From: Xylanimonas cellulosilytica DSM 15894
GTDB taxonomy: Bacteria > Actinomycetota > Actinomycetes > Actinomycetales > Cellulomonadaceae
Direction: 5' to 3'
Assembly (NCBI RefSeq): GCF_000024965.1
Contig: NC_013530.1
Coordinates: 2,356,001 to 2,420,000 of the forward strand
DNA: 64,000 nucleotides
Shown here: positions 1 through 64,000 of the stretch, one piece after another
Layout of the letters: each line of letters starts with the position of its first letter
How positions within the stretch are numbered: the stretch's first letter is position 1
Position numbers and translations under genes: made by a program
The notes under the pieces: generated by a model
Told to the model about the DNA's origin: nothing
Seen by the model: the letters and a program-made list of their open reading frames with translations, nothing else
Database searches by the model: none

Positions 1-225
1 CGCGAGCGCCACGACCTCGGCCAGCAGCCCGGGGTCGGCCGCGGCGAGCACGGCGACGTCGCCGTGGTGCTCCTTGGGCACGACGAGCACGTGCACGGGC
101 GCCTTCGGGTCGATGTCGCGGAACGCGACGACCCGCTCGGTGGACGCGACGACGTCGGCGGGGAGCTGCCCGGCGACGATCTTGCAGAACAGGCAGTCGG
201 CGTTGGCGGCGGAGACGCTGGTCAT
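1..225 (-). CDS. HIT family (histidine triad) protein, C-terminus cut by the window edge
   Basis: The first 75 residues are present, starting with ATG at 225, and the frame runs off the left edge. An N-terminal C-x-x-C pair (DCLFCKIVAGQLP) and the segment HVLVVPKEHHGDVA are typical of histidine triad nucleotide-binding hydrolases, which cleave purine nucleoside phosphoramidates or related nucleotides. The catalytic HxHxH triad would lie outside the window, so activity cannot be judged. It starts 9 nt after the rsmE stop on the same strand, so it is probably the last gene of the hrcA-dnaJ-rsmE operon. Confidence 0.85.
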   Translation of the reverse strand, partial: MTSVSAANADCLFCKIVAGQLPADVVASTERVVAFRDIDPKAPVHVLVVPKEHHGDVAVLAAADPGLLAEVVALA

Positions 226-234
226 GAGGGCAGG

Positions 235-1005
235 TTACGCCCAGCGGCCCAGACGTTGGGCGAGCAACGCCACGGCGACGGGTCCGGCGGTGGAGGTGCG
301 CAGCACGTGCGGCCCGAGCCGCACGGCGAGGGCGCCGGCGTCGGTGAGCCGCGTCAGCTCGGCGTCCCCGATGCCGCCCTCGGGGCCGACGACGACGAGC
401 AGCTCGGGCGGGTTCGCGGCGTCGGGGGTGGGCAGCGGGGCGGCGGCGACCGGCGTCGTCGCCTCCTCGTGCAGCACGAGGGCCACCCCGCCGGCGGCGA
501 CGACGTCGCGGACGCGGGCGGCGAGCTGCGGGGTGGTCACGGCGTCGCCGACGTCGGGCACCCAGGCGCGGCGGGCCTGCTTGACGGCGGCGCGCACGGT
601 GGCGACCCAGCGGGCGCGGGAGCGGGCGGCACGGTCGCCGCGCCACACGACGACGGAGCGTTCGGCCTGCCAGGGCAGGACGGCGTCGGCGCCGGTCTCG
701 ACGGCGGCCTCGACGGCCAGCTCATCCCGGTCACCCTTGGCGAGCGCCTGGACGAGGGTGAGGGCGACGTCGGGCGCGGGTTCGGTGACGACCTCCTCGA
801 CGCCGAGCCGCACCTGGGCGCCCTCGGCCGCGACGACGACGCACCGCAGCCGTGTGCCACCCCCGTCGACGACGTCGACCCGTTCCCCGATGCGCTTGCG
901 CTGCACGACGGCGGCGTGCCGCCCTTCCCCGCCGTCGAGCACGTAGGTACCGCCGACGACGTACCCGCGGAGCGAGACGTCCGCCAGGAAGACGGGCGCG
1001 CTCAT
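235..1005 (-). CDS. rsmE: 16S rRNA (uracil-1498-N3)-methyltransferase RsmE
   Basis: The 256-residue protein has the usual RsmE length and a SPOUT-class methyltransferase C-terminus. The knot motifs GPEGGIG (about residues 207-213) and LGPHVLRTSTA (about 230-240) bind S-adenosylmethionine. The family methylates U1498 of 16S rRNA in assembled 30S subunits. It starts 19 nt downstream of dnaJ. The order hrcA-dnaJ-rsmE is conserved in actinobacteria (for example Mycobacterium tuberculosis), which supports both the call and the operon. Confidence 0.95.
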   Translation of the reverse strand: MSAPVFLADVSLRGYVVGGTYVLDGGEGRHAAVVQRKRIGERVDVVDGGGTRLRCVVVAAEGAQVRLGVEEVVTEPAPDVALTLVQALAKGDRDELAVEAAVETGADAVLPWQAERSVVVWRGDRAARSRARWVATVRAAVKQARRAWVPDVGDAVTTPQLAARVRDVVAAGGVALVLHEEATTPVAAAPLPTPDAANPPELLVVVGPEGGIGDAELTRLTDAGALAVRLGPHVLRTSTAGPVAVALLAQRLGRWA

Positions 1006-1024
1006 CGGGGCTCGGCCGCCACGG

Positions 1025-2149
1025 TCATCGGCCGCTCAGCTTGTCGCGGAGGCGGGTGAAGACGCCCGGGTTGGCAGCCGCCAGGCGGGACTCCGGGCGC
1101 TCCTCGCCGCGCAGCGTCGCCAGGCGGCGCAGGAGCTCGGCCTGCTCGTCGTCCTCGGGCTTGGGGACGGTGACGTCGATGTGCACGTGCAGGTCGCCGC
1201 GGCCGCCGGTGTGCAGGTGCCCGACGCCGAGGCCCTTGAGGGTGATGATCTGGCCGGGCTGGGTGCCGGGCCGCAGGTCGATCTCCTGGGCGCCGTCGAG
1301 CGTGTCGAGCGGCAGCACGGTGCCGAGCGCGGCGGCCGTCATCGGTACGGGCAGCGTGGCGTGCAGGTCGTCGCCGCGGCGCACGAACACCTCGTGGGGC
1401 TTCTCGTGGATCTCGACGTACAGGTCGCCGGCGGGGCCGCCGCCGGGGCCGACCTCGCCCTGCGCGGTGAGCTTGATGCGGGTGCCGGTGTCGACGCCGG
1501 CGGGCACATTCACCGTCAGGGTGCGGCGCGAACGCACACGGCCCTCGCCCGCGCAGTCGGGGCACGGCTCGGGGATGACGGTGCCGTGGCCGTTGCAGGC
1601 GGTGCACGGCGCGGTGGTCATGACCTGGCCCAGGAACGAGCGCGCGACGCGCTGCACGTGCCCGCGGCCGGCGCAGACCTCGCAGGTGCGCGCCGTGGTG
1701 CCCTGCCGGGCGCCGTTGCCGCCGCAGGTGGAGCACGCGACGGCCGTGTCGACCTGCAGCTCGCGCTTGGCGCCGAACGTCGCCTCGGCGAGGTCGACGT
1801 CCATGCGCACCAGGGCGTCCTGGCCGCGGCGGGCGCGCGGGATCGGCCCCTGGGCGCCCTGCGCCCCGCCGAAGAACGTCTCGAAGATGTCCTGGAAGCC
1901 GAAGCCCGCGCCGAACCCGCCGCCGGCGCCGCCGCCGGGGGCGGTGGGGTCGACGCCCATGTCGTACTGCTGGCGCTTCTCGGCGTTGCTCAGTACCTCG
2001 TAGGCCCGCGCGACGTCCTTGAACTGCTCCTCGCCGGCCTCGCCGGCGACGTCGGGGTGCAGCTCGCGGGCGAGGCGGCGGTACGCCTTCTTGATCTGCT
2101 CGGGCGTGGCGTCGCGCTCGACGCCGAGGATTCCGTAGTAGTCGGCCAC
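1025..2149 (-). CDS. dnaJ: Chaperone DnaJ (DnaJ2 type)
   Basis: This 374-residue Hsp40 co-chaperone stimulates DnaK ATP hydrolysis and delivers substrates. The J domain has the HPD motif at about residues 31-33. A Gly/Phe-rich stretch follows (GGGAGGGFGAGFGF), then a zinc domain of four CxxCxGxG repeats at about 133-205 and the C-terminal substrate-binding domains. The frame opens further upstream, but GTG at 2149 gives the canonical MADYYGILGV start and has GAGAAG a few bases before it. It lies 49 nt downstream of hrcA, so it is expected to be heat-inducible through the CIRCE element. Confidence 0.95.
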   Translation of the reverse strand: MADYYGILGVERDATPEQIKKAYRRLARELHPDVAGEAGEEQFKDVARAYEVLSNAEKRQQYDMGVDPTAPGGGAGGGFGAGFGFQDIFETFFGGAQGAQGPIPRARRGQDALVRMDVDLAEATFGAKRELQVDTAVACSTCGGNGARQGTTARTCEVCAGRGHVQRVARSFLGQVMTTAPCTACNGHGTVIPEPCPDCAGEGRVRSRRTLTVNVPAGVDTGTRIKLTAQGEVGPGGGPAGDLYVEIHEKPHEVFVRRGDDLHATLPVPMTAAALGTVLPLDTLDGAQEIDLRPGTQPGQIITLKGLGVGHLHTGGRGDLHVHIDVTVPKPEDDEQAELLRRLATLRGEERPESRLAAANPGVFTRLRDKLSGR

Positions 2150-2198
2150 AGCTCTTCTCAGGTTCTGGTTCTGGGGGTGTCGCGGTGAGGTCAGTCTG

Positions 2199-3239
2199 TC
2201 AGGAGGGCAGCACGCGGGAGAGGTAGCGGGCCACCGCGCGCACCGCCGCGATGGTGCCGGGGTAGTCCATGCGGGTGGGGCCGATCGAGCCGAGGATGGC
2301 GACGGCGTCACCGTCGTCGGAGGCCGACCCGTAGCCCGAGGTGATCACGGAGGCCTCGGCGAGGCCCTCGAGCCCGACCTCGTGCCCGATGCGCACGGCG
2401 ACGGGTCCCGCGCCCGGCTCCAGCGCCATCTCGGTCAGCAGCCCGAGGAGCACCACCTGCTCTTCCAGCGCCTCGAGCACCGGGCGCAGCCCTTGCTCGA
2501 ACCGCATGGTGGCGCGCGCGAGGTTCGCGGTCCCCGCGAGCACGATGCGCTCCTCGTTCTGCTCGCCGAGGGTGTCGACGACGGTGGCCGCCACGAGCCC
2601 TGCGAGCGGGCCGAGCGCCGGGGCGACCTGGGCGGCGACCTGCGCGAACGTCTCGGGCAGGTCGACCAGCCGCTTGCCGGCGGCGGCCGCGTTGAGCCGG
2701 GCGCGCAGCTCGGCGAGCACGACGTCGTCGACATCGGCGTCCGCGGGGACCTCCAGGAACCGCTGCTCCACGCGGCCCGTGTCCGTGATGACGACGACGA
2801 GGAGGCGGTCGGCGCCCACGGGGACGAGCTCCAGGTGACGCAGCCCGGAGCGCCGCAGCGACGGGTACTGCACGACGGCGACCTGCCCGGTGAGCTGGGC
2901 GATCAGGCGCCCGGCCCGGCCGAGCACGTCGTCGAGGTCCACTCCCTGGGACAGGAAGGTCTCGATCGCGCGCTTCTGCGGGGATGACAGCGGGCGCACC
3001 TCGGCCAGCCGGTCGACGAAGAGCCGGTAGCCCTTGTCGGTGGGGATGCGGCCCGCGGAGGTGTGCGGCTGGGCGATGAGCCCGGCCTCCTCGAGGGCGG
3101 CCATGTCGTTGCGGATCGTCGCCGGCGAGACGCCGAGACGGTGCCGCTCCGTAAGCACACGCGAGCCGACGGGCTCCCGGGTGGCCACGTAGTCCTCGAC
3201 GATGGCGCGCAGCACCTCGAGCCGGCGGTCCTCGCTCAC
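2199..3239 (-). CDS. hrcA: Heat-inducible transcription repressor HrcA
   Basis: This 346-residue repressor binds the CIRCE operator and shuts off chaperone genes. The N-terminal winged helix is visible ([23 protein letters not shown], then [18 protein letters not shown]), followed by the family segment [20 protein letters not shown] chose GTG at 3239 because AGGGGAGGG sits about 7 nt upstream and homologues start here; an upstream in-frame start at 3269 would lie inside the CIRCE element. It autoregulates with dnaJ downstream. Confidence 0.95.
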
Positions 3240-3262
3240 CGGCGCCCTCCCCTCGATCGCTG

Positions 3263-3289
3263 CTGGCACTCTCCTGGTGCGAGTGCCAT
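3263..3289. promoter_or_regulatory. CIRCE operator (HrcA binding site)
   Basis: CTGGCACTC, 9 nt, then GAGTGCCAT. The arms are inverted repeats (TGGCACTC/GAGTGCCA) and match the CIRCE consensus TTAGCACTC-N9-GAGTGCTAA at 7 of 9 positions per arm. It lies just upstream of the hrcA start, as expected for autoregulation. Confidence 0.9.
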
Positions 3290-3332
3290 CCTACGCGGCC
3301 CGGCCGGGTCCCTGAGGCGGCCGCAGGTGTGC

Positions 3333-3367
3333 CGTAGGGGTCCTACGTCCGCCCGGTAGGGGTTCGG
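3333..3367. promoter_or_regulatory. Inverted repeat plus direct half-copy upstream of the small-protein gene
   Basis: CGTAGG-GGT-CCTACG (3333-3347) is a perfect 6-bp inverted repeat. A second copy of the left half with its flank (GGTAGGGGTTC) begins at 3355, 22 bp downstream. It lies about 65-95 bp before the 3430 gene and upstream of the LuxR-family regulator. An operator role is inferred from symmetry and position only. Confidence 0.4.
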
Positions 3368-3429
3368 CGACGCGAAGATCGGGAACCTGACCGATCCGGC
3401 GCCGGTACCTCAGGGACGACGCTCGAGAC

Positions 3430-3693
3430 ATGACGAACACACCTCGCACCTCCGCCTTCGACTCGCTCACCTTCTACGACCTCTACCGCGCCGACCAGGA
3501 GCAGCTCGAGCGTCGCCTCGCCCAGATCCAGATCGTCCGGGAGCTGCGCGCCGAGCGCCGCAAGCTCGCCGCCGAGCGCGGGGACGCCGTCCGGTCGCCC
3601 TCGCCCGCCACCCCGTCACGGCTGCGCCGCCGGCTGCGCGCGCTGGTCGGACGCTCGGCCCGGCCGACGTCGCACACCGCCCGAGTGGCATAG
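3430..3693 (+). CDS. Small basic hypothetical protein
   Basis: An 87-residue protein of unknown function. The first half holds a predicted helix (FYDLYRADQEQLERRLAQ, continuing charged to about residue 45). The second half is arginine/serine-rich (RLRRRLRALVGR), which suggests nucleic-acid or membrane-surface contact. No cysteine, signal peptide or membrane segment is visible. It ends 25 nt before the LuxR-type regulator and may be co-transcribed. A shorter protein with the same layout (Y-x-x-Y-R-A-[DN] helix, then an Arg-rich tail) lies just after that regulator at 6729. Confidence 0.6.
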   Translation: MTNTPRTSAFDSLTFYDLYRADQEQLERRLAQIQIVRELRAERRKLAAERGDAVRSPSPATPSRLRRRLRALVGRSARPTSHTARVA

Positions 3694-3718
3694 TCCTGGC
3701 GCCTCGGCGTCGGGCACG

Positions 3719-6532
<2,814 letters not shown>

Positions 6533-6728
6533 ACCCACCCTTCACGAAACGGCACCAAAACCCGGTGTGACCTGGGCGAACATCCAGCGCCAAACCAGCG
6601 CACGACGCGCTGCGGGCTGGCAGGATGAAGGTGCCGGCGCGAGGACGTCGGCCCGGCGGCACCACCACCGTGGAACGCCGGACCACAGGCGGGCCCACCA
6701 TCGCCCGCCCGGGACGAAGGAGCCCCTG

Positions 6729-6896
6729 ATGGACCCCCAGACGTACCTGACCACCTACCGCGCCAACGAGGCCCGCCGCGCCGTCGAGACCGAGCGCCGT
6801 CGCCAGATCGGCGAGCGCCTCTCGCACGAGACCGACCGGCCCGAGGCCTCGCGCAGGAGCCGCGTCCGCGGCGTGGCGCGACGACTCACGCGCTGA
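6729..6896 (+). CDS. Small basic hypothetical protein, resembles the 3430 product
   Basis: A 55-residue protein with a strong ribosome binding site (GAAGGAG, 6 nt before ATG). It opens with MDPQTYLTTYRANEARR, a charged helix, and ends in an arginine-rich tail (RSRVRGVARRLTR). The Y-x-x-Y-R-A-[DN] segment and basic tail mirror the 87-residue protein upstream of the LuxR regulator. The function is unknown. The 196-bp gap before it contains a relatively AT-rich pocket around 6540-6565, which could hold its promoter or the regulator's terminator. Confidence 0.65.
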   Translation: MDPQTYLTTYRANEARRAVETERRRQIGERLSHETDRPEASRRSRVRGVARRLTR

Positions 6897-6904
6897 TCGC
6901 CGCC

Positions 6905-6910
6905 TAGTTT
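6905..6910 (+). promoter_or_regulatory. -10 hexamer TAGTTT, leaderless start of the DUF3097 gene
   Basis: TAGTTT lies 6 nt before GTG 6917 with no Shine-Dalgarno sequence, so transcription would begin at or next to the start codon. Confidence 0.5.
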
Positions 6911-6916
6911 GCGGGC

Positions 6917-7759
6917 GTGCACGATCGCTACGGCCCGGACGCCCTGACCTCGACCACCCACCGCCGCCCCGCCGCGCGACCGCAGGCCGCCGAGCGCGGG
7001 CTGGTGGTGGAGGAGGTGCAGACGGGCTGGGTCGGCGCGGTCGTCCGCGTCGAGAAGTCGGGCGGCGTGCACCTCGTGGTGCTGGAGGACCGGCGCGGCC
7101 GCACCCGCTCGTTCCCGCTCGGGCCCGGGTTCTGGGTCGACGGCGCCGCCGTCGTCCTGACGCCGCCCGTCACGTCGCGCGCGCCGGCTCCCCCGACCCG
7201 GACGGCGTCGGGCTCCGTGGCCGTGCACGGGCAGCGGGCGCGCGTCGCCCGCGGCTCACGCATCTGGGTCGAGGGCAAGCACGACGCCGAGCTCGTCGAG
7301 AAGGTGTGGGGCGACGACCTGCGCGTCGAGGGCGTCGTCGTCGAGCTGCTCGACGGCGTCGACAACCTCACCGCCGCGCTGCGTGACTTCGGCCCGACGC
7401 CGGACCGCCGCGTCGGCGTGCTCGTGGACCACCTGGTGCCCGGCTCCAAGGAGCAGCGGCTGGCCACGGAGGCGCTGCGCACGGTGCCCGCGGGAACCGT
7501 GCTGGTGCTCGGCCACCCCTACGTCGACGTGTGGCAGGCCGTGCGGGCGTCACGGCTCGGCCTCGACGCCTGGCCCGTCATCGAGCGCGGCGTCGAGTGG
7601 AAGCGCGGCATCCTGCGCTCCCTGGGGTGGCCCGCCGAGAGCCAGGAGGACGTCGCCCGCGCCTGGCAGCGCATCCTGCGCTCGGTGCGCGACTACCGGG
7701 ACCTCGACCCGGCCCTGCTGGGCCGGGTCGAGGAGCTCATCGACTTCGTCACCGCCTGA
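6917..7759 (+). CDS. DUF3097 family protein
   Basis: A 280-residue member of the actinobacterial DUF3097 family, recognised by its MHDRYGPDAL opening and the core WVEGKHDAELVEKVWGDDLR. That core, with a later LVDHLVPGSKEQ segment, resembles Toprim-like metal-binding folds, but a catalytic role is only inferred. The family often lies near hrcA, lepA and hemW, as here. The biochemical function is not known to me. The stop codon lies in a 12-bp tandem duplication that supplies further in-frame TGA codons. Confidence 0.85.
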   Translation: MHDRYGPDALTSTTHRRPAARPQAAERGLVVEEVQTGWVGAVVRVEKSGGVHLVVLEDRRGRTRSFPLGPGFWVDGAAVVLTPPVTSRAPAPPTRTASGSVAVHGQRARVARGSRIWVEGKHDAELVEKVWGDDLRVEGVVVELLDGVDNLTAALRDFGPTPDRRVGVLVDHLVPGSKEQRLATEALRTVPAGTVLVLGHPYVDVWQAVRASRLGLDAWPVIERGVEWKRGILRSLGWPAESQEDVARAWQRILRSVRDYRDLDPALLGRVEELIDFVTA

Positions 7760-7786
7760 GTCACCGCCTGAGCCGACACCGCCTGA
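7748..7786 (+). repeat. Tandem repeat carrying three in-frame stop codons
   Basis: GTCACCGCCTGA occurs twice head to tail (7748-7759, 7760-7771). A third copy with one change, GACACCGCCTGA, follows after three bases. All three TGA codons are in frame with the DUF3097 gene. Confidence 0.8.
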
Positions 7787-7792
7787 CCGGAC

Positions 7793-8734
7793 TCACACGA
7801 TCGTGCCGCCGGTGATGCGGCGGAACGCGTAGGTCAGCGCCAGGACCGACAGCGGCAACGTCACCAGCAGGCCGACGCCGAGGGCGAGGAAGCCCAGGAG
7901 GTTGATCCCCAGGAGGGTGAGCAGCAGCACGAACACCGAGCCGAAGTTCCGCCCCACGGTCCGGAAGCTCTCGGCGATGGCGGCGAACGGGCTGAGGCTG
8001 CGGTCCACGACGAACGCGATCGCGAAGACCGTGAAGATCTGCCAGGCGATCGAGCCGAACGGGATGAACGCGACGATGCCGCTGGCCACGGCGATCACGA
8101 TGCCCGTGAGGACGGCGACGCCGAGGCGGCGGGCCGCGACGAACTGGGCGAGCGAGGGGCGCGCGCCGTCAGCCTCGCGCAGCGCCGCGTGCCAGGCCAT
8201 CGCCTGGGCGACGTACGACAGCAGGCCGCCGAGCACCATGAGACCCGTGGCCGCGGCCGTGAACCGGAAGTCGTCCATGGTGAACACCTCGCCACGGTCG
8301 ACGGCCCGGTCGGCCGCGTCGACGGCCTGGAGCGTGGCAGGGAGCACCAGGAGGACCGTGGCGGCGACGAAGATCAGCGCGAACGCCACCCACGACGCCC
8401 AGTTCTGCCGGAACTTCGCCCACGCGAAGGACAGTGCGTCGCCGATGGTCAGCGTGGGCGGGGCCACGCCGTACGGGGTGGCAGGCGGCGCCGTCGGCAT
8501 CGACGCGTACTGGCCGTACCCGGGCGGGCCGGACTGGCCGGCCGGGCCGGGCTGTCCGTACTGAGGCGGGCCGTACTGAGGCGGGCCGGGCTCTCCGGCC
8601 GGAGCCTGCGGCGCCGGTTGACCGTACTGAGGCTGCGGCGCCGGCTGACCGTACGGTGGCGGGGCGGGCTGGCCGGGCGAAGGCTGCGGGTCGTTCGGAT
8701 CGGACGTCGGGGGTGGGCCGTAGGGGTCGCTCAT
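7793..8734 (-). CDS. Proline-rich integral membrane protein
   Basis: A 313-residue protein. Residues 1-95 are a disordered Pro/Gln/Gly/Tyr-rich tail with PYGQPAP-type repeats, presumably cytoplasmic. The rest has about five or six hydrophobic segments (for example WVAFALIFVAATVLLVL and GINLLGFLALGVGLLV). ATG at 8734 starts the MSDPYG sequence; the frame opens further upstream but runs over the divergent gene. The family is unclear; it resembles DUF975-like or stress-related actinobacterial membrane proteins. It is divergent from another Pro-rich membrane protein at 8826 and may share its regulation. Confidence 0.8.
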   Translation of the reverse strand: MSDPYGPPPTSDPNDPQPSPGQPAPPPYGQPAPQPQYGQPAPQAPAGEPGPPQYGPPQYGQPGPAGQSGPPGYGQYASMPTAPPATPYGVAPPTLTIGDALSFAWAKFRQNWASWVAFALIFVAATVLLVLPATLQAVDAADRAVDRGEVFTMDDFRFTAAATGLMVLGGLLSYVAQAMAWHAALREADGARPSLAQFVAARRLGVAVLTGIVIAVASGIVAFIPFGSIAWQIFTVFAIAFVVDRSLSPFAAIAESFRTVGRNFGSVFVLLLTLLGINLLGFLALGVGLLVTLPLSVLALTYAFRRITGGTIV

Positions 8735-8812
8735 GCCCCCAGCGTTCCGTGCCCGGCCGCCGCCCGCTACCCCTGCCTTGCCAACGGTGCAGACAGCGGC
8801 GCCGCCGGGCTC

Positions 8813-8818
8813 TAGCGT
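8813..8818 (+). promoter_or_regulatory. -10 hexamer TAGCGT, leaderless start of the DUF4870 gene
   Basis: TAGCGT ends 7 nt before GTG 8826, and no Shine-Dalgarno sequence is present. Confidence 0.5.
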
Positions 8819-8825
8819 TGCGGGT

Positions 8826-9389
8826 GTGAGCGACTCCCAGAACCCGCCGCCGGAGCAGCAGCCGGACCAGCCCCCGTACGGCACCCCGCCGGGCGGGCCG
8901 CCCTCCGGCCCTCCGCCCGGGCAGCCCTCGTACGGTCCGCCCTCGGGCGCGTACCCGCCGCCGGGACCGTACCCGCCGGGCGGCCAGTACCCGCCCGGCC
9001 ATTACCCGCCGCCGGGGGGCTACTACGCGCCCCCGCCACCGCTCGCCGAGCACGACGCCCGCACGTGGGCGTCGGCGGCGCACTGGGCGCCGCTCGTGCT
9101 GCTGATCGTCACCAGCGGCTCGTTGGCGTGGGCGGCCCCGCTGATCATCTGGCTCGTGTTCCGCCACCGGAGCTGGCTCGTGGACGACCAGGCCAAGGAG
9201 GCGCTCAACTTCCAGATCACGCTGGTGATCGCCGTGATCGTCGGAGCCATCACGCTCGTGTTCATCGTCGGGATCATCATCCTCGTCGCGGCGCTCGTCC
9301 TGAGCATCGTCTGCGGTATCCAGGGAGCGATCCGCGCGAACAACGGCGAGCCGTACCGCTACCCGATCTGCATCCGCTTCGTGAAGTGA
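8826..9389 (+). CDS. DUF4870 domain-containing membrane protein with Pro-rich N-terminus
   Basis: A 187-residue protein. The first 75 residues are low-complexity Pro/Gly/Tyr (PPYGTPPGGPP, YPPGGQYPPG). The rest matches DUF4870 (Tic20-like): WASAAHWAPLVLLI, WAAPLIIWLVFRH, DDQAKEALNFQITL and a final hydrophobic pair, giving three or four membrane helices. GTG 8826 was chosen because an in-frame upstream ATG lies inside the promoter region, and because TAGCGT sits 7 nt upstream. The function is unknown. It converges on hemW with a 43-bp gap in which I see nothing. Confidence 0.85.
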   Translation: MSDSQNPPPEQQPDQPPYGTPPGGPPSGPPPGQPSYGPPSGAYPPPGPYPPGGQYPPGHYPPPGGYYAPPPPLAEHDARTWASAAHWAPLVLLIVTSGSLAWAAPLIIWLVFRHRSWLVDDQAKEALNFQITLVIAVIVGAITLVFIVGIIILVAALVLSIVCGIQGAIRANNGEPYRYPICIRFVK

Positions 9390-9432
9390 CCGGTGAAGCG
9401 ACCGGGCGGTGAGGTGACGCCGGGCGGCCCGC

Positions 9433-10779
9433 TCAGTCGGTGAGCGCCCGCACCACCGCGTCCGCCAGCAGGCGGCCGCGCAACGTCAGCAGCGCGCGGC
9501 GCTGGGTCCCGTCGGAGCCCAGCGCCGCGCGCCCGTCCAGCAGCCCCTGGCCCACCAGGGTGCCGACGGCGCGGCGGGCCGACGGCGTCAGCGCATCGAG
9601 CGGCAGCCCTTCGCGCAGGCGGATCTGGAGCATCACCCGCTCGAGCTGACCGTCGTCGTGCGTGAGCAGCTCGCGGGCCGCGGCCGGCGTGGTGCCCGCC
9701 TCCAGCAGCGCGGCGTAGCGACGCGGGTGCTTGACGTTCCACCAGCGCACGCCCGCGGGGGGTGCGGGGGTGGTTTCGACAGGCTCAACCACCGGGGGCG
9801 GCTCAACCACCGGGGAGTCGGCCGGGGGGGCGGCGATGTAGGAGTGGGCGCCCGGGCCGATGCCCCACCAGTCGTCGCCGCGCCAGTAGGCGAGGTTGTG
9901 ACGGCACTCGTGGCCCAGCCTGGACCAGTTGCTCACCTCGTACCACCCGAGCCCGGCCTCGGTGAGCAGGGCGTCCGCGAGCTCGTACTTGGTGGCCTGG
10001 TCGTCCTCGTCGGGCGTGGGCAGCAGGCCGCGGCGCACCTGGGCGCCCATCTTGGTGCCCGGCTCCACCACCAGCGCGTACGCGGACACATGGTCGACGC
10101 CCGTGGCGATCGCGGTCTCCAGCGACGTCCGCCAGTCGTCGAGGCTCTCCCCCGGCGTGCCGTAGATCAGGTCGAGGCTCACGTCCAGGCCGGCGTCGCG
10201 CGCCCACCGGACGACGTCGGGGATGCGCCGCGGGTCGTGCGTGCGCTCCAGGGTGGCCAGCACCGACGGCACCGCGGACTGCATGCCGAAGCTCACGCGG
10301 GTGAACCCGCCGGCGCGCAGCTCGGCCAGTGACTCGGGCGTCACGGAGTCCGGGTTTGCCTCGGTGGTCACCTCGGCGTCCTTCGCGAGACCCCACGCGT
10401 CACGGACGCCCGCGAGGATCCGCACCAGATGCGACGCCGGGAGCATCGTGGGCGTGCCGCCGCCGAAGAACACGGTCGAGACCGGGCGCTGCCGGATCCC
10501 GGAGGTGCCCAGGACCTTCGCAGCGAGCGCGACCTCGCGCAGCGCCGTCGTCGCGTAGGAGTGCTGCGACGCGCCGCCGCCCAGCTCGGACGCGGTGTAC
10601 GTGTTGAAGTCGCAGTAGCCGCAGCGCACCGAGCAGAACGGGACGTGCACGTAGACGCCGAAGCGGCCGCGGGCGGAGGTGGTTTCGACAGGCTCGACCA
10701 CCGGAGGGGTGCGGTCGGCGACCCATTCCGGCAGCGCTCCGTCGTCGGGCACCGGGACGCCCTCGGGGAGCTGCGGCAC
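9433..10779 (-). CDS. hemW: Radical SAM heme chaperone HemW (coproporphyrinogen oxidase-like)
   Basis: The 448-residue radical-SAM protein binds heme and a 4Fe-4S cluster through C-x3-C-x2-C (CSVRCGYC, residues 49-56). It also has the FFGGGTPTMLP segment and a C-terminal HemW domain. It starts at GTG 10779, 4 nt after the lepA stop, with GGAGAAG upstream, so the two are translationally coupled. Two copies of a dispersed palindromic repeat are translated within it: VVEPVETT at residues 27-34, and [15 protein letters not shown] at about 324-338 in a variable loop. Homologues normally lack these inserts, so they look like later additions. Confidence 0.92.
   Translation of the reverse strand: MPQLPEGVPVPDDGALPEWVADRTPPVVEPVETTSARGRFGVYVHVPFCSVRCGYCDFNTYTASELGGGASQHSYATTALREVALAAKVLGTSGIRQRPVSTVFFGGGTPTMLPASHLVRILAGVRDAWGLAKDAEVTTEANPDSVTPESLAELRAGGFTRVSFGMQSAVPSVLATLERTHDPRRIPDVVRWARDAGLDVSLDLIYGTPGESLDDWRTSLETAIATGVDHVSAYALVVEPGTKMGAQVRRGLLPTPDEDDQATKYELADALLTEAGLGWYEVSNWSRLGHECRHNLAYWRGDDWWGIGPGAHSYIAAPPADSPVVEPPPVVEPVETTPAPPAGVRWWNVKHPRRYAALLEAGTTPAAARELLTHDDGQLERVMLQIRLREGLPLDALTPSARRAVGTLVGQGLLDGRAALGSDGTQRRALLTLRGRLLADAVVRALTD
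9769..9811 (-). repeat. Palindromic VVEPVETT repeat inside hemW (one full copy plus a half copy)
   Basis: A full copy at 9769-9793 (GGTGGTT, 11 nt, AACCACC) is followed by a half copy, GCTCAACCACC, at 9801-9811. On the minus strand both are read in the hemW frame, giving VVEPP and VVEPVETT. Confidence 0.9.
10678..10702 (-). repeat. Palindromic VVEPVETT repeat inside hemW, N-terminal copy
   Basis: GGTGGTT, 11 nt, GACCACC on the plus strand. It is translated on the minus strand as VVEPVETT just before the HemW radical-SAM domain. One arm differs from the consensus by a single base. Confidence 0.9.
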
Positions 10780-10782
10780 GCG

Positions 10783-12642
<1,860 letters not shown>

Positions 12643-12820
12643 CGCGTACTCGCTTCTGGTGCGTCTGGGTGGGGCGGGCCCGTCGATTCTTTCACGCGCC
12701 GCCGCCGGCGCGGGCAGCGGGGCCGAAGTCACCCGCGCTTCTGGTCACGACGACGCCGTACTGCCCTCCCTATTGCTCGGCGCCCGCGATCGGCGCGGGA
12801 GCACGAGGAACGGGAGCACC

Positions 12821-13960
12821 ATGCGCACCAGGACACTCCGGGCTGCGACAGCGGTTGCAGCAGCGATCCTCCTGACCGTCACGACCGGCGTTGCGGCGTC
12901 GGCGCACGACGGCGGCAGGCACGGCCACGACAAGGCCGGCAAGGTCACCACCATCGCCCGTGGGCTCGACAACCCACGCGGCCTGTACGTCACCCCTGAC
13001 GGCACCGTCTATGTCGCCGAGGCCGGGCGGGGCGGCGCGGGCCCCTGCTTCCCGTCCCCGGAAGGCGGCACCGCCTGCCTGGGGAACAGCGGGGCCATCA
13101 CCCGCATCAGCCACGGCAAGCAGACCCGCGTGGTCAAGGGCCTGCCGTCGATCGGTGCCGAGAACACCGGCGAGTCCGCGATCGGGCCGTCCGACGTCGT
13201 CGTCGCACAGGGGCGCGTGACGTTCACGGTGGGCCTGGGGGCCGACCCCGCGGCGGCGGCGGGCCTGCCCGCGCCGGCGAGCGGGCGCGTGGCCTCCCTG
13301 CTCACCGACACGCGGCGCGGACCGTCGCGCATCGCCGACCTCGGCGCGTACGAGGCCGCGGTCGACCCCGACCAGGACGGCCCGGACACGAACCCGAACT
13401 CGCTGGTCGCGAAGGGCAAGGGGTACGTCGTCGTCGACGCCGGGGGCAACTCGCTCCTGTCCGTCGACAAGCGCGGGGTCGTCTCGACCCTGGCGACGTT
13501 CCCGCACCGCCTCGTCGACGCCCCGCCGGAGCTCGGCCTGCCCCCGGGCACCCAGCTGCCGATGGACGCCGTCCCGACGTCCGTGACGCGGGGACCCGAC
13601 GGCGCCTACTACGTCGGCCAGCTCACCGGGTTCCCGTTCCCGCTCGGCGGGGCGAACGTCTACCGGGTCGTCCCGGGCAAGAAGCCCACGGTCTACGCGT
13701 CGGGCTTCACGAACATCATCGACGTGGGCTTCGGTCCCGACGGGCGTCTCTACGTGCTGGAGATCGCCCACAACGGGTTGCTCTCGGGCGACACCACCGG
13801 CGCACTCTGGCGGGTCAAGGGGAAGGGCTCGGCCGTGCAGGTCAAGACCCCGACCCTGACGGCGCCCGGAGGCCTCGCGTTCGACAAGAAGGCCGCGTAC
13901 GTCTCGACCGGCAGCGTCGTCGCCGGACTGGGCAGCGTGGTGCGTATCCCGCTCCGGTGA
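12821..13960 (+). CDS. Secreted ScyD/ScyE family protein
   Basis: A 379-residue exported protein with a Sec signal peptide (MRTRTLRAATAVAAAILLTV, cleavage probably after the Ala-Ser-Ala near residue 28). A six-bladed beta-propeller-like domain follows with NHL-type repeats (GLDNPRGLYVTPDGTVYVAE, GPDGAYYVGQ, FGPDGRLYVLE). It matches the ScyD/ScyE family, named from cyanobacterial scytonemin clusters but widespread; the enzymatic role is unclear. ATG 12821 follows GGGAG. A 13-bp GC-rich hairpin lies just after the stop. Confidence 0.85.
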   Translation: MRTRTLRAATAVAAAILLTVTTGVAASAHDGGRHGHDKAGKVTTIARGLDNPRGLYVTPDGTVYVAEAGRGGAGPCFPSPEGGTACLGNSGAITRISHGKQTRVVKGLPSIGAENTGESAIGPSDVVVAQGRVTFTVGLGADPAAAAGLPAPASGRVASLLTDTRRGPSRIADLGAYEAAVDPDQDGPDTNPNSLVAKGKGYVVVDAGGNSLLSVDKRGVVSTLATFPHRLVDAPPELGLPPGTQLPMDAVPTSVTRGPDGAYYVGQLTGFPFPLGGANVYRVVPGKKPTVYASGFTNIIDVGFGPDGRLYVLEIAHNGLLSGDTTGALWRVKGKGSAVQVKTPTLTAPGGLAFDKKAAYVSTGSVVAGLGSVVRIPLR

Positions 13961-13978
13961 TCCGCCGGGCTCCGCACC

Positions 13979-14027
13979 GTGGCCCGGCTCCGCCGAGGAG
14001 CCGGGCCACGCCGAGGAGCCGGGCCAC
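13979..14027 (+). terminator. GC-rich hairpin downstream of the ScyD-like gene, right arm duplicated
   Basis: A 13-bp perfect stem, GTGGCCCGGCTCC (13979-13991) with GGAGCCGGGCCAC (13997-14009), and a 5-nt loop. The right half recurs immediately (14010-14027), so two alternative stems are possible. There is no T-tract, so it is an actinobacterial L-shaped terminator candidate. Confidence 0.65.
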
Positions 14028-14047
14028 GCCCCGGCCGGCGTCGCCGC

Positions 14048-14053
14048 TAGCGT
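14048..14053 (+). promoter_or_regulatory. -10 hexamer TAGCGT, leaderless start at 14060
   Basis: TAGCGT lies 6 nt before ATG 14060; no ribosome binding site is visible. Confidence 0.5.
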
Positions 14054-14059
14054 TCCCCC

Positions 14060-14812
14060 ATGACGCCCGCCGCGTACCTCGCCCAGCTCGCCCGCCTGCA
14101 GTCCGCGTTCGCGGCGATGGCCGCCGGAACCGACCCTGGCGCCGTCGTGCCGGGGCTGGGTGACTGGCAGGTCCGGGAGCTCGTGGCACACCTCGCCGGG
14201 GTGCACCGCTGGGCGGGCGGGATGGCCGAGGGTGACCCCGCACGGGACGATGAGCCCGACGTCGCCGGCCTCGACGCGGCAGCGCTCTCGGCGGTCTACG
14301 CGGAGCACGCCGCCGGGCTCCTGGCCGTCCTGGAGCGGCTCGGTCCCGACGCCGCGGCCATCACGCTCACCGGGCCGGGACCGGCGTCGTTCTGGTTCCG
14401 CCGCCAGGTGCACGAGACGCTCGTGCACCTCGGGGACCTGGCCGCGGCTCGCACCGGCGCGTGGACGCCCGACGTGCTCGACGGCGTCGTCGCCCTCGAC
14501 GACGGGCTGTGGGCCGACGGCGTCGACGAGATCGTGACCATGTTCGAGCCGCGGCAGGTGCGGCTGCAGCGGATCGCGCCCCTCGAACACCTCGTCGCGC
14601 TGCAGGACCCGGCCGGCGGGGCGTCCTGGGTGCTCGGCGCCCACGAGGACGGCCGCTCCCCGGCCGACTCCCCCGTGGCCACCGTCACCGGCGATGCCCG
14701 GAGCCTCGACCTCGTCCTGTGGGGCCGGGTCGCGCCGGACGCCGCCGGCATCGTCATCGACGGGGACGCTGCCGCGGTGGAGGCCGCGCTCGGAGCCGGG
14801 ATCACTCCCTGA
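14060..14812 (+). CDS. Maleylpyruvate isomerase-like / DinB-fold protein (TIGR03083 type)
   Basis: A 250-residue protein with an N-terminal DinB-like four-helix bundle (WQVRELVAHLAGVHRWA) and the second metal-ligand helix (RRQVHETLVHLGD). Histidines in these helices are the expected zinc ligands. A C-terminal SCP2/MDMPI-like domain covers residues about 150-250. The family includes mycothiol-dependent maleylpyruvate isomerase and many uncharacterised mycothiol-linked transferases, so the substrate cannot be named. It converges on the transglutaminase gene with a 39-bp gap. Confidence 0.8.
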   Translation: MTPAAYLAQLARLQSAFAAMAAGTDPGAVVPGLGDWQVRELVAHLAGVHRWAGGMAEGDPARDDEPDVAGLDAAALSAVYAEHAAGLLAVLERLGPDAAAITLTGPGPASFWFRRQVHETLVHLGDLAAARTGAWTPDVLDGVVALDDGLWADGVDEIVTMFEPRQVRLQRIAPLEHLVALQDPAGGASWVLGAHEDGRSPADSPVATVTGDARSLDLVLWGRVAPDAAGIVIDGDAAAVEAALGAGITP

Positions 14813-14851
14813 GCCCCCGGCCCTCCACCAGCGGGAGGCCCGGCGACAGGC

Positions 14852-15691
14852 TCAGGCGACGCGGGTGATCTCCACCGCGACGTCGAGGATGCTCGGCGCT
14901 CCGCCGGCGTAGACCCCCTTGAGCGGCGGGACGTCCCCGTACTCGCGGCCGCGGGCGACCACCACGTGGTCGGTGCCGACGAAGCGCCGGTTCGTGGGGT
15001 CGTACGCGGTCCACGCACCCGTCCAGAACTCGAGCCAGGCGTGCGAGTCGCCCTGCACCGGCTCTCCCACCGCCGCATCCCCGCGCGGGTGCAGGTAGCC
15101 CGAGACATACCGGGCCGGGATGCCGACCGAGCGCAACGCACCGATCGCCAGGTGCGCCATGTCCTGGCAGACGCCCTTCCTGGCGGCCCACGCGTCCGCC
15201 GCCGGGGTGTGCACGGCGGTCACCCCCGGCACGTACTCGAGACCGTCCCGCACCGCGAGGCACACGGCTTCGGCCGCCTCGACCGGGTCGAGCCCGGCCG
15301 CGGCCGCGAGCGCGAGCGTCGCGACGTCGTCGGGAACGTCGGTCGTGGCCGTCGCTGTGAGGAACGCCGCGTGCGCGTCGCGGACGGTCTCACCGCCCAG
15401 GTCGGTCCACGACGACACGAGAGCGGGCTCCGGCGCGGACCCGCGCTCGACGACGGACTCGGCCACGATCGTCAGGCGCTCGTGCTCGCTGAGCACCTCG
15501 AAGGAGGTCACCGACGTGCCCCAGTAGTCGACGTACTCATCGGTCCAGGTGTGGGGCTGGACGTCGATGCGGGCGCTGATCACCCGCTGGCTCTCGTCGT
15601 CGACGGGGCGCATACGGGCCTCGTTGTAGGAGGCTCGCACGGCCGTGCCGTAGTCGAAGGTGGTGGTGTGGACCACCCGCAGCACGTTCAC
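14852..15691 (-). CDS. Transglutaminase-like family protein (bacterial N-terminal beta-domain type)
   Basis: A 279-residue protein with an N-terminal beta domain (VVHTTTFDYGTAVRASYNEARMRP) and a transglutaminase core with catalytic Cys in GVCQDMAHL, His in GDSHAWLEFW and Asp in AYDPTNRR. GTG 15691 overlaps the alpha-E stop by 4 nt (GTGA), so it is the third gene of a translationally coupled triad. Such triads (ATP-grasp, alpha-E, transglutaminase) probably make or process a peptide-like product. The substrate is unknown. Confidence 0.9.
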   Translation of the reverse strand: MNVLRVVHTTTFDYGTAVRASYNEARMRPVDDESQRVISARIDVQPHTWTDEYVDYWGTSVTSFEVLSEHERLTIVAESVVERGSAPEPALVSSWTDLGGETVRDAHAAFLTATATTDVPDDVATLALAAAAGLDPVEAAEAVCLAVRDGLEYVPGVTAVHTPAADAWAARKGVCQDMAHLAIGALRSVGIPARYVSGYLHPRGDAAVGEPVQGDSHAWLEFWTGAWTAYDPTNRRFVGTDHVVVARGREYGDVPPLKGVYAGGAPSILDVAVEITRVA

Positions 15692-16620
15692 AGCGCCTCC
15701 CCGATCCAGGCGGTCGTCGCGGCGGCCGGGAAGTACCGGCCCTTCACGGCATCGCTGGCCCGCGCGCACGCGAGCTGGACGCGTTCCATCACCTCGGGCA
15801 ACCGCTCGAGCAGGTCGTCCAGGTGGGCGTACTCGAGCTCGGTGCGCACGATGCCGAGCTCGCGGCGGGCCTCGTCGCCCGCCCCCCGGCCTGCCTCGGC
15901 CGGCTCGAGGTCGCGCAGCGCGGCGTCGGCCTGGGTGAGCGCGGCGACGATCGAGCGAGGGAACAGGCGGTCTCGCAGCAGGAACCCGGCCGCACGCTCG
16001 TCGTCGGCCCGGCCGCGGTAGGCGCGCAGGAACGCCTCGTGGGCGCCGCAGGACCTCAGCAGCGTCGACCAGCCCGGGCCTGCCGGGCCGAGCCGGGCCT
16101 GCGTGGTCACCAGGCGCGCGGTCATGTCGGCTCGCTCGATCGAGCGGCCCAGGATCATGAAGTGCCAGGTGGCGTCCCGGCTGGTCGCCGAGTCCATGAG
16201 CCCGGCGACGACGGCCGCACGCTGACGCACCCAGGCGAAGAAGTCGTGCGGGATGAGGGACAGCGCCATCGTCGAGACCTCGTTGTGGGTGGTGTTGAGG
16301 CACTCCCAGAGCTCGATCGAGACGATCTCGCGCGCCCGGCGGGCATTCTCCCGGGCGGAGACGAGGGAGCCGGCGATCGACGACGGGTTGGTGCGGTCCC
16401 GGGCCAGCAGCCGCACCACCTGGTCGCGGTCGACGATCTCGCCCGCAGGCGGGGCAGGGTGGTCCATGACCGCCAGCAGGGAACGGCACGCGAGCTGCTC
16501 CTCGACCCACGGGTCCTCCGAGAGCATCTGGACGTGCACGTCCAGGATGCGTGCCGTGTCGTCGGCACGCTCCACGTACCGGCCGATCCAGAACAGCGAC
16601 TCCGCGATGCGGCTCAGCAT
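15688..16620 (-). CDS. Alpha-E domain-containing protein
   Basis: A 310-residue, almost entirely helical protein starting MLSRIAESLFWIGRYVERADDTARILDVH, the signature of the alpha-E (DUF403) family. The repeated RSIERADMTARL segment near the middle is also diagnostic. It is predicted to partner the adjacent circularly permuted ATP-grasp ligase. The start overlaps the end of that gene by 7 nt and the stop overlaps the transglutaminase start by 4 nt. Confidence 0.9.
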   Translation of the reverse strand: MLSRIAESLFWIGRYVERADDTARILDVHVQMLSEDPWVEEQLACRSLLAVMDHPAPPAGEIVDRDQVVRLLARDRTNPSSIAGSLVSARENARRAREIVSIELWECLNTTHNEVSTMALSLIPHDFFAWVRQRAAVVAGLMDSATSRDATWHFMILGRSIERADMTARLVTTQARLGPAGPGWSTLLRSCGAHEAFLRAYRGRADDERAAGFLLRDRLFPRSIVAALTQADAALRDLEPAEAGRGAGDEARRELGIVRTELEYAHLDDLLERLPEVMERVQLACARASDAVKGRYFPAAATTAWIGEAL

Positions 16621-18224
16621 GGTGCGACTCCCGTCGACTCGGTGGCGGACTGCTGCTGTTGCTGCTCCTGGCTCGACCGGACGTCGGCCGGGTTGGTCGT
16701 CAGCGGCACGCCGGCGACGATCGCGCCCGCGGGGTGGGCCACCCGCGAAGACAGCGGCGCGGGTGCCTCGGTGACGTCGCGACGGCGTCGCGGGCGGCCC
16801 TCCAGCACCCAGGTGTCCTTCGACCCGCCACCCTGCGAGCTGTTGACGACGAGCTGCCCCTCGGGCAGCGCGACGCGCGTGAGCCCGCCGGGCAGCACCC
16901 AGACGTCGTTCCCGTCGTTCACGGCGAACGGCCGCAGGTCGATGTGGCGGGGGCGGAACCCACCGTCGACGAACGTGGGCGCCGTCGAGAGCTGCACCAC
17001 CGGCTGGGCGATCCACCCGCGCGGGTCGGCGACCAGGCGCGTGCGCAGCGCGTCGAGCTCGGCGCGGCTCGCGGCCGGCCCGACGACGATGCCCTTGCCG
17101 CCCGACCCGTCGACGGGCTTGACCACGAGCTCGTCGAGGCGGTCGAGCACCTCGGCGAGCGCGTCGGGCTCCTGCAACCGCCACGTGTCGACGTTGCGGA
17201 GGACGGGTTCCTCGCCCAGGTAGTACCGGATGAGGTCGGGCACGTAGGTGTACACCAGCTTGTCGTCCGCGACGCCGTTGCCGATCGCGTTGGCCAGCGT
17301 CACCTGGCCGCGCCGTGCACAGCCGACCAGCCCGGGCACGCCGAGCGCCGAGTCGGCACGGAACTGGACGGGGTCCAGGAAGTCGTCGTCGACCCTGCGG
17401 TAGACGACGTCGACGCGGCGCGGCCCCTCGGTGGTGCGCATGAACACGCGCCCGGACGCACAGAACAGGTCCCGGCCCTCGACGAGCTCGACGCCCATGA
17501 GCCGTGCCAGCAGCGCATGCTCGTAGTACGCCGAGTTGTAGACGCCAGGCGTCAGGACGACGACGGTCGGGTCCGGGGTGCCGGCAGGCGCTGCCGCGAC
17601 CAGTGCGGCCAGCAGGCGTCGCGGATAGTCGACGACGGGCCGCACGCGCATCGACGAGAACAGCTCGGGGAAGGAGCGCACCATGGCCTGCCGGTTGGAC
17701 ACCACGTAGCTGACGCCCGACGGCACCCGCACGTTGTCCTCGAGCACCCGGTACTCGCCTGCCTCGTCGCGCACGATGTCGACGCCCGACACGTGGCAGC
17801 GCACGCCGTTGGGCGGTTCGATGCCGTGCGCCGCCCGCTTGAACTCGGCGCTCGACAGGATCAGGCGCAGCGGCACGACGCCGTCCTTGACCGCCTGCTG
17901 CGGGCCGTAGACGTCGGCGAGGAACGCCTCGAGCGCGCGGACACGCTGGGCGACGCCTTGCGTGACGGTGTCCCACTCCTCGGGCTCGATCACGCGGGGC
18001 ACGACGTCGAGCGGGAACGGCCGCTCCTCCCCCGCGAAGTCGAAGGTCACGCCCTGGGCCAGGTACGAACGTGCGAGGGCATCGGCCCTCGCGGCCACCT
18101 CGCCCGCCGTCAGACCGGCCAGCGTGGCGTGCACCTGGGTGTAGCGCGAGCTCACCCCACCGTCTCGGTCGAGCATCTCGTCGCACGCCTCGCCGAGCCG
18201 ATAGTCGTCGAAGAGGTCTGCCAT
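16614..18224 (-). CDS. Circularly permuted ATP-grasp protein (DUF404/DUF407 type)
   Basis: A 536-residue ligase-like enzyme. Landmark segments are YGPQQAVKDGVVP, VLEDNVRVPSGVSYV, VLTPGVYNSAYYEHALLA, ELVVKPVDGSGGKGIVVG (nucleotide-binding loop) and LVVNSSQGGGSKDTWV. The C-terminus has a five-glutamine run. The product is thought to be a peptide modified by the alpha-E and transglutaminase partners. I chose ATG 18224 because TACGTT lies 6 nt upstream, a leaderless promoter; ATG 18248 is an in-frame alternative. Confidence 0.92.
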   Translation of the reverse strand: MADLFDDYRLGEACDEMLDRDGGVSSRYTQVHATLAGLTAGEVAARADALARSYLAQGVTFDFAGEERPFPLDVVPRVIEPEEWDTVTQGVAQRVRALEAFLADVYGPQQAVKDGVVPLRLILSSAEFKRAAHGIEPPNGVRCHVSGVDIVRDEAGEYRVLEDNVRVPSGVSYVVSNRQAMVRSFPELFSSMRVRPVVDYPRRLLAALVAAAPAGTPDPTVVVLTPGVYNSAYYEHALLARLMGVELVEGRDLFCASGRVFMRTTEGPRRVDVVYRRVDDDFLDPVQFRADSALGVPGLVGCARRGQVTLANAIGNGVADDKLVYTYVPDLIRYYLGEEPVLRNVDTWRLQEPDALAEVLDRLDELVVKPVDGSGGKGIVVGPAASRAELDALRTRLVADPRGWIAQPVVQLSTAPTFVDGGFRPRHIDLRPFAVNDGNDVWVLPGGLTRVALPEGQLVVNSSQGGGSKDTWVLEGRPRRRRDVTEAPAPLSSRVAHPAGAIVAGVPLTTNPADVRSSQEQQQQQSATESTGVAPC

Positions 18225-18230
18225 GTGCGC

Positions 18231-18236
18231 AACGTA
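18231..18236 (-). promoter_or_regulatory. -10 hexamer TACGTT, leaderless start of the ATP-grasp gene
   Basis: On the minus strand TACGTT is followed by 6 nt (GCGCAC) and ATG 18224. This supports the shorter start. Confidence 0.5.
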
Positions 18237-18318
18237 GGAGGAGGCCATGGCGCATGCATTGCCGGATTGTTTCCGATACGTGACAGCAGTGGCTCAACAG
18301 GCTCTCCGGCGTCGGCCG

Positions 18319-18324
18319 TAGGCT
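18319..18324 (+). promoter_or_regulatory. -10 hexamer TAGGCT, leaderless start at 18332
   Basis: TAGGCT is followed by 7 nt and GTG 18332, without a Shine-Dalgarno sequence. Confidence 0.5.
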
Positions 18325-18331
18325 GTGCGCC

Positions 18332-18880
18332 GTGGCGAGACGATGGTTGAACATGCTGGGAGACGTCGCGCGCGCGGTGGTCACGAGCCGCAAGGGCTCG
18401 TCGCAGACCCGGCGGGCGCCGCGGCCCGCACCGCCGTCCGCGGGCGGTCCGGCGACCGGCGCCGTCGTCTCGGACGGCTACCCCGGCGACTACCGCGGGC
18501 GGGTGCGGACGCAGTACGCCCCGCACCTGGACGGGGACCCGGACCCCGGCGAGATCGTGTGGACATGGGTGCCCTACGAGGAGGACCACAGCCGCGGCAA
18601 GGACCGGCCGGTGCTGCTGGTGGGCCGCGACGGCGAGTGGCTGCTCGCGCTGCAGCTCACCTCGAAGGACCACGACCGGGACGTGCGGCAGGAGGCGCGC
18701 GCGGGGAGGTTCTGGATGGACATCGGCGCGGGGCCCTGGGACAGGCAGGGGCGGCCGAGCGAGGTCCGGCTCAACCGCGTGATCCGTGTCGCACCGGCGG
18801 CCGTGCGGCGCGAGGGTGCGGTGATGCCGGAGCGGCTGTTCCTCCAGGTCACGGACGCGATGGCGAAGGCGCTCGGCTGA
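18332..18880 (+). CDS. PemK/MazF-like family protein
   Basis: A 182-residue protein with a basic, disordered first 45 residues and a PemK/MazF-like beta-barrel after it ([29 protein letters not shown]). The GKDRPVLLV strand is the usual MazF marker. MazF proteins are mRNA endoribonucleases, but no antitoxin gene is adjacent. Solitary chromosomal versions next to rpsT are common in actinobacteria and may not be toxins, so toxin activity should not be assumed. Confidence 0.8.
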
Positions 18881-19073
18881 GATTCTCGGCGTCGAGGCCG
18901 TGCGCGGTCTCTGTTACCCTTGGTGGTTGCGTGTCCGCCCAGGTCGGCGGGCACTGCCACAACTCCTCTCCAAGGGTTCCCCACCCCCAGTCCCGGAGCT
19001 GTGGCCGCCCTCTACGACCTATCCGCTCGTGCTGTCAGCTGGCTGGCAGGCGAACACACCAGAAAGTCCTCCA

Positions 19074-19334
19074 GTGGCAAACATCAAGTCCCAGATCAAG
19101 CGCATCAAGACGAACGAGAAGGCTCGTCTGCGCAACAAGGCCGTCAAGTCGGAGCTGAAGACGTACGTGCGCCGTGCGCGCGAGGCCGTCGTCGCCGGCG
19201 ACAAGGAGGCCGCGACCACCGCTGCTGCCGCCGCGTCGCGCAAGCTCGACAAGGCTGTCTCGAAGGGCGTGATCCACGCGAACCAGGCCGCGAACCGCAA
19301 GTCGGCCATCGCGAAGCTCGTCAACTCGCTCTGA
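19074..19334 (+). CDS. rpsT: 30S ribosomal protein S20
   Basis: An 86-residue, lysine/alanine-rich protein ([21 protein letters not shown] by initiator decoding) matching S20 along its length, which binds the 5' domain of 16S rRNA. Translation starts at GTG 19074; AGAAAG lies about 9 nt upstream. The 193-bp region before it contains TTACCCT near 18914, a possible -10, leaving a leader of about 150 nt in which S20 autoregulation could act. A strong terminator follows. Confidence 0.95.
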
Positions 19335-19373
19335 GCTGACGACCGCCGGGTCCGTAGGACCTGAGTAGACGTC

Positions 19374-19409
19374 AAGGGCGCCGCTCCCCACCACGGGAGC
19401 GGCGCCCTT
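19374..19409. terminator. Bidirectional hairpin terminator between rpsT and holA
   Basis: A perfect 15-bp stem, AAGGGCGCCGCTCCC (19374-19388) and GGGAGCGGCGCCCTT (19395-19409), with a 6-nt loop. It sits between the convergent ends of rpsT and holA and is the best intrinsic terminator in the window. Confidence 0.9.
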
Positions 19410-19474
19410 CGCCGTTCCCACGGCGTCCCCGGGTGCGGCTCAGGTGCGACCCAGTGGGGCGACCGCGGGGCGAC

Positions 19475-20494
19475 TCAGCGGCGGGTCGAGGAGCGGGCGA
19501 TCGTCAGGACGGCCTTCTCGACGGCGAAGACCGGGTCGCGGCCCGCACCCTTGACCTCGGCGTCCGCGCTCGCGACGGCACTGATCGCCGTCGCGAGGCT
19601 CTCGGGTGTCCAGCGCTGGAGGTCCCGCTGCGCGTTGCGCACCTGCCAGTCCTGCAGGCCCAGCTCGCGTGCGGTGACCATGCCGCCGCGCAGCGCGGCG
19701 ACCTTGGCGAGCGTCCGCAGCCGCATCGCGAGCGCCGCCACCATCGGCACCGGGTCAGCGCCCGTGGCGAGGGCGTGCCGCAGCAGCGCGACGGCGGCCC
19801 CCGCGTCCCCGGCGACGGCGGCGTCGGCGACCTTGAAGCCGGTGGCCTCGACACGGCCCCCGTAGTAGCGGTCGACGACACCGACGCTGATCGTGCCCGA
19901 CGTGTCGGCCAGCAGCTGGGACACGACGGCGGCGAGCTCGCGCAGGTCGGTGCCCAGCGCGTCGATGAGGGCGCGCACCGCCTCGGGCTCGGCACGCCGC
20001 CGGGCCGTGCGCAGCTCGCGCGCGACGAACTCGGCCTTGTCGGCGTCACGCGTGATCGCGTCGCACTGGAGGATCGGGGCACCCGACGCGACGACCGCGT
20101 CGAGCATCTTCTTGCCGCGTTGCCCGCTGCCGTGCACGACGACGACGGCGGTCTCCGGGTCCGGGCGCTCGACGTGGGCCAGCAGGTCGGCGTACAGCTC
20201 GTCGGTGCCGGCGTCGGCCGCGGTGACGACGACGATCTTGGCCTCACCGAACAGCGACGGGCTGGCGGCGACCTGGAGCTGGCCGGGGCCGTAGGTGGTG
20301 CCGTCGAGCTCGACCTTCTCCGTCTCGGGGTCGCGCTCCCGCGCGAGCGCGACCAGGCCGTCGACGGCACGCTCACGCAGCAGCTCCTCCGGTCCGCGCA
20401 CCAGCACGACCGGACCGAGCGTCGGTTCGTCCCAGGCGCGGACGTTGCCTGCGGGCTTGCGGGCGCCGGCACGGGCGCGGGTGGCGGGAGGCAC
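19475..20494 (-). CDS. holA: DNA polymerase III subunit delta
   Basis: A 339-residue clamp-loader subunit that opens the beta sliding clamp. AAA-like fold segments are visible (GPVVLVRGPEELLRERAVDGLV, the SLFGEAKIVVVTAA strand, KMLDAVVASGAP) and the helical collar near the end. GTG 20494 gives the typical length; the frame stays open for 136 further codons, but these cover an intergenic repeat. In M. tuberculosis the order comEA-comEC-holA is direct. Here 2.2 kb with a foreign-looking gene separates comEC from holA. Confidence 0.93.
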   Translation of the reverse strand: MPPATRARAGARKPAGNVRAWDEPTLGPVVLVRGPEELLRERAVDGLVALARERDPETEKVELDGTTYGPGQLQVAASPSLFGEAKIVVVTAADAGTDELYADLLAHVERPDPETAVVVVHGSGQRGKKMLDAVVASGAPILQCDAITRDADKAEFVARELRTARRRAEPEAVRALIDALGTDLRELAAVVSQLLADTSGTISVGVVDRYYGGRVEATGFKVADAAVAGDAGAAVALLRHALATGADPVPMVAALAMRLRTLAKVAALRGGMVTARELGLQDWQVRNAQRDLQRWTPESLATAISAVASADAEVKGAGRDPVFAVEKAVLTIARSSTRR

Positions 20495-20537
20495 GCGCCC
20501 ACTCTGCCACGGCCCGCCGACGCTCCCCGCCCTCCGT

Positions 20538-20641
20538 GCGCCAATGGCCATCTGGGGCATTCCAACTGCCGAGCAGAACGTCCAACTGCCACCCCCGACG
20601 GCAGGCTGCCGCCCGCAACACCCTTCGAGCAGCAGGCAGCA
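20538..20641. repeat. Direct repeat, copy A (holA side)
   Basis: About 100 bp upstream of holA, similar to 22561-22686. The strongest part is GAGCAGAACGTCC (20571 onward) and the CCGCCCGCAACACCC / TTCGAGCAG segment. GCGCCAATGG and TCTGG at the left end are also shared. It lies in the 250-bp gap between holA and the 20745 gene, where nothing else is seen. Confidence 0.75.
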
Positions 20642-20744
20642 ACAGCGGGTACGGTGCCATCCGGTCCCGTCTGAGTGCTCGCCCCCCGTCACGCCACGCC
20701 AACCCGGACCGTCGGTCCGACTGTGACCTGTCCGGTACCGCCAG

Positions 20745-22289
20745 CTAGTGACGCCACCAACTGGGCTTGTCGCGCATGCCCGGATGCCACGGCCGCGGTT
20801 GCGGCATGTGCGCCGCTTGCTGCTCGGGTCTGCCGTAGGCAGCGCCGTAGTCCTTGTGGGGGGCCGACGGATCCCAACCCTCCATGTGGGGACGAAGGTC
20901 ATCCGCGGAGGGCTCGACGTCGAACACGCTGTCGTCGAACTGCTCCAAGTTCGTCATCGGGTCGATCTCATCCGCACGCGCGCGCGCCCACTCGAGCCAC
21001 TCCCGCAACCGCGGTCGATTCTCAAGTTGGCCCTGCGTTGTCGCCACCATCTCAAGCTGGCCCGCAAAGCTTCGCAGTTCCTGAGCGCCCCGCCAGGCAT
21101 CGAAAGTGCGTATGAACGTCGCTTCACGCAGTTGAGTAACTGCCTTGTCCCGGGCGCGACTACGCAGCTCCTCCCAGGCTCGTCGCTCGGCTGCTTGCTC
21201 GCGCTCCCAAGCTTCATGCGCCTCGGAACGTCGCTGCATCTCACGTTCGCGGGCGTCGTCGTCATCAACCACGCCCTTCTTGATAGCACGGGCAATCTCG
21301 CCGACCTGGCGTCCGAGAGGCGACTTTTTTGCGTCAGTCCATTCGTCGCCATTGGGCTTGTTATTGGCCCAGCCATCCCTGGCCACCCGGATATGTAGGC
21401 GGCCAGAAGGAACCTGATCGAACTTCGGGATCGACTTCCATGGCGATCGGCGAAGCTCGCGCTGTTCGGCCACCGTCGGGACGTGGGGGACGTTTTCCAG
21501 AATCTCGGTGAGGGTGAGATCTCGGCGTCGGGTATCAACCTGAACGAACAGCTTCGGGGTCTTGAGCTTGACGTTGGCCCCAAGCCTCAACTCGTGGGCG
21601 CGCAACTGCTCCGCGAGGTCGAGCAGGAAGTCGACGGCGCGCGGCCGCAGCTCGTCGCTGATTGAGTCAAGGATCGAAGACCCCTCCAACGCGCTGCGAA
21701 GCGCTCCGAGGTTCGTCGTGATCGTCCTCGCCGTTGTTCGGATGCGATCCCAGTCCGAGGCCTCTGCGGGTGACCCGGTGCTGAGCACCATAACGATGTC
21801 GCCGGAGCTTCTGCCTGTGAAGCGAAGTTCGTGCCCGTCTGGCACCAGACGATGAACTCTGCACGCGTGCAGCAGCCGGCGGTACTGGGCGCGCGTCGAG
21901 TCCTCCGGGTCAGTGACGGAGATCTTTCCGGACTCCTGCTGCAAACGCTGGACGAGTGCCCTCGCCTGCGTCAGCGTCTCTGTGGCGCCTTCACCGAGAT
22001 CGAGGGGTGCTGAGTTGACGACCGCACCGGCACGACTGTCGCTGTTAGTGCGTTGTGGGCGAGCGCTGCCGGCGGGATAGTTGCCGTGTTCGAGATAGTG
22101 CGCGCCTGCCTCGGTGATCGCGGCATTCCAGGTCGCGGCGTGCCCCCTGATCGTGACCAGGCCCCGGCTCTTGAGCGCTCCCGCGCTGACTTTGTACGAG
22201 AAGTCATCCTTGCGCCATCGGCCTTCAGGACAGCCATCGGCGATCCACCTCAGGACTTCGAGCTGCCGATCATTCACCCGTCGACCCAC
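20745..22289 (-). CDS. Hypothetical protein with N-terminal winged-helix and charged coiled-coil region
   Basis: A protein of about 514 residues not assigned to a named family. Residues about 1-65 look like a winged helix (NDRQLEVLRWIADGCPEG, then KVSAGALKSRGLVTIRG, AAITEAGAHYLEHG), a layout recalled from other actinobacterial hypotheticals. The middle is mixed alpha/beta with a helix bundle. Residues about 335-400 are a charged Arg/Glu/Ala helix, and the tail is acidic and Trp/Pro-rich. The start is uncertain (GTG 22289 or 22277). Codon third positions are less GC-saturated than in neighbours, with ATA, TTA and AAG-type codons. It sits between direct repeats in a normally contiguous comEC-holA operon, so it is probably acquired. 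Confidence 0.6.
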   Translation of the reverse strand: MGRRVNDRQLEVLRWIADGCPEGRWRKDDFSYKVSAGALKSRGLVTIRGHAATWNAAITEAGAHYLEHGNYPAGSARPQRTNSDSRAGAVVNSAPLDLGEGATETLTQARALVQRLQQESGKISVTDPEDSTRAQYRRLLHACRVHRLVPDGHELRFTGRSSGDIVMVLSTGSPAEASDWDRIRTTARTITTNLGALRSALEGSSILDSISDELRPRAVDFLLDLAEQLRAHELRLGANVKLKTPKLFVQVDTRRRDLTLTEILENVPHVPTVAEQRELRRSPWKSIPKFDQVPSGRLHIRVARDGWANNKPNGDEWTDAKKSPLGRQVGEIARAIKKGVVDDDDAREREMQRRSEAHEAWEREQAAERRAWEELRSRARDKAVTQLREATFIRTFDAWRGAQELRSFAGQLEMVATTQGQLENRPRLREWLEWARARADEIDPMTNLEQFDDSVFDVEPSADDLRPHMEGWDPSAPHKDYGAAYGRPEQQAAHMPQPRPWHPGMRDKPSWWRH

Positions 22290-22560
22290 GACAGCACCGT
22301 AGCGGTAACCCCGCCAAGTCCGCGCTACGGTGTTCAGCCAGGTGTGCGTCCGGTTGTGGTGCGCAGTCAGAGCGAGCGGATCCGGAGAGCTGACGAGCGC
22401 AGACGGCCCGCAGCGCGGCGACCCCACCAACCGGGACATGGTCCGCATCGGCCGCGAGGACACGCGTTGAGCGGGGGTCAGTCGGGCTGCGGCGCGCAAG
22501 CATCACGCCCCCGCCGCGACCTGCGGTAGCGCTGGAGAGCCACATCCACGACTCACACCC
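22290..22560. other. Intergenic region upstream of the inserted gene
   Basis: Part of the only gap over 300 bp (22290-22691). It should hold the promoter of the minus-strand inserted gene. I see no convincing -10/-35 pair, RNA structure or complete small ORF. The distal part is repeat copy B. Confidence 0.4.
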
Positions 22561-22686
22561 GCGCCAATGGTTGTCTGGTCGACACGTGGGCGCCTGGGCG
22601 GCACCACAGACTGCTGAGCAGAACGTCCGACTGCCGCCCAGACGAGGGGCAGCCGCCCGCAACACCCTTCGAGCAGAAGGCAGCGA
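22561..22686. repeat. Direct repeat, copy B (comEC side)
   Basis: It ends 6 bp after the comEC stop. It shares GAGCAGAACGTCC (22616 onward) and the CCGCCCGCAACACCC / TTCGAGCAG block with copy A in the same orientation. Relative to copy A it has about 22 extra bases between the GCGCCAATGG end and the conserved core. The two copies bracket the 20745 gene. Confidence 0.75.
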
Positions 22687-22691
22687 TGCGC

Positions 22692-25247
22692 TTAGGCACA
22701 TGCGAGGCCCACCGTCCCGCCGCGGACCACCAGCACCGCGGACCCGCACTCGTCGGTGCGCACCACCGCCGATCCGAGGCCCGCGTACAGGTCGAGCATG
22801 CGGTCGGTCGGGTGCCCGTAGGTGTTGCCCTCCCCCACGCTCACCAGGGCGACGCGGGGTCGTAGCAGCCGCGCGAGCCCGGCCGACTGGGATGCCGACC
22901 CGTGGTGGGCCACCTTGACGACGTCGACGCCGTCGAGCACCTCGGCCGGCCCCTCGGACCGGAGGGTGGCGAGCAGCGCGTCCTGCCCGGGCTCCTCCAG
23001 GTCGCCCAGCGTGACGACGTCGAGCGTCCCGCCCCGCGAGGCGGAGACGAGCTCGACGGCGAGGCTGGCGTCGTTGACCCCGTCGCCCTCGTCCGCACCG
23101 CTCGACCCGGCGCCGCCCGCGCCCCCGACGCCCGCACCGAGCACCCGCCACGTGACCTGCCAACCGCCCTCCCCGAGCACGCCGGAGTCGCCCGGCGCCG
23201 GGATCTGGACGGCCGTGCCCGACCGGGCGAGGGCGTCCAGCGTGCGGTCCGCCTGACCGGCGGGCCGGGCGAGCGGCGAGACCAGCGCCGCCCGCACGTT
23301 CCTTCCCGCGAGCACGCCGGGCAGCCCGCCGACGTGGTCGGCGTGGAAGTGGCTGAGCACGAGCAGGTCGACCCGGGCGACGCCCAGCCGGTCCAGGCAG
23401 CGTCCCGCCGCCTCGCCGTCGGGTCCGGCGTCGACCACGACGGCGGCGGCCGGCCCGGTACGCACCACCAGGGCGTCCCCCTGCCCGACGTCGCATGCGA
23501 CCACCTGCCAGTCGGCCGGGAGCGCGCCGGACCGCGGGACCGCCCGGACGGCAGCCGTCGCGACGGCGGTCACGGTGACCACGGCCGCGAGCAGAGCACC
23601 CAGCGCGGCGCGCCGGTCACGACGGCTCGGCATGCCGTGGCGGTAGCGCGCGAGGGCCGCGCGGACGTACGCGCGCAGCCCGCGCCAGCGCCGCCGCGGA
23701 AGGTCGGTCCACGCGTGCGGCCACCCCTCCCCCGGCGGACGGCGGAGCACCAGGAACACCACGGCCCCCGTCACCACGGCGAGCACGAGCGCCCCGACGA
23801 GCCCGCCCGGCCACGGCACCGCCGCCCCGGGAAGGCCCGCGCACCCACGGGCGACACCCGCGATCCAGCCGGTGGCCCAGCCCGCGAGCCAGGCCAGCGC
23901 GTGAGCGGCCGCCGGCCACCACGGTGCGATGACCGTCGCCGCCAGACCCAGCAGGGTGGCCGGGGCGACGGCCGGGGCCGCGAGCAGGTTGGCGAGCACC
24001 GACGTCGTCGGCACGGTGGGTGACAGGAGCACCAGCACCGGGCCGCACGCCGCCTGCGCGGCGACCGGCACCGCGAGCGCGAACGCGGCCGGGCGCCCCA
24101 CCCACGGCGCCAGCCGCCGCATCAGGGGCGGGGCCAGCAGCACCAGGCCCGCGGTCGCCAGGCACGAGAGCACGAACCCGAAGGACCGCGCGAGCCACGG
24201 GTCGAGACCCAGCAGCACGACGACGGACGCCGCGAGGGACGGCACGGACACCGCCGGCCGCCCCCACGCGACGCCCAGCAGCATCACCGCCGCCATCGCC
24301 GCGGCACGCTGCACGCTCGGGTCGGGCCGCACCAGCAGCACGAACGCGGCGGCCACGACGGCGACCAGCCCCACCCGCACGGCGCGCGGAGCACGTACCG
24401 CCCCGGCGAGCGCCGTCACGAGCGCGAGCACGATGGCGAAGTGGCCGCCGGAGACGGCCGTGAGGTGCGTCAGCCCGGTGGTCCGGAACGCCGCGGCCAG
24501 ATCGTCCGGCAGCCGCGACGTGTCGCCCACCGCGATGCCCGGCACGAGCCCTTGGGCCTGCGGCGACAGGTCGGCGCTGACGTCGAGGAGCGCCGCGCGC
24601 ATCGCGGTGGTCGCCGCGACGACGACGGGCGGTGCGCGCACCACGTCCGCGCTCTGCGCCGTCGCACGCGCTGCCTCGGCCGCCGCGGGCTCGGCCGGAG
24701 CCAGCGTCGCGCGCACCACGACGCGGGCACCGAACGCGGGGGCCGGGGCCGCCGTGGTCACCTCGACCCGTGCCCGCACCGACGACGCCGCAGCCCGAGC
24801 GGTGAGCGTGTCGGCGTCGAGCACCCACCGGACGCCGTTCCCGAACGAGGCCGGACGCCCGTCGGAGACCACACGCCCGACGAGCGTCGCGTCGGCCCGC
24901 TGGGCCGCGAGCGCCTCCACGGGCGACCGCCCGACGGCATGGAGCTGCACCGACAGGGCCACGCCCGCGACGCAGCCCAGCACCAGCAACGCCTGCGCGG
25001 CGGCGGACGCTCCGCCCGGCCGCCGGGGCCGCCGGGGCCGCGGGGACCGAACGGTGGGCACGGCGGCGGAGGGGACGCGGCGACGCGCGGCGCTCGCGGT
25101 GACGACGGCCACGAGGAGCACCGCGACGAGCGCTGCGCCCAGCGCGCCGCCGACGACGACGGCACGCGCCTCGCCGGGCCACCCGGTGACCGCCCAGGCC
25201 GTCGCCCACGCCGCGAGGGCCGCGGGGACGAGTCGCAGGTCGGTCAC
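22692..25247 (-). CDS. comEC: ComEC/Rec2 family DNA uptake channel
   Basis: The 851-residue polytopic membrane protein has the ComEC layout: N-terminal helices, a soluble OB-like segment, the competence transmembrane domain (LTAVSGGHFAIVLAL, the family signature, then many helices), and a C-terminal metallo-beta-lactamase domain with HFHADHVGG at about residue 630. It would form the inner-membrane channel for single-stranded DNA. GTG 25247 overlaps the comEA stop by 4 nt (GTGA). Natural transformation is rarely shown in this group, so function is inferred. Confidence 0.93.
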   Translation of the reverse strand: MTDLRLVPAALAAWATAWAVTGWPGEARAVVVGGALGAALVAVLLVAVVTASAARRRVPSAAVPTVRSPRPRRPRRPGGASAAAQALLVLGCVAGVALSVQLHAVGRSPVEALAAQRADATLVGRVVSDGRPASFGNGVRWVLDADTLTARAAASSVRARVEVTTAAPAPAFGARVVVRATLAPAEPAAAEAARATAQSADVVRAPPVVVAATTAMRAALLDVSADLSPQAQGLVPGIAVGDTSRLPDDLAAAFRTTGLTHLTAVSGGHFAIVLALVTALAGAVRAPRAVRVGLVAVVAAAFVLLVRPDPSVQRAAAMAAVMLLGVAWGRPAVSVPSLAASVVVLLGLDPWLARSFGFVLSCLATAGLVLLAPPLMRRLAPWVGRPAAFALAVPVAAQAACGPVLVLLSPTVPTTSVLANLLAAPAVAPATLLGLAATVIAPWWPAAAHALAWLAGWATGWIAGVARGCAGLPGAAVPWPGGLVGALVLAVVTGAVVFLVLRRPPGEGWPHAWTDLPRRRWRGLRAYVRAALARYRHGMPSRRDRRAALGALLAAVVTVTAVATAAVRAVPRSGALPADWQVVACDVGQGDALVVRTGPAAAVVVDAGPDGEAAGRCLDRLGVARVDLLVLSHFHADHVGGLPGVLAGRNVRAALVSPLARPAGQADRTLDALARSGTAVQIPAPGDSGVLGEGGWQVTWRVLGAGVGGAGGAGSSGADEGDGVNDASLAVELVSASRGGTLDVVTLGDLEEPGQDALLATLRSEGPAEVLDGVDVVKVAHHGSASQSAGLARLLRPRVALVSVGEGNTYGHPTDRMLDLYAGLGSAVVRTDECGSAVLVVRGGTVGLACA

Positions 25248-26206
25248 ACGGTCACCAGGTCGCGCACCTTGGCGAGCATCGCGGGGCCGATGCCGCTGAC
25301 CTCGTCGAGCTCGTCGACGGAGGCGAACGGCCCGTTGTCGGTGCGCCACGCGACGATGCGCGCGGCGAGCGCCGGCCCGATGCCGGGCAGGGTCTCGAGG
25401 GTCGCCTCGTCGGCGGTGTTCAGGTTGACCCGCCCGTCGTCGGAGCGCCCGGTGGCGGGGACACCGTCGGGGGCCACCGGTGCGGCGACGACCTCGCCTG
25501 GTGCCGGCACGCGGAGCTGTTCGCCGTCCACGACGGGGCGTGCCAGGTTGATCGCGCTGAGCTCGGCACCCTCGGTCGCGCCGCCGGCGGCTGCGACGGC
25601 GTCGAACACCCGTGATCCCGCCGGGAGCGTGACCAGCCCGGGGTGGTGCACCTGCCCGACGACGTCGACGACGAGGAGGGCCGACGGCGAAGCGGACGGC
25701 TCGGGCTCGGGCGCGGGCGCCTGCGCCGGTACGGAACCGGGTGCGGGTGCACGTTCCACGACAGGGCCGTCGAGTGCCGTGAGCTCGTCGACCTGCCCCC
25801 GCGGCCACGACGTCGCGACGGCGGCCGCGACCGCCAGCACGAGCACGGCGCACACGGCGACGATCGCGGCGCGGGGCCGTAGCGCCCACCGCGCGCCGCC
25901 GGGGCTGACGAGCTCGTCGTCGGCGCCGCCCGGCACGTGGCCGTGCATGGCCGCGTACGCCGAGGCTGCGTGGCGGGCCGCCGCGGTGGCCTCCCGCCGG
26001 TCGGCCAGCCGCTCGCGCAGGTCGTCGGCGAGCTCGCTCCCACCCGTTGACGGCGGCGACGCAAGCAGTGCGGGCGGTGCGGGCACTGCGAACGGTGCGG
26101 ACAGTGCTGGCAGTGCTGGTAGTGCGCCGTCCAACGCGACCGCGCGGGCCGCGCGCAGCCTGTCGACCGCTGCCGCGAGCGCCACGCCGTCCGCGTCGGT
26201 TCCCAT
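25244..26206 (-). CDS. comEA: ComEA family DNA-binding competence protein
   Basis: A 320-residue protein. A cytoplasmic N-terminal region precedes one membrane helix (AAIVAVCAVLVLAVAAAVATS, about residues 112-132). A linker rich in Pro/Glu, an SLBB domain (VDVVGQVHHPGLVTLPAGSRV) and a helix-hairpin-helix DNA-binding end follow (NLNTADEATLETLPGIGPALAARI). It would bind incoming DNA outside the membrane. I chose ATG 26206, preceded by GAGGAC; GTG 26224 is an alternative. The long N-terminal cytoplasmic extension is larger than in Bacillus ComEA. Confidence 0.88.
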   Translation of the reverse strand: MGTDADGVALAAAVDRLRAARAVALDGALPALPALSAPFAVPAPPALLASPPSTGGSELADDLRERLADRREATAAARHAASAYAAMHGHVPGGADDELVSPGGARWALRPRAAIVAVCAVLVLAVAAAVATSWPRGQVDELTALDGPVVERAPAPGSVPAQAPAPEPEPSASPSALLVVDVVGQVHHPGLVTLPAGSRVFDAVAAAGGATEGAELSAINLARPVVDGEQLRVPAPGEVVAAPVAPDGVPATGRSDDGRVNLNTADEATLETLPGIGPALAARIVAWRTDNGPFASVDELDEVSGIGPAMLAKVRDLVTV

Positions 26207-26403
26207 CTCCCGGTCCTCGTTCACGGCGGCGACGGTAGGCAGCGACGCCCACCGTCGTCGGGCGCCGGGCAGCAGCCTGTGCACAACCCGGCGACGGGTG
26301 CCGCTGGGGGCAGCGTCCGCGCGAGCGTCCACCGCGGGACGACCACGGACAACCCCACCGGCGCGCACGCTTGCCTCCGCGCACGGTTCACGGCACAGTC
26401 GGT

Positions 26404-26419
26404 GGTGACGCACGTCACA
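26404..26419. promoter_or_regulatory. CRP/GlxR-type operator upstream of the sdh operon
   Basis: GGTGA-N6-TCACA matches the CRP/GlxR consensus TGTGA-N6-TCACA at 9 of 10 positions. It lies 32 bp before the first gene of the operon and in the divergent region shared with comEA. In corynebacteria and mycobacteria succinate dehydrogenase operons are known CRP-family targets, which supports the assignment. Confidence 0.6.
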
Positions 26420-26450
26420 CCGGGGTGACGTGTCGCGGAGGAGGTGCCGC

Positions 26451-26726
26451 GTGACGACCGAGTTTGCAGCGCTGCGTCGATCGATCGACCAGCTACGCCA
26501 GAGCGTCGCCGGGGTGCGCGACGCGTTCGGCGACGCGCCCGAGGTGCGCAGGCTCCTCAACGACCTCGAACGGCTCGAGATCGACGCCGGCGAGCTCGCC
26601 ACCGCGACGCCCCGGCCCGCCCACGTGCCCGACGTCGTCGTCGTCCCCGACACGCCGCTGGACCCGTCGCTGTGGAGCGACGCCGACGACGAAGGCATCG
26701 GCGGCTACCACGGCGCCCGGTCGTGA
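26451..26726 (+). CDS. Conserved small protein heading the sdh operon
   Basis: A 91-residue protein with a helical first half (LRRSIDQLRQSVAGVRDAFG) and an acidic Asp-rich end (LWSDADDEGIGGYHG). No domain is recognised. GTG 26451 follows a strong GGAGGAGGT ribosome binding site, and the stop overlaps the sdhC start (GTGA), so it is made with the dehydrogenase. A role in assembly or regulation of the complex is inferred from position only. Confidence 0.7.
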   Translation: MTTEFAALRRSIDQLRQSVAGVRDAFGDAPEVRRLLNDLERLEIDAGELATATPRPAHVPDVVVVPDTPLDPSLWSDADDEGIGGYHGARS

Positions 26727-27547
26727 CGACGGCCGCCCGGCCGGGCGTCGCCCACGGCGTCGCGGCTCCCGGTCGCGCGCAGGTCGACGCGCGGACGCTG
26801 CGCACGGACCGCTGGTGGCTGCCACCGGCCGCCACCACGATCGGGCTGGCCATCTTCCTCGTGTACGGCGGGGTGCGAGCGTTCCAGCAGCAGTACTTCT
26901 TCGCGGACGAGCGCTACCTGACGCCGTTCTACTCGCCGTGCGTGTCGCTCGGGTGCGCGGCGGAGCCGGGGGCCGCCCACTTCGGCATGTTCATCCCGGA
27001 CCACCCGCTCATCCCGTACGCGGCGCTGACCCTGCCGTTCCTGCTGCTGTTCCGGCTGACCTGCTACTACTACCGCAAGGCGTACTACCGCTCGGTGTGG
27101 ATGGCCCCGGCGGCGTGCTCCGTGCCCGAGCCGCACGGCACGTACCACGGGGAGACGCGCTTCCCGCTGATCCTGCAGAACTCCCACCGGTACTTCTTCT
27201 ACCTCACGCTGGTCATCTCGCTCATCAACACCTATGACGCCGTCGTCGCGTTCCGGCACCCGGCGGACGGCTTCGTCGTCGGCGTCGGCAACCTGGTGCT
27301 GCTGACGAACGTCGCGTTGCTGTGGCTGTACACGATCTCGTGCCACTCGTGCCGGCACGCGATGGGCGGGCGGCTCAAGCACTTCTCCCAGCACCCCGTG
27401 CGGTACCGGCTCTGGACCACGATCTCGGCGCTCAACACCCGCCACCACCTGTTCGCGTGGATCACACTCGGCACGCTCATCCTCACCGATCTGTACGTGA
27501 TGCTCGTCGCGCGCGGCACGATCACCGACCTTCGACTCATCGGCTAG
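26723..27547 (+). CDS. sdhC: Succinate dehydrogenase/fumarate reductase membrane anchor subunit (five-helix type)
   Basis: A 274-residue membrane protein with about five hydrophobic helices (TTIGLAIFLVYGGVRAF, AALTLPFLLLFRLTCYYY, YFFYLTLVISLINTYDAVV, VLLTNVALLWLYTISCHSC, LFAWITLGTLILTDLYVML). Conserved histidines are candidate heme or quinone ligands. It anchors SdhAB and passes electrons to menaquinone, as in mycobacterial Sdh1/Sdh2-type enzymes. It overlaps the upstream small gene by 4 nt and precedes sdhA by 8 nt. Confidence 0.85.
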   Translation: MTTAARPGVAHGVAAPGRAQVDARTLRTDRWWLPPAATTIGLAIFLVYGGVRAFQQQYFFADERYLTPFYSPCVSLGCAAEPGAAHFGMFIPDHPLIPYAALTLPFLLLFRLTCYYYRKAYYRSVWMAPAACSVPEPHGTYHGETRFPLILQNSHRYFFYLTLVISLINTYDAVVAFRHPADGFVVGVGNLVLLTNVALLWLYTISCHSCRHAMGGRLKHFSQHPVRYRLWTTISALNTRHHLFAWITLGTLILTDLYVMLVARGTITDLRLIG

Positions 27548-27555
27548 GAGACTTC

Positions 27556-29496
27556 GTGACCGAGACCGAACGGCACGCGTACGACGTCATCGTCATCGGT
27601 GCGGGCGGTGCCGGGCTGCGCGCGGCGATCGCGGCACGCGAGCGCGGGCTGCGCACGGCGATCGTCTGCAAGTCGCTGTTCGGCAAGGCGCACACCGTGA
27701 TGGCCGAGGGCGGGTGCGCGGCAGCGATGGGCAACGTCGCCGAGAAGGACTCGTGGCAGGTGCACTTCCGGGACACCATGCGCGGCGGCAAGTTCCTCAA
27801 CAACTGGCGGATGGCGGAGCTGCACGCCCAGGAGGCCCCCGACCGCGTCTGGGAGCTGGAGAGCTGGGGCGCGCTGTTCGACCGCACGCCGGACGGCCGC
27901 ATCAGCCAGCGCAACTTCGGCGGGCACACGTACCCGCGGCTCGCGCACGTCGGCGACCGCACCGGGCTCGAGATCCTGCGCACGCTCCAGCAGCGCGTCG
28001 TCGCGCTGCAGCAGGCCGACCACGCGGAGACGGGCGACTACGAGGCGCGGCTGCGCGTGTTCGCCGAGTGCACGGTCACCGAGCTGCTGACCGACGACGA
28101 CGGGGCCGTCGCGGGCGCGTTCGGCTACTGGCGGGAGTCGGGCCGCTTCCTGGTGTTCGAGGCGCCCGCCGTCGTGCTGGCCACGGGCGGCATCGGCAAG
28201 TCGTTCCAGGTGACGTCGAACTCGTGGGAGTACACGGGCGACGGGCACGGCCTCGCGCTGCGGGCCGGGGCGAGCCTCGTCGACATGGAGTTCGTGCAGT
28301 TCCACCCCACGGGCATGGTGTGGCCGCCGAGCGTCAAGGGCATCCTCGTCACCGAGAGCGTGCGCGGCGACGGCGGCGTGCTGAAGAACTCGGCCGGCGA
28401 GCGGTTCATGTTCGACTACGTCCCGGACGTGTTCCGCGACCTGTACGCCGAGTCCGCGCAGGAGGCGGACCGCTGGTACGACGACCAGGAGAACAACCGC
28501 CGCACCCCCGACCTGCTTCCCCGCGACGAGGTGGCCCGCGCCATCAACACCGAGGTCAAGGAGGGGCGCGGCTCCCCGCACGGCGGCGTGTACCTCGACG
28601 TCGCGAGCCGCCTGCCGGCCGACCAGATCCGGCGCCGACTGCCCTCGATGTACCACCAGTTCAAGGAGCTGGCGGGCGTCGACATCACGGCCGAGGCGAT
28701 GGAGGTCGGCCCCACGTGCCACTACGTGATGGGCGGGATCGACGTCGACCCCGACACCGCTCGGTCGAGCGTGCCGGGGCTGTTCGCCGCCGGAGAGTGC
28801 GCGGGCGGGATGCACGGCTCGAACCGCCTGGGCGGGAACTCCCTGTCCGACCTGCTGGTCTTCGGCCGCCGCGCCGGGCTCGGAGCGGCGGACTACGTCG
28901 AGGGCCTCGACCGCCGCCCCACGATCCGGGACGACGACGTCGACGCCGGTGCCGCGACGGCGGTCGCACCGTTCGACCCGCCCGCCGACGGGACCACCGG
29001 CGAGAACCCGTACACCCTGCACGCCGATCTGCAGCGGATCATGAACGACCTGGTGGGCATCATCCGCACCGAGGCCGAGATGATCGCCGCCCTCGGCCGC
29101 CTCGACGAGCTGCGCGGACGGCTGCGCCACGTCGTCGTCGAGGGGCACCGCAACTACAACCCGGGCTGGCACCTGGCGCTCGACCTGCGCAACATGCTCA
29201 TGGTCAGCGAGGCCGTCGCGGCGTCGGCGCTCGCCCGCACCGAGAGCCGCGGCGGCCACACCCGCGACGACTACCCCACCCTCGACCCCGACTGGCGGCA
29301 CCGGGTGCTCACGACCCGCTGCGCGCCCGCAAGCACCGACGACGACGGCGCCGACCCCGTGCCCCGCGTCGTCGTCGAACCGGGCGAACGCACCCCGATG
29401 CGACCCGACCTGCTGGACCTGTTCGAGCTCACCGAGCTCGAGAAGTACTACACGCCGGCCGAGCTGGCCGGGCACTCCCGGGGAGGAACCCCATGA
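27556..29496 (+). CDS. sdhA: Succinate dehydrogenase/fumarate reductase flavoprotein subunit
   Basis: The 646-residue catalytic subunit oxidises succinate to fumarate with FAD. The Rossmann motif is [10 protein letters not shown]. The [15 protein letters not shown] segment carries the histidine that usually binds FAD covalently. Substrate-site signatures are FVQFHPTG and [24 protein letters not shown] 27556 follows AGGAG. The stop overlaps the sdhB start (ATGA), so the two are translationally coupled. Confidence 0.95.
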
Positions 29497-30236
29497 CGAG
29501 CACGCTGCGGGTGTGGCGCGGGGACGCCGACGGCGGCGCGCTCACCGACTACGAGGTCGAGGCCCACGAGGGCGAGGTCGTGCTCGACGTCGTCCACCGC
29601 CTCCAGGCCACCCAGACCCCGGACCTCGCCGTGCGGTGGAACTGCAAGGCGGGCAAGTGCGGGTCCTGCTCCGCGGAGATCAACGGCAGGCCCCGGCTGA
29701 TGTGCATGACACGGATGTCCGTGTTCGAACCCGGCGAGCCCGTCACCATCACCCCGCTGCGCACCTTCCCCGTGATCCGCGACCTCGTCACCGACGTGTC
29801 GTACAACTACGCCAAGGCGCGCGAGATCCCGTCCTTCACTCCCCCGCCCGGGCTCGCCCCTGGCGAGTACCGGATGGCGCAGGCCGACGTCGAGCGCTCG
29901 CAGGAGTTCCGCAAGTGCATCGAGTGCTTCCTGTGCCAGGACGTGTGCCACGTCATCCGCGACCACGAGGAGAACAAGGCCGGCTACGCGGGCCCGCGCT
30001 TCCTCATGCGCGTCGCCGAGCTGGAGATGCACCCGCTCGACGTCGCCGACCGGGTCGACGCCGTGCAGGACGAGCACGGGCTGGGGCACTGCAACATCAC
30101 CAAGTGCTGCACCGAGGTGTGCCCCGAGGGCATCAAGATCACCGACAACGCGCTCATCCCGATGAAGGAACGCGTCGCGGACCGCAAGTACGACCCGCTG
30201 GTCTGGCTGGGGCGGACCATCTCGCGGCGCGGCTGA
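29493..30236 (+). CDS. sdhB: Succinate dehydrogenase/fumarate reductase iron-sulfur subunit
   Basis: A 247-residue electron-transfer subunit with an N-terminal 2Fe-2S ferredoxin domain ([21 protein letters not shown]) and C-terminal cysteine clusters [13 protein letters not shown] and [14 protein letters not shown] for the 4Fe-4S and 3Fe-4S centres. It passes electrons from SdhA to the SdhC quinone site. It is the last gene of the operon. Its 3' end lies in a tandem-repeat block (30226-30317) that fills the gap to convergent degV. Confidence 0.95.
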
Positions 30237-30317
30237 GCGGCGCGGCTGAGCGGCGCGGGCGCGGTTCAGCGGCGCGGCCCGGGGTCGGCTCAGCGGCGCG
30301 GCCCGGGGTCGGCTCAG
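30226..30317. repeat. Tandem repeats spanning the convergent 3' ends of sdhB and degV
   Basis: GGCGCGGCTGAGC occurs twice in tandem (30226-30238, 30239-30251). A 24-bp unit beginning GGCGCGGCCCGGGG and ending TCGGCTCAGC occurs nearly twice (30271-30294, 30295-30317). The units include the stop codons of sdhB (plus) and degV (minus); the 24-bp unit gives degV a second in-frame stop. Confidence 0.85.
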
Positions 30318-31234
30318 TGCGCGTGCGCGCCGAGCTCCGCGACCACCACGGCGAGCGCCCCCGGCCCCGCGTGGGTGCCCAGCACCGCGCTGACGGGCGT
30401 GACCACCGGGACCACGCCGAGCGTCTCGGCGAGCCGCCCCGCGGCGGCCTCGGCCCGCTCGGCCGCACCGAGGTGGTGCACTGCGACCCCCGGACGTTCC
30501 ATCCCGGCGGCGTGCTCCGCCGCGATGGCGAGCATCCGGTCGAGGGCCGCGGCGCGGGTCCGCACGCGCTGCACCAGGCTCACCCGGCCGTCCACGATCT
30601 CCAGGATCGGACGCACGCCGAGCGCCGCACCCAGCGCGGCCGCACCCGCCGACAGCCGCCCGCCGCGCCGCAGATGGTCGAGGGAGTCGACCAGGAACAG
30701 GCAGCGGCTCGACGCCGCGACCTCACGGGCCCGCGCCGCGACGTGCTCCGCGTCCGCGCCGTGGGCCGGGCACTCCGCCGCCGCGAGCGCCGCGAACCCC
30801 AGCGCCATCGCCGCGGTACGCGAGTCGACGACCCGCACCGGCACCATCGCCCGCTGCCCCGCATGGGCCGCCGCGCCGACCGTGCCCGACACGTCGCCCG
30901 ACAGGTGGACCGAGACGATCGCGCCCGCCCCGTCGGCGGCCAGGTCGCGGTACACGTCCGCGAAGTCCTCCGGCGCGGGCTGCGAGGTGGTCAGCCGCTG
31001 CCCGGCCGCGATCCGCTCCGCGACCTCGGCCGGGGTGATGTCGACGCCCTCGCGGCGGTCGCCGTCGGGGGTCAGCACGCGCAGGGGCACGACGACGACG
31101 GGGCTCGCGTCGTCGTCCACGGCGTCGGGCAGGCAGGCCGTGGAGTCCGTGACGACGCGCACCTCGGATCGGGCCGCGGCACGGGGGGCGGCGTCGTCGG
31201 GCAGGGCGGAGGGCTTCGTCAGGTGCAGGCGCAT
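30314..31234 (-). CDS. DegV family fatty-acid-binding protein
   Basis: A 306-residue protein with the DegV layout: N-terminal [32 protein letters not shown] (lipid-head contact region), [15 protein letters not shown], and the hallmark [17 protein letters not shown]. DegV/FakB proteins hold a fatty acid for phosphorylation by the kinase FakA; no fakA is visible here. TAGGGT lies 9 nt before the start, consistent with a very short leader. Confidence 0.9.
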
Positions 31235-31300
31235 GGCACGGTCACCCTACCGACCGGGGTGCGCCGCAGCCGTGCCGGTGCGCCCCGCGAGCGCGGGCGC

Positions 31301-31306
31301 TACGTT
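31301..31306 (+). promoter_or_regulatory. -10 hexamer TACGTT, leaderless start of the HerA-like gene
   Basis: TACGTT is followed by 6 nt and ATG 31313; no ribosome binding site is present. Confidence 0.5.
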
Positions 31307-31312
31307 GCGGCC

Positions 31313-33334
31313 ATGGCCTCGACCCCACCCACGTCCGCCGAGCTCGCCGCCCTCCGCGCCGCCGCGGCCCAGGCCGCAGCCGAGGCAGCGGAGGCCAGGG
31401 CGGCGGCCGCGCAGGCCGCCCTCGCCGCCGCGGAGGCCGCGGCCGCCCCGGCCGTTGAGCCCATCGACACCACGAGCCCGGTGGTTGAGCCCGTCGAAAC
31501 CACGAGCCCGGTGGTTGAGCCCGTCGAAACCACGAGCCCGGTGGTTGAGCCTGTCGAAACCACGAGCCCGGTGGTTGAGCCTGTCGAAACCACCCAAGAC
31601 TCCGAGGGCGGGGTGGTTTCGACAGGCTCAACCACCGGGGCCGACGGTGGGGTGGTTTCGACAGGCTCAACCACCGAGGGCTCAACCACCGGGGACGGGT
31701 ATGCCGCCGAGGTGGCCGCCGCCTATGCCTCGCGCGGTGGCACGCTGCCGCTCGGCGCCCTGCTGGAGGGCGAGCCGGGCTCCGACCCGGCTCCGAACCC
31801 GGCCGCGCAGGTCGGCTTCGCGCTGCGCATGCTCAACCGGCACGGTCTGGTCGCGGGCGCGACGGGCACCGGCAAGACCAAGACGCTGCAGGGCATGGCC
31901 GAGGGCCTGTCCCTCGCGGGCGTCCCGGTGTTCGTCGCCGACATCAAGGGCGACCTGTCGGGCCTGGCGGTCCCGGGCGCCACGAACGACGCCATCGTCG
32001 AGCGCGCCGCGGGCATCGGTCAGGACTGGACGCCCACCGCGTACCCGGTCGAGTTCTACTCCCTGGGCGGCCTCGGCAAGGGCGTCCCGATCCGCACCAC
32101 GGTCACCGACTTCGGCCCGCTGCTGCTGTCCAAGGTGCTGGGCCTCAACGCGACGCAGGAGTCGAGCCTCGGCCTCGTCTTCCACTGGGCCGACACGCAA
32201 GGGCTCGCGCTGCTCGACCTCAAGGACCTCCAGGCCACCATCGCGTACCTGGTCTCCGACGAGGGCAAGGACGACCTCAAGGGCATCGGCGGGCTGTCTG
32301 CGGCCACGGCCGGCGTGATCCTGCGCGAGATCGTGGGGCTCCAGGCCCAGGGCGCCGACGTGTTCTTCGGCGAGCCCGCGTTCGCGACGTCGGACCTGCT
32401 GCGCGTCGCGCCCGACGGGCGCGGCGTCATCTCGGCGCTCGAGCTGCCCGCGGTCCAGGACCGGCCCGCGCTGTTCTCGACGTTCCTCATGTGGCTGCTG
32501 GCCGACCTGTTCCAGGAGCTGCCCGAGGTCGGCGACCCGGACAAGCCGAGGCTCGTCTTCTTCTTCGACGAGGCGCACCTGCTGTTCACGGGCGCGAGCA
32601 AGGACTTCCTCACACAGGTCACCCAGACGGTCCGCCTGATCCGCAGCAAGGGCGTCGGCATCTTCTTCGTCACGCAGTCCCCCAAGGACGTGCCCGCTGA
32701 CGTGCTCGCCCAGCTCGGCAACCGGGTCCAGCACGCGCTGCGCGCCTTCACGCCCGACGACGCGACGGCGCTGCGGCAGGCCGTGCGCACGTTCCCGCAC
32801 TCCCCGTACGACCTCGAACGGCTGCTGCAGTCGCTCGGCACCGGCGAGGCGGTGGTCACGGTGCTGACCGAGAAGGGCGCGCCGACGCCGGTCGCGTGGA
32901 CGCGGGTGCGTGCCCCGCAGGCGTCCATGGATCCCGCTCCCGAGGCGGTGCTCGACGCCGTCGTCGCGGCCTCGCCGGGGCAGGCACGCTACGGCACCGC
33001 CGTCGACAACGAGTCCGCGTTCGAGCTGCTGCAGGTGCGTGTGCAGCAGGAGGCCGCTGCCCGTGAGGCCGCCGACGCCGCCGAGGCCGCCGCGAAGGCA
33101 CAGGCCAAGGCCGACGCCGAGGCGGCCAAGGAGCGGGAACGGGCCGCCAAGAAGGAGCAGGCCGAGCTGGAGAAGATGCGCGCGCGGCTCGAGCGCGACG
33201 CCGCCAAGCAGCGCGCGGGGACGACGTCGCGGCCCCGCAGCACGGCGAGCCCGCTCGACGCGATCCTCAAGACGGCAGGCAGCACGCTGGCCCGCGAGAT
33301 CACCCGCTCGATCTTCGGCACCCGCCGCCGCTGA
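31313..33334 (+). CDS. HerA-like ATPase (DUF853 family) with repeat-derived linker
   Basis: A 673-residue P-loop ATPase. It opens with an alanine-rich coiled coil (about residues 9-47). A repeat-encoded linker follows at about 48-128, then the HerA/VirB4-like core: Walker A GATGTGKT at about 182-189, IKGDLSGLA, Walker [11 protein letters not shown] at about 414-423, and [24 protein letters not shown] charged coiled coil (about 578-636) and a short C-terminal helix end it. Family members are predicted DNA translocases or helicases; the substrate is unknown. The linker is built of [10 protein letters not shown] units and V-V-S-T-G-S-T-T units from a dispersed palindromic repeat. Confidence 0.88.
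31454..31694 (+). repeat. In-frame array of the palindromic repeat in the HerA-like gene
   Basis: Five tandem 30-bp units begin at 31454, 31484, 31514, 31544 and 31574, each starting GTTGAGCC; the last is cut short by unique sequence. Two inverted full copies follow at 31612-31636 and 31652-31676, then a half copy at about 31679-31694. All are translated in one frame with no stop. Unit 1 is diverged (P-I-D-T-T); units 2-3 carry CCCGTC and units 4-5 CCTGTC, a stepwise duplication pattern. Confidence 0.95.
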
Positions 33335-33379
33335 GCATCACCTCTCGCCGGGAGGAGCGAGACCGCGGACGATGCATGC

Positions 33380-34669
33380 ATGACTGCACACCTGCCACCG
33401 GGGTATCGTCTCGAGCCGCTCGACGAGTCCCGCAAGCGCGACATCTACGACCTGGACGCCTGGGCCTTCCCGATCGCCACCTCGCTCGACGACCTGCTCG
33501 CCACCGCGTCCCCGCTGCCCTGGGACCGCACGTTCGGCGTCGTCGCGCCGGATGCCCGCGCCGGCGAGCTGGCAGCGATGTACGCGTCCTACCCCTTCCA
33601 GCGCTTCCCCGTCCCGGGCGGTGAGCTGCCAGCCGGCGGCCTGACCTGGGTGGGCGTGCACCCGCAGCACCGGCGGCGCGGGATCCTCACCGCGATGATC
33701 GACGACGACCTCGCGCGCTGCGCCACCCGGGGCGAGCCGCTCGCCGCCCTGTTCGCCGCCGAGTACGCCATCTACGGCCGGTTCGGCTACGGACGCGCCG
33801 CCGACGACCTCCGCCTCGAGATCCCCCGCGGAACCGCCCTGCGTGACGTCGCCGGCGCCGACCAGCACACCGTCCGCATCGAGCACGCCAGCCAGGAAGC
33901 CCACGGCGAGCTCGTCGCCCACATCCACCGCGCGGCCGGGCGCGCGCCCACGGGCGTCGAAGGCCTCAACCGTCCCGGCTGGGTGACCCGGGAGACTCCG
34001 GAACTCCAGGCGTCGTTCTGGGACGACTCTCCCGTCTGGCGGCAGGGCCGGGAGTCGGCCCGCATCGTCATCGTCGAGCGCGACGGCGCACCCCGCGGCT
34101 ACTGCCGGCTACGGCGCAAGCTCGACTGGGAGACCGCCGGCCCGCGCGGTCAGGTGAGCGCCGGTGAGGTCGTCGCGCTCGACGCCGCCGCCGCGCGTGC
34201 CCTGTGGGGCGTCCTGCTGGACCTCGACCTGAGCAGCGTCGTCGCGCCATTCCTCATCCCCGTCGACGACGTCGTCACGCAGCTCCTGGTGGACCGGCGC
34301 GCGGCCCTGCCACGTCTTGCCGACAACCTGTGGGTGCGGCTCGTCGACGTCGGCGCCGCGCTCGCAGGGCGCCGGTACGCGGCCGACGTCGATGTCGTCG
34401 TCGGCGTGCGCGACGATCGCCTGCCCGCCAACGCCGGCTCGTGGCGGCTGCAGGCCGGAGCCTTCGGCAATGGCTCCTGCGAACGCACCGACGCCCCCGC
34501 GGACCTGGAGCTGGACGTGCGGGAGCTGGGTGCCGCGTACCTCGGCGGCGTCACGCTCGCGGCGCTCGCGGCGGCCGGGTCTGTCACGGAGCGAACGCCG
34601 GGCGCGCTGGCGCGGGCGGCGGCGGCGTTCGCGTGGCCGATCGCGCCGGGCGCGAGCTGGGTGTTCTGA
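33380..34669 (+). CDS. GNAT family N-acetyltransferase, Eis-like
   Basis: A 429-residue protein with the three-part Eis architecture. The N-terminal GNAT domain has the acetyl-CoA loop WVGVHPQHRRRGILTAM (about residues 90-106), a second GNAT domain follows, and then a C-terminal SCP2-like domain. It ends in Trp-Val-Phe; Eis proteins use the C-terminal carboxylate in catalysis. Eis acetylates amines on proteins or aminoglycosides. The native substrate here is not evident. GGAGGAG lies about 20 nt upstream, further than ideal. Confidence 0.85.
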   Translation: MTAHLPPGYRLEPLDESRKRDIYDLDAWAFPIATSLDDLLATASPLPWDRTFGVVAPDARAGELAAMYASYPFQRFPVPGGELPAGGLTWVGVHPQHRRRGILTAMIDDDLARCATRGEPLAALFAAEYAIYGRFGYGRAADDLRLEIPRGTALRDVAGADQHTVRIEHASQEAHGELVAHIHRAAGRAPTGVEGLNRPGWVTRETPELQASFWDDSPVWRQGRESARIVIVERDGAPRGYCRLRRKLDWETAGPRGQVSAGEVVALDAAAARALWGVLLDLDLSSVVAPFLIPVDDVVTQLLVDRRAALPRLADNLWVRLVDVGAALAGRRYAADVDVVVGVRDDRLPANAGSWRLQAGAFGNGSCERTDAPADLELDVRELGAAYLGGVTLAALAAAGSVTERTPGALARAAAAFAWPIAPGASWVF

Positions 34670-34699
34670 CAGGACGCACGGTGGTCCAGCAGAACGCCC

Positions 34700-34803
34700 G
34701 GTGGTCGAGCCTGTCGAGACCACCCTGGCCGATGATGGCCAGGGTGGTTTCGACAGGCTCAACCACCGGGTCGGGCGGGGTGGTTTCGACAGGGTCGACC
34801 ACC
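34700..34803. repeat. Three palindromic repeat copies between convergent genes
   Basis: Copies at 34700-34724, 34743-34767 and 34779-34803. The first two are inverted relative to each other around CTGGCC-GATGAT-GGCCAG, making one 68-bp nested palindrome. They occupy most of the 149-bp gap between the Eis-like gene and glgP and could act as a bidirectional terminator. Confidence 0.9.
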
Positions 34804-34818
34804 GGGTGGGGTGGGTGG

Positions 34819-37281
<2,463 letters not shown>

Positions 37282-37288
37282 GGCTTCG

Positions 37289-37294
37289 ACAGTA
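37289..37294 (-). promoter_or_regulatory. -10 hexamer TACTGT, leaderless start of glgP
   Basis: On the minus strand TACTGT is followed by 7 nt (CGAAGCC) and GTG 37281. Confidence 0.5.
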
Positions 37295-37361
37295 CAAGCC
37301 AGCACCTGATCCGGCACCGGCTCAGTGGCGCAGATCCACCCCTGTTCGCCATCCGTGAAAT

Positions 37362-37391
37362 CTTGCAGTCTGTTTTCAGCAACGCTTGCAG
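37362..37391. promoter_or_regulatory. LacI/MalR-like operator candidate upstream of glgP
   Basis: CAGCAA-CGC-TTGCAG (37377-37391) is an inverted repeat with one mismatch. A further CTTGCAG lies at 37362-37368, 23 bp from the second CTTGCAG. Direct repeats of this heptamer are recalled from Streptomyces amylase/maltose promoters controlled by the LacI-family protein MalR/Reg1. The regulator here is unknown. Confidence 0.4.
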
Positions 37392-37407
37392 GCGGGTCGT
37401 CCGGCTG

Positions 37408-40400
37408 CTACGGCACGCCGATCACCGCGCGCGGCCGCGAGCGGCCCGCGGCGTCCTTGGTGACGACGTAGGACGCGTCGACGTGCGGCTCGAGCGCCGA
37501 GACCTTGTCGTTGGGTGCGCCGACGACGAGCTGGAACCCGAGCCCCCGCCACGCCCCGACGGCGCGCCCGGAGAACTGCGCGTCGGCCTTGATGAGCGCC
37601 TCGTCGAGGAACACCGGCGCGTACCGCGGGCGGTCGGCCCCGGCGTCGCCGAGCTGGTAGCGCAGGGCCGCGCCGACGATGAACGCGACGAGCTCCTGCG
37701 ACTCACCACCGGACTTCTCGCCGATGTGGTCGTAGAGCGCCACGTGGTTACCGGCCAGGTCGACCTTCTCCGCCGAGAGGCGCACGTGCCGCCGCACGTC
37801 GATGAGGTCCGCGCGCTCGGGCGAGCCCGGCCGCAGCCGCTCCACGAGGCGGGACATCCGCGCGTACCGGGCCTCTCGCTCGGCGTCGGAGGCGTCCGAG
37901 GCGAGCAGCTCGCGCAGGTCGCGCAGCTCCTTGCGGAACTTGGCCACGACCGACGACGCCGCGGCGCGCGCGTCGATGCGCAGGCGGTGGTCGTCGTCGG
38001 CGAACGGCAGGTCGGCGAGGATCCGGTTGACCGGGTCGATGCGCTCGGTGATCTCGCGCAGCGACCGGGCGATGGTGCGTTCGAGGTCGGTGAGGTCGTC
38101 GCCCGAGAGGCGCAGCAGCGAGCGCCGCCACTCCCCCTCGAGCTCGTGCAGCCGGTCCGTCTCGAGCACGGTCAGCACGCGTTCGAAGTCGCGGTAGGAC
38201 GCGTCGGGGTCGGTGCCGAGGTCAGGGCTCGGCCACTGGCGGACGAAGGCCTCGAAGATCGTGCGCAGCGCGTCCGTGCCGGTGGCGACGGCGGTCACGG
38301 CGGTCTCGTGGTCGTGGCGCAGCCGTTCGCCCACGCGCGCGACGACGGCGTCGAACGCCGCGAGCGCCTGCGCCGGCTCGGGTTCCGCGGCGCCGTCCGT
38401 GCCGGGGGTCGCGGTGGCTTCGCCGAGCAGCTCGTCGAGGTAGGTGCGCTGCCGGTCGGTCAGGGTCGCGCCGTCGTCGGCCGCGGCGTCGAGGACGGCC
38501 TGGACGGCGTCGACCTCCTCGCTGACCCGCTCCCAGCGGTCGGCGAGCGCGCCCGCCCGCTGTTCCGTGGCGCCGAGCTCCTTCTGGAGCCGCTCCACCT
38601 CGGCGTCCAGCTCGCGCGCGCGGGTCTCCAGCACCCCGAGCTCGGGGTTGTCGGCGCGGGCCGCCGCGATGACGGACCGCCACTGCTCGCAGGCCGCCTC
38701 GGCACCGCGGACGTCGAGGGACGCCCACCGCAGCTCCGCGACGGTGCGTGCCGCGGTCGCCTGCTCCTCGACGGCGTCGAGCCGCAGCCCGGCGCCGCGG
38801 AACGCCTCCGCGGCCGTTCGCAGCACCGTGCGGGCCTCCTCGATCTGGCGGTCGAGCTCGGTGATCCGGCGGGCGTTGGTGAAGCCGAGAACGTTGGGGC
38901 GGCCCTGGCCGCCGTGGGCGCCGCGGGAGCCCTCCGACGTCTGGCCGGTGCGGGTCAGCGCCTTCGGGTGCTGGGCGAGGGCGGTGGTGGAGTCCACGCA
39001 GCGGAAGGCGAACCGCTCGGCGAGGTGCTCGCGCAGCCAGCCGCGGAACACGCCGGGTGCGTAGTCGAGCCGGCCGGGCAGGGTCGCCGGGTCGATGGCC
39101 GAGCGGCTGTCGAGGCCGGTGGTCACTCCCTCGAAGCGCAGCCGCCTCCGGGACGGCACGCTGTCGATCGCGGCCCGGAACCGGGGCAGGTCGGCGGCGT
39201 CGAGCAGCAGCGTCGTCGCGAACCCGCCCAGGGCCAGGTTGAACGCCTCGCGCCACGCCTCGTGCTCGGTGCGCACCTCGACGAGCTCGGCGACGAAGGG
39301 CAGCTGCTCCGGCGTGAGCCCGGCGGCCTGCGCGAGCGCCACCCGAGCGCGGTGCAGCTCCTCGGGGACGTTGCCCGCGCGGGCGGCGAGCCCTGCCCGC
39401 TCGGTCTCGAGCGCGGCCAGCTCGGCCGTCGCGGCCTTCTCCGCGTCCCGCGCCTTGTCGCGCGCGTCGAACGCCGCGTGCCGCGCGGCGGTGTCGGCGA
39501 GCCGCGACCGGGAGGCCGCGGCGAGGCGGTCGAAGTCCGCCTCGGTGGTGACCGTCGTGCCGAGCACCTCCAGCGCGGCGTCGAGGCGGCCGCGCGTGCG
39601 CCGCGCGTCCGTGAGCCGGGCCTCGGCGGCGGCCAGCTCGCGCTCGGCGTTCTGGATCGTGGCACCGCCCGACGCCCACAGCGTCTGCCGCACACCCTCG
39701 AGCTCGTCCTTGCGGGCGTCGACGCGCGCCTTGAGGTCGCGCACCTGCGCGGTCTCGGCGCGCGAGCGCCCGCGCACGTCGTCCTCGACCGCGCGCAGCA
39801 GCGCGGCCCGGTGCTCGGCACGCCACAGCCCGACGGCGGAGGCGTCGTCGGCCGCACCGCCGACGCCGTCGATCACGTCGAGCCGGTCGCGCGCCTCGTC
39901 GACGGCCGCGCGGTGCGCGCGGATCGGGCGCAGCGCGCGGACCTGCTGCTGCGCGGTGACCATCTGCTCGCGGGTGCCGGACAGCTCGTCGAAGTGCTCG
40001 ACGACGTCGGCGGCCTTCGCCAGCGTCTCCGGCTCCTCGAGGACCATCGACTTGTACAGCGCGTCGACGGTGGTGATCTGCTGGCCCGCCTGGATGCGCG
40101 CGAGCAGCCCGACGGCCTTGTCGCCGCCGCCCGCCGCACCGATGCCGAGGCTGGAGTACAGCCGCGCGGCGAACTCCTTGTCGGTGTCGAAGCACGTCAG
40201 GCCCAGCGCGGTCAGGGCGGCGCGGGCGAACCGCGCCTCGGCCGGGACCGCGAGCGACGCCAGCTCGAACGGCCCGGCGATCGTGGCCCGCACCGGGACC
40301 AGCGCGTCCATCGACGCGGCCCCGGCCGGCACGTACCAGGCGCGGACCGCGGTGAGCAGCGCCCCGGACTGGTCCGCCCACGTCATCGCGATGGCCGCCC

Positions 40401-40770
40401 ACGTGTCGCGCCCGTCGCCGCGCAGCACGCGTTCGCGCGTGCCGTCGGCGGTGCGCGACTCGTCGATCTTGCCGCGCGCGTAGGAGATGACGTTGCGCTG
40501 GTCCTTGCCGCGCGGGCGGCCGACGACGCCGCCGTTCGACGCCCCGTTGAACGGCGTCGTGTGCGGCATGAGGAGGGCGATGTACGCGTCCATCAGGGTG
40601 GACTTGCCCGAGCCCGACCCACCGGCGAGCAGCGTCGCCGTGGGGGCGAGCCGGATGCGGTGGGCGCCGTCGTAGCCGCCCCAGTTGACCACCTGGAGGT
40701 CCCGGGCCACCCACTGCTGCCCGGTCGATGCCGCCGGGACGAGTCCGAAGAGCGTGTCGATCATCGTCAT
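37408..40770 (-). CDS. jetC: SMC-like ATPase JetC/MksB
   Basis: A 1120-residue SMC-like ATPase. Walker A GGSGSGKST is at about residues 50-58. Two long coiled-coil arms surround a hinge-like middle region (about 510-640). The ABC signature SGGESQEL is at about 1019-1026 and Walker B PVFLDEALIKAD at about 1050-1061. It would dimerise and extrude DNA loops with JetA and JetB. ATG 40770 overlaps the jetB stop by one base. In Wadjet systems jetD follows directly. Here the next minus-strand gene is glgP. Confidence 0.9.
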   Translation of the reverse strand: MTMIDTLFGLVPAASTGQQWVARDLQVVNWGGYDGAHRIRLAPTATLLAGGSGSGKSTLMDAYIALLMPHTTPFNGASNGGVVGRPRGKDQRNVISYARGKIDESRTADGTRERVLRGDGRDTWAAIAMTWADQSGALLTAVRAWYVPAGAASMDALVPVRATIAGPFELASLAVPAEARFARAALTALGLTCFDTDKEFAARLYSSLGIGAAGGGDKAVGLLARIQAGQQITTVDALYKSMVLEEPETLAKAADVVEHFDELSGTREQMVTAQQQVRALRPIRAHRAAVDEARDRLDVIDGVGGAADDASAVGLWRAEHRAALLRAVEDDVRGRSRAETAQVRDLKARVDARKDELEGVRQTLWASGGATIQNAERELAAAEARLTDARRTRGRLDAALEVLGTTVTTEADFDRLAAASRSRLADTAARHAAFDARDKARDAEKAATAELAALETERAGLAARAGNVPEELHRARVALAQAAGLTPEQLPFVAELVEVRTEHEAWREAFNLALGGFATTLLLDAADLPRFRAAIDSVPSRRRLRFEGVTTGLDSRSAIDPATLPGRLDYAPGVFRGWLREHLAERFAFRCVDSTTALAQHPKALTRTGQTSEGSRGAHGGQGRPNVLGFTNARRITELDRQIEEARTVLRTAAEAFRGAGLRLDAVEEQATAARTVAELRWASLDVRGAEAACEQWRSVIAAARADNPELGVLETRARELDAEVERLQKELGATEQRAGALADRWERVSEEVDAVQAVLDAAADDGATLTDRQRTYLDELLGEATATPGTDGAAEPEPAQALAAFDAVVARVGERLRHDHETAVTAVATGTDALRTIFEAFVRQWPSPDLGTDPDASYRDFERVLTVLETDRLHELEGEWRRSLLRLSGDDLTDLERTIARSLREITERIDPVNRILADLPFADDDHRLRIDARAAASSVVAKFRKELRDLRELLASDASDAEREARYARMSRLVERLRPGSPERADLIDVRRHVRLSAEKVDLAGNHVALYDHIGEKSGGESQELVAFIVGAALRYQLGDAGADRPRYAPVFLDEALIKADAQFSGRAVGAWRGLGFQLVVGAPNDKVSALEPHVDASYVVTKDAAGRSRPRAVIGVP

Positions 40771-41522
40771 CAGTCGTCCTCCTCCGCCTGGTCGTCCCCG
40801 TCGTCCGTGTCCCCGTCGTCCGTGTCCCCGTCGTCCGCCTCTGCGTCGTCGGCATCCGCCACGCCGTCGGCGTCGGCGACGACGGCGGGGCGGCCGCCGG
40901 AGCGGAGCCACTGCGCGAGCTCCGCGAGCCGGTCGACGGGCAGCACCACCTCGACCAGCGGCGTGATCCGGAACCGCCCGGGGCTCTCCTCGTCGAGGAA
41001 GCCCTCGGTGGCGAGCCGCGCGATCGCCGCGCGCACCTCGCGCTGGCGTGCGGCGACGTTGGTCTCCGCGGGGTCGAGGAAGCTCATGACGTGCTGCTCG
41101 AGCTCCTCGGCGTCCACGCGCGCGGCGACCTCCCCCGCGCCCTGCTCCCGCTGGTGCAAGGTGCGCAGATGGACGAGCAGCACCGTCTCGACGCGGGTGT
41201 ACGCCTCGTCGCGCAGCAGGATCGGGATCTCGACCTCGCCGCTGCGCACCTGCCTCTTGTAGGCGATGCCACGATCCCGGTCGACGACGAGCGTCACGAA
41301 CAGGTCGTGCAGGCGCGACTCGATGGCGCTCTGGTGCTCCAGCAGCGCCGCCCAGCGCTGCGGGCTGGCGTCCGCGGAGAGGTACCGACGGCGCAGCAGG
41401 TCGACCAGCACCGCGCGCGCGGCGGCGTCGAGCGTGCCGGTGTCGCCCGCGAACAGCTCGGTGGGGTCGGCCTCCATCGCGACGGGCTCGATGAAGCCGT
41501 CCGAAACCGGGATGTCAGTCAT
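40770..41522 (-). CDS. jetB: DUF4194 protein JetB/MksE (kite-type condensin subunit)
   Basis: A 250-residue DUF4194 protein with winged-helix character ([62 protein letters not shown]). The last 40 residues form a very acidic tail of repeated D-D-G-D-T units. As the MksE/JetB equivalent it should bridge JetA and JetC. The start overlaps the end of jetA by 8 nt. Confidence 0.9.
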
Positions 41523-43014
41523 CGGTGTCACCCTCTGCGGTGGTCCGTGCGGCACGCGCGAGCGCGGCGGCCTCGAATGCCAGGCGGCGGCGCGTGCCGT
41601 CCGGGCGGATCGTGTCGACGTACGCGACCTCGTCCAGGTCGTCCAGACCTGCGCGGGCCGCGAGCTCCAGGAGGCCGACGAAGTCGACCGGGCGGCGCGC
41701 ATCGTCGGGGCCGCCCGCGAACACGTCGTCGAGGCGCGCGCCGCCCGCCTCGTCGAGCAGCCCGCGCAGCGCCGCGTACCGCGGCCCGCCCCAGGCGGCC
41801 GCATGCTCCAACGAGCCCGCCTCGTCGTCGTCCCACTCGGTGAGCGGCTCGGGGCCGCGCCGCGGCGTGAGGTCGGCGAGCGTCGTGCGGACGCGACCCA
41901 CGCGGGCGCGCGGCAGGCGCCGCAGCGCCTCCACGGGCTGCGCGCGCCGCGACGTCGGCATCCACGCCCCCAGGGCGGCGACGACGTCGCGGAGCAGCTC
42001 GTCGACCTGGCGGTCGCGCAGCGGGTCGTGATGGCGCACCTGGGTGGTGATGACGCGCGAGGCGATGCGCTGCGCCGTGAGCACCTCGGCGAACCCGGCC
42101 TCGATGCGCAGCGCGACCGCGCGCAGCTCGGCGCGCTGGTGCTCCGGGAGCCGGTGTGCGAACGGGTGCCGCAGCACCGTGTCCAGGCCGTCGACCAGGG
42201 CGTCCATGCGCTCCGGGTCGTCGAGCAGGCGCTTCGCCCCCGAGAAGGCGCGCCCCTCCGCGGTCGCGTCCATGAGGTGCTCGGCACGCTCGAGGTAGTC
42301 CTGCAGCACCTCGCCCGTGGGGCGCGCGTCCTGCCGCAACGCGGTGACGGTCTCCCGCTGGATCGCGCGGATCGACTCCGCGACGCGCGCGAAGTCGGCC
42401 GGGAGCTCGCGGACCAGCAGCAGCACGTTCTCGGCGGCCTCGAGGAGCTGCTCCTCGTCGACCGGGTCGATCTCCCCCGTCCGGTCGAGCCGGTCGAGCT
42501 CCGCCTGCCTGACCGTGATCTCCCGCTGCAGACGCAGCATCCGGGTCATCACGTCGGGGTCGGCGTCGTCGGCCAGCCGCTCCACGGCCTCCAGGAGGGT
42601 GAGCACCCGGGACCGCGAGACGCGCGCGTGGCCGCCGCCCGCGCGCGAGGCGACCTCCAGCGCGTCGACCGCATGCGCCGAGAGGCGGTACACCTCGGCC
42701 CCCTCACGCGGCACCCCGGCCTCCCGCGAGGCGTCGTCGACCTGCCGCACCAGCCAGCCGGCGTCGACCCACGTCCGGCACAGCTCGCGCGCCGACCGGT
42801 CCGAGACGTCGTCGTGCCCCGCGGCGCGCAGCTGCGCGAGCGCGTCGTCCATCTCCGTGTGCGCGTCGGCCACCTGCACCGTCCGGCGGTCCGGCCGGAA
42901 CACGCTGCTCAGCAGCGCGACCACCAGCGGCGCGTCACGCTTGTGCAGCAGCGCCAGCATGGGGCTGCGGAACGCGCGCACCGCGCCCTGGTAGGCGCCC
43001 TCAACTCTGTTCAT
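41515..43014 (-). CDS. jetA: DUF3375 protein JetA/MksF (kleisin subunit)
   Basis: A 499-residue, mostly helical DUF3375 protein. Typical features are the N-terminal [22 protein letters not shown] winged-helix start, [27 protein letters not shown], long helices in the middle, and [17 protein letters not shown]. As the kleisin it would close the JetC ring. It heads the three-gene cluster, 54 nt downstream of leuS on the same strand. No strong ribosome binding site is seen. Confidence 0.9.
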
Positions 43015-43068
43015 GCACCCGGGTCCACCTGTGCTCGTGGTCGTCCGAGGCTGCGGCTCCGCTGCACC

Positions 43069-46041
43069 TCAGACGACGATGTTGACAAGCTTGGGCGCGC
43101 GCACGACCACCTTGCGCACCGGCTTGCCGTCCATCGCCTTGACCACGTTCGGCTCGGCCAGCGCCGCGGCCTGGAGGTCGGCGTCGCTGATCGACGGCGG
43201 CACCTCCAGGCGCCCGCGCACCTTGCCCTGCACCTGCACCACGCAGGTCACGGTGTCCTCGACCAGGTACTGCGGGTCGGCGACCGGGAACGGCTCGTGC
43301 GCCAGCGACGCGTTGTGCCCCAGCCGCTCCCACAGCTCCTCGGCCAGGTGCGGGGCCAGCGGCGCCACCATCAGCACCAGCGGCTCGACGGCCGCGCGCG
43401 GCACGGCCGGCAGCGACGTCAGGTGGTTGTTCAGCGTGATGAGCTTGGCGATCGCCGTGTTGGGGCGCATGCCCTCCATCTCGGCGGTCACGTCGGCGAT
43501 GGCCCGGTGGACGGCCCGCAGCGTCTCGGTGGACGGCGCCTCGTCGGTCACGGTGACCTCGCCGGTCTCCTCCGAGATCACGTTGCGCCACAGCCGCTGC
43601 AGGAACCGCTGCGAGCCGACGACGTCGCGGGTGTTCCACGGGCGCGACAGGTCCAGCGGACCCATCGACATCTCGTACACGCGGAACGTGTCGGCACCGT
43701 ACGCCTCGTACATCTCGTCGGGCGTGACGACGTTCTTCAGCGACTTGCCCATCTTCCCGTACTCGCGCACGACGGCCTCGCCGTTCCAGGTGAAGCCCGT
43801 CTGCTCGTCACCCTCGACCTCGGCCGCCGGCACCGGGAAGCCCTGCGCGTCGCGGTACGCGTACGCCTGGATGTAGCCCTGGTTGAACAGCTTGCCGAAC
43901 GGCTCGATCGAGCTCACGAAGCCCAGGTCGAACAGCACCTTGTGCCAGAACCGCGCGTACAGCAGGTGCAGCACGGCGTGCTCGACGCCACCGACGTACA
44001 GGTCGACGCCGCCCGCCGGGCCCGAGGTCGGGTTGTGGTGCGGGCCCATCCAGTACTCGTCGAGCTTGCGGTCGACGACCGTGCCGTCGCCCTCCCCCGC
44101 GTTGCCCGGGTCCAGGTATCGCAGGTAGTACCAGCACGACCCCGCCCAGTTGGGCATCGTGTTGGTGTCGCGGCGGTACTGCTGCGGGCCGTCGCCCAGG
44201 TCGAGGGTGATGTTGACCCAGTCGTCGTTGCGGCCCAGCGGCGCCTCGGGCGACGAGTCCTTGTCCTCCGGGTCGAAGGTGCGCGGCGCGTAGTCCGGCA
44301 CGTCGGGCAGGTCGACGGGCAGCAGCGACTCGGGGATGGCCACGGGGCGGTCCTGCGCGTCCCAGACGATGGGGAACGGCTCGCCCCAGTAGCGCTGGCG
44401 GCTGAACAGCCAGTCGCGCAGGCGGTAGGTGACGGTGCCCTCGCCGATGCCGTGAGCCTCCAGCCAGGCGATCGTCGCGGCCTTGGCCTCGGCGACCGGC
44501 AGGCCGTTGATGTCCAGGTCGACGGCCTTCTCGGCGTCGGCCGCAGGGCTGTTGACGGCGACGCCGTCGCCCGTCCATGCCTCGTCGAAGCCCTCCGGCA
44601 GCCCGCCCTCGGGCGCGACGGTGTAGATCACCGGCAGGTCGAAGGCCTGGGCGAACGCGAAGTCGCGCTCGTCGCCGCCGGGCACCGCCATGATCGCGCC
44701 GGTGCCGTAGCCCATCAGCACGTAGTCGGCCGTGAACACGGGGATGTAGGTGCCGGTCAGCGGGTTGACGGCCAGGTGGCCGGAGAAGACGCCGGTCTTC
44801 TTGCCGGCGTCGGCCTGCCGCTCGACGGCGGTCTTCGCCGCGGCCGCCTTGCGGTACGCGGCGACGGCCTCGACGGGGCTCTTGTGCCCGCCGGTCCACG
44901 AGGACTTGGTGCCGTCCGGCCACGCGGCCGGGACCTCGTCCAGCAGCGGGTGCTCGGGCGAGACGACCATGAACGTCGCGCCGAACAGCGTGTCGGGGCG
45001 GGTGGTGAAGACCTCGATGCCTCCCCCGGCGCCGGCGGGGTCGCCCTCGGTGGTGCCGACGACGTGGAAGCGCACGTTCGCGCCCGTCGAGCGACCGATC
45101 CAGTTGCGCTGCATCGACTTGACCTTCTCGGGCCAGTCGATCAGCTCCAGGTCGTCCGTCAGGCGGTCCGCGTACGCGGTGATGCGCATCTTCCACTGGC
45201 GCAGCGCCTTGGTGAACACCGGGAAGTTGCCGCGCTCGGAGCGGCCGTCCGCGGTGACCTCCTCGTTCGCCAGCACCGTGCCCAGGCCGGGGGCCCAGTT
45301 CACCGGCGACTCGTCGACGTAGGCCAGGCGCTGGGCGTCGACGACGTCGCGCTGCTCGGCCTCGGACAGGTCGGCCCACGCGGTGCCCTCGGGGTACCCG
45401 GGGATCGGGCGGGTGCCCGCCGCCAGCTCCTCGCGCAGCTCCGCGATGCGGCGGGCGCGTCCCTTCGCACCGCCGGGGCCGACAGCCTCGTCGTCGTACC
45501 AGGAGTCGAAGATCTGCAGGAAGATCCACTGCGTCCAGCGGACGTAGCCGGGGTCGATCGTGGCGAACGAACGGCGCGGGTCGTGCGCCAGGCCCATGCG
45601 GCGCAGCTGACGCTTCATGGTGGCGATGTTCGCCTCCGTCGTCGTGCGCGGGTGCTGACCCGTCTGCACGGCGTACTGCTCGGCCGGCAGGCCGAACGCG
45701 TCGTACCCCAGGGCGTGCAGCACGTTGTCGCCCTGCATGCGGCGGAAGCGCCCGACGACGTCGGTGGCGATGTAACCCAACGGGTGGCCGACGTGCAGGC
45801 CCGCACCCGACGGGTACGGGAACATGTCCATGATGAAGTACGGGCTGCCGGTGGCTGCGGCGCCGCCCGGGCCCCGGAGGTCGCCCGCCGGGTTCGCGGC
45901 ATGGAACGTACCGCGCTCCTCCCAGCGGTCCTGCCAGCGCTGCTCGATCTCCTGCGCGAGGGCGGGCGTGTAGCGGAAGGACGGCTCGCGAGAGCCTTCG
46001 GTGACCGGGGTGGCGGCGGGGGCGGCGTCGGACGTACTCAC
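43069..46041 (-). CDS. leuS: Leucine--tRNA ligase
   Basis: A class I aminoacyl-tRNA synthetase of 990 residues. The HIGH motif is HVGHP near residue 80 and the KMSKS motif is KMGKS near 763. The CP1 editing domain, tRNA-binding anticodon domain and C-terminal extension are present. GTG 46041 has AGGATGG about 8 nt upstream, and TAGGAT itself could be a -10 for a near-leaderless transcript. A 66-bp dyad lies about 75-140 bp further upstream. Confidence 0.95.
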
Positions 46042-46049
46042 GACTCGCC

Positions 46050-46055
46050 ATCCTA
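46050..46055 (-). promoter_or_regulatory. -10 hexamer TAGGAT of leuS
   Basis: On the minus strand TAGGAT is followed by 8 nt and GTG 46041. The same bases also resemble a ribosome binding site, so the reading is ambiguous. Confidence 0.4.
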
Positions 46056-46117
46056 GTGCGGCCCCACGAGCCGGTCCGGCGGACTGTCGTCCCACCACCG
46101 GCACGAGAGCGGCGCGT

Positions 46118-46183
46118 CTGGTCGTCGGTTCGTGGTCTGGTCGTCGGACGCAACTGACGACCAGCCCACGAACCGACGACCAG
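46118..46183. repeat. 66-bp nested dyad between the aldo/keto reductase gene and leuS
   Basis: The outer arms are 18 bp and perfect: CTGGTCGTCGGTTCGTGG (46118-46135) and CCACGAACCGACGACCAG (46166-46183). The inner arms are 9 bp and perfect (46137-46145, 46156-46164), with a 10-nt loop and one mismatch between the stems: 27 of 28 pairs. Each arm also contains a direct repeat of CTGGTCGTC. It may be the terminator of the upstream gene or a structured leuS upstream element. Confidence 0.85.
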
Positions 46184-46218
46184 CCGGGGGCGTCAGCGGC
46201 GGGGCGGGCCGGGACGCG

Positions 46219-47166
46219 TCAGCGGCGGTCTAGCCACAGGTCCGCGGGTGGGAGGAGGGTTTCCAGCTCGGCGAAGAGGGACGGCGGGAGGTCGGCCGTC
46301 GCGGCTGCGACGTTCGGGGCGATGCGGGCGGCCGAGGACATGCCGATGACGGTGGTCGCGAAGCGGGGGTCGCGCGTCGAGAAGCGGATGGCGGCGACGT
46401 CGAGCGTCGTGCCGTAGCGGCGGCACACCTCGCGCATCTGCTCGATCGCCGCGAGGGTCTGCTCGGGGGCCGGGCCGTAGCCGTACTTGCCCGGCACGCG
46501 CACCGGGTCCGTGAGCGCGCCGCCGCCCAGCACGGCCGCGTTGATCAGGCCCGCGCCGTCAGCCTCCGCGCGGGCGAGCAGCTCGCCCGCCGAGCGGTCC
46601 GCGAGCGTCCAGCGGTTGTGCACCAGCAGGAGCTCGAAGACGCCGAGGTCCCAGTAGCGCGAGGTCACGCGCGTGTCGCCGCCTGCCAGGCCGATGTGCC
46701 CGACCTCGCCGCGCTCGCGCGCCGCGACGAGCTGGTCGACGGCGCCACCGGGCGCCGTCATCGTCGCGAAGTCGTGGAACTCCGGGTCGTGCAGGTGCAC
46801 CACCGGCAAGGGCTGGATGCCCAGCCGCTCCGAGGACTCGGCCAGCGAGCGCCGCACGCGCTCGCCCGAGTAGTCGCCGTCCCGCGGATCGACCTTGGTG
46901 ATGACCAGCGTGTCGGCGGGCAGCGTGCCGTACTCACGCAGCGCGATGCCGATGCGGCGCTCGGACTCGCCGTCCGAGTAGCCGTTCGACGTGTCGATGG
47001 TGCGGATGCCGGCGTCGAGGGCCGCGCCGACGAGCTCGATGGCGTCGCGCTCGGGCACGTCGTTGCCGAACAGGGCGGGCATGGAGCCGAGCGGGCCGCC
47101 GCCGAGGGTCACGGAGGTGACCTGGAGTCCGGTGGAGCCGAGGGGGGCGAGAGGCAGAGTCGTCAC
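46219..47166 (-). CDS. Aldo/keto reductase family oxidoreductase
   Basis: A 315-residue TIM-barrel enzyme. Markers are GIRTIDTSNGYSDGESERRIGIAL (catalytic Asp and Tyr), LVITKVDPRDGDYS (catalytic Lys) and VVHLHDPE. The C-terminal NADPH site includes VIGMSSAARIAPNV. It resembles the L-fucose/galactose dehydrogenase-like subgroup. The substrate is unknown. GTG 47166 lies 44 nt after the MFS gene. The sequence around the stop (CCGCCGCTGACG) is repeated 26 bp downstream. Confidence 0.85.
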   Translation of the reverse strand: MTTLPLAPLGSTGLQVTSVTLGGGPLGSMPALFGNDVPERDAIELVGAALDAGIRTIDTSNGYSDGESERRIGIALREYGTLPADTLVITKVDPRDGDYSGERVRRSLAESSERLGIQPLPVVHLHDPEFHDFATMTAPGGAVDQLVAARERGEVGHIGLAGGDTRVTSRYWDLGVFELLLVHNRWTLADRSAGELLARAEADGAGLINAAVLGGGALTDPVRVPGKYGYGPAPEQTLAAIEQMREVCRRYGTTLDVAAIRFSTRDPRFATTVIGMSSAARIAPNVAAATADLPPSLFAELETLLPPADLWLDRR

Positions 47167-47210
47167 AAGGGACGATGCTGCCCCGCGCGGCGTCCCCACG
47201 CCAGCGCCGC

Positions 47211-48389
47211 TCACTGCAGGAACCGGTGCTCCACCCGTTGGCGGCCGAACGCCAGCACCAGCGCCAGGCCCACCGCGGTGAGCACGACGCCGGTCCAGGC
47301 GGGGGCGAGGTAGCCCCAGCCCGCCGCGATCACGAGCCCGCCGAAGAACGCGCCGGCCGCGTTGCCGACGTTGAGCGCCGAGTGGCACAGCGCAGCGCCG
47401 AGCGACTGGGCGCGCGGGGACAGGTCCATGAGCCGCGTCTGCGTGGCCAGCCCCAGCACCTGGGAGGTCACCCCGAGCAGGAACAGCGCGACGACGGCGG
47501 GGACCACCCAGTGCCCGACGACGGCGAACAGCACGAGCGCGAGCCCGGTCGCCACGAACCCGCCGATCATGGTGCGCAGCACGTGCCGGTCGGCGAGCCG
47601 CCCGCCGAGCAGCGTCCCGACGGTCATGCCGACGCCGAACACGGCCAGCACCCACGGCACGTGCCGCGGGTCGAGCCCGGAGACCCTGGTCACGGTGGGG
47701 GCCACGTACGAGTAGACGGCGAACATGCCCCCGAACCCGATGGACACGGCCGCGAAGCTGATCCACAGCGGCCTGTTGCGCAGCGACCGAAGCTCCTGGG
47801 CGACGGAGGACTGCACGGGCCCGTCCTGCGGCACGAAGGCGAGCAGCCCGGCCAGCGTGGCGGCGCCCAGCACGCCGATCAGCAGGAACGCGACCCGCCA
47901 CCCGAGCTGCTGCCCGACGAAGGTCGACAGCGGGACCCCGACGACGTTGGCGACCGTCAGGCCGGTCATCATCATCGACACCGCGTGCCCGCGCCTGCCC
48001 GGCCCGGCGACGGCGGCGCCCACCGCGGCGCCGACGCCGAAGAACGCGCCGTGCGGCAGGCCGGCGAGGAACCGTCCGGCGACGAGCAGCTCGACGCTCG
48101 GTGCGGCGGCCGACAGCACGTTCGCGAGCGTGTACGCGCCCATGAGCCAGAGCAGCAGCCGGCGGCGGCTCAGGCGTGCGGCCGCGACGGTGAGCAGCGG
48201 GGCGCCGACGACGACGCCGAGCGCATAGCCGGTGATGGCGTGCCCGACGACGGGGTCGCTCGCTGCGAGGTCCGCGCCGATCTGCGGCAGCAGCCCCATG
48301 GTGGCGAACTCGGTGGTGCCGATCGTGAAGCCGCCGAGCGAGAGGGCGAACAGCGCGGCGCCGACGTGCCGGTTCCGGGTGGCGGGCAC
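47211..48389 (-). CDS. MFS transporter (AraJ/CflA-like efflux type)
   Basis: A 392-residue protein with twelve predicted membrane helices in the major-facilitator layout. Motif A appears as GAPLLTVAAARLSRRRLLLW. It starts with a short cytoplasmic end and LSLGGFTIGTTEFATMGLLPQI, typical of the AraJ/SotB sugar or drug efflux group. GTG 48389 follows GGGGAG. It lies 60 nt downstream of the DtxR/MntR-type regulator and may be controlled by it, though the substrate cannot be named. Confidence 0.85.
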   Translation of the reverse strand: MPATRNRHVGAALFALSLGGFTIGTTEFATMGLLPQIGADLAASDPVVGHAITGYALGVVVGAPLLTVAAARLSRRRLLLWLMGAYTLANVLSAAAPSVELLVAGRFLAGLPHGAFFGVGAAVGAAVAGPGRRGHAVSMMMTGLTVANVVGVPLSTFVGQQLGWRVAFLLIGVLGAATLAGLLAFVPQDGPVQSSVAQELRSLRNRPLWISFAAVSIGFGGMFAVYSYVAPTVTRVSGLDPRHVPWVLAVFGVGMTVGTLLGGRLADRHVLRTMIGGFVATGLALVLFAVVGHWVVPAVVALFLLGVTSQVLGLATQTRLMDLSPRAQSLGAALCHSALNVGNAAGAFFGGLVIAAGWGYLAPAWTGVVLTAVGLALVLAFGRQRVEHRFLQ

Positions 48390-48448
48390 AGTGCTCCCCT
48401 GCGTGGTCGAAACGATTCGGCCACAGCCTACGCCTGGTCGGGAGGTGC

Positions 48449-49171
48449 CTACGCCCTCGTCACCCAGACCCGGGAGACCAGCCGGGCCGCGACGTCGGCC
48501 GTCTCCCCGCCCCACGCCAGCGTCACGGCGTCTCGTCGCGGGAGCAGCGCCGTGACCGTCAGGTGCACGTCGAGCGCGATGCCGGTCCGGGCGAGCGCCC
48601 GCAGGTCGTCCGGGTCGGCGTCGGAGATGCGCGCGACGACGCCGGACTCCCCCGCTGCCAGGTCGACCAGCGGGACGGCTTCGGGGCGCACCACGCGGCC
48701 GTCTGCGGTGGGGATCGGGTCGCCGTGCGGGTCGCGCGCCGGCCGGCCGAGCAGGTCGTCGAGCCGTTCGACCAGCCGGTCCGAGACGGCGTGCTCGAGC
48801 CGCTCCGCCTCGTCGTGCACCTCGTCCCACGTGTACCCGAGCTGCTCGACCAGCCAGGTCTCCAGCAGCCGGTGCCGGCGCACCATGACGAGGGCGTAGC
48901 CGAGCCCCACGTCGGTGAGCCCCACGCCGCGGTACGGCTCGTGGACCAGCAGGCCCTGCTCGGAGAGCTTCTGCACCGCCTCGGACACCGTGGAGGGCCC
49001 GACGCCGAGCCGGTCGGCGAGCTGCCCCGTGGAGACCTTGGCGTGGCCGTCGGGCACCCACTCGAGGGCAGACCAGACGGCCTTGAGGTAGTCCTGCGCG
49101 ACGGCGGTGAGCTCGGCGGGGTCAGGACGGCGGGGTCCGGGAGCGGCGGAAGGCACGGTGGCGGAAGGCAC
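48449..49171 (-). CDS. Metal-dependent DtxR/MntR-family transcriptional regulator
   Basis: A 240-residue repressor with a winged helix (LKAVWSALEWVPDGHAKVSTGQLADRLGVGPSTVSEAVQKLSEQGLL), a metal-binding dimerisation domain (RHRLLETWLVEQLGYTWDEVHDEAERLEHAVSD with its Glu/His ligands) and a C-terminal FeoA/SH3-like domain. That layout controls iron or manganese homeostasis. GTG 49171 is favoured because TAGGCT lies 7 nt upstream, overlapping the end of the previous gene; GTG 49156 is a second option. Confidence 0.9.
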   Translation of the reverse strand: MPSATVPSAAPGPRRPDPAELTAVAQDYLKAVWSALEWVPDGHAKVSTGQLADRLGVGPSTVSEAVQKLSEQGLLVHEPYRGVGLTDVGLGYALVMVRRHRLLETWLVEQLGYTWDEVHDEAERLEHAVSDRLVERLDDLLGRPARDPHGDPIPTADGRVVRPEAVPLVDLAAGESGVVARISDADPDDLRALARTGIALDVHLTVTALLPRRDAVTLAWGGETADVAARLVSRVWVTRA

Positions 49172-49178
49172 TGGCGCG

Positions 49179-49184
49179 AGCCTA
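49179..49184 (-). promoter_or_regulatory. -10 hexamer TAGGCT, leaderless start of the DtxR-family gene
   Basis: On the minus strand TAGGCT is followed by 7 nt (CGCGCCA) and GTG 49171. It overlaps the stop codon of the metallophosphoesterase gene. Confidence 0.5.
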
Positions 49185-51281
49185 CGGCTGCGACGCGTCG
49201 GCCGCGTCATCGGCGGGCTGGTCACCGTCCGCGGGATGGTCACCATCCGCGGCCGGCTCGTCATCGGACGGCTGCGCGTCGTCGCCGGACCCTGCGTCGC
49301 CAGACTCTGCGTCGCCGGACTCTGCGTCGCCGGACTCTGCGTCGCCGGACTCTGCGTCACTGGACTCTGCGTCGCCGGACGGCTGCTCGTCACCGGGGGT
49401 CGGCTGCTCGTCGCCGGTCTGGTCGTCGCGGTCCCCGTCACCTTCCCCGTCCTCGACCTCGACGGGCTCGGGCGCCGCCGGCATCTCCTGCCACGGGCTG
49501 ACCTGGGCGGTCGCGTCGGGGAACACCTCGACGAGCTTCCAGTCCACGAACCGGCGTGCGACCGGGTCGAAGCGCAGCAGCGTCATCTCGGCCGTGCCGT
49601 GCAACGGTCCGACGGTCGGCTGCCCGGAGGCGGCCCCCGCCGTCGAGCCGTTGACGTAGCGCAGCCCGAGGCCGAACGCGAAGGGGTCGTGGCGCCGGTG
49701 CGTGTGCCCCGAGACCTGGAACGGCACGCAGCCGGACTCCAGCGCCGCGTTCCCCACGGCCGGCGTGTGGATCAGCAGCAGGTCGACGTCGTCCTCGCAC
49801 GCCGTCGCGGCCAGCCGCTCGCCCACCTCCTCGAGCGTCTCCTCGCGTACCGAGGTCCCGCCGCCCACGCGCGTCTCGTGCGGGTCGCGGTCGCCGAGGA
49901 TGCGCACGCCGTCGACCTCGACCACCGACCCCTCGAGCACGGTGATGCCCTGGCCGCGCTGTGCGTCGGCGATCACCTGCGAGTCGTGGTTGCCGTCGGC
50001 GGCGATCATCTCGACGCCCTGGGGGCGGGCCGAGGCGAAGGAGTTGACGCACACGCGCTCGACGGCGGTGCCGTTCATCGTCGTGTCGCCCGCATCGAGG
50101 ATGGCCGCGGCGCCGGCGTTCGCGGCCACGTCGCGGATGAGCGGGGTCATGCTCATGTTGCAGTGCAGGTCGGAGACGACGAGGAGGGTCACGAGGTCCT
50201 CCTCCGGCGTCGGCGACGGTGTGCTCACCTCCGCGGAGGGCTCGCCGGACGGGCTGACGTCCGGCGTCGGGGTGCCCGAGGCCGCCGGTGCGGACGGCGA
50301 TGCCGACGCCGCGGGATCAGGCGTGGCCGGATCAGGTGTGGCGGCATCAGGCGTGGCCGGATCAGGCGTGGCCGGATCAGGCGTGGCGGCATCCGGCGTC
50401 GCCGCGTCCGGTGTGGCCACATCCGCAGTGGCCGCGTCCGATGTCGCGGCGTCGGACGGCTGCGCCGTCGTGCCCGTCAGCGTCGTCAGCGACCGTTCGC
50501 GCATCCGGGCGAGCGCCACGTCGACCCTGGCCTGCCGGTCCCACGCCTCCTGGAGCGAGGTGCGCGCATCGGCGTAGAACTCCTCGTTGGAGCGGTAGAT
50601 CCCCAGGAGCTGGGCACCGTAGGTGTCGATCACGCCGGCCAGGCGTCCGGTGATCCGCGCCCCCTCGAAGGCCGTCCCGGCGAACACGGGCGACGTCGGC
50701 GTGTTCGACGGCGTCTCACGGTCGTCGGCGACGAGGGTGCCGGCCAGCAGCGCGAGGACGGCCACGCCCGCGGCGACCTCCCAGGTGCGGGGTGCCACGC
50801 GGGCGGCCAGCTCGCGGCGGCGCACCGCGCCGACCAGGAACCAGAGCCCGGCGCCCGCGACGGCGAGCACCACGAGCGCGACGGCGGTGCGTCGCACGGC
50901 GTCGACGACGAGCGCGCTCGTCACCTCGCGGATCGTCACGTCGGGGCTCGCGAAGAACTGGAGGTAGGACTGGAGGTCGACGCTCAGGTCCTCGAGCGTG
51001 GTGGACCGGTCGATCTGGGCGAGGTCGGCAGGGATCTCCCGGATCGTGACGTCGACGCCGAGCGGCCCCGCCGGCGAGTCCACGCGCAGGGTGCCGAGCG
51101 GCCCGAGGTCGGCGGCGACCTCCCCCGACGTGGTGATCTCGTAGCGCGCCTCGTGCGGCCCCAGGGACAGGTCGGCCGAGGCCGTCAGCACCCCGAAGCC
51201 GAGGCTCGCGACGAGTGCCAGGACGCCCACCAGGGTCCAGCGGACCCAGGCGGGTGGCGTGCGCCGTGCTGCGTTGACCAC
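49182..51281 (-). CDS. Membrane-anchored metallophosphoesterase with two low-complexity repeat tracts
   Basis: A 699-residue protein. It has an N-terminal membrane helix (WVRWTLVGVLALVASLGFGV), a soluble segment, a second pair of helices (about residues 130-180), a Thr/Pro/Ala linker, and a calcineurin-like phosphoesterase domain: LLVVSDLHCNM, LDAGDTT, ADGNHDS and VSGHTHRRHDP. The tail is acidic. Two tandem 15-bp arrays encode A-T-P-D-[AP] repeats before the enzyme domain and D-A-E-S-G repeats at the C-terminus. GTG 51281 follows GGTAGGAGC. The catalytic domain is probably extracellular. Confidence 0.88.
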   Translation of the reverse strand: MVNAARRTPPAWVRWTLVGVLALVASLGFGVLTASADLSLGPHEARYEITTSGEVAADLGPLGTLRVDSPAGPLGVDVTIREIPADLAQIDRSTTLEDLSVDLQSYLQFFASPDVTIREVTSALVVDAVRRTAVALVVLAVAGAGLWFLVGAVRRRELAARVAPRTWEVAAGVAVLALLAGTLVADDRETPSNTPTSPVFAGTAFEGARITGRLAGVIDTYGAQLLGIYRSNEEFYADARTSLQEAWDRQARVDVALARMRERSLTTLTGTTAQPSDAATSDAATADVATPDAATPDAATPDPATPDPATPDAATPDPATPDPAASASPSAPAASGTPTPDVSPSGEPSAEVSTPSPTPEEDLVTLLVVSDLHCNMSMTPLIRDVAANAGAAAILDAGDTTMNGTAVERVCVNSFASARPQGVEMIAADGNHDSQVIADAQRGQGITVLEGSVVEVDGVRILGDRDPHETRVGGGTSVREETLEEVGERLAATACEDDVDLLLIHTPAVGNAALESGCVPFQVSGHTHRRHDPFAFGLGLRYVNGSTAGAASGQPTVGPLHGTAEMTLLRFDPVARRFVDWKLVEVFPDATAQVSPWQEMPAAPEPVEVEDGEGDGDRDDQTGDEQPTPGDEQPSGDAESSDAESGDAESGDAESGDAESGDAGSGDDAQPSDDEPAADGDHPADGDQPADDAADASQP
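49290..49385 (-). repeat. 15-bp tandem array encoding D-A-E-S-G repeats
   Basis: Repeats of CGGACTCTGCGTCGC with few changes (five to six units) encode the acidic C-terminal tail of the metallophosphoesterase. Confidence 0.85.
50315..50450 (-). repeat. 15-bp tandem array encoding A-T-P-D-A/P repeats
   Basis: About nine units related to GCATCAGGCGTGGCC encode a Thr/Pro linker before the phosphoesterase domain. The more distal units are diverged. Confidence 0.85.
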
Positions 51282-51364
51282 GCTCCTACCCTTCCCGACG
51301 ACGTGCGGCGACGCCACCGTCGGCCACCAGCCGGCCTCGCGCCGACGTCGTACCTGGCGTCAGG

Positions 51365-51973
51365 ATGATACTCGTGCGCAAGTTCCACCTGGTGAGCCGC
51401 TGGCACGTCGACGCACCGGTCGACGCCGTCTGGGACGTGCTCGCCGACCCGGCGTTCACGTGGCCGTCCTGGTGGCCGGCGCTGAGCGCCGACGACGTCG
51501 TCGCCTCGGGCGGCCGCACCGCCGAACGCTGGTCGCGCGTGCGGCTGCGGGTGCGCAGCCCGCTCGGCTGGTCGCTGCACGTGGGGCTGGTGCTGGAGTC
51601 GGCCTGCGAGCCCGCCGCGGGGCCACCCGTCCAGGCGGGCCGGGCGCTGCTGCGCGCGTCGGGCGACCTGGTCGGCACGGGCGCCGTCGTCGTCGTGCGC
51701 CTGCCCGCACCGCTCCCGGACGGGGACGACGACGGCGGTGCCACCGAGGTGACCCTGACGTGGTCGGTGGGCCTGGCGCGGGCCGGCGTCACCGGGAGGC
51801 TGCTCGGCCTGCTGCCGCGGTGGGTGCTGACCGCGGCGCACGGCGCCGTCATGCGCTCGGGCGAGCGCGGGCTGCGGGCGCGCGTCGGGGCGGCCGCCGT
51901 CAGCCGGACTTCCGGCCGGTGGACTTCCGGCGCGACTTCGCCTCCTCGACGCTCTGGCGCAGCGCCTCCATGA
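51365..51973 (+). CDS. SRPBCC (START/polyketide-cyclase-like) family protein
   Basis: A 202-residue protein. Residues 1-175 fit the SRPBCC fold: RKFHLVSRWHVDAPVDAVWDVLADPAFTWPSWWPAL at the N-terminus and the long C-terminal helix. The family binds hydrophobic ligands; no specific role can be given. Start ATG 51365 or GTG 51374 are both possible. The last 74 bp overlap the end of ku on the other strand, so the C-terminal Ser/Arg/Pro residues are antisense to the ku C-terminus. Confidence 0.7.
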   Translation: MILVRKFHLVSRWHVDAPVDAVWDVLADPAFTWPSWWPALSADDVVASGGRTAERWSRVRLRVRSPLGWSLHVGLVLESACEPAAGPPVQAGRALLRASGDLVGTGAVVVVRLPAPLPDGDDDGGATEVTLTWSVGLARAGVTGRLLGLLPRWVLTAAHGAVMRSGERGLRARVGAAAVSRTSGRWTSGATSPPRRSGAAPP

Positions 51974-52724
51974 GGTCGATCACCTCGGCCCCCTCACCCT
52001 CGCCCTCAGCGGCCGCCTCACCGAAGGTGTCGGCGGTGCTCACCGCCTCGCCCTTCTCGATCTTGGCGTCGATGAGCTTGCGCAGCTGCGCTTGGTACTC
52101 GTCCTCGAACTCGCCGGGCGCGAAGTCGGCCTCGAAGCTCGCGACGAGCTGCTGCGACATCGTGAGCTCCTTGGCCGAGACCTTGACCGTCTCGTCGAGC
52201 GCGGGGAACTCGGCCTCGCGCACCTCGTCGGCCCACAGGAGGGTCTGGAGCACCAGCACGTCGCCGCGCACGCGCAGGGCGGCCAGGCGGGTGCGCTGCC
52301 GCAGGGCGAACTTCACGACGGCGGTGCGGTCGGTCTCCTCCAGCGTCCGGCGCAGCAGCACGTACGCCTTGGTGGACTTGGAGTCGGGCTCCAGGTAGTA
52401 GGTGCGGTCCAGCATGATCGGGTCGATCTGGTCGGAGGGCACGAACTCGACCACCTCGATCTCGCGGTCCCGCTCGGCGGGCAGGCCCGACAGGTCGTCC
52501 TTGGTGAGCACCACGGTGTGCTCACCGTCGTCATACGCCTTGTCGATGTGCTCGTACGGCACCACCTTGCCGTCCAGCTCGCACACGCGCTGGTAGCGGA
52601 TGCGGCCGCCGTCGGCGTCGTGCACCTGGTGCAGCGGCACGTCGTGGTCCTCGGTCGCGCTGTAGAGCTTGACGGGCACGTTGACGAGCCCGAACGTCAC
52701 GGCACCCTTCCAGATGGCTCGCAT
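51900..52724 (-). CDS. ku: Non-homologous end-joining protein Ku
   Basis: A 274-residue bacterial Ku that forms the homodimeric ring on broken DNA ends and recruits LigD. Typical segments are MRAIWKGAVTFGLVNVPVKLYSATEDHD, IRYQRVCELDGKVVPYE, YYLEPDSKSTKAYVLLRRTL and LVLQTLLWADEVRE. The C-terminus is lysine/arginine-rich (SRRKSTGRKSG), as in Ku proteins that contact DNA. Three minus-strand genes separate it from ligD, which is 2.5 kb away and on the other strand. Confidence 0.95.
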   Translation of the reverse strand: MRAIWKGAVTFGLVNVPVKLYSATEDHDVPLHQVHDADGGRIRYQRVCELDGKVVPYEHIDKAYDDGEHTVVLTKDDLSGLPAERDREIEVVEFVPSDQIDPIMLDRTYYLEPDSKSTKAYVLLRRTLEETDRTAVVKFALRQRTRLAALRVRGDVLVLQTLLWADEVREAEFPALDETVKVSAKELTMSQQLVASFEADFAPGEFEDEYQAQLRKLIDAKIEKGEAVSTADTFGEAAAEGEGEGAEVIDLMEALRQSVEEAKSRRKSTGRKSG

Positions 52725-52774
52725 CCGCCCATCGTCGCGCGGCAGGCGGGCGGCCGCCAGGGAACCGCGGCGGC

Positions 52775-53740
52775 CTACCCCGAGCTGCAGGAGAGTGCGG
52801 GAGTGCCATGCTCGCCGGGTGTCGCGGTCTGGCGCAGCTCGTGCTCCAGGTCTTCCTCGACCAGGAAGAGGTTGACGGCACCGCCGACGGCGGACCCGTC
52901 TCCCATGCTCATCGGCACGTTCGCGTACGGCGCGGCGGCGTTGCCCACCGCCCAGATCCGGTCGTGGCTGGTTCGTCCGTCGCTGCCGAGCTCGAGGAAC
53001 CCGGTGCCGAGTCGCGCGAGCGACTGCGGCAGATAGGTGTCGCGGGGAGCAAGGACGGAGCCGGTGAAGATGGCGTCGACGGTGGTGACCGAGCCGTCGG
53101 CGCAGCAGACATCGACGGCCCCGTCGGGGCGCGGAGCCAGTGCGGTGACCGGTGCGGTGCTGACCCGGGTGCCCAGTGCGCGCATCCGCATCAGGGTGGC
53201 GTCGTCGGTGGTGCCGGCGTCGGCGACGAACGCGGTGAGGTGGGTGCTCCACTGCCGCAGGAGCTGTGCCTGGAACAGACCCATCGCCGGGGTGGCGATC
53301 ACGGCGAGGCGCTTCCCGCGCACTTCCCATCCGTGGCAGTAGGGGCAGTGGAGCACTCGCCTCCCCCACAGGTCGGCGAGCCCGTCGATCGGTGCCAGCT
53401 CGTCGGCGGCACCCGTGGCATTGATGAGCGTCCTGCCGCGATGCAGCCCGGTCTCGGTGCGAACGACGACCTCGTCGGACGACGCGTCGGCCTCGGTCGC
53501 GTGACCGGGTGCGAAGGTCACGTCGTACTGGTTCAGCTCGAGACGCGCGCGGCGGCGCAGCTCCTCCGGAGGCGCCCCGTCGAAGCCGAGGACGGCGTGC
53601 ATGTGGTGGGCGAACCGGTTGCGCGGGAGGTCGTCGTCGAGCACGAGGACGCGTCGCCGTGCCCGTCCGAGCATCATCGCCGCGCTCAACCCGCCGGGGC
53701 CTGCGCCGACGACGATGGTGTCGAAGTGTTCCTGAGTCAT
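52775..53740 (-). CDS. Thioredoxin-reductase-like FAD disulfide oxidoreductase
   Basis: A 321-residue flavoprotein with FAD motif VVGAGPGGLSAAMMLGRARRRVLVLDD, redox pair C-P-Y-C in HCPYCHGWEVRG, and the C-terminal FAD loop DRIWAVGNAA. The second dinucleotide motif, normally GxGxxA/G, reads RLAVIATPAMGLFQ and lacks the glycines. That is more like O2-using dithiol oxidases (GliT/HlmI-type) than NADPH thioredoxin reductases. It lies 70 nt downstream of the cupin regulator. Confidence 0.85.
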   Translation of the reverse strand: MTQEHFDTIVVGAGPGGLSAAMMLGRARRRVLVLDDDLPRNRFAHHMHAVLGFDGAPPEELRRRARLELNQYDVTFAPGHATEADASSDEVVVRTETGLHRGRTLINATGAADELAPIDGLADLWGRRVLHCPYCHGWEVRGKRLAVIATPAMGLFQAQLLRQWSTHLTAFVADAGTTDDATLMRMRALGTRVSTAPVTALAPRPDGAVDVCCADGSVTTVDAIFTGSVLAPRDTYLPQSLARLGTGFLELGSDGRTSHDRIWAVGNAAAPYANVPMSMGDGSAVGGAVNLFLVEEDLEHELRQTATPGEHGTPALSCSSG

Positions 53741-53810
53741 GCGCCCACCCTGGGGCGCCCGGATCCGCCCGCACCACCTTCTTCCCAGATCTGCAAAGCG
53801 AGCGGGCGCG

Positions 53811-54383
53811 CTAGATCTCGGCGAGGTGCATCCGGCCGCCGTGCTTGCCGTAGATGGCGATGATCTCCGCCGGCTCGGTGGCGTGCGCGTTGCCGATCCA
53901 GTGCGGGGTCTTCGTGTCGAACTCCGCCGCTTCCCCTGCGACGAGGTGGGTGCCCTGCCCGGAGAGCACGAGGCGAACTTCGCCGTGGAGGACGTAGAGC
54001 CACTCACGGCCGGCGTGCGAGTGATACCTCGGGCTGGCCATCCGGGACTCCGGCGGATAGATCACCTTGTATGCCTGCAGCTGGCCCCGGTTGATGCCCA
54101 ACGGCACGAACGTGAGGCCGTCGCGGCGGATCGGACGCAGGTGCACCCGGGGATCGCCGTGCGCGGGCGCGGCGACGAGCTCGTCGAGGGGCACCCCGTA
54201 GACGCGGGCGAGCGGCAGGAGCTGCTCGAGGGTGGGGCGGATCTGGGAGCGTTCCAGCCGCGAGATCGTGCTCGACGTCAGCCCGGTCTGCTCGGCGAGG
54301 TCGGACAGCGTGAGACGCAGCGCCTGCCGGAATGCCCGCAACCGCGGTCCCACGTTGTCGAGCACGTCGTCGTCTCCGGCCAT
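53811..54383 (-). CDS. XRE-family transcriptional regulator with C-terminal cupin domain
   Basis: A 190-residue regulator with an HTH_3 domain (LRAFRQALRLTLSDLAEQTGLTSSTISRLERSQIRPTLEQLLPLARVYGVPLDEL) and a cupin sensor domain (YHSHAGREWLYVLHGEVRLVLSGQGTHLVAGEAAEFDTKTPHWIGN) with His residues suited to metal or ligand binding. ATG 54383 follows GAGGAAGG. Regulators of this kind usually control the adjacent gene, here the flavoprotein. The inducer is unknown. Confidence 0.9.
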   Translation of the reverse strand: MAGDDDVLDNVGPRLRAFRQALRLTLSDLAEQTGLTSSTISRLERSQIRPTLEQLLPLARVYGVPLDELVAAPAHGDPRVHLRPIRRDGLTFVPLGINRGQLQAYKVIYPPESRMASPRYHSHAGREWLYVLHGEVRLVLSGQGTHLVAGEAAEFDTKTPHWIGNAHATEPAEIIAIYGKHGGRMHLAEI

Positions 54384-54398
54384 GACCTTCCTCTCGGC

Positions 54399-55181
54399 TC
54401 AGCCCTGGTCGGACACGTCGACGGTACGGATGAACGCCGCGAGCATCTCCTCCGGGCCCATCGCGTCGAGCCCGTCCAGGGGATCGGCGTCGCCGGCGAT
54501 GGTGCGCACCTCCTCGTGGATCCGCTCCATGGAGGTGTCGAGGGACCAGGCGACGTCGGCGGCGAGCTTGAGCGAGTCGCTCAGGTGCTTGGGCACCGTC
54601 TGACCCAGCTTGTAGAAGATCTTGTGCTCGAGGCTGGCCCAGAAGTCCATGGCGATGGTGCGCAGCTGGATCTCGACCAGCACGTCCTCGACCCGGTCCG
54701 ACAGGTACACGGGGATGCGCACGATCAGGTGCAGCGACTTGTACCCGCTGGGCTTGGGGTGGGCGATGTAGTCGCGCTCCTCGACGAGGGTGACGTCCCC
54801 CTGGCCGATGATCATGTCCCGCACCCGGTAGATGTCCGAGACGAAGCTGCACGTCACCCGCACCCCCGCGATGTCGAACATCTCGCCGCGGATGCCCTGC
54901 ATCGTCAGCGGGATGTCCTTGCGGCGCGCCTTGGCGAGGATCGACTCGAACGTCTTGAGCCGCGATCCGACGTGCTCGATCGGGTTGTAGTCGTGGATCT
55001 GCCGGAACTCCTCGCGCAGGATCGAGATCTTCGTCATGACCTCGTCGATCCCGAACTTGTAGCTCAGCAGCATGCGCCGCAGGTCGTGCATGAGGCGGCG
55101 CACCTGCGCCGCGTTCGGCAGCGAGCCCGACGCGGTCAGCGCGGCCACCGTGGGTGCCTGCGGGGCGTGGGAATCCGTCAC
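54399..55181 (-). CDS. Small alarmone synthetase (RelA/SpoT synthetase domain only)
   Basis: A 260-residue protein with a RelA/SpoT-type synthetase domain and neither a hydrolase nor TGS/ACT domains. Motifs are DIAGVRVTCSFVSDIYRV, RDYIAHPKPSGYKSLHLIVRIP and the catalytic VEIQLRTIAMDFWASLEHKIFYK. It would make (p)ppGpp from ATP and GDP/GTP, as YjbM/YwaC do. GTG 55181 is favoured by TACCGT 6 nt upstream; ATG 55214 would add 11 residues. It is divergent from ligD by 39 bp. Confidence 0.9.
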   Translation of the reverse strand: MTDSHAPQAPTVAALTASGSLPNAAQVRRLMHDLRRMLLSYKFGIDEVMTKISILREEFRQIHDYNPIEHVGSRLKTFESILAKARRKDIPLTMQGIRGEMFDIAGVRVTCSFVSDIYRVRDMIIGQGDVTLVEERDYIAHPKPSGYKSLHLIVRIPVYLSDRVEDVLVEIQLRTIAMDFWASLEHKIFYKLGQTVPKHLSDSLKLAADVAWSLDTSMERIHEEVRTIAGDADPLDGLDAMGPEEMLAAFIRTVDVSDQG

Positions 55182-55187
55182 AGCCTC

Positions 55188-55193
55188 ACGGTA
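55188..55193 (-). promoter_or_regulatory. -10 hexamer TACCGT, leaderless start of the alarmone synthetase gene
   Basis: On the minus strand TACCGT is followed by 6 nt (GAGGCT) and GTG 55181. Confidence 0.5.
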
Positions 55194-55220
55194 TGCCGGA
55201 TTCCGCGCCACCATGGGGTG

Positions 55221-57797
55221 ATGGGCGCACCGACGACGGTCACCGTGGACGGGCACCGCCTCCAGCTCACGAACCTGGACAAGGTGCTCTATCCGGCCAC
55301 GGGCACCACCAAGGGCGAGGTGATCGACTATCTCGCCCGGATCGCACCCGTCCTGCTCCCCCACGCCCGGCGGCGTCCCGCGACGCGCAAGCGGTGGCCC
55401 GACGGCGTCGAGGGCCAGGTGTTCTTCCAGAAGAACGCCGACCGCTCCACGCCGTCGTGGGTGCGCACGCACCGCATCCAGCACAAGACGTCGGCCAACG
55501 ACTACGTGCTGGTCGACGACGTCGCCACGCTCACCTGGCTGGGGCAGACGGCGTCGCTCGAGCTGCACGTGCCGCAGTGGCAGGTCGGGCGCACCGGCAC
55601 CCACCTGCCGCCGGACCGGCTGGTGCTCGACCTGGACCCCGGCGAGGGCGCGGGCCTGCCCGAGTGCGCGGAGGTCGCGCGGCTGGCCCGGGCGATCCTC
55701 CAGGGGATGGGGCTGGAGCCGCTGCCGGTGACCTCCGGGTCGAAGGGCATCCACCTGTACGCCGCACTGTCCGCCGGGTCCTCCCCCGAGGGGGCGAAGC
55801 CGTCCTCCGCGGAGCAGATCACCGACGTCGCGCACGAGCTCGCCCGGTACCTGGAGGCCGAGCACCCCGACCTGGTGGTCAGCGACATGAAGAAGTCGCT
55901 GCGCGGCGGCAAGGTGCTCGTGGACTGGTCGCAGAACAACGGGGCGAAGACGACGATCGCGCCCTACTCGCTGCGCGGGCGCACCCGTCCCACGGTCGCG
56001 GCACCGCGCACCTGGGCGGAGCTCGACGACCCGGACCTGCGGCAGCTCTCGTACGAGGAGGTGCTGGACCGGGTGGCCCGCGACGGCGACCTGCTGGCCG
56101 GGCTGACGGCGGGTCACCTGTCCCAGCTCGAGCCGACCCCGGCGCACCTGGCCCGGTTCGAGCGCCTGGCCACCTACAACGCCAAGCGGGACCCCGCCAG
56201 GACCCCGGAACCCTTCGACACCGCCCCACCCGCTCCGGTGGTTGAGCCTGTCGAAACCACGCCACCGGTGGGAGGGGTTTCGACAGGCTCAACCACCGGG
56301 GTGGGCTCAACCATCGGGGTGGGCTCGACCACCGGGGTGGGCGCGCCCACCTTCGTGATCCAGGAGCACCACGCCCGCCGCCTGCACTGGGACTTCCGCC
56401 TCGAGCGCGACGGGGTGCTGGTGAGCTGGGCGCTGCCCAAGGGCGAGCCGACCGACCCCGGCACGAACCACCTGGCCGTGCAGACCGAGGACCACCCGCT
56501 CGCGTACGGCGGCTTCGAGGGCACCATCCCGAACGGCGAGTACGGGGCGGGCGAGGTGACCATCTGGGACTCCGGCACGTACGAGACCGAGAAGTGGCGC
56601 GACGGCAAGGAGGTCATCGCCGTCCTGCACAGCGAGCGCCGCGGCACCCGCCGCCTCGCACTGATCCGCACGGGCCGCGCGGAGGGCGACAACCAGTGGC
56701 TGATCCACCGCACGAAGGCCCAGCCCGCCGAGGACGTGGCTTCGCCGGCCCCGGTGGTTGAGCCTGTCGAAACCACCACCCCGACCCGCTCGACCGCCGA
56801 GGTCGCGGTCCGGCTCGAACCCATGCTCGCCTCCGCCGCCCAGCCGGCCGAGGTCCGCGCCCTGGAGGCCGACGGGGAGTCGGGCAGCCACGACTGGGTG
56901 TTCGAGATGAAGTGGGACGGCTACCGCACCCTCGCCGTCGTCGAACCCGGCCCCGACGGCACGCGCGCCATCCGTCTCACCTCCCGCACGGGACAGGACT
57001 TCACGCGCACCTACCCGGAGCTGGCGCCGCTCGCCGCGCAGGTCACCGGCGAGCTGCCGGTGGTCCTGGACGCCGAGATCGTCGCCCTCGACGCCGCAGG
57101 CCGCCCCGACTTCCGCCGGCTGCAGCAGCACGCGGGCAACGTCGAGCTCATGGTCTTCGACGTGCTCCAGGTGGGCGACCGGTCCCTGCTGCACACCCCG
57201 TACGACGAGCGCCGAACCGTGCTGGCCGACGTCCTCGACGCACGACGTCCGGTCCACCTGCCCGCCGCGTTCGACGGCGACCTGACCGCCGCGCTGGAGA
57301 CCTCGCGACGCCTGCGCCTCGAGGGCGTCATGGCCAAGCGCCGTGAGTCGACCTACCAGCCGGGCCGCCGGACGCGGCAGTGGCTCAAGCTCAAGCACAC
57401 CGCCGTCCAGGAGGTGGTCGTCGTCGGGTGGCGTCCGCTGCGCGCGGGAGAAACCGACGAGGACCCGCGGTATGCGGGCGGCCTGCTGCTCGCCGTACCC
57501 GCCGACGACGGCGCCCTGCGCTACGTGGGCCGCGTCGGGACGGGGTTCAGCGACGCCGAACGCCGCGACGTCGCCACCCGCCTCGCCGCCGTCGAACGCA
57601 AGACGCCGCCGCTCGACGGCGTCCCCCGGCCCGACGCCGCTCACACCCGCTGGGTCACCCCGCGGCTGGTCGGCGAGGTGGAGTTCGCGGAATGGACCGG
57701 CGACCCGACCGACGACCCCGAGGCCCGGTTGCGCGCCGCCCGCTGGCGCGGCTGGCGCCCGGACAAGGAGCCCGCCGACGTCGTCGTCGAACCCTGA
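55221..57797 (+). CDS. ligD: Multifunctional ATP-dependent DNA ligase LigD (polymerase-phosphoesterase-ligase)
   Basis: An 858-residue NHEJ enzyme in the mycobacterial order. The POL domain covers residues about 1-330, with catalytic LDLDPGEG at about 136-143. The PE 3'-phosphoesterase domain covers about 375-505 (HHARRLHWDFRLE, NGEYGAGEV). The LIG domain covers about 535-858, with catalytic Lys564 in MKWDGYR. Both inter-domain linkers are made of the dispersed palindromic repeat: residues 340-374 (V-V-E-P-V-E-T-T, then V-S-T-G-S-T-T-G and G-V-G-S-T-T units) and 512-519. It works with Ku at 51900. ATG 55221 is chosen; GTG 55218 is equally possible. Confidence 0.95.
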   Translation: MGAPTTVTVDGHRLQLTNLDKVLYPATGTTKGEVIDYLARIAPVLLPHARRRPATRKRWPDGVEGQVFFQKNADRSTPSWVRTHRIQHKTSANDYVLVDDVATLTWLGQTASLELHVPQWQVGRTGTHLPPDRLVLDLDPGEGAGLPECAEVARLARAILQGMGLEPLPVTSGSKGIHLYAALSAGSSPEGAKPSSAEQITDVAHELARYLEAEHPDLVVSDMKKSLRGGKVLVDWSQNNGAKTTIAPYSLRGRTRPTVAAPRTWAELDDPDLRQLSYEEVLDRVARDGDLLAGLTAGHLSQLEPTPAHLARFERLATYNAKRDPARTPEPFDTAPPAPVVEPVETTPPVGGVSTGSTTGVGSTIGVGSTTGVGAPTFVIQEHHARRLHWDFRLERDGVLVSWALPKGEPTDPGTNHLAVQTEDHPLAYGGFEGTIPNGEYGAGEVTIWDSGTYETEKWRDGKEVIAVLHSERRGTRRLALIRTGRAEGDNQWLIHRTKAQPAEDVASPAPVVEPVETTTPTRSTAEVAVRLEPMLASAAQPAEVRALEADGESGSHDWVFEMKWDGYRTLAVVEPGPDGTRAIRLTSRTGQDFTRTYPELAPLAAQVTGELPVVLDAEIVALDAAGRPDFRRLQQHAGNVELMVFDVLQVGDRSLLHTPYDERRTVLADVLDARRPVHLPAAFDGDLTAALETSRRLRLEGVMAKRRESTYQPGRRTRQWLKLKHTAVQEVVVVGWRPLRAGETDEDPRYAGGLLLAVPADDGALRYVGRVGTGFSDAERRDVATRLAAVERKTPPLDGVPRPDAAHTRWVTPRLVGEVEFAEWTGDPTDDPEARLRAARWRGWRPDKEPADVVVEP
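56237..56342 (+). repeat. Palindromic repeats in the LigD POL-PE linker
   Basis: A full copy at 56237-56260, an inverted copy at 56274-56297, then two 18-bp half-copy units (GGGGTGGGCTCAACCATC type) to about 56342. All are in frame with ligD. Confidence 0.9.
56753..56777 (+). repeat. Palindromic repeat in the LigD PE-LIG linker
   Basis: One full copy, translated V-V-E-P-V-E-T-T at residues 512-519, at the boundary between the phosphoesterase and ligase domains. Confidence 0.9.
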
Positions 57798-57808
57798 GCG
57801 ACGGCCCG

Positions 57809-59119
57809 TCAGCGTGCGAGCTGCGCGAGCCTGCGCGCCAGGAACCGCCGGTCTCCCTCCCGGTCCACGAGCTCCAGGGCCCGCCGGTACTCGGCCACCG
57901 CCTCGTCGTGGCGCCCGGCCCGGCGGAGCAGGTCGGCCCGGACCGCGGGCAGCAGGTGGTACGAGCCGAGCCCGCCGATCGCGTCGACCGCCGCCAGCGC
58001 CTCGTCGGCGCCACGGACCTCCGCGAGCGCCACGGCCCGGTTGAGCCGCACCACGGGCGAGCCGGTCAGGTCGACCAGCACGTCGTAGAGGCCCAGCACC
58101 TCGACCCAGTCCACCGCCGACGACGACGGTGCGTCCGCGTGCAGCGCGGCGATCGCGGCCTGCACCTGGTACGGCCCGGGCCGGTGGCGGGCGAGGGCGT
58201 CGTCGAGCCGGGCGAGCGCCGCGTCGATCTCGGGCCGGCGCCACAGGGAGCGGTCCTGCTCCTCGAGCGTGCGCACCACCCCGTCCGCTCCCACGCGGGC
58301 GTCGCGGCGGGCGTGCTGCAGCAGCACGAGGGCGAGCAGGCCCTGCGCCTCGGGTTCGTCCGGCAGCAGCCGGGCGACGAGCCGGGCGAGCCGCACGGCC
58401 GTGTCGGCGAGCGCCCGTCGCTCCGCGCCGTCAGGGACGTCGGCGACGGGCTCGGCCCACGCGTCGAACCCCTCGGTGAACAGGACGTAGAGCACGGCCA
58501 GCACCGCGGACACGCGCTCGCGCCGCAGCGCGGGCGGCGGCGTGCGGAACGCGATCCCGGTGCTCCGGATGCGCTTCTTGGTGCGGACCAGTCGCTGCGC
58601 CATCGTCGCCTCAGGGACCAGGAACGCCCGCGCGACCTGCGCCGTCGTCATGCCCGTGAGGGAACGCAGCGTGAGCGCGACGCGACCCTCCATCGGCAGC
58701 GCCGGGTGGCAGCAGGCGAAGACGAGTCCGAGCAGGTCCTCGTCGGCCGTGGCAGCCGACCACGCCTCGGTCATCGCGTCGGCGACGCCGTCGCCGACGG
58801 GATCGGCGTCCCGGCCGGCCTCCGCGACGGGCGAGGCCTCGACCCGTTCGGCCAGCCGCGCGGCAGCGGCGACCTTGTCGCGTTCCACGGCCCGACGGCG
58901 GAGCCGGTCCGTGGCGTGGCGCCGCGCTGCGGTCGTGAGCCACGCGCCGGGCCGGTCGGGGACGCCGTCGCGCCCCCAGGTGCGCAGCGCGGTGGCGAAC
59001 GCCTCGGCCGTGACCTCCTCGGCGAGGTCCAGGTCACCCGACCAGCGCGCGACGGCCGCGAGGACGCGTCCCCACTCGCTGCGGAACGCGTCCTCGACGG
59101 CCTGGGCGACGTCGGTCAC
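57809..59119 (-). CDS. ECF42-type RNA polymerase sigma factor
   Basis: A 436-residue sigma factor. Region 2 is near residues 10-75 (FRSEWGRVLAAVARWSGDLDLAEEVTAEAFATAL), and region 4 near 130-185 (LTLRSLTGMTTAQVARAFLVPEATMAQRLVRTKKRIR). A long C-terminal extension (DUF6596/TPR-like, about 190-436) is characteristic of the ECF42 group, which lacks a classic anti-sigma factor and is linked to DGPF/YCII proteins. Two such genes precede it, with starts and stops overlapping. GTG 59119 overlaps the upstream stop by 4 nt. Confidence 0.92.
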   Translation of the reverse strand: MTDVAQAVEDAFRSEWGRVLAAVARWSGDLDLAEEVTAEAFATALRTWGRDGVPDRPGAWLTTAARRHATDRLRRRAVERDKVAAAARLAERVEASPVAEAGRDADPVGDGVADAMTEAWSAATADEDLLGLVFACCHPALPMEGRVALTLRSLTGMTTAQVARAFLVPEATMAQRLVRTKKRIRSTGIAFRTPPPALRRERVSAVLAVLYVLFTEGFDAWAEPVADVPDGAERRALADTAVRLARLVARLLPDEPEAQGLLALVLLQHARRDARVGADGVVRTLEEQDRSLWRRPEIDAALARLDDALARHRPGPYQVQAAIAALHADAPSSSAVDWVEVLGLYDVLVDLTGSPVVRLNRAVALAEVRGADEALAAVDAIGGLGSYHLLPAVRADLLRRAGRHDEAVAEYRRALELVDREGDRRFLARRLAQLAR

Positions 59120-59469
59120 GGGCCGCCCCAGGCGGGGCCGGGACCGTCGACGGGCCAGAACGGGTGCACCTCGATCGTGGACTCGTGCGCGCCGGGGTGC
59201 TCGGCGGCGATCGCGAGCGCGGACTCGAGGTCGGGCGCCTCGATGACGTCGAACCCGCCGATGATCTCCTTCGACTCCGCGAACGGGCCGTCGGTGACCA
59301 CGGTCGCGCCGTCGCGCACCTGGATGCGGCGCGTGTCCGCCCCTGGCCGGAGCCGCTCGCCGATGATGCGAGCGCCGCTGGCGTCGTGCCGGCTCACCCA
59401 GTCGTCGATGTCGGGGCCGGGCTCCCGGACCGGGACGTCGGGCTCGAGGATCAGGAGCAGGTACCGCAT
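59116..59469 (-). CDS. YCII-related DGPF-domain protein
   Basis: A 117-residue single-domain protein with a ferredoxin-like fold, starting MRYLLLILEPDVP and carrying VVTDGPFAESKEIIGGFDVIEAPD, which contains the D-G-P-F motif. It is the partner of the downstream ECF42 sigma factor. Its exact role (sensor, enzyme or sigma modulator) is not established. It overlaps the sigma gene by 4 nt and the second DGPF gene by 1 nt. Confidence 0.9.
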   Translation of the reverse strand: MRYLLLILEPDVPVREPGPDIDDWVSRHDASGARIIGERLRPGADTRRIQVRDGATVVTDGPFAESKEIIGGFDVIEAPDLESALAIAAEHPGAHESTIEVHPFWPVDGPGPAWGGP

Positions 59470-59855
59470 CAGTCGAGGTCCAGGTTGAGGGGCCAGAACG
59501 GGTGGAGCTGGATCGCACCGTCGAACGCGCACGGGTGCTTCGCGGCGATCGCGACCGCCTCGTCCAGGTCGGGTGCCTCGATGATGTCGAAGCCCGCGAT
59601 CTGCTCCTTGGCCTCGATGAACGGCCCGTCGGTGACGACGACGTCGCCGCCGCGCACCTTGACGCCCACCGCCTCCTCGTGCGGGCGCAACCGCTCGCCG
59701 AGGATGCCGTGACCGCTGCCGTAGGTGTCCTTGACCCACTCCTCGATCGGGGTCTGGCCCTCGGTGTCGCCCGGGTCCTCGGGCGTGGACAGCACCAGCA
59801 TCAGGTAGCGCACGGTCGTCTCCTCACCGCTGTCGTGGTTCGTGCTCAGGCTCAT
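59469..59855 (-). CDS. YCII-related DGPF-domain protein, paralogue of the neighbour
   Basis: A DGPF protein with VVTDGPFIEAKEQIAGFDIIEAPD, similar to the next gene along its length. Two starts look good. ATG 59855 has AGGAGG 6 nt upstream (128 residues). GTG 59813 has GGTGAGGAG upstream and gives the family-typical MRYLMLV start (114 residues). It is the first gene of the DGPF-DGPF-ECF42 operon and is divergent from the lipoprotein gene. Confidence 0.88.
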   Translation of the reverse strand: MSLSTNHDSGEETTVRYLMLVLSTPEDPGDTEGQTPIEEWVKDTYGSGHGILGERLRPHEEAVGVKVRGGDVVVTDGPFIEAKEQIAGFDIIEAPDLDEAVAIAAKHPCAFDGAIQLHPFWPLNLDLD

Positions 59856-59953
59856 GATGTTCCTCCTGGTCACGCGCTGCCGGTTGTCGGCCGCGCTGAC
59901 AGGACGACGAACGGGCGCGGCACTCATCGACACCTCGCGCGAACCCGCATGCC

Positions 59954-59959
59954 TACGCT
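59954..59959 (+). promoter_or_regulatory. -10 hexamer TACGCT, leaderless start at 59966
   Basis: TACGCT is followed by 6 nt (GGAGAC) and ATG 59966. GGAG in the spacer could also be read as a weak ribosome binding site. Confidence 0.4.
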
Positions 59960-59965
59960 GGAGAC

Positions 59966-60427
59966 ATGCCCGCCCGACGACGACTCGCTGCGCTCGCGGC
60001 ACTCGGCGTCGTCCTGGCCGGATGCACGCCGGCCGCGCCCGCCCCGACCCCCTCCACGTCCGCCCCGTCCACCACGGCCGCCCCCTCGTCGCCACTGACG
60101 CCCACCCCGTCACCGTCGCCGTCTCCGTCGCCGTCGGTCGACCCCGGTCCCGCGCTGGAGTCGGCCACCTGGGGCGAGCGCGAGGGCGGCCGCTCCCTCG
60201 TCGTCGTCCCGGCGCCCTGGGTGCGCAGCTCGGAGGACCCCACCGCGATCGACCGGCTCTGGTCCGAGCTGATCGAGGCCGAGCCCGAGGCGGACACGAC
60301 GGTCATGCACGACCAGCTCGTCTGCCACGCCGTGGGCGCGCCCGACAAGGACACGTGGAACCTGGAGCCGTGGCGCCCCGACGTCGGCCTGGTCGCGGTG
60401 CTGCGAGCCCGCTGCAACCCGACCTGA
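59966..60427 (+). CDS. Secreted lipoprotein, DUF2599-like
   Basis: A 153-residue protein with a lipoprotein signal (MPARRRLAALAALGVVLAGC; lipobox V-L-A-G-C, lipidated Cys20). A Thr/Ser/Pro-rich spacer covers about residues 21-55. A small domain ends in WNLEPWRPDVGLVAVLRARCNP, which fits DUF2599. Two cysteines in that domain (LVCHAVG and RCNP) may form a disulfide. The function is unknown. Confidence 0.8.
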   Translation: MPARRRLAALAALGVVLAGCTPAAPAPTPSTSAPSTTAAPSSPLTPTPSPSPSPSPSVDPGPALESATWGEREGGRSLVVVPAPWVRSSEDPTAIDRLWSELIEAEPEADTTVMHDQLVCHAVGAPDKDTWNLEPWRPDVGLVAVLRARCNPT

Positions 60428-60447
60428 CCGGCAGCCTCCGGTCGGCC

Positions 60448-60453
60448 TAGCCT
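60448..60453 (+). promoter_or_regulatory. -10 hexamer TAGCCT, leaderless start at 60460
   Basis: TAGCCT is followed by 6 nt and ATG 60460, with no ribosome binding site. Confidence 0.5.
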
Positions 60454-60459
60454 GGGCAG

Positions 60460-61614
60460 ATGACCCCCTTCGCGCCGCACGTGTACGCCGACCGTCGTCG
60501 TCGGGCCGCCGAGCAGGCCGCGCAGGCCGGTCTCGACGGGGTTCTCGTGGCGCCCGGCGCGGACCTCGCGTACTTCCTGGGGCACGGCGCCGACCCGGGC
60601 GCCGAGCGGCTCACGATGCTCGTGGTCCCTGCCGCGGGCACCACGGCGCACGGCGCCTCCGACGGCGTCGAGAGCGCTCTCGTCGTCGTGCCGCGCCTGG
60701 AGGCCAACGACCTGCAGCATCACGCCGCGGGCGGCGTCGAGGCGCTGGCGTGGGCCGACGGCGAGGACGAGCACGCGGTCGCCGCGCGGCTGCTGCGCGA
60801 CGGCGGCCGGTACGCGATCAGCGACTCGGCGTGGGCGCTGCACGTGCTGGGCCTGCAGCGCACGCTGCCCGGCGCGAGGCTCACGCCGTTCACGACGACG
60901 CTGCCGATGCTGCGGGCCGTGAAGTCCCCCGAGGAGATCGCCCGGCTGGCCGCCGCCGGGGCGGGCGCCGACGCCGTCTTCGCCGAGATCGTCCGGCGGC
61001 CGTTCGCGGGCCGCCGCGAGTCGGACGTCGCGGCGGACCTCGACGCGCTGCTGCGCGAGCACGGGCACGAGCAGGTCGACTTCACGCTGGTGTGCGCGGG
61101 CGCGAACGGCGCCGACCCGCACCACGACGCCGACACCACGGTCATCGCGGACGGCGACATGGTGGTGCTCGACTTCGGCGGCCTCGCCGACGGCTACGGC
61201 TCGGACACCACCCGCACGGTGCACGTCGGGGAGCCGACGGACGAGGATCGTGAGGTGCACGACGTCGTCCGCGCCGCGCAGCAGGCGGGCGTCGAGGCGG
61301 TGCGCCCCGGGGCGACCTGCCAGGACGTCGACCGGGCGGCGCGCGCGGTCATCGACGACGCCGGGTACGGCGAGCACTTCATCCACCGCACGGGTCACGG
61401 CATCGGGCTCACCACGCACGAGCCGCCGTACATGGTCGAGGGCGAGACGCTGCCGATCGAGCCGGGCATGTGCTTCTCGGTCGAGCCGGGCATCTACCTG
61501 CCGGGTCGCTTCGGGGTGCGCATCGAGGACATCGTGGTGGCGTTCCCGGACGACGCCCCGCACGCCGCGCGCCGGTTGAACGAGTCGCCGCGAGAGCTCG
61601 CCGTCGTCGGCTGA
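60460..61614 (+). CDS. M24 family metallopeptidase (Xaa-Pro aminopeptidase/dipeptidase-like)
   Basis: A 384-residue pita-bread peptidase. The N-terminal creatinase-like domain covers about residues 1-150. In the catalytic domain the metal ligands are visible: the Asp pair (VLDFGGLADGYGSDTTRT), His in HRTGHGIGL, and the two Glu (FSVEPGIYLPGRFGVRIED). It would remove N-terminal residues next to proline from peptides in the cytoplasm. The stop abuts the end of the convergent MFS gene with no gap. Confidence 0.92.
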   Translation: MTPFAPHVYADRRRRAAEQAAQAGLDGVLVAPGADLAYFLGHGADPGAERLTMLVVPAAGTTAHGASDGVESALVVVPRLEANDLQHHAAGGVEALAWADGEDEHAVAARLLRDGGRYAISDSAWALHVLGLQRTLPGARLTPFTTTLPMLRAVKSPEEIARLAAAGAGADAVFAEIVRRPFAGRRESDVAADLDALLREHGHEQVDFTLVCAGANGADPHHDADTTVIADGDMVVLDFGGLADGYGSDTTRTVHVGEPTDEDREVHDVVRAAQQAGVEAVRPGATCQDVDRAARAVIDDAGYGEHFIHRTGHGIGLTTHEPPYMVEGETLPIEPGMCFSVEPGIYLPGRFGVRIEDIVVAFPDDAPHAARRLNESPRELAVVG

Positions 61615-62916
61615 CTACGCCGTCTCCGGGGATGGCGCCGGCGACGGGGCAGCGACCCCGTTGGCCTCCGGGTGGATCGTCCGTTCCAGGACGGCGAGCA
61701 CGGCCAGCATCGCGACGCACCCCGCCACCACCACGGCGATGAACACGGCCGAGAGGTGGTGCTCGAGCAGGAACCCGGCCGCGATCGGCCCGACGATCGA
61801 CCCGACCTGGAACGCCGCCGACTGCATGGCGTTGTACCGGCCGCGCAGGTGGTCGGGGGCGAGGTCGTTGAGGACGGCCGGCATCGTGGACTGCAGCATC
61901 GTCTCCCCGAATCCGAACAGGGCGTGGAACGCCAGCACGCCGACGACGGCGAGGACCGTCCCCGGCGCCAGCCCGGTCGCCCCCAGGGTCAGCCACGCCA
62001 CCGCCCACACCAGGGCCATCACCGCGAGCACGCGGGTGCGCCGCCGCCCGCGCGCCCTGCCCATCACCCAGAACTGCAGGGCCACGATCACCACGGTGTT
62101 GACCACGAACGCGAAGCCCACCACCCGCGTGGACACCTGCGAGGCCTGCCGGGCGAAGGCGGGAAACCCGGCCTCCATCTGCCCGTAGCCCACGAACGAG
62201 GCCAGCAGCGCGAGCACGGTGAGCCACGCGACGGCCGGCGTGCGCAGGATCGCGAGGTAGCCGACGGACGGGGCGGCGACGTCGTCGGGCCCGGGACGTG
62301 CGGCGCGGCCGTGCAGGTGCCGCAGGGGACCGAGCTGCACCACCAGGGCCGGGACGAAGCAGGCCGCGTTGACGGTGAACGCGACGACGAACGTGGCCGG
62401 ACGGTCGACGTCCATCAGCAGGCCGCCGACGACGCCGCCCACACCGATCCCCAGGTTGAGCAGCGCGAAGCTGACGCCGTAGTAGCGCTGGCGCAGGTCG
62501 CCCGTGACCACGGTGGCCACCAGGGCGTTGATCGCCGGCCAGGCCACCCCGAGCTGGATCCCGAACAGGCAGAGCGCCACCGCCGCGACCCAGGGCACGG
62601 TGGCGAAGGCCAGCAGGCCGAGGCCCGCCATCGCGGCGAGCAGCCCGCCGACCACCACGACCCGTGCGCCGAGCCGGTCCACGAGCACGCCCGCGGGCCC
62701 GGTGATCACCAGTCCCGTGATCGCGATCAGGCCCATGAGCGTGCCCGACAGGCCGAGCGGGAACCCGCGCACCTCGTGCAGGTAGATGATCGTGAACGGC
62801 AGCGTCAGGCCGCGCCCGAAGAACTGCACGACGACGGTGGACAGCAGCCACCGCCCGTCGCGGGGCAGCTCGTCCCAGAACGCGAGGGCGCCCGATCGGG
62901 CGGTCGTGGCGGGCAT
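61615..62916 (-). CDS. MFS transporter
   Basis: A 433-residue protein with twelve predicted membrane helices and MFS motif A-like loops (GPAGVLVDRLGARVVVVGG). The long cytoplasmic loop after helix six contains LHGRAARPGPDDVAAP. It resembles the MdtH/YdhC-like multidrug and metabolite exporters, but the substrate is unknown. ATG 62916 is preceded by CAGGAT 7 nt upstream, a near match to the leaderless pattern. It converges on the M24 peptidase gene. Confidence 0.85.
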   Translation of the reverse strand: MPATTARSGALAFWDELPRDGRWLLSTVVVQFFGRGLTLPFTIIYLHEVRGFPLGLSGTLMGLIAITGLVITGPAGVLVDRLGARVVVVGGLLAAMAGLGLLAFATVPWVAAVALCLFGIQLGVAWPAINALVATVVTGDLRQRYYGVSFALLNLGIGVGGVVGGLLMDVDRPATFVVAFTVNAACFVPALVVQLGPLRHLHGRAARPGPDDVAAPSVGYLAILRTPAVAWLTVLALLASFVGYGQMEAGFPAFARQASQVSTRVVGFAFVVNTVVIVALQFWVMGRARGRRRTRVLAVMALVWAVAWLTLGATGLAPGTVLAVVGVLAFHALFGFGETMLQSTMPAVLNDLAPDHLRGRYNAMQSAAFQVGSIVGPIAAGFLLEHHLSAVFIAVVVAGCVAMLAVLAVLERTIHPEANGVAAPSPAPSPETA

Positions 62917-62979
62917 GCGTTCGATCCTGGCCCTCGCCCCCGACACGGGTCGAGCCGAAAACGGCTCGACCTCCGTCCG

Positions 62980-64000
62980 TCAGACGGCGGTGCGCCCCCG
63001 GATCCCGGCGAGGCTGAGCAGGCCCCCGACGGCGAACAGCGCCGCCGTGACCACCAGGCCGCGGTGGAACGTGCCGACGTCGAGCGCCCCGCCGAGGATG
63101 ACGCCAGCGAGCGCCACCACGACGAGCCCGGCCACGCGGGCGACCGCGTTGTTCACGGCGGAGGCGATGCCGGCGTCGGCCGGTGGCGGCGCGCCGAGGA
63201 TGGCGGCGGTCAGGGGCGCGACGGTGACGGCGAGGCCGAGGCCGAACACGGCTTGCCCGGGGAACACCTGGGACCAGTAGTGGGCGCTCGCGTCGGTGGC
63301 GAGCATGAGCAGGAACCCGGCGGCGGCGAGCAGGGGTCCGACGGTCATGAAGGCGCGGGCACCGAAGCGGGCGGCGAGCGCGCCGAACGTGCCGGACAGC
63401 GTCAGCAGCGCGACGAAGGCGGGCATCTGGGCCAGCCCGGCGAGGGTCGCCGTGTACCCGGCGACCTGCTGGAGGAACAGGGTGACGAGGAACCCGCCGA
63501 AGCCGAGCGCCCCGTAGATCGCGGCGGTGGCGGCGTTGCCCCAGGCAAAGTTCCGCAGGGCGAACAGGCGCAGCGGGAGCATGGGGTCGGCGGTGCGGCG
63601 CTGGCTGAGCAGGAACGCGGCGAGGCCGATGGCGCCGAGGGTGAGTCCGCCCACCACGAGCGGGTGCCCCCAGCCGAGCCGCCCCGCCTCGATGAGGGCG
63701 GTCACGGTGGCGGCGAGGCCGACCGCGGCCAGCACGGCCCCGCGGACGTCGAGCCGGCGGCCCTGGCCGGGCGCGCGCTCGGGGAGCGCACGCACCAGCA
63801 GCAGCGTGCCGAGGCACACGGGCACGGTCAGCCAGAACACGAACCGCCAGGACAGGGTGTCGACGAGCAGCCCGCCCGCGAGCGGTCCGACGATCACGGC
63901 CGTGCCGGTCCAGGCCGTCCACCGGCCGATGGCGCGGCCCTGCTCCTCGCCGTCGAACGTGGAGACGATCATCGCGAGCGAGCTCGGGACGAGCAGCGCC
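62980..64000 (-). CDS. MFS transporter, DHA2 (EmrB/QacA) type, N-terminus beyond the window
   Basis: About 340 C-terminal residues are present. The segment ALLVPSSLAMIVSTFDGEEQGRAIGRWTAWTGTAVIVGPLAGGLLVDTLSWRFVFWLTVPV is the classic motif C region of fourteen-helix drug:H+ antiporters (QacA/EmrB). ATG 63972 lies within this conserved motif, so it is not the true start; the gene continues past 64000. It lies 63 bp upstream of the other MFS gene on the same strand. Confidence 0.88.
   Translation of the reverse strand, partial: ALLVPSSLAMIVSTFDGEEQGRAIGRWTAWTGTAVIVGPLAGGLLVDTLSWRFVFWLTVPVCLGTLLLVRALPERAPGQGRRLDVRGAVLAAVGLAATVTALIEAGRLGWGHPLVVGGLTLGAIGLAAFLLSQRRTADPMLPLRLFALRNFAWGNAATAAIYGALGFGGFLVTLFLQQVAGYTATLAGLAQMPAFVALLTLSGTFGALAARFGARAFMTVGPLLAAAGFLLMLATDASAHYWSQVFPGQAVFGLGLAVTVAPLTAAILGAPPPADAGIASAVNNAVARVAGLVVVALAGVILGGALDVGTFHRGLVVTAALFAVGGLLSLAGIRGRTAV

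What the first reader, a model, noticed from the sequence alone, without database searches (positions are those of the whole stretch)
9769..56777. A dispersed palindromic repeat is translated as protein linkers in three unrelated genes
A 25-bp element (arms GGTGGTT/AACCACC, 11-nt centre) occurs in full about 13-15 times in six clusters: two in hemW, one array in the HerA-like ATPase, one between genes and two in ligD. Five of its six reading frames are open. Every coding copy uses only two of them, giving V-V-E-P-V-E-T-T or V-V-S-T-G-S-T-T. The more hydrophobic frames (W-L-S-L-S-K-P, G-F-D-R-L-N-H, W-F-R-Q-A-Q-P) are not used. Coding copies fall at domain boundaries or termini. This resembles in concept the Rickettsia palindromic elements that insert in frame into proteins, and similar short repeats are recalled from other actinobacterial genomes. 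A mobile element that builds disordered linkers would be notable.
Basis: partly seen in the sequence, partly recalled or inferred. Interest (0 to 1): 0.85.

Follow-up and report, generated by a model that had tools for sequence, protein, structure and literature searches.

The report
Scattered DNA hairpins read as linkers
A short hairpin-forming DNA repeat has spread to hundreds of places in the chromosome of a soil bacterium, mostly between genes but also inside unrelated genes, where it is read as an apparently tolerated stretch of protein.

Summary
The window belongs to Xylanimonas cellulosilytica. The 25-nt hairpin element occurs 14 times in the window; its exact core occurs 505 times in the genome, against 2 to 151 in ten other genomes of the genus. 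In an 864-kb sample, 102 of 155 copies are intergenic, favouring convergent gaps, and 49 are coding. Of the coding copies 46 are read VVEPVETT or VVSTGSTT and 3 GGFDRLNH, one clearly inside a helicase gene; so 'only two frames' holds in the window, not genome-wide. The spreading unit looks like an inverted dimer: dimer spacers at unlinked loci, coding and intergenic, are related. Sister species have both empty and filled sites. This is a REPIN-like palindromic repeat, but without the defining Y1 transposase (0 of 11 genomes). The same core with changing, complementary arms recurs in viral contigs of 32-72% G+C, which suggests a wide, unnamed hairpin family. In-frame REPs are already in print. 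The new parts are the core family, the missing transposase and a LigD linker that received unrelated palindromes in different species. The mobiliser is unknown.

The parts
9769..9793 (+). element in hemW (gene on -), read PVVEPVETT, variable loop before the C-terminal part
   Evidence: element-free in G298, G301, G296, G304, G302; decayed copy in G297, opposite orientation in G305
10678..10702 (+). element in hemW, read PVVEPVETT at aa 25-33, before the radical SAM domain
   Evidence: not in the 6 genus orthologues whose N-terminus was aligned (a 7th, G302, lacks that end)
9433..10779 (-). HemW (448 aa) carrying two element sites
   Evidence: Pfam PF04055 at 43-221; NCBIfam TIGR00539 over its cut-off
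31450..31474 (-). decayed copy, read AVEPIDTT
31480..31504 (-). array copy 1 in the HerA-like gene, PVVEPVETT
31510..31534 (-). array copy 2, PVVEPVETT
31540..31564 (-). array copy 3, PVVEPVETT
31570..31594 (-). left half of an inverted dimer, PVVEPVETT
31595..31611 (.). 17-nt dimer spacer, related to the intergenic spacer at L050:3972, which is related to a coding one at L479:1626
31612..31636 (+). right half of the inverted dimer, GVVSTGSTT
31651..31675 (+). further copy, GVVSTGSTT
31304..33334 (+). HerA-like ATPase, probable true extent; the array lies between an N-terminal Ala-rich stretch and the ATPase domain
   Evidence: Pfam PF05872; NCBIfam HerA models match below their cut-offs; orthologue starts
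34700..34724 (-). intergenic copy in a convergent gap, compensatory stem change (GGTGGTC/GACCACC)
34743..34767 (+). intergenic copy, dimer partner
34779..34803 (+). intergenic copy
   Evidence: the orthologous gap of G298 is about 75 bp and has no element
55221..57797 (+). LigD (polymerase, phosphoesterase and ligase domains), 858 aa
56237..56261 (-). ligD copy, PVVEPVETT, between polymerase (to aa 291) and phosphoesterase (from aa 381)
56273..56297 (+). ligD copy, dimer partner, GGVSTGSTT, followed by half-copies
56753..56777 (-). ligD copy, PVVEPVETT, between phosphoesterase (to aa 472) and ligase (from aa 534)
   Evidence: the same place holds an unrelated palindrome in G298, G305 and G296

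Best explanation
It is a REPIN-like short palindromic repeat of the Xylanimonas chromosome. The monomer is a 25-27 nt hairpin (7-bp stem, 11-nt loop TCGACAGGCTC, 3' GG). The unit that spreads is most likely an inverted dimer of about 61-67 bp, with the GGTGGT ends facing each other, which folds into one long hairpin. [Shown] Copies are dispersed, differ in number between sister species, sit at some sites that are empty in sisters, and share spacers between unlinked loci. [Inferred] New copies arise when the single-stranded dimer is copied into a new site by an enzyme not identified here; local slippage then makes tandem arrays and half-copies. Selection removes copies from most promoters and from folded protein cores. 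What remains lies mainly after genes and in tolerant linkers, in the phase where both halves of the dimer read as Thr/Ser/Gly/Pro/Glu-rich peptide. The dimer's geometry helps: in 19 of 29 facing pairs the halves start 36, 39 or 42 nt apart, so one phase meets a TGA, one reads aromatic (WLSLSKP/WFRQAQP) and one reads VV..TT.
For: 505 exact cores, reversed control 0, against 2-151 in 10 other genus genomes. 155 elements in 864 kb (reversed consensus 0 in the first 464 kb): 102 intergenic, 49 coding, 4 partial, although 90% of the sequence is coding; gaps holding an element: convergent 18 of 87, codirectional 12 of 246, divergent 2 of 121. Frames: 26 VVEPVETT, 20 VVSTGSTT, 3 GGFDRLNH; no WFRQAQP or WLSLSKP. 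Neighbour spacing is a multiple of 3 in 26 of 28 coding pairs but 21 of 68 intergenic pairs. Pairs: 29 with GGTGGT ends facing, 7 the other way round; spacers of different stretches are related, mean best score 7.40 against 3.84 (sd 0.30) shuffled. Empty sites: HemW, LigD, HerA, HrpA. Stem: 9 of 11 double changes keep the pair.
Against: No mobiliser found: Y1_Tnp absent in 11 of 11 genus genomes, and no other transposase family was searched genome-wide. No insertion was resolved to the base and no target duplication seen, since sister linkers have diverged. Several sites are shared with G305 or G301, so many insertions are old. The 88.6-kb plasmid has 0 copies where chromosomal density predicts about 16 copies or 5 clusters, against frequent recent movement. 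Single changes in the stem (124, 17 of them G-T) far outnumber compensatory ones (9).
Confidence: 0.75

Rival explanations
1. A functional chromosomal site (3'-end RNA hairpin or terminator, gyrase or nucleoid-protein site) kept by selection and multiplied by recombination rather than transposition; coding copies are tolerated by-products. Not exclusive of the best explanation as to function.
For: Preference for convergent gaps (18 of 87 against 2 of 121 divergent); very stable dimer hairpin (-54 kcal/mol as RNA, z -11.2); several core positions invariant among the sampled copies, which were picked by likeness to the consensus.
Against: Six other genus genomes have only 2-12 cores (three of them are under 95% complete), so no needed role; no T-run terminator in the window gap; avoidance of divergent gaps is also expected from selection against promoter damage.
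Confidence: 0.3
2. Ordinary low-complexity linkers with convergent codons, not an element.
For: The same linkers vary in length and composition in relatives without the element.
Against: The same DNA occurs in intergenic gaps and in both orientations in genes; dimer spacers are shared between coding and intergenic loci; residues absent in distant HemW orthologues.
Confidence: 0.02
3. A DNA-uptake-type signal accumulated by biased transformation.
For: Short fixed core, hundreds of copies, inverted pairs after genes; in concept like uptake sequences (recalled, not tested).
Against: Copy number is 2-12 in six other genus genomes; variable arms on a fixed core in viral contigs; competence genes were not examined.
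Confidence: 0.07
4. A RAYT-mobilised REPIN population whose transposase was lost from the whole genus, now decaying.
For: REPIN-like dimers; Y1_Tnp genes exist in distant relatives G191, G266 and G112, which hold 11, 5 and 4 cores; 0 of 7 copies perfect in the G297 loci read.
Against: 72 of 158 copies are perfect in X. cellulosilytica; G008 and G288, with 34 and 39 cores, lack Y1_Tnp too; no core seen in the 8 Y1 loci fetched of 13 matches, about 1.5 kb each side (two of these loci hold withheld stretches); no GTAG at the foot (0 of 146).
Confidence: 0.2

Closest known systems
REPINs / RAYT-associated REPs (GTAG REPs)
   Same: short palindromes, inverted dimers with spacers, many copies; REPs mostly between unidirectional or convergent genes (PMC3116915 passages; PMC3733652 sections read)
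   Different: no Y1_Tnp gene in the genus, no GTAG tag, 11-nt loop
CGTC REPs (Di Nocera 2013)
   Same: no dedicated transposase known, inverted dimers common, some intragenic (PMC3733652)
   Different: CGTC stems are 8-9 bp with 4-5 nt loops and a CGTC tag; here 7 bp, 11 nt and no such tag
Rickettsia palindromic elements (RPE)
   Same: in-frame insertion into unrelated genes, tolerated peptide (as described in PMC3733652)
   Different: different host; their sequences were not compared here
BIMEs of enterobacteria
   Same: mosaics of alternating palindromic units between genes
   Different: sequence and associated transposase differ (recalled)

Membership tests
REP sequences (five-part definition in PMC12306157, passage) | mostly extragenic | tested here: met
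   102 of 155 intergenic, 49 coding, 4 partial; transcription not tested
REP sequences (five-part definition in PMC12306157, passage) | palindromic, short, similar, many copies | tested here: met
   25 nt; 505 exact cores; hairpin
REPIN | inverted doublets with spacer forming one hairpin | tested here: met
   29 facing pairs, 26 with spacers of 9-20 nt; spacers related; long hairpin
REPIN | RAYT (Y1_Tnp) gene in the genome, flanked by the repeat | tested here: not met
   0 of 11 genus genomes (4 of them under 80% complete); the same search rings in 5 of 14 control genomes
GTAG REP superfamily | GTAG (or GTGG) tetranucleotide at the foot of the hairpin | tested here: not met
   last four bases before the stem: GTAG 0 of 146, GTGG 24 of 146; on the other strand, within 6 nt, 0 and 0
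CGTC REP superfamily | CGTC (TGTC, CCTC) tag; stem 8-9 bp; loop 4-5 nt | tested here: not met
   tag 0 of 146 on one side and 10 of 146 on the other, all CCTC; 7-bp stem, 11-nt loop
Rickettsia palindromic elements | in-frame insertion with empty sites in orthologues | tested here: met
   HemW, LigD, HerA, HrpA
Rickettsia palindromic elements | sequence of an RPE family | not tested
   no RPE sequence was fetched
IS-derived MITE | target-site duplication and a parent IS with the same ends | tested here: inconclusive
   boundaries could not be resolved to the base; no parent IS was looked for genome-wide

The most novel reading that the evidence does not exclude
TTCGACARGCTCA with any complementary arms is one wide family of hairpin repeats, spread over unrelated bacteria and their viruses (stretches of 32-74% G+C), defined by a fixed loop and a free stem. 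It multiplies as an inverted dimer without a Y1 transposase, through loop recognition by an enzyme not yet linked to repeats.
Probability: 0.3. Interest if true: 0.82.

Novelty: new variant of a known kind. Interest (0 to 1): 0.58.

Why it matters
It gives a clean case, in a complete genome with ten more genomes of the same genus (2 to 151 cores each), for asking how short palindromes multiply without a RAYT, a question left open for CGTC REPs in 2013 (PMC3733652). The coding copies form a natural insertion experiment: they mark protein loops that tolerate from about 10 to about 50 added residues. One LigD linker has received unrelated palindromes in different species.

Tried and rejected
RAYT as mobiliser: not found in this genus. 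A local profile from eight Y1 open frames found none in 126 viral stretches with the hairpin, none in 122 without, none in the G000 sample; on its own eight source loci it gave 10 hits. Viral contigs are a poor place to look, so this is weak. Rfam: no family match in the window. Terminator scan of the gap: none. Replication-arm bias: copies look sparse at 1.3-2.0 Mb, but other stretches are empty too and G+C skew was too weak to place the terminus. Low-copy genomes as a guide to a mobiliser: of 5 cores in G296 and 4 in G298, about 2 each have the element's arms; their neighbour genes were not analysed. Base-level insertion sites: not resolved. G303 could not be used for frames because the codon model fails at its lower G+C. 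HemW hits in G299, G300 and G303 were fragments or weak and were left out of the orthologue comparison. Literature: ten searches; core sequences gave no hit as text, but sequences printed in figures cannot be found this way. Seven papers were opened: PMC3733652 (abstract, sections 6, 14, 15, passages); PMC3035249, PMC12306157, PMC8049555, PMC6006769, PMC3116915 and PMC3377646 (passages only). The papers PMC8049555, PMC6006769 and PMC3377646 added nothing used above.

Full report
WHERE IT IS. The window lies at 2,356,001-2,420,000 of contig 1 of a genome of 3,831,380 bases in 2 contigs; contig lengths are 3,742,776 and 88,604. The published X. cellulosilytica XIL07 genome has 3,831,380 bp with an 88,604-bp plasmid (PMC3035249, passages), so I take the host to be that species.

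THE OBSERVATION. One search finds 14 copies with at most 2 mismatches, 0.08 expected. One search assigns 11 of the 14 to genes and 3 to a convergent gap. All 11 use VVEPVETT or VVSTGSTT.

GENOME AND RELATIVES. The exact core TTCGACARGCTCA occurs 505 times (255 and 250 by strand; reversed control 0) in the own genome. In ten other genomes of the genus it occurs 5, 27, 4, 51, 6, 12, 2, 151, 2 and 145 times (four of these genomes are less than 80% complete, and not every core in a low-copy genome has the arms). Of 296 genomes of the phylum 135 have at least one match, but only four exceed ten: own 505, G288 39, G008 34, G191 11. Among 80 named HemW loci of relatives, of up to about 13 kb each, 2 (Specibacter, Planctomonas) hold the core or a near form; own and very near genomes may be left out there. 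The number changes about two-hundredfold inside one genus, so I read this as a lineage-specific amplification.

WHERE COPIES SIT. I read the window, 39 spaced 20-kb stretches of the chromosome and 20 kb of the plasmid (864 kb) with a simple codon-usage gene caller. There are 155 elements with at most 4 mismatches: 102 intergenic, 49 coding, 4 partial; coding sequence makes up 90.3%. Elements occupy 18 of 87 convergent gaps, 12 of 246 codirectional gaps and 2 of 121 divergent gaps; convergent against divergent P = 4e-6, codirectional against divergent P = 0.16, not significant. The two divergent cases are single good copies in L467 and L471, so exclusion is not complete. The plasmid (88,604 bases) has none.

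FRAMES. The 49 coding copies fall into 21 sites in 18 genes. 26 are read VVEPVETT, 20 VVSTGSTT and 3 GGFDRLNH; none WFRQAQP or WLSLSKP. Two of the three exceptions lie within 24 residues of a called start and may be outside the gene. The third is inside a UvrD-like helicase (L471) with coding-like codon usage around it. By site, 18 of 21 have all copies in the VV..TT phase; of 17 sites at least 30 residues from the called start, 16. An element-centred set of 75 copies in the first 392 kb (loci fetched because they match, partly overlapping the sample, those overlapping L032 dropped) has 26 coding, all VV..TT; in a 400-kb sample of G305 7 of 8 coding copies, and in five G297 loci 2 of 2. The G305 exception lies 13 residues from a called start. 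Neighbouring copies are a multiple of 3 apart in 26 of 28 coding cases and 21 of 68 intergenic cases.

PROTEIN SITES. LigD copies lie between the polymerase (30-291), phosphoesterase (381-472) and ligase (534-725) domains; one HemW copy before the radical SAM domain (43-221); the HerA array before the ATPase. NCBIfam names HemW, LigD and HrpA over the cut-offs; the HerA-like protein matches HerA models only below theirs. Elsewhere: an ABC exporter between membrane and nucleotide-binding domains, a tandem ABC protein between its two ATPases, a GH3 enzyme between its two domains, two E2 acyltransferases (one after the lipoyl domain, one after the catalytic domain). Not every site is a domain border: an HrpA copy interrupts conserved helicase sequence.

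EMPTY AND FILLED SITES. HemW: the N-terminal site is absent from the 6 orthologues with that end; the second loop is element-free in G298, G301, G296, G304 and G302, has a decayed PAAEPVDTT in G297 and the opposite orientation (GVSTGST) in G305. In the 32 of 80 named HemW proteins that I aligned, that loop is short or filled with other residues. LigD: the first site is also filled in G301 and G305, not in G298; the second holds a copy in G297 and a changed one in G301. HerA: the array is absent in G298, G305, G296 and G297. HrpA: one G000 insert of about 53 residues is missing in G305, while another site is filled in both. Other sites shared by G000 and G305: the DDAH-like C-terminus, the 5' end of a SpoU-methylase gene and a tandem ABC protein. 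So insertions are of different ages, and some linkers have been filled more than once.

A SECOND PALINDROME IN THE SAME LINKER. At the second LigD site G298, G305 and G296 carry a different palindrome of about 58 nt. It is self-complementary at 93% in G298 and 86% in G305 and recurs once elsewhere in the G305 sample. In G298 and G305 it reads through in frame with both neighbours; in G296 the neighbouring domains match in different frames, so frame cannot be judged there.

THE UNIT. Neighbouring copies form 29 pairs with the GGTGGT ends facing, 7 the other way round, and 67 tandem pairs. One such dimer folds into one long hairpin (-33.6 kcal/mol as DNA, z -10.9). For 26 facing pairs with spacers of 9-20 nt, the best match of each spacer to a spacer from another stretch scores 7.40 on average, against 3.84 (sd 0.30, max 4.81) for 200 shuffled sets; not all 26 have a good partner. 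The HerA spacer at 31595-31611 resembles an intergenic one (L050:3972), which resembles a coding one in an MMPL gene (L479:1626). This is the strongest evidence that coding and intergenic copies come from one dispersing dimer. Half-copies (GGCTCAACCACCGG without its left part) number 33 against 96 with it, which suggests local slippage.

A WIDER FAMILY. They give 314 distinct contexts in 216 loci: in 184 the core is flanked by at least 3 complementary pairs, against 17.6 (max 26 of 50 trials) with partners shuffled; the loci with arms span 32-72% G+C, with 34 different 4-bp arms among 86. An earlier count with the loci, whose arms were part of the query, gave 194 of 325. On 110 of 182 non-redundant contexts, drawn without regard to the arms but including 8 loci, the arm pairs have a covariation score of 0.500 against 0.158 (sd 0.018) shuffled, and 0.04-0.21 when slid by 1-3 columns. 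The core is invariant there by construction of the query; its own variation was not measured. One viral contig of 38% G+C carries 23 letters of the window's form exactly. I did not establish hosts.

MECHANISM. Shown: dispersal, dimer unit, empty sites, preference for convergent gaps, phase bias. Inferred: copying of a single-stranded dimer by an unidentified enzyme. Tested and not met: a Y1 (RAYT/IS200) gene, 0 of 11 genus genomes, and none in G008 or G288. Three of the eight genomes (G191, G266, G112) do have Y1 genes, 13 matches in all; the 8 loci fetched show no core within about 1.5 kb. Other transposase families were not searched. The phase bias needs no linker function: in dimers whose halves are a multiple of 3 apart only two phases are open, one aromatic and one hydrophilic, and the hydrophilic one is used.

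WHAT IS KNOWN. Di Nocera et al. 2013 (PMC3733652; abstract, sections 6, 14, 15 and passages read) described REPs inside genes, many of them for replication and repair, suggested that such inserts may be neutral in flexible linkers or loops, reported placement after genes and in convergent gaps, and left CGTC REPs without a transposase. In-frame palindromes are therefore not new. I found no report of this element or core by the ten searches listed; figures and closed journals were not searchable.

Noticed in passing
49265-49384 and 50281-50460: Two runs of 15-nt tandem repeats inside one called gene (49182-51281, - strand), coding five-residue repeats; a separate low-complexity case.
   Followed up: no
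59146-59384 and 59484-59722: A 239-nt stretch repeated at 73% identity in two adjacent small genes, apparently a local gene duplication.
   Followed up: no
L112:3025-3082; LigD linkers in L451, L453, L454: A second, unrelated palindrome of about 58 nt in the genus, at the same LigD place in three genomes and at one further place in G305.
   Followed up: partly
L454 (G296 LigD): The LigD domains of G296 match in different reading frames; sequencing error or a real break was not decided.
   Followed up: no
G000 contig 2 (L480, L501-L504): The 88.6-kb plasmid has no copy of the element although chromosomal density predicts about 16.
   Followed up: yes
G000 1.28-1.97 Mb; G305 0.7-2.3 Mb: Copies look sparse in the middle of both chromosomes; the replication terminus was not located.
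   Followed up: partly
L198:8837-8859: A viral contig of 38% G+C carries the 23-nt inner form of the window's element exactly, just before what looks like a ribosome-binding site and start codon.
   Followed up: no
window 30317-31304: The called HerA frame extends upstream in the same frame; part of it matches DNA of relatives but is probably not HerA protein.
   Followed up: partly
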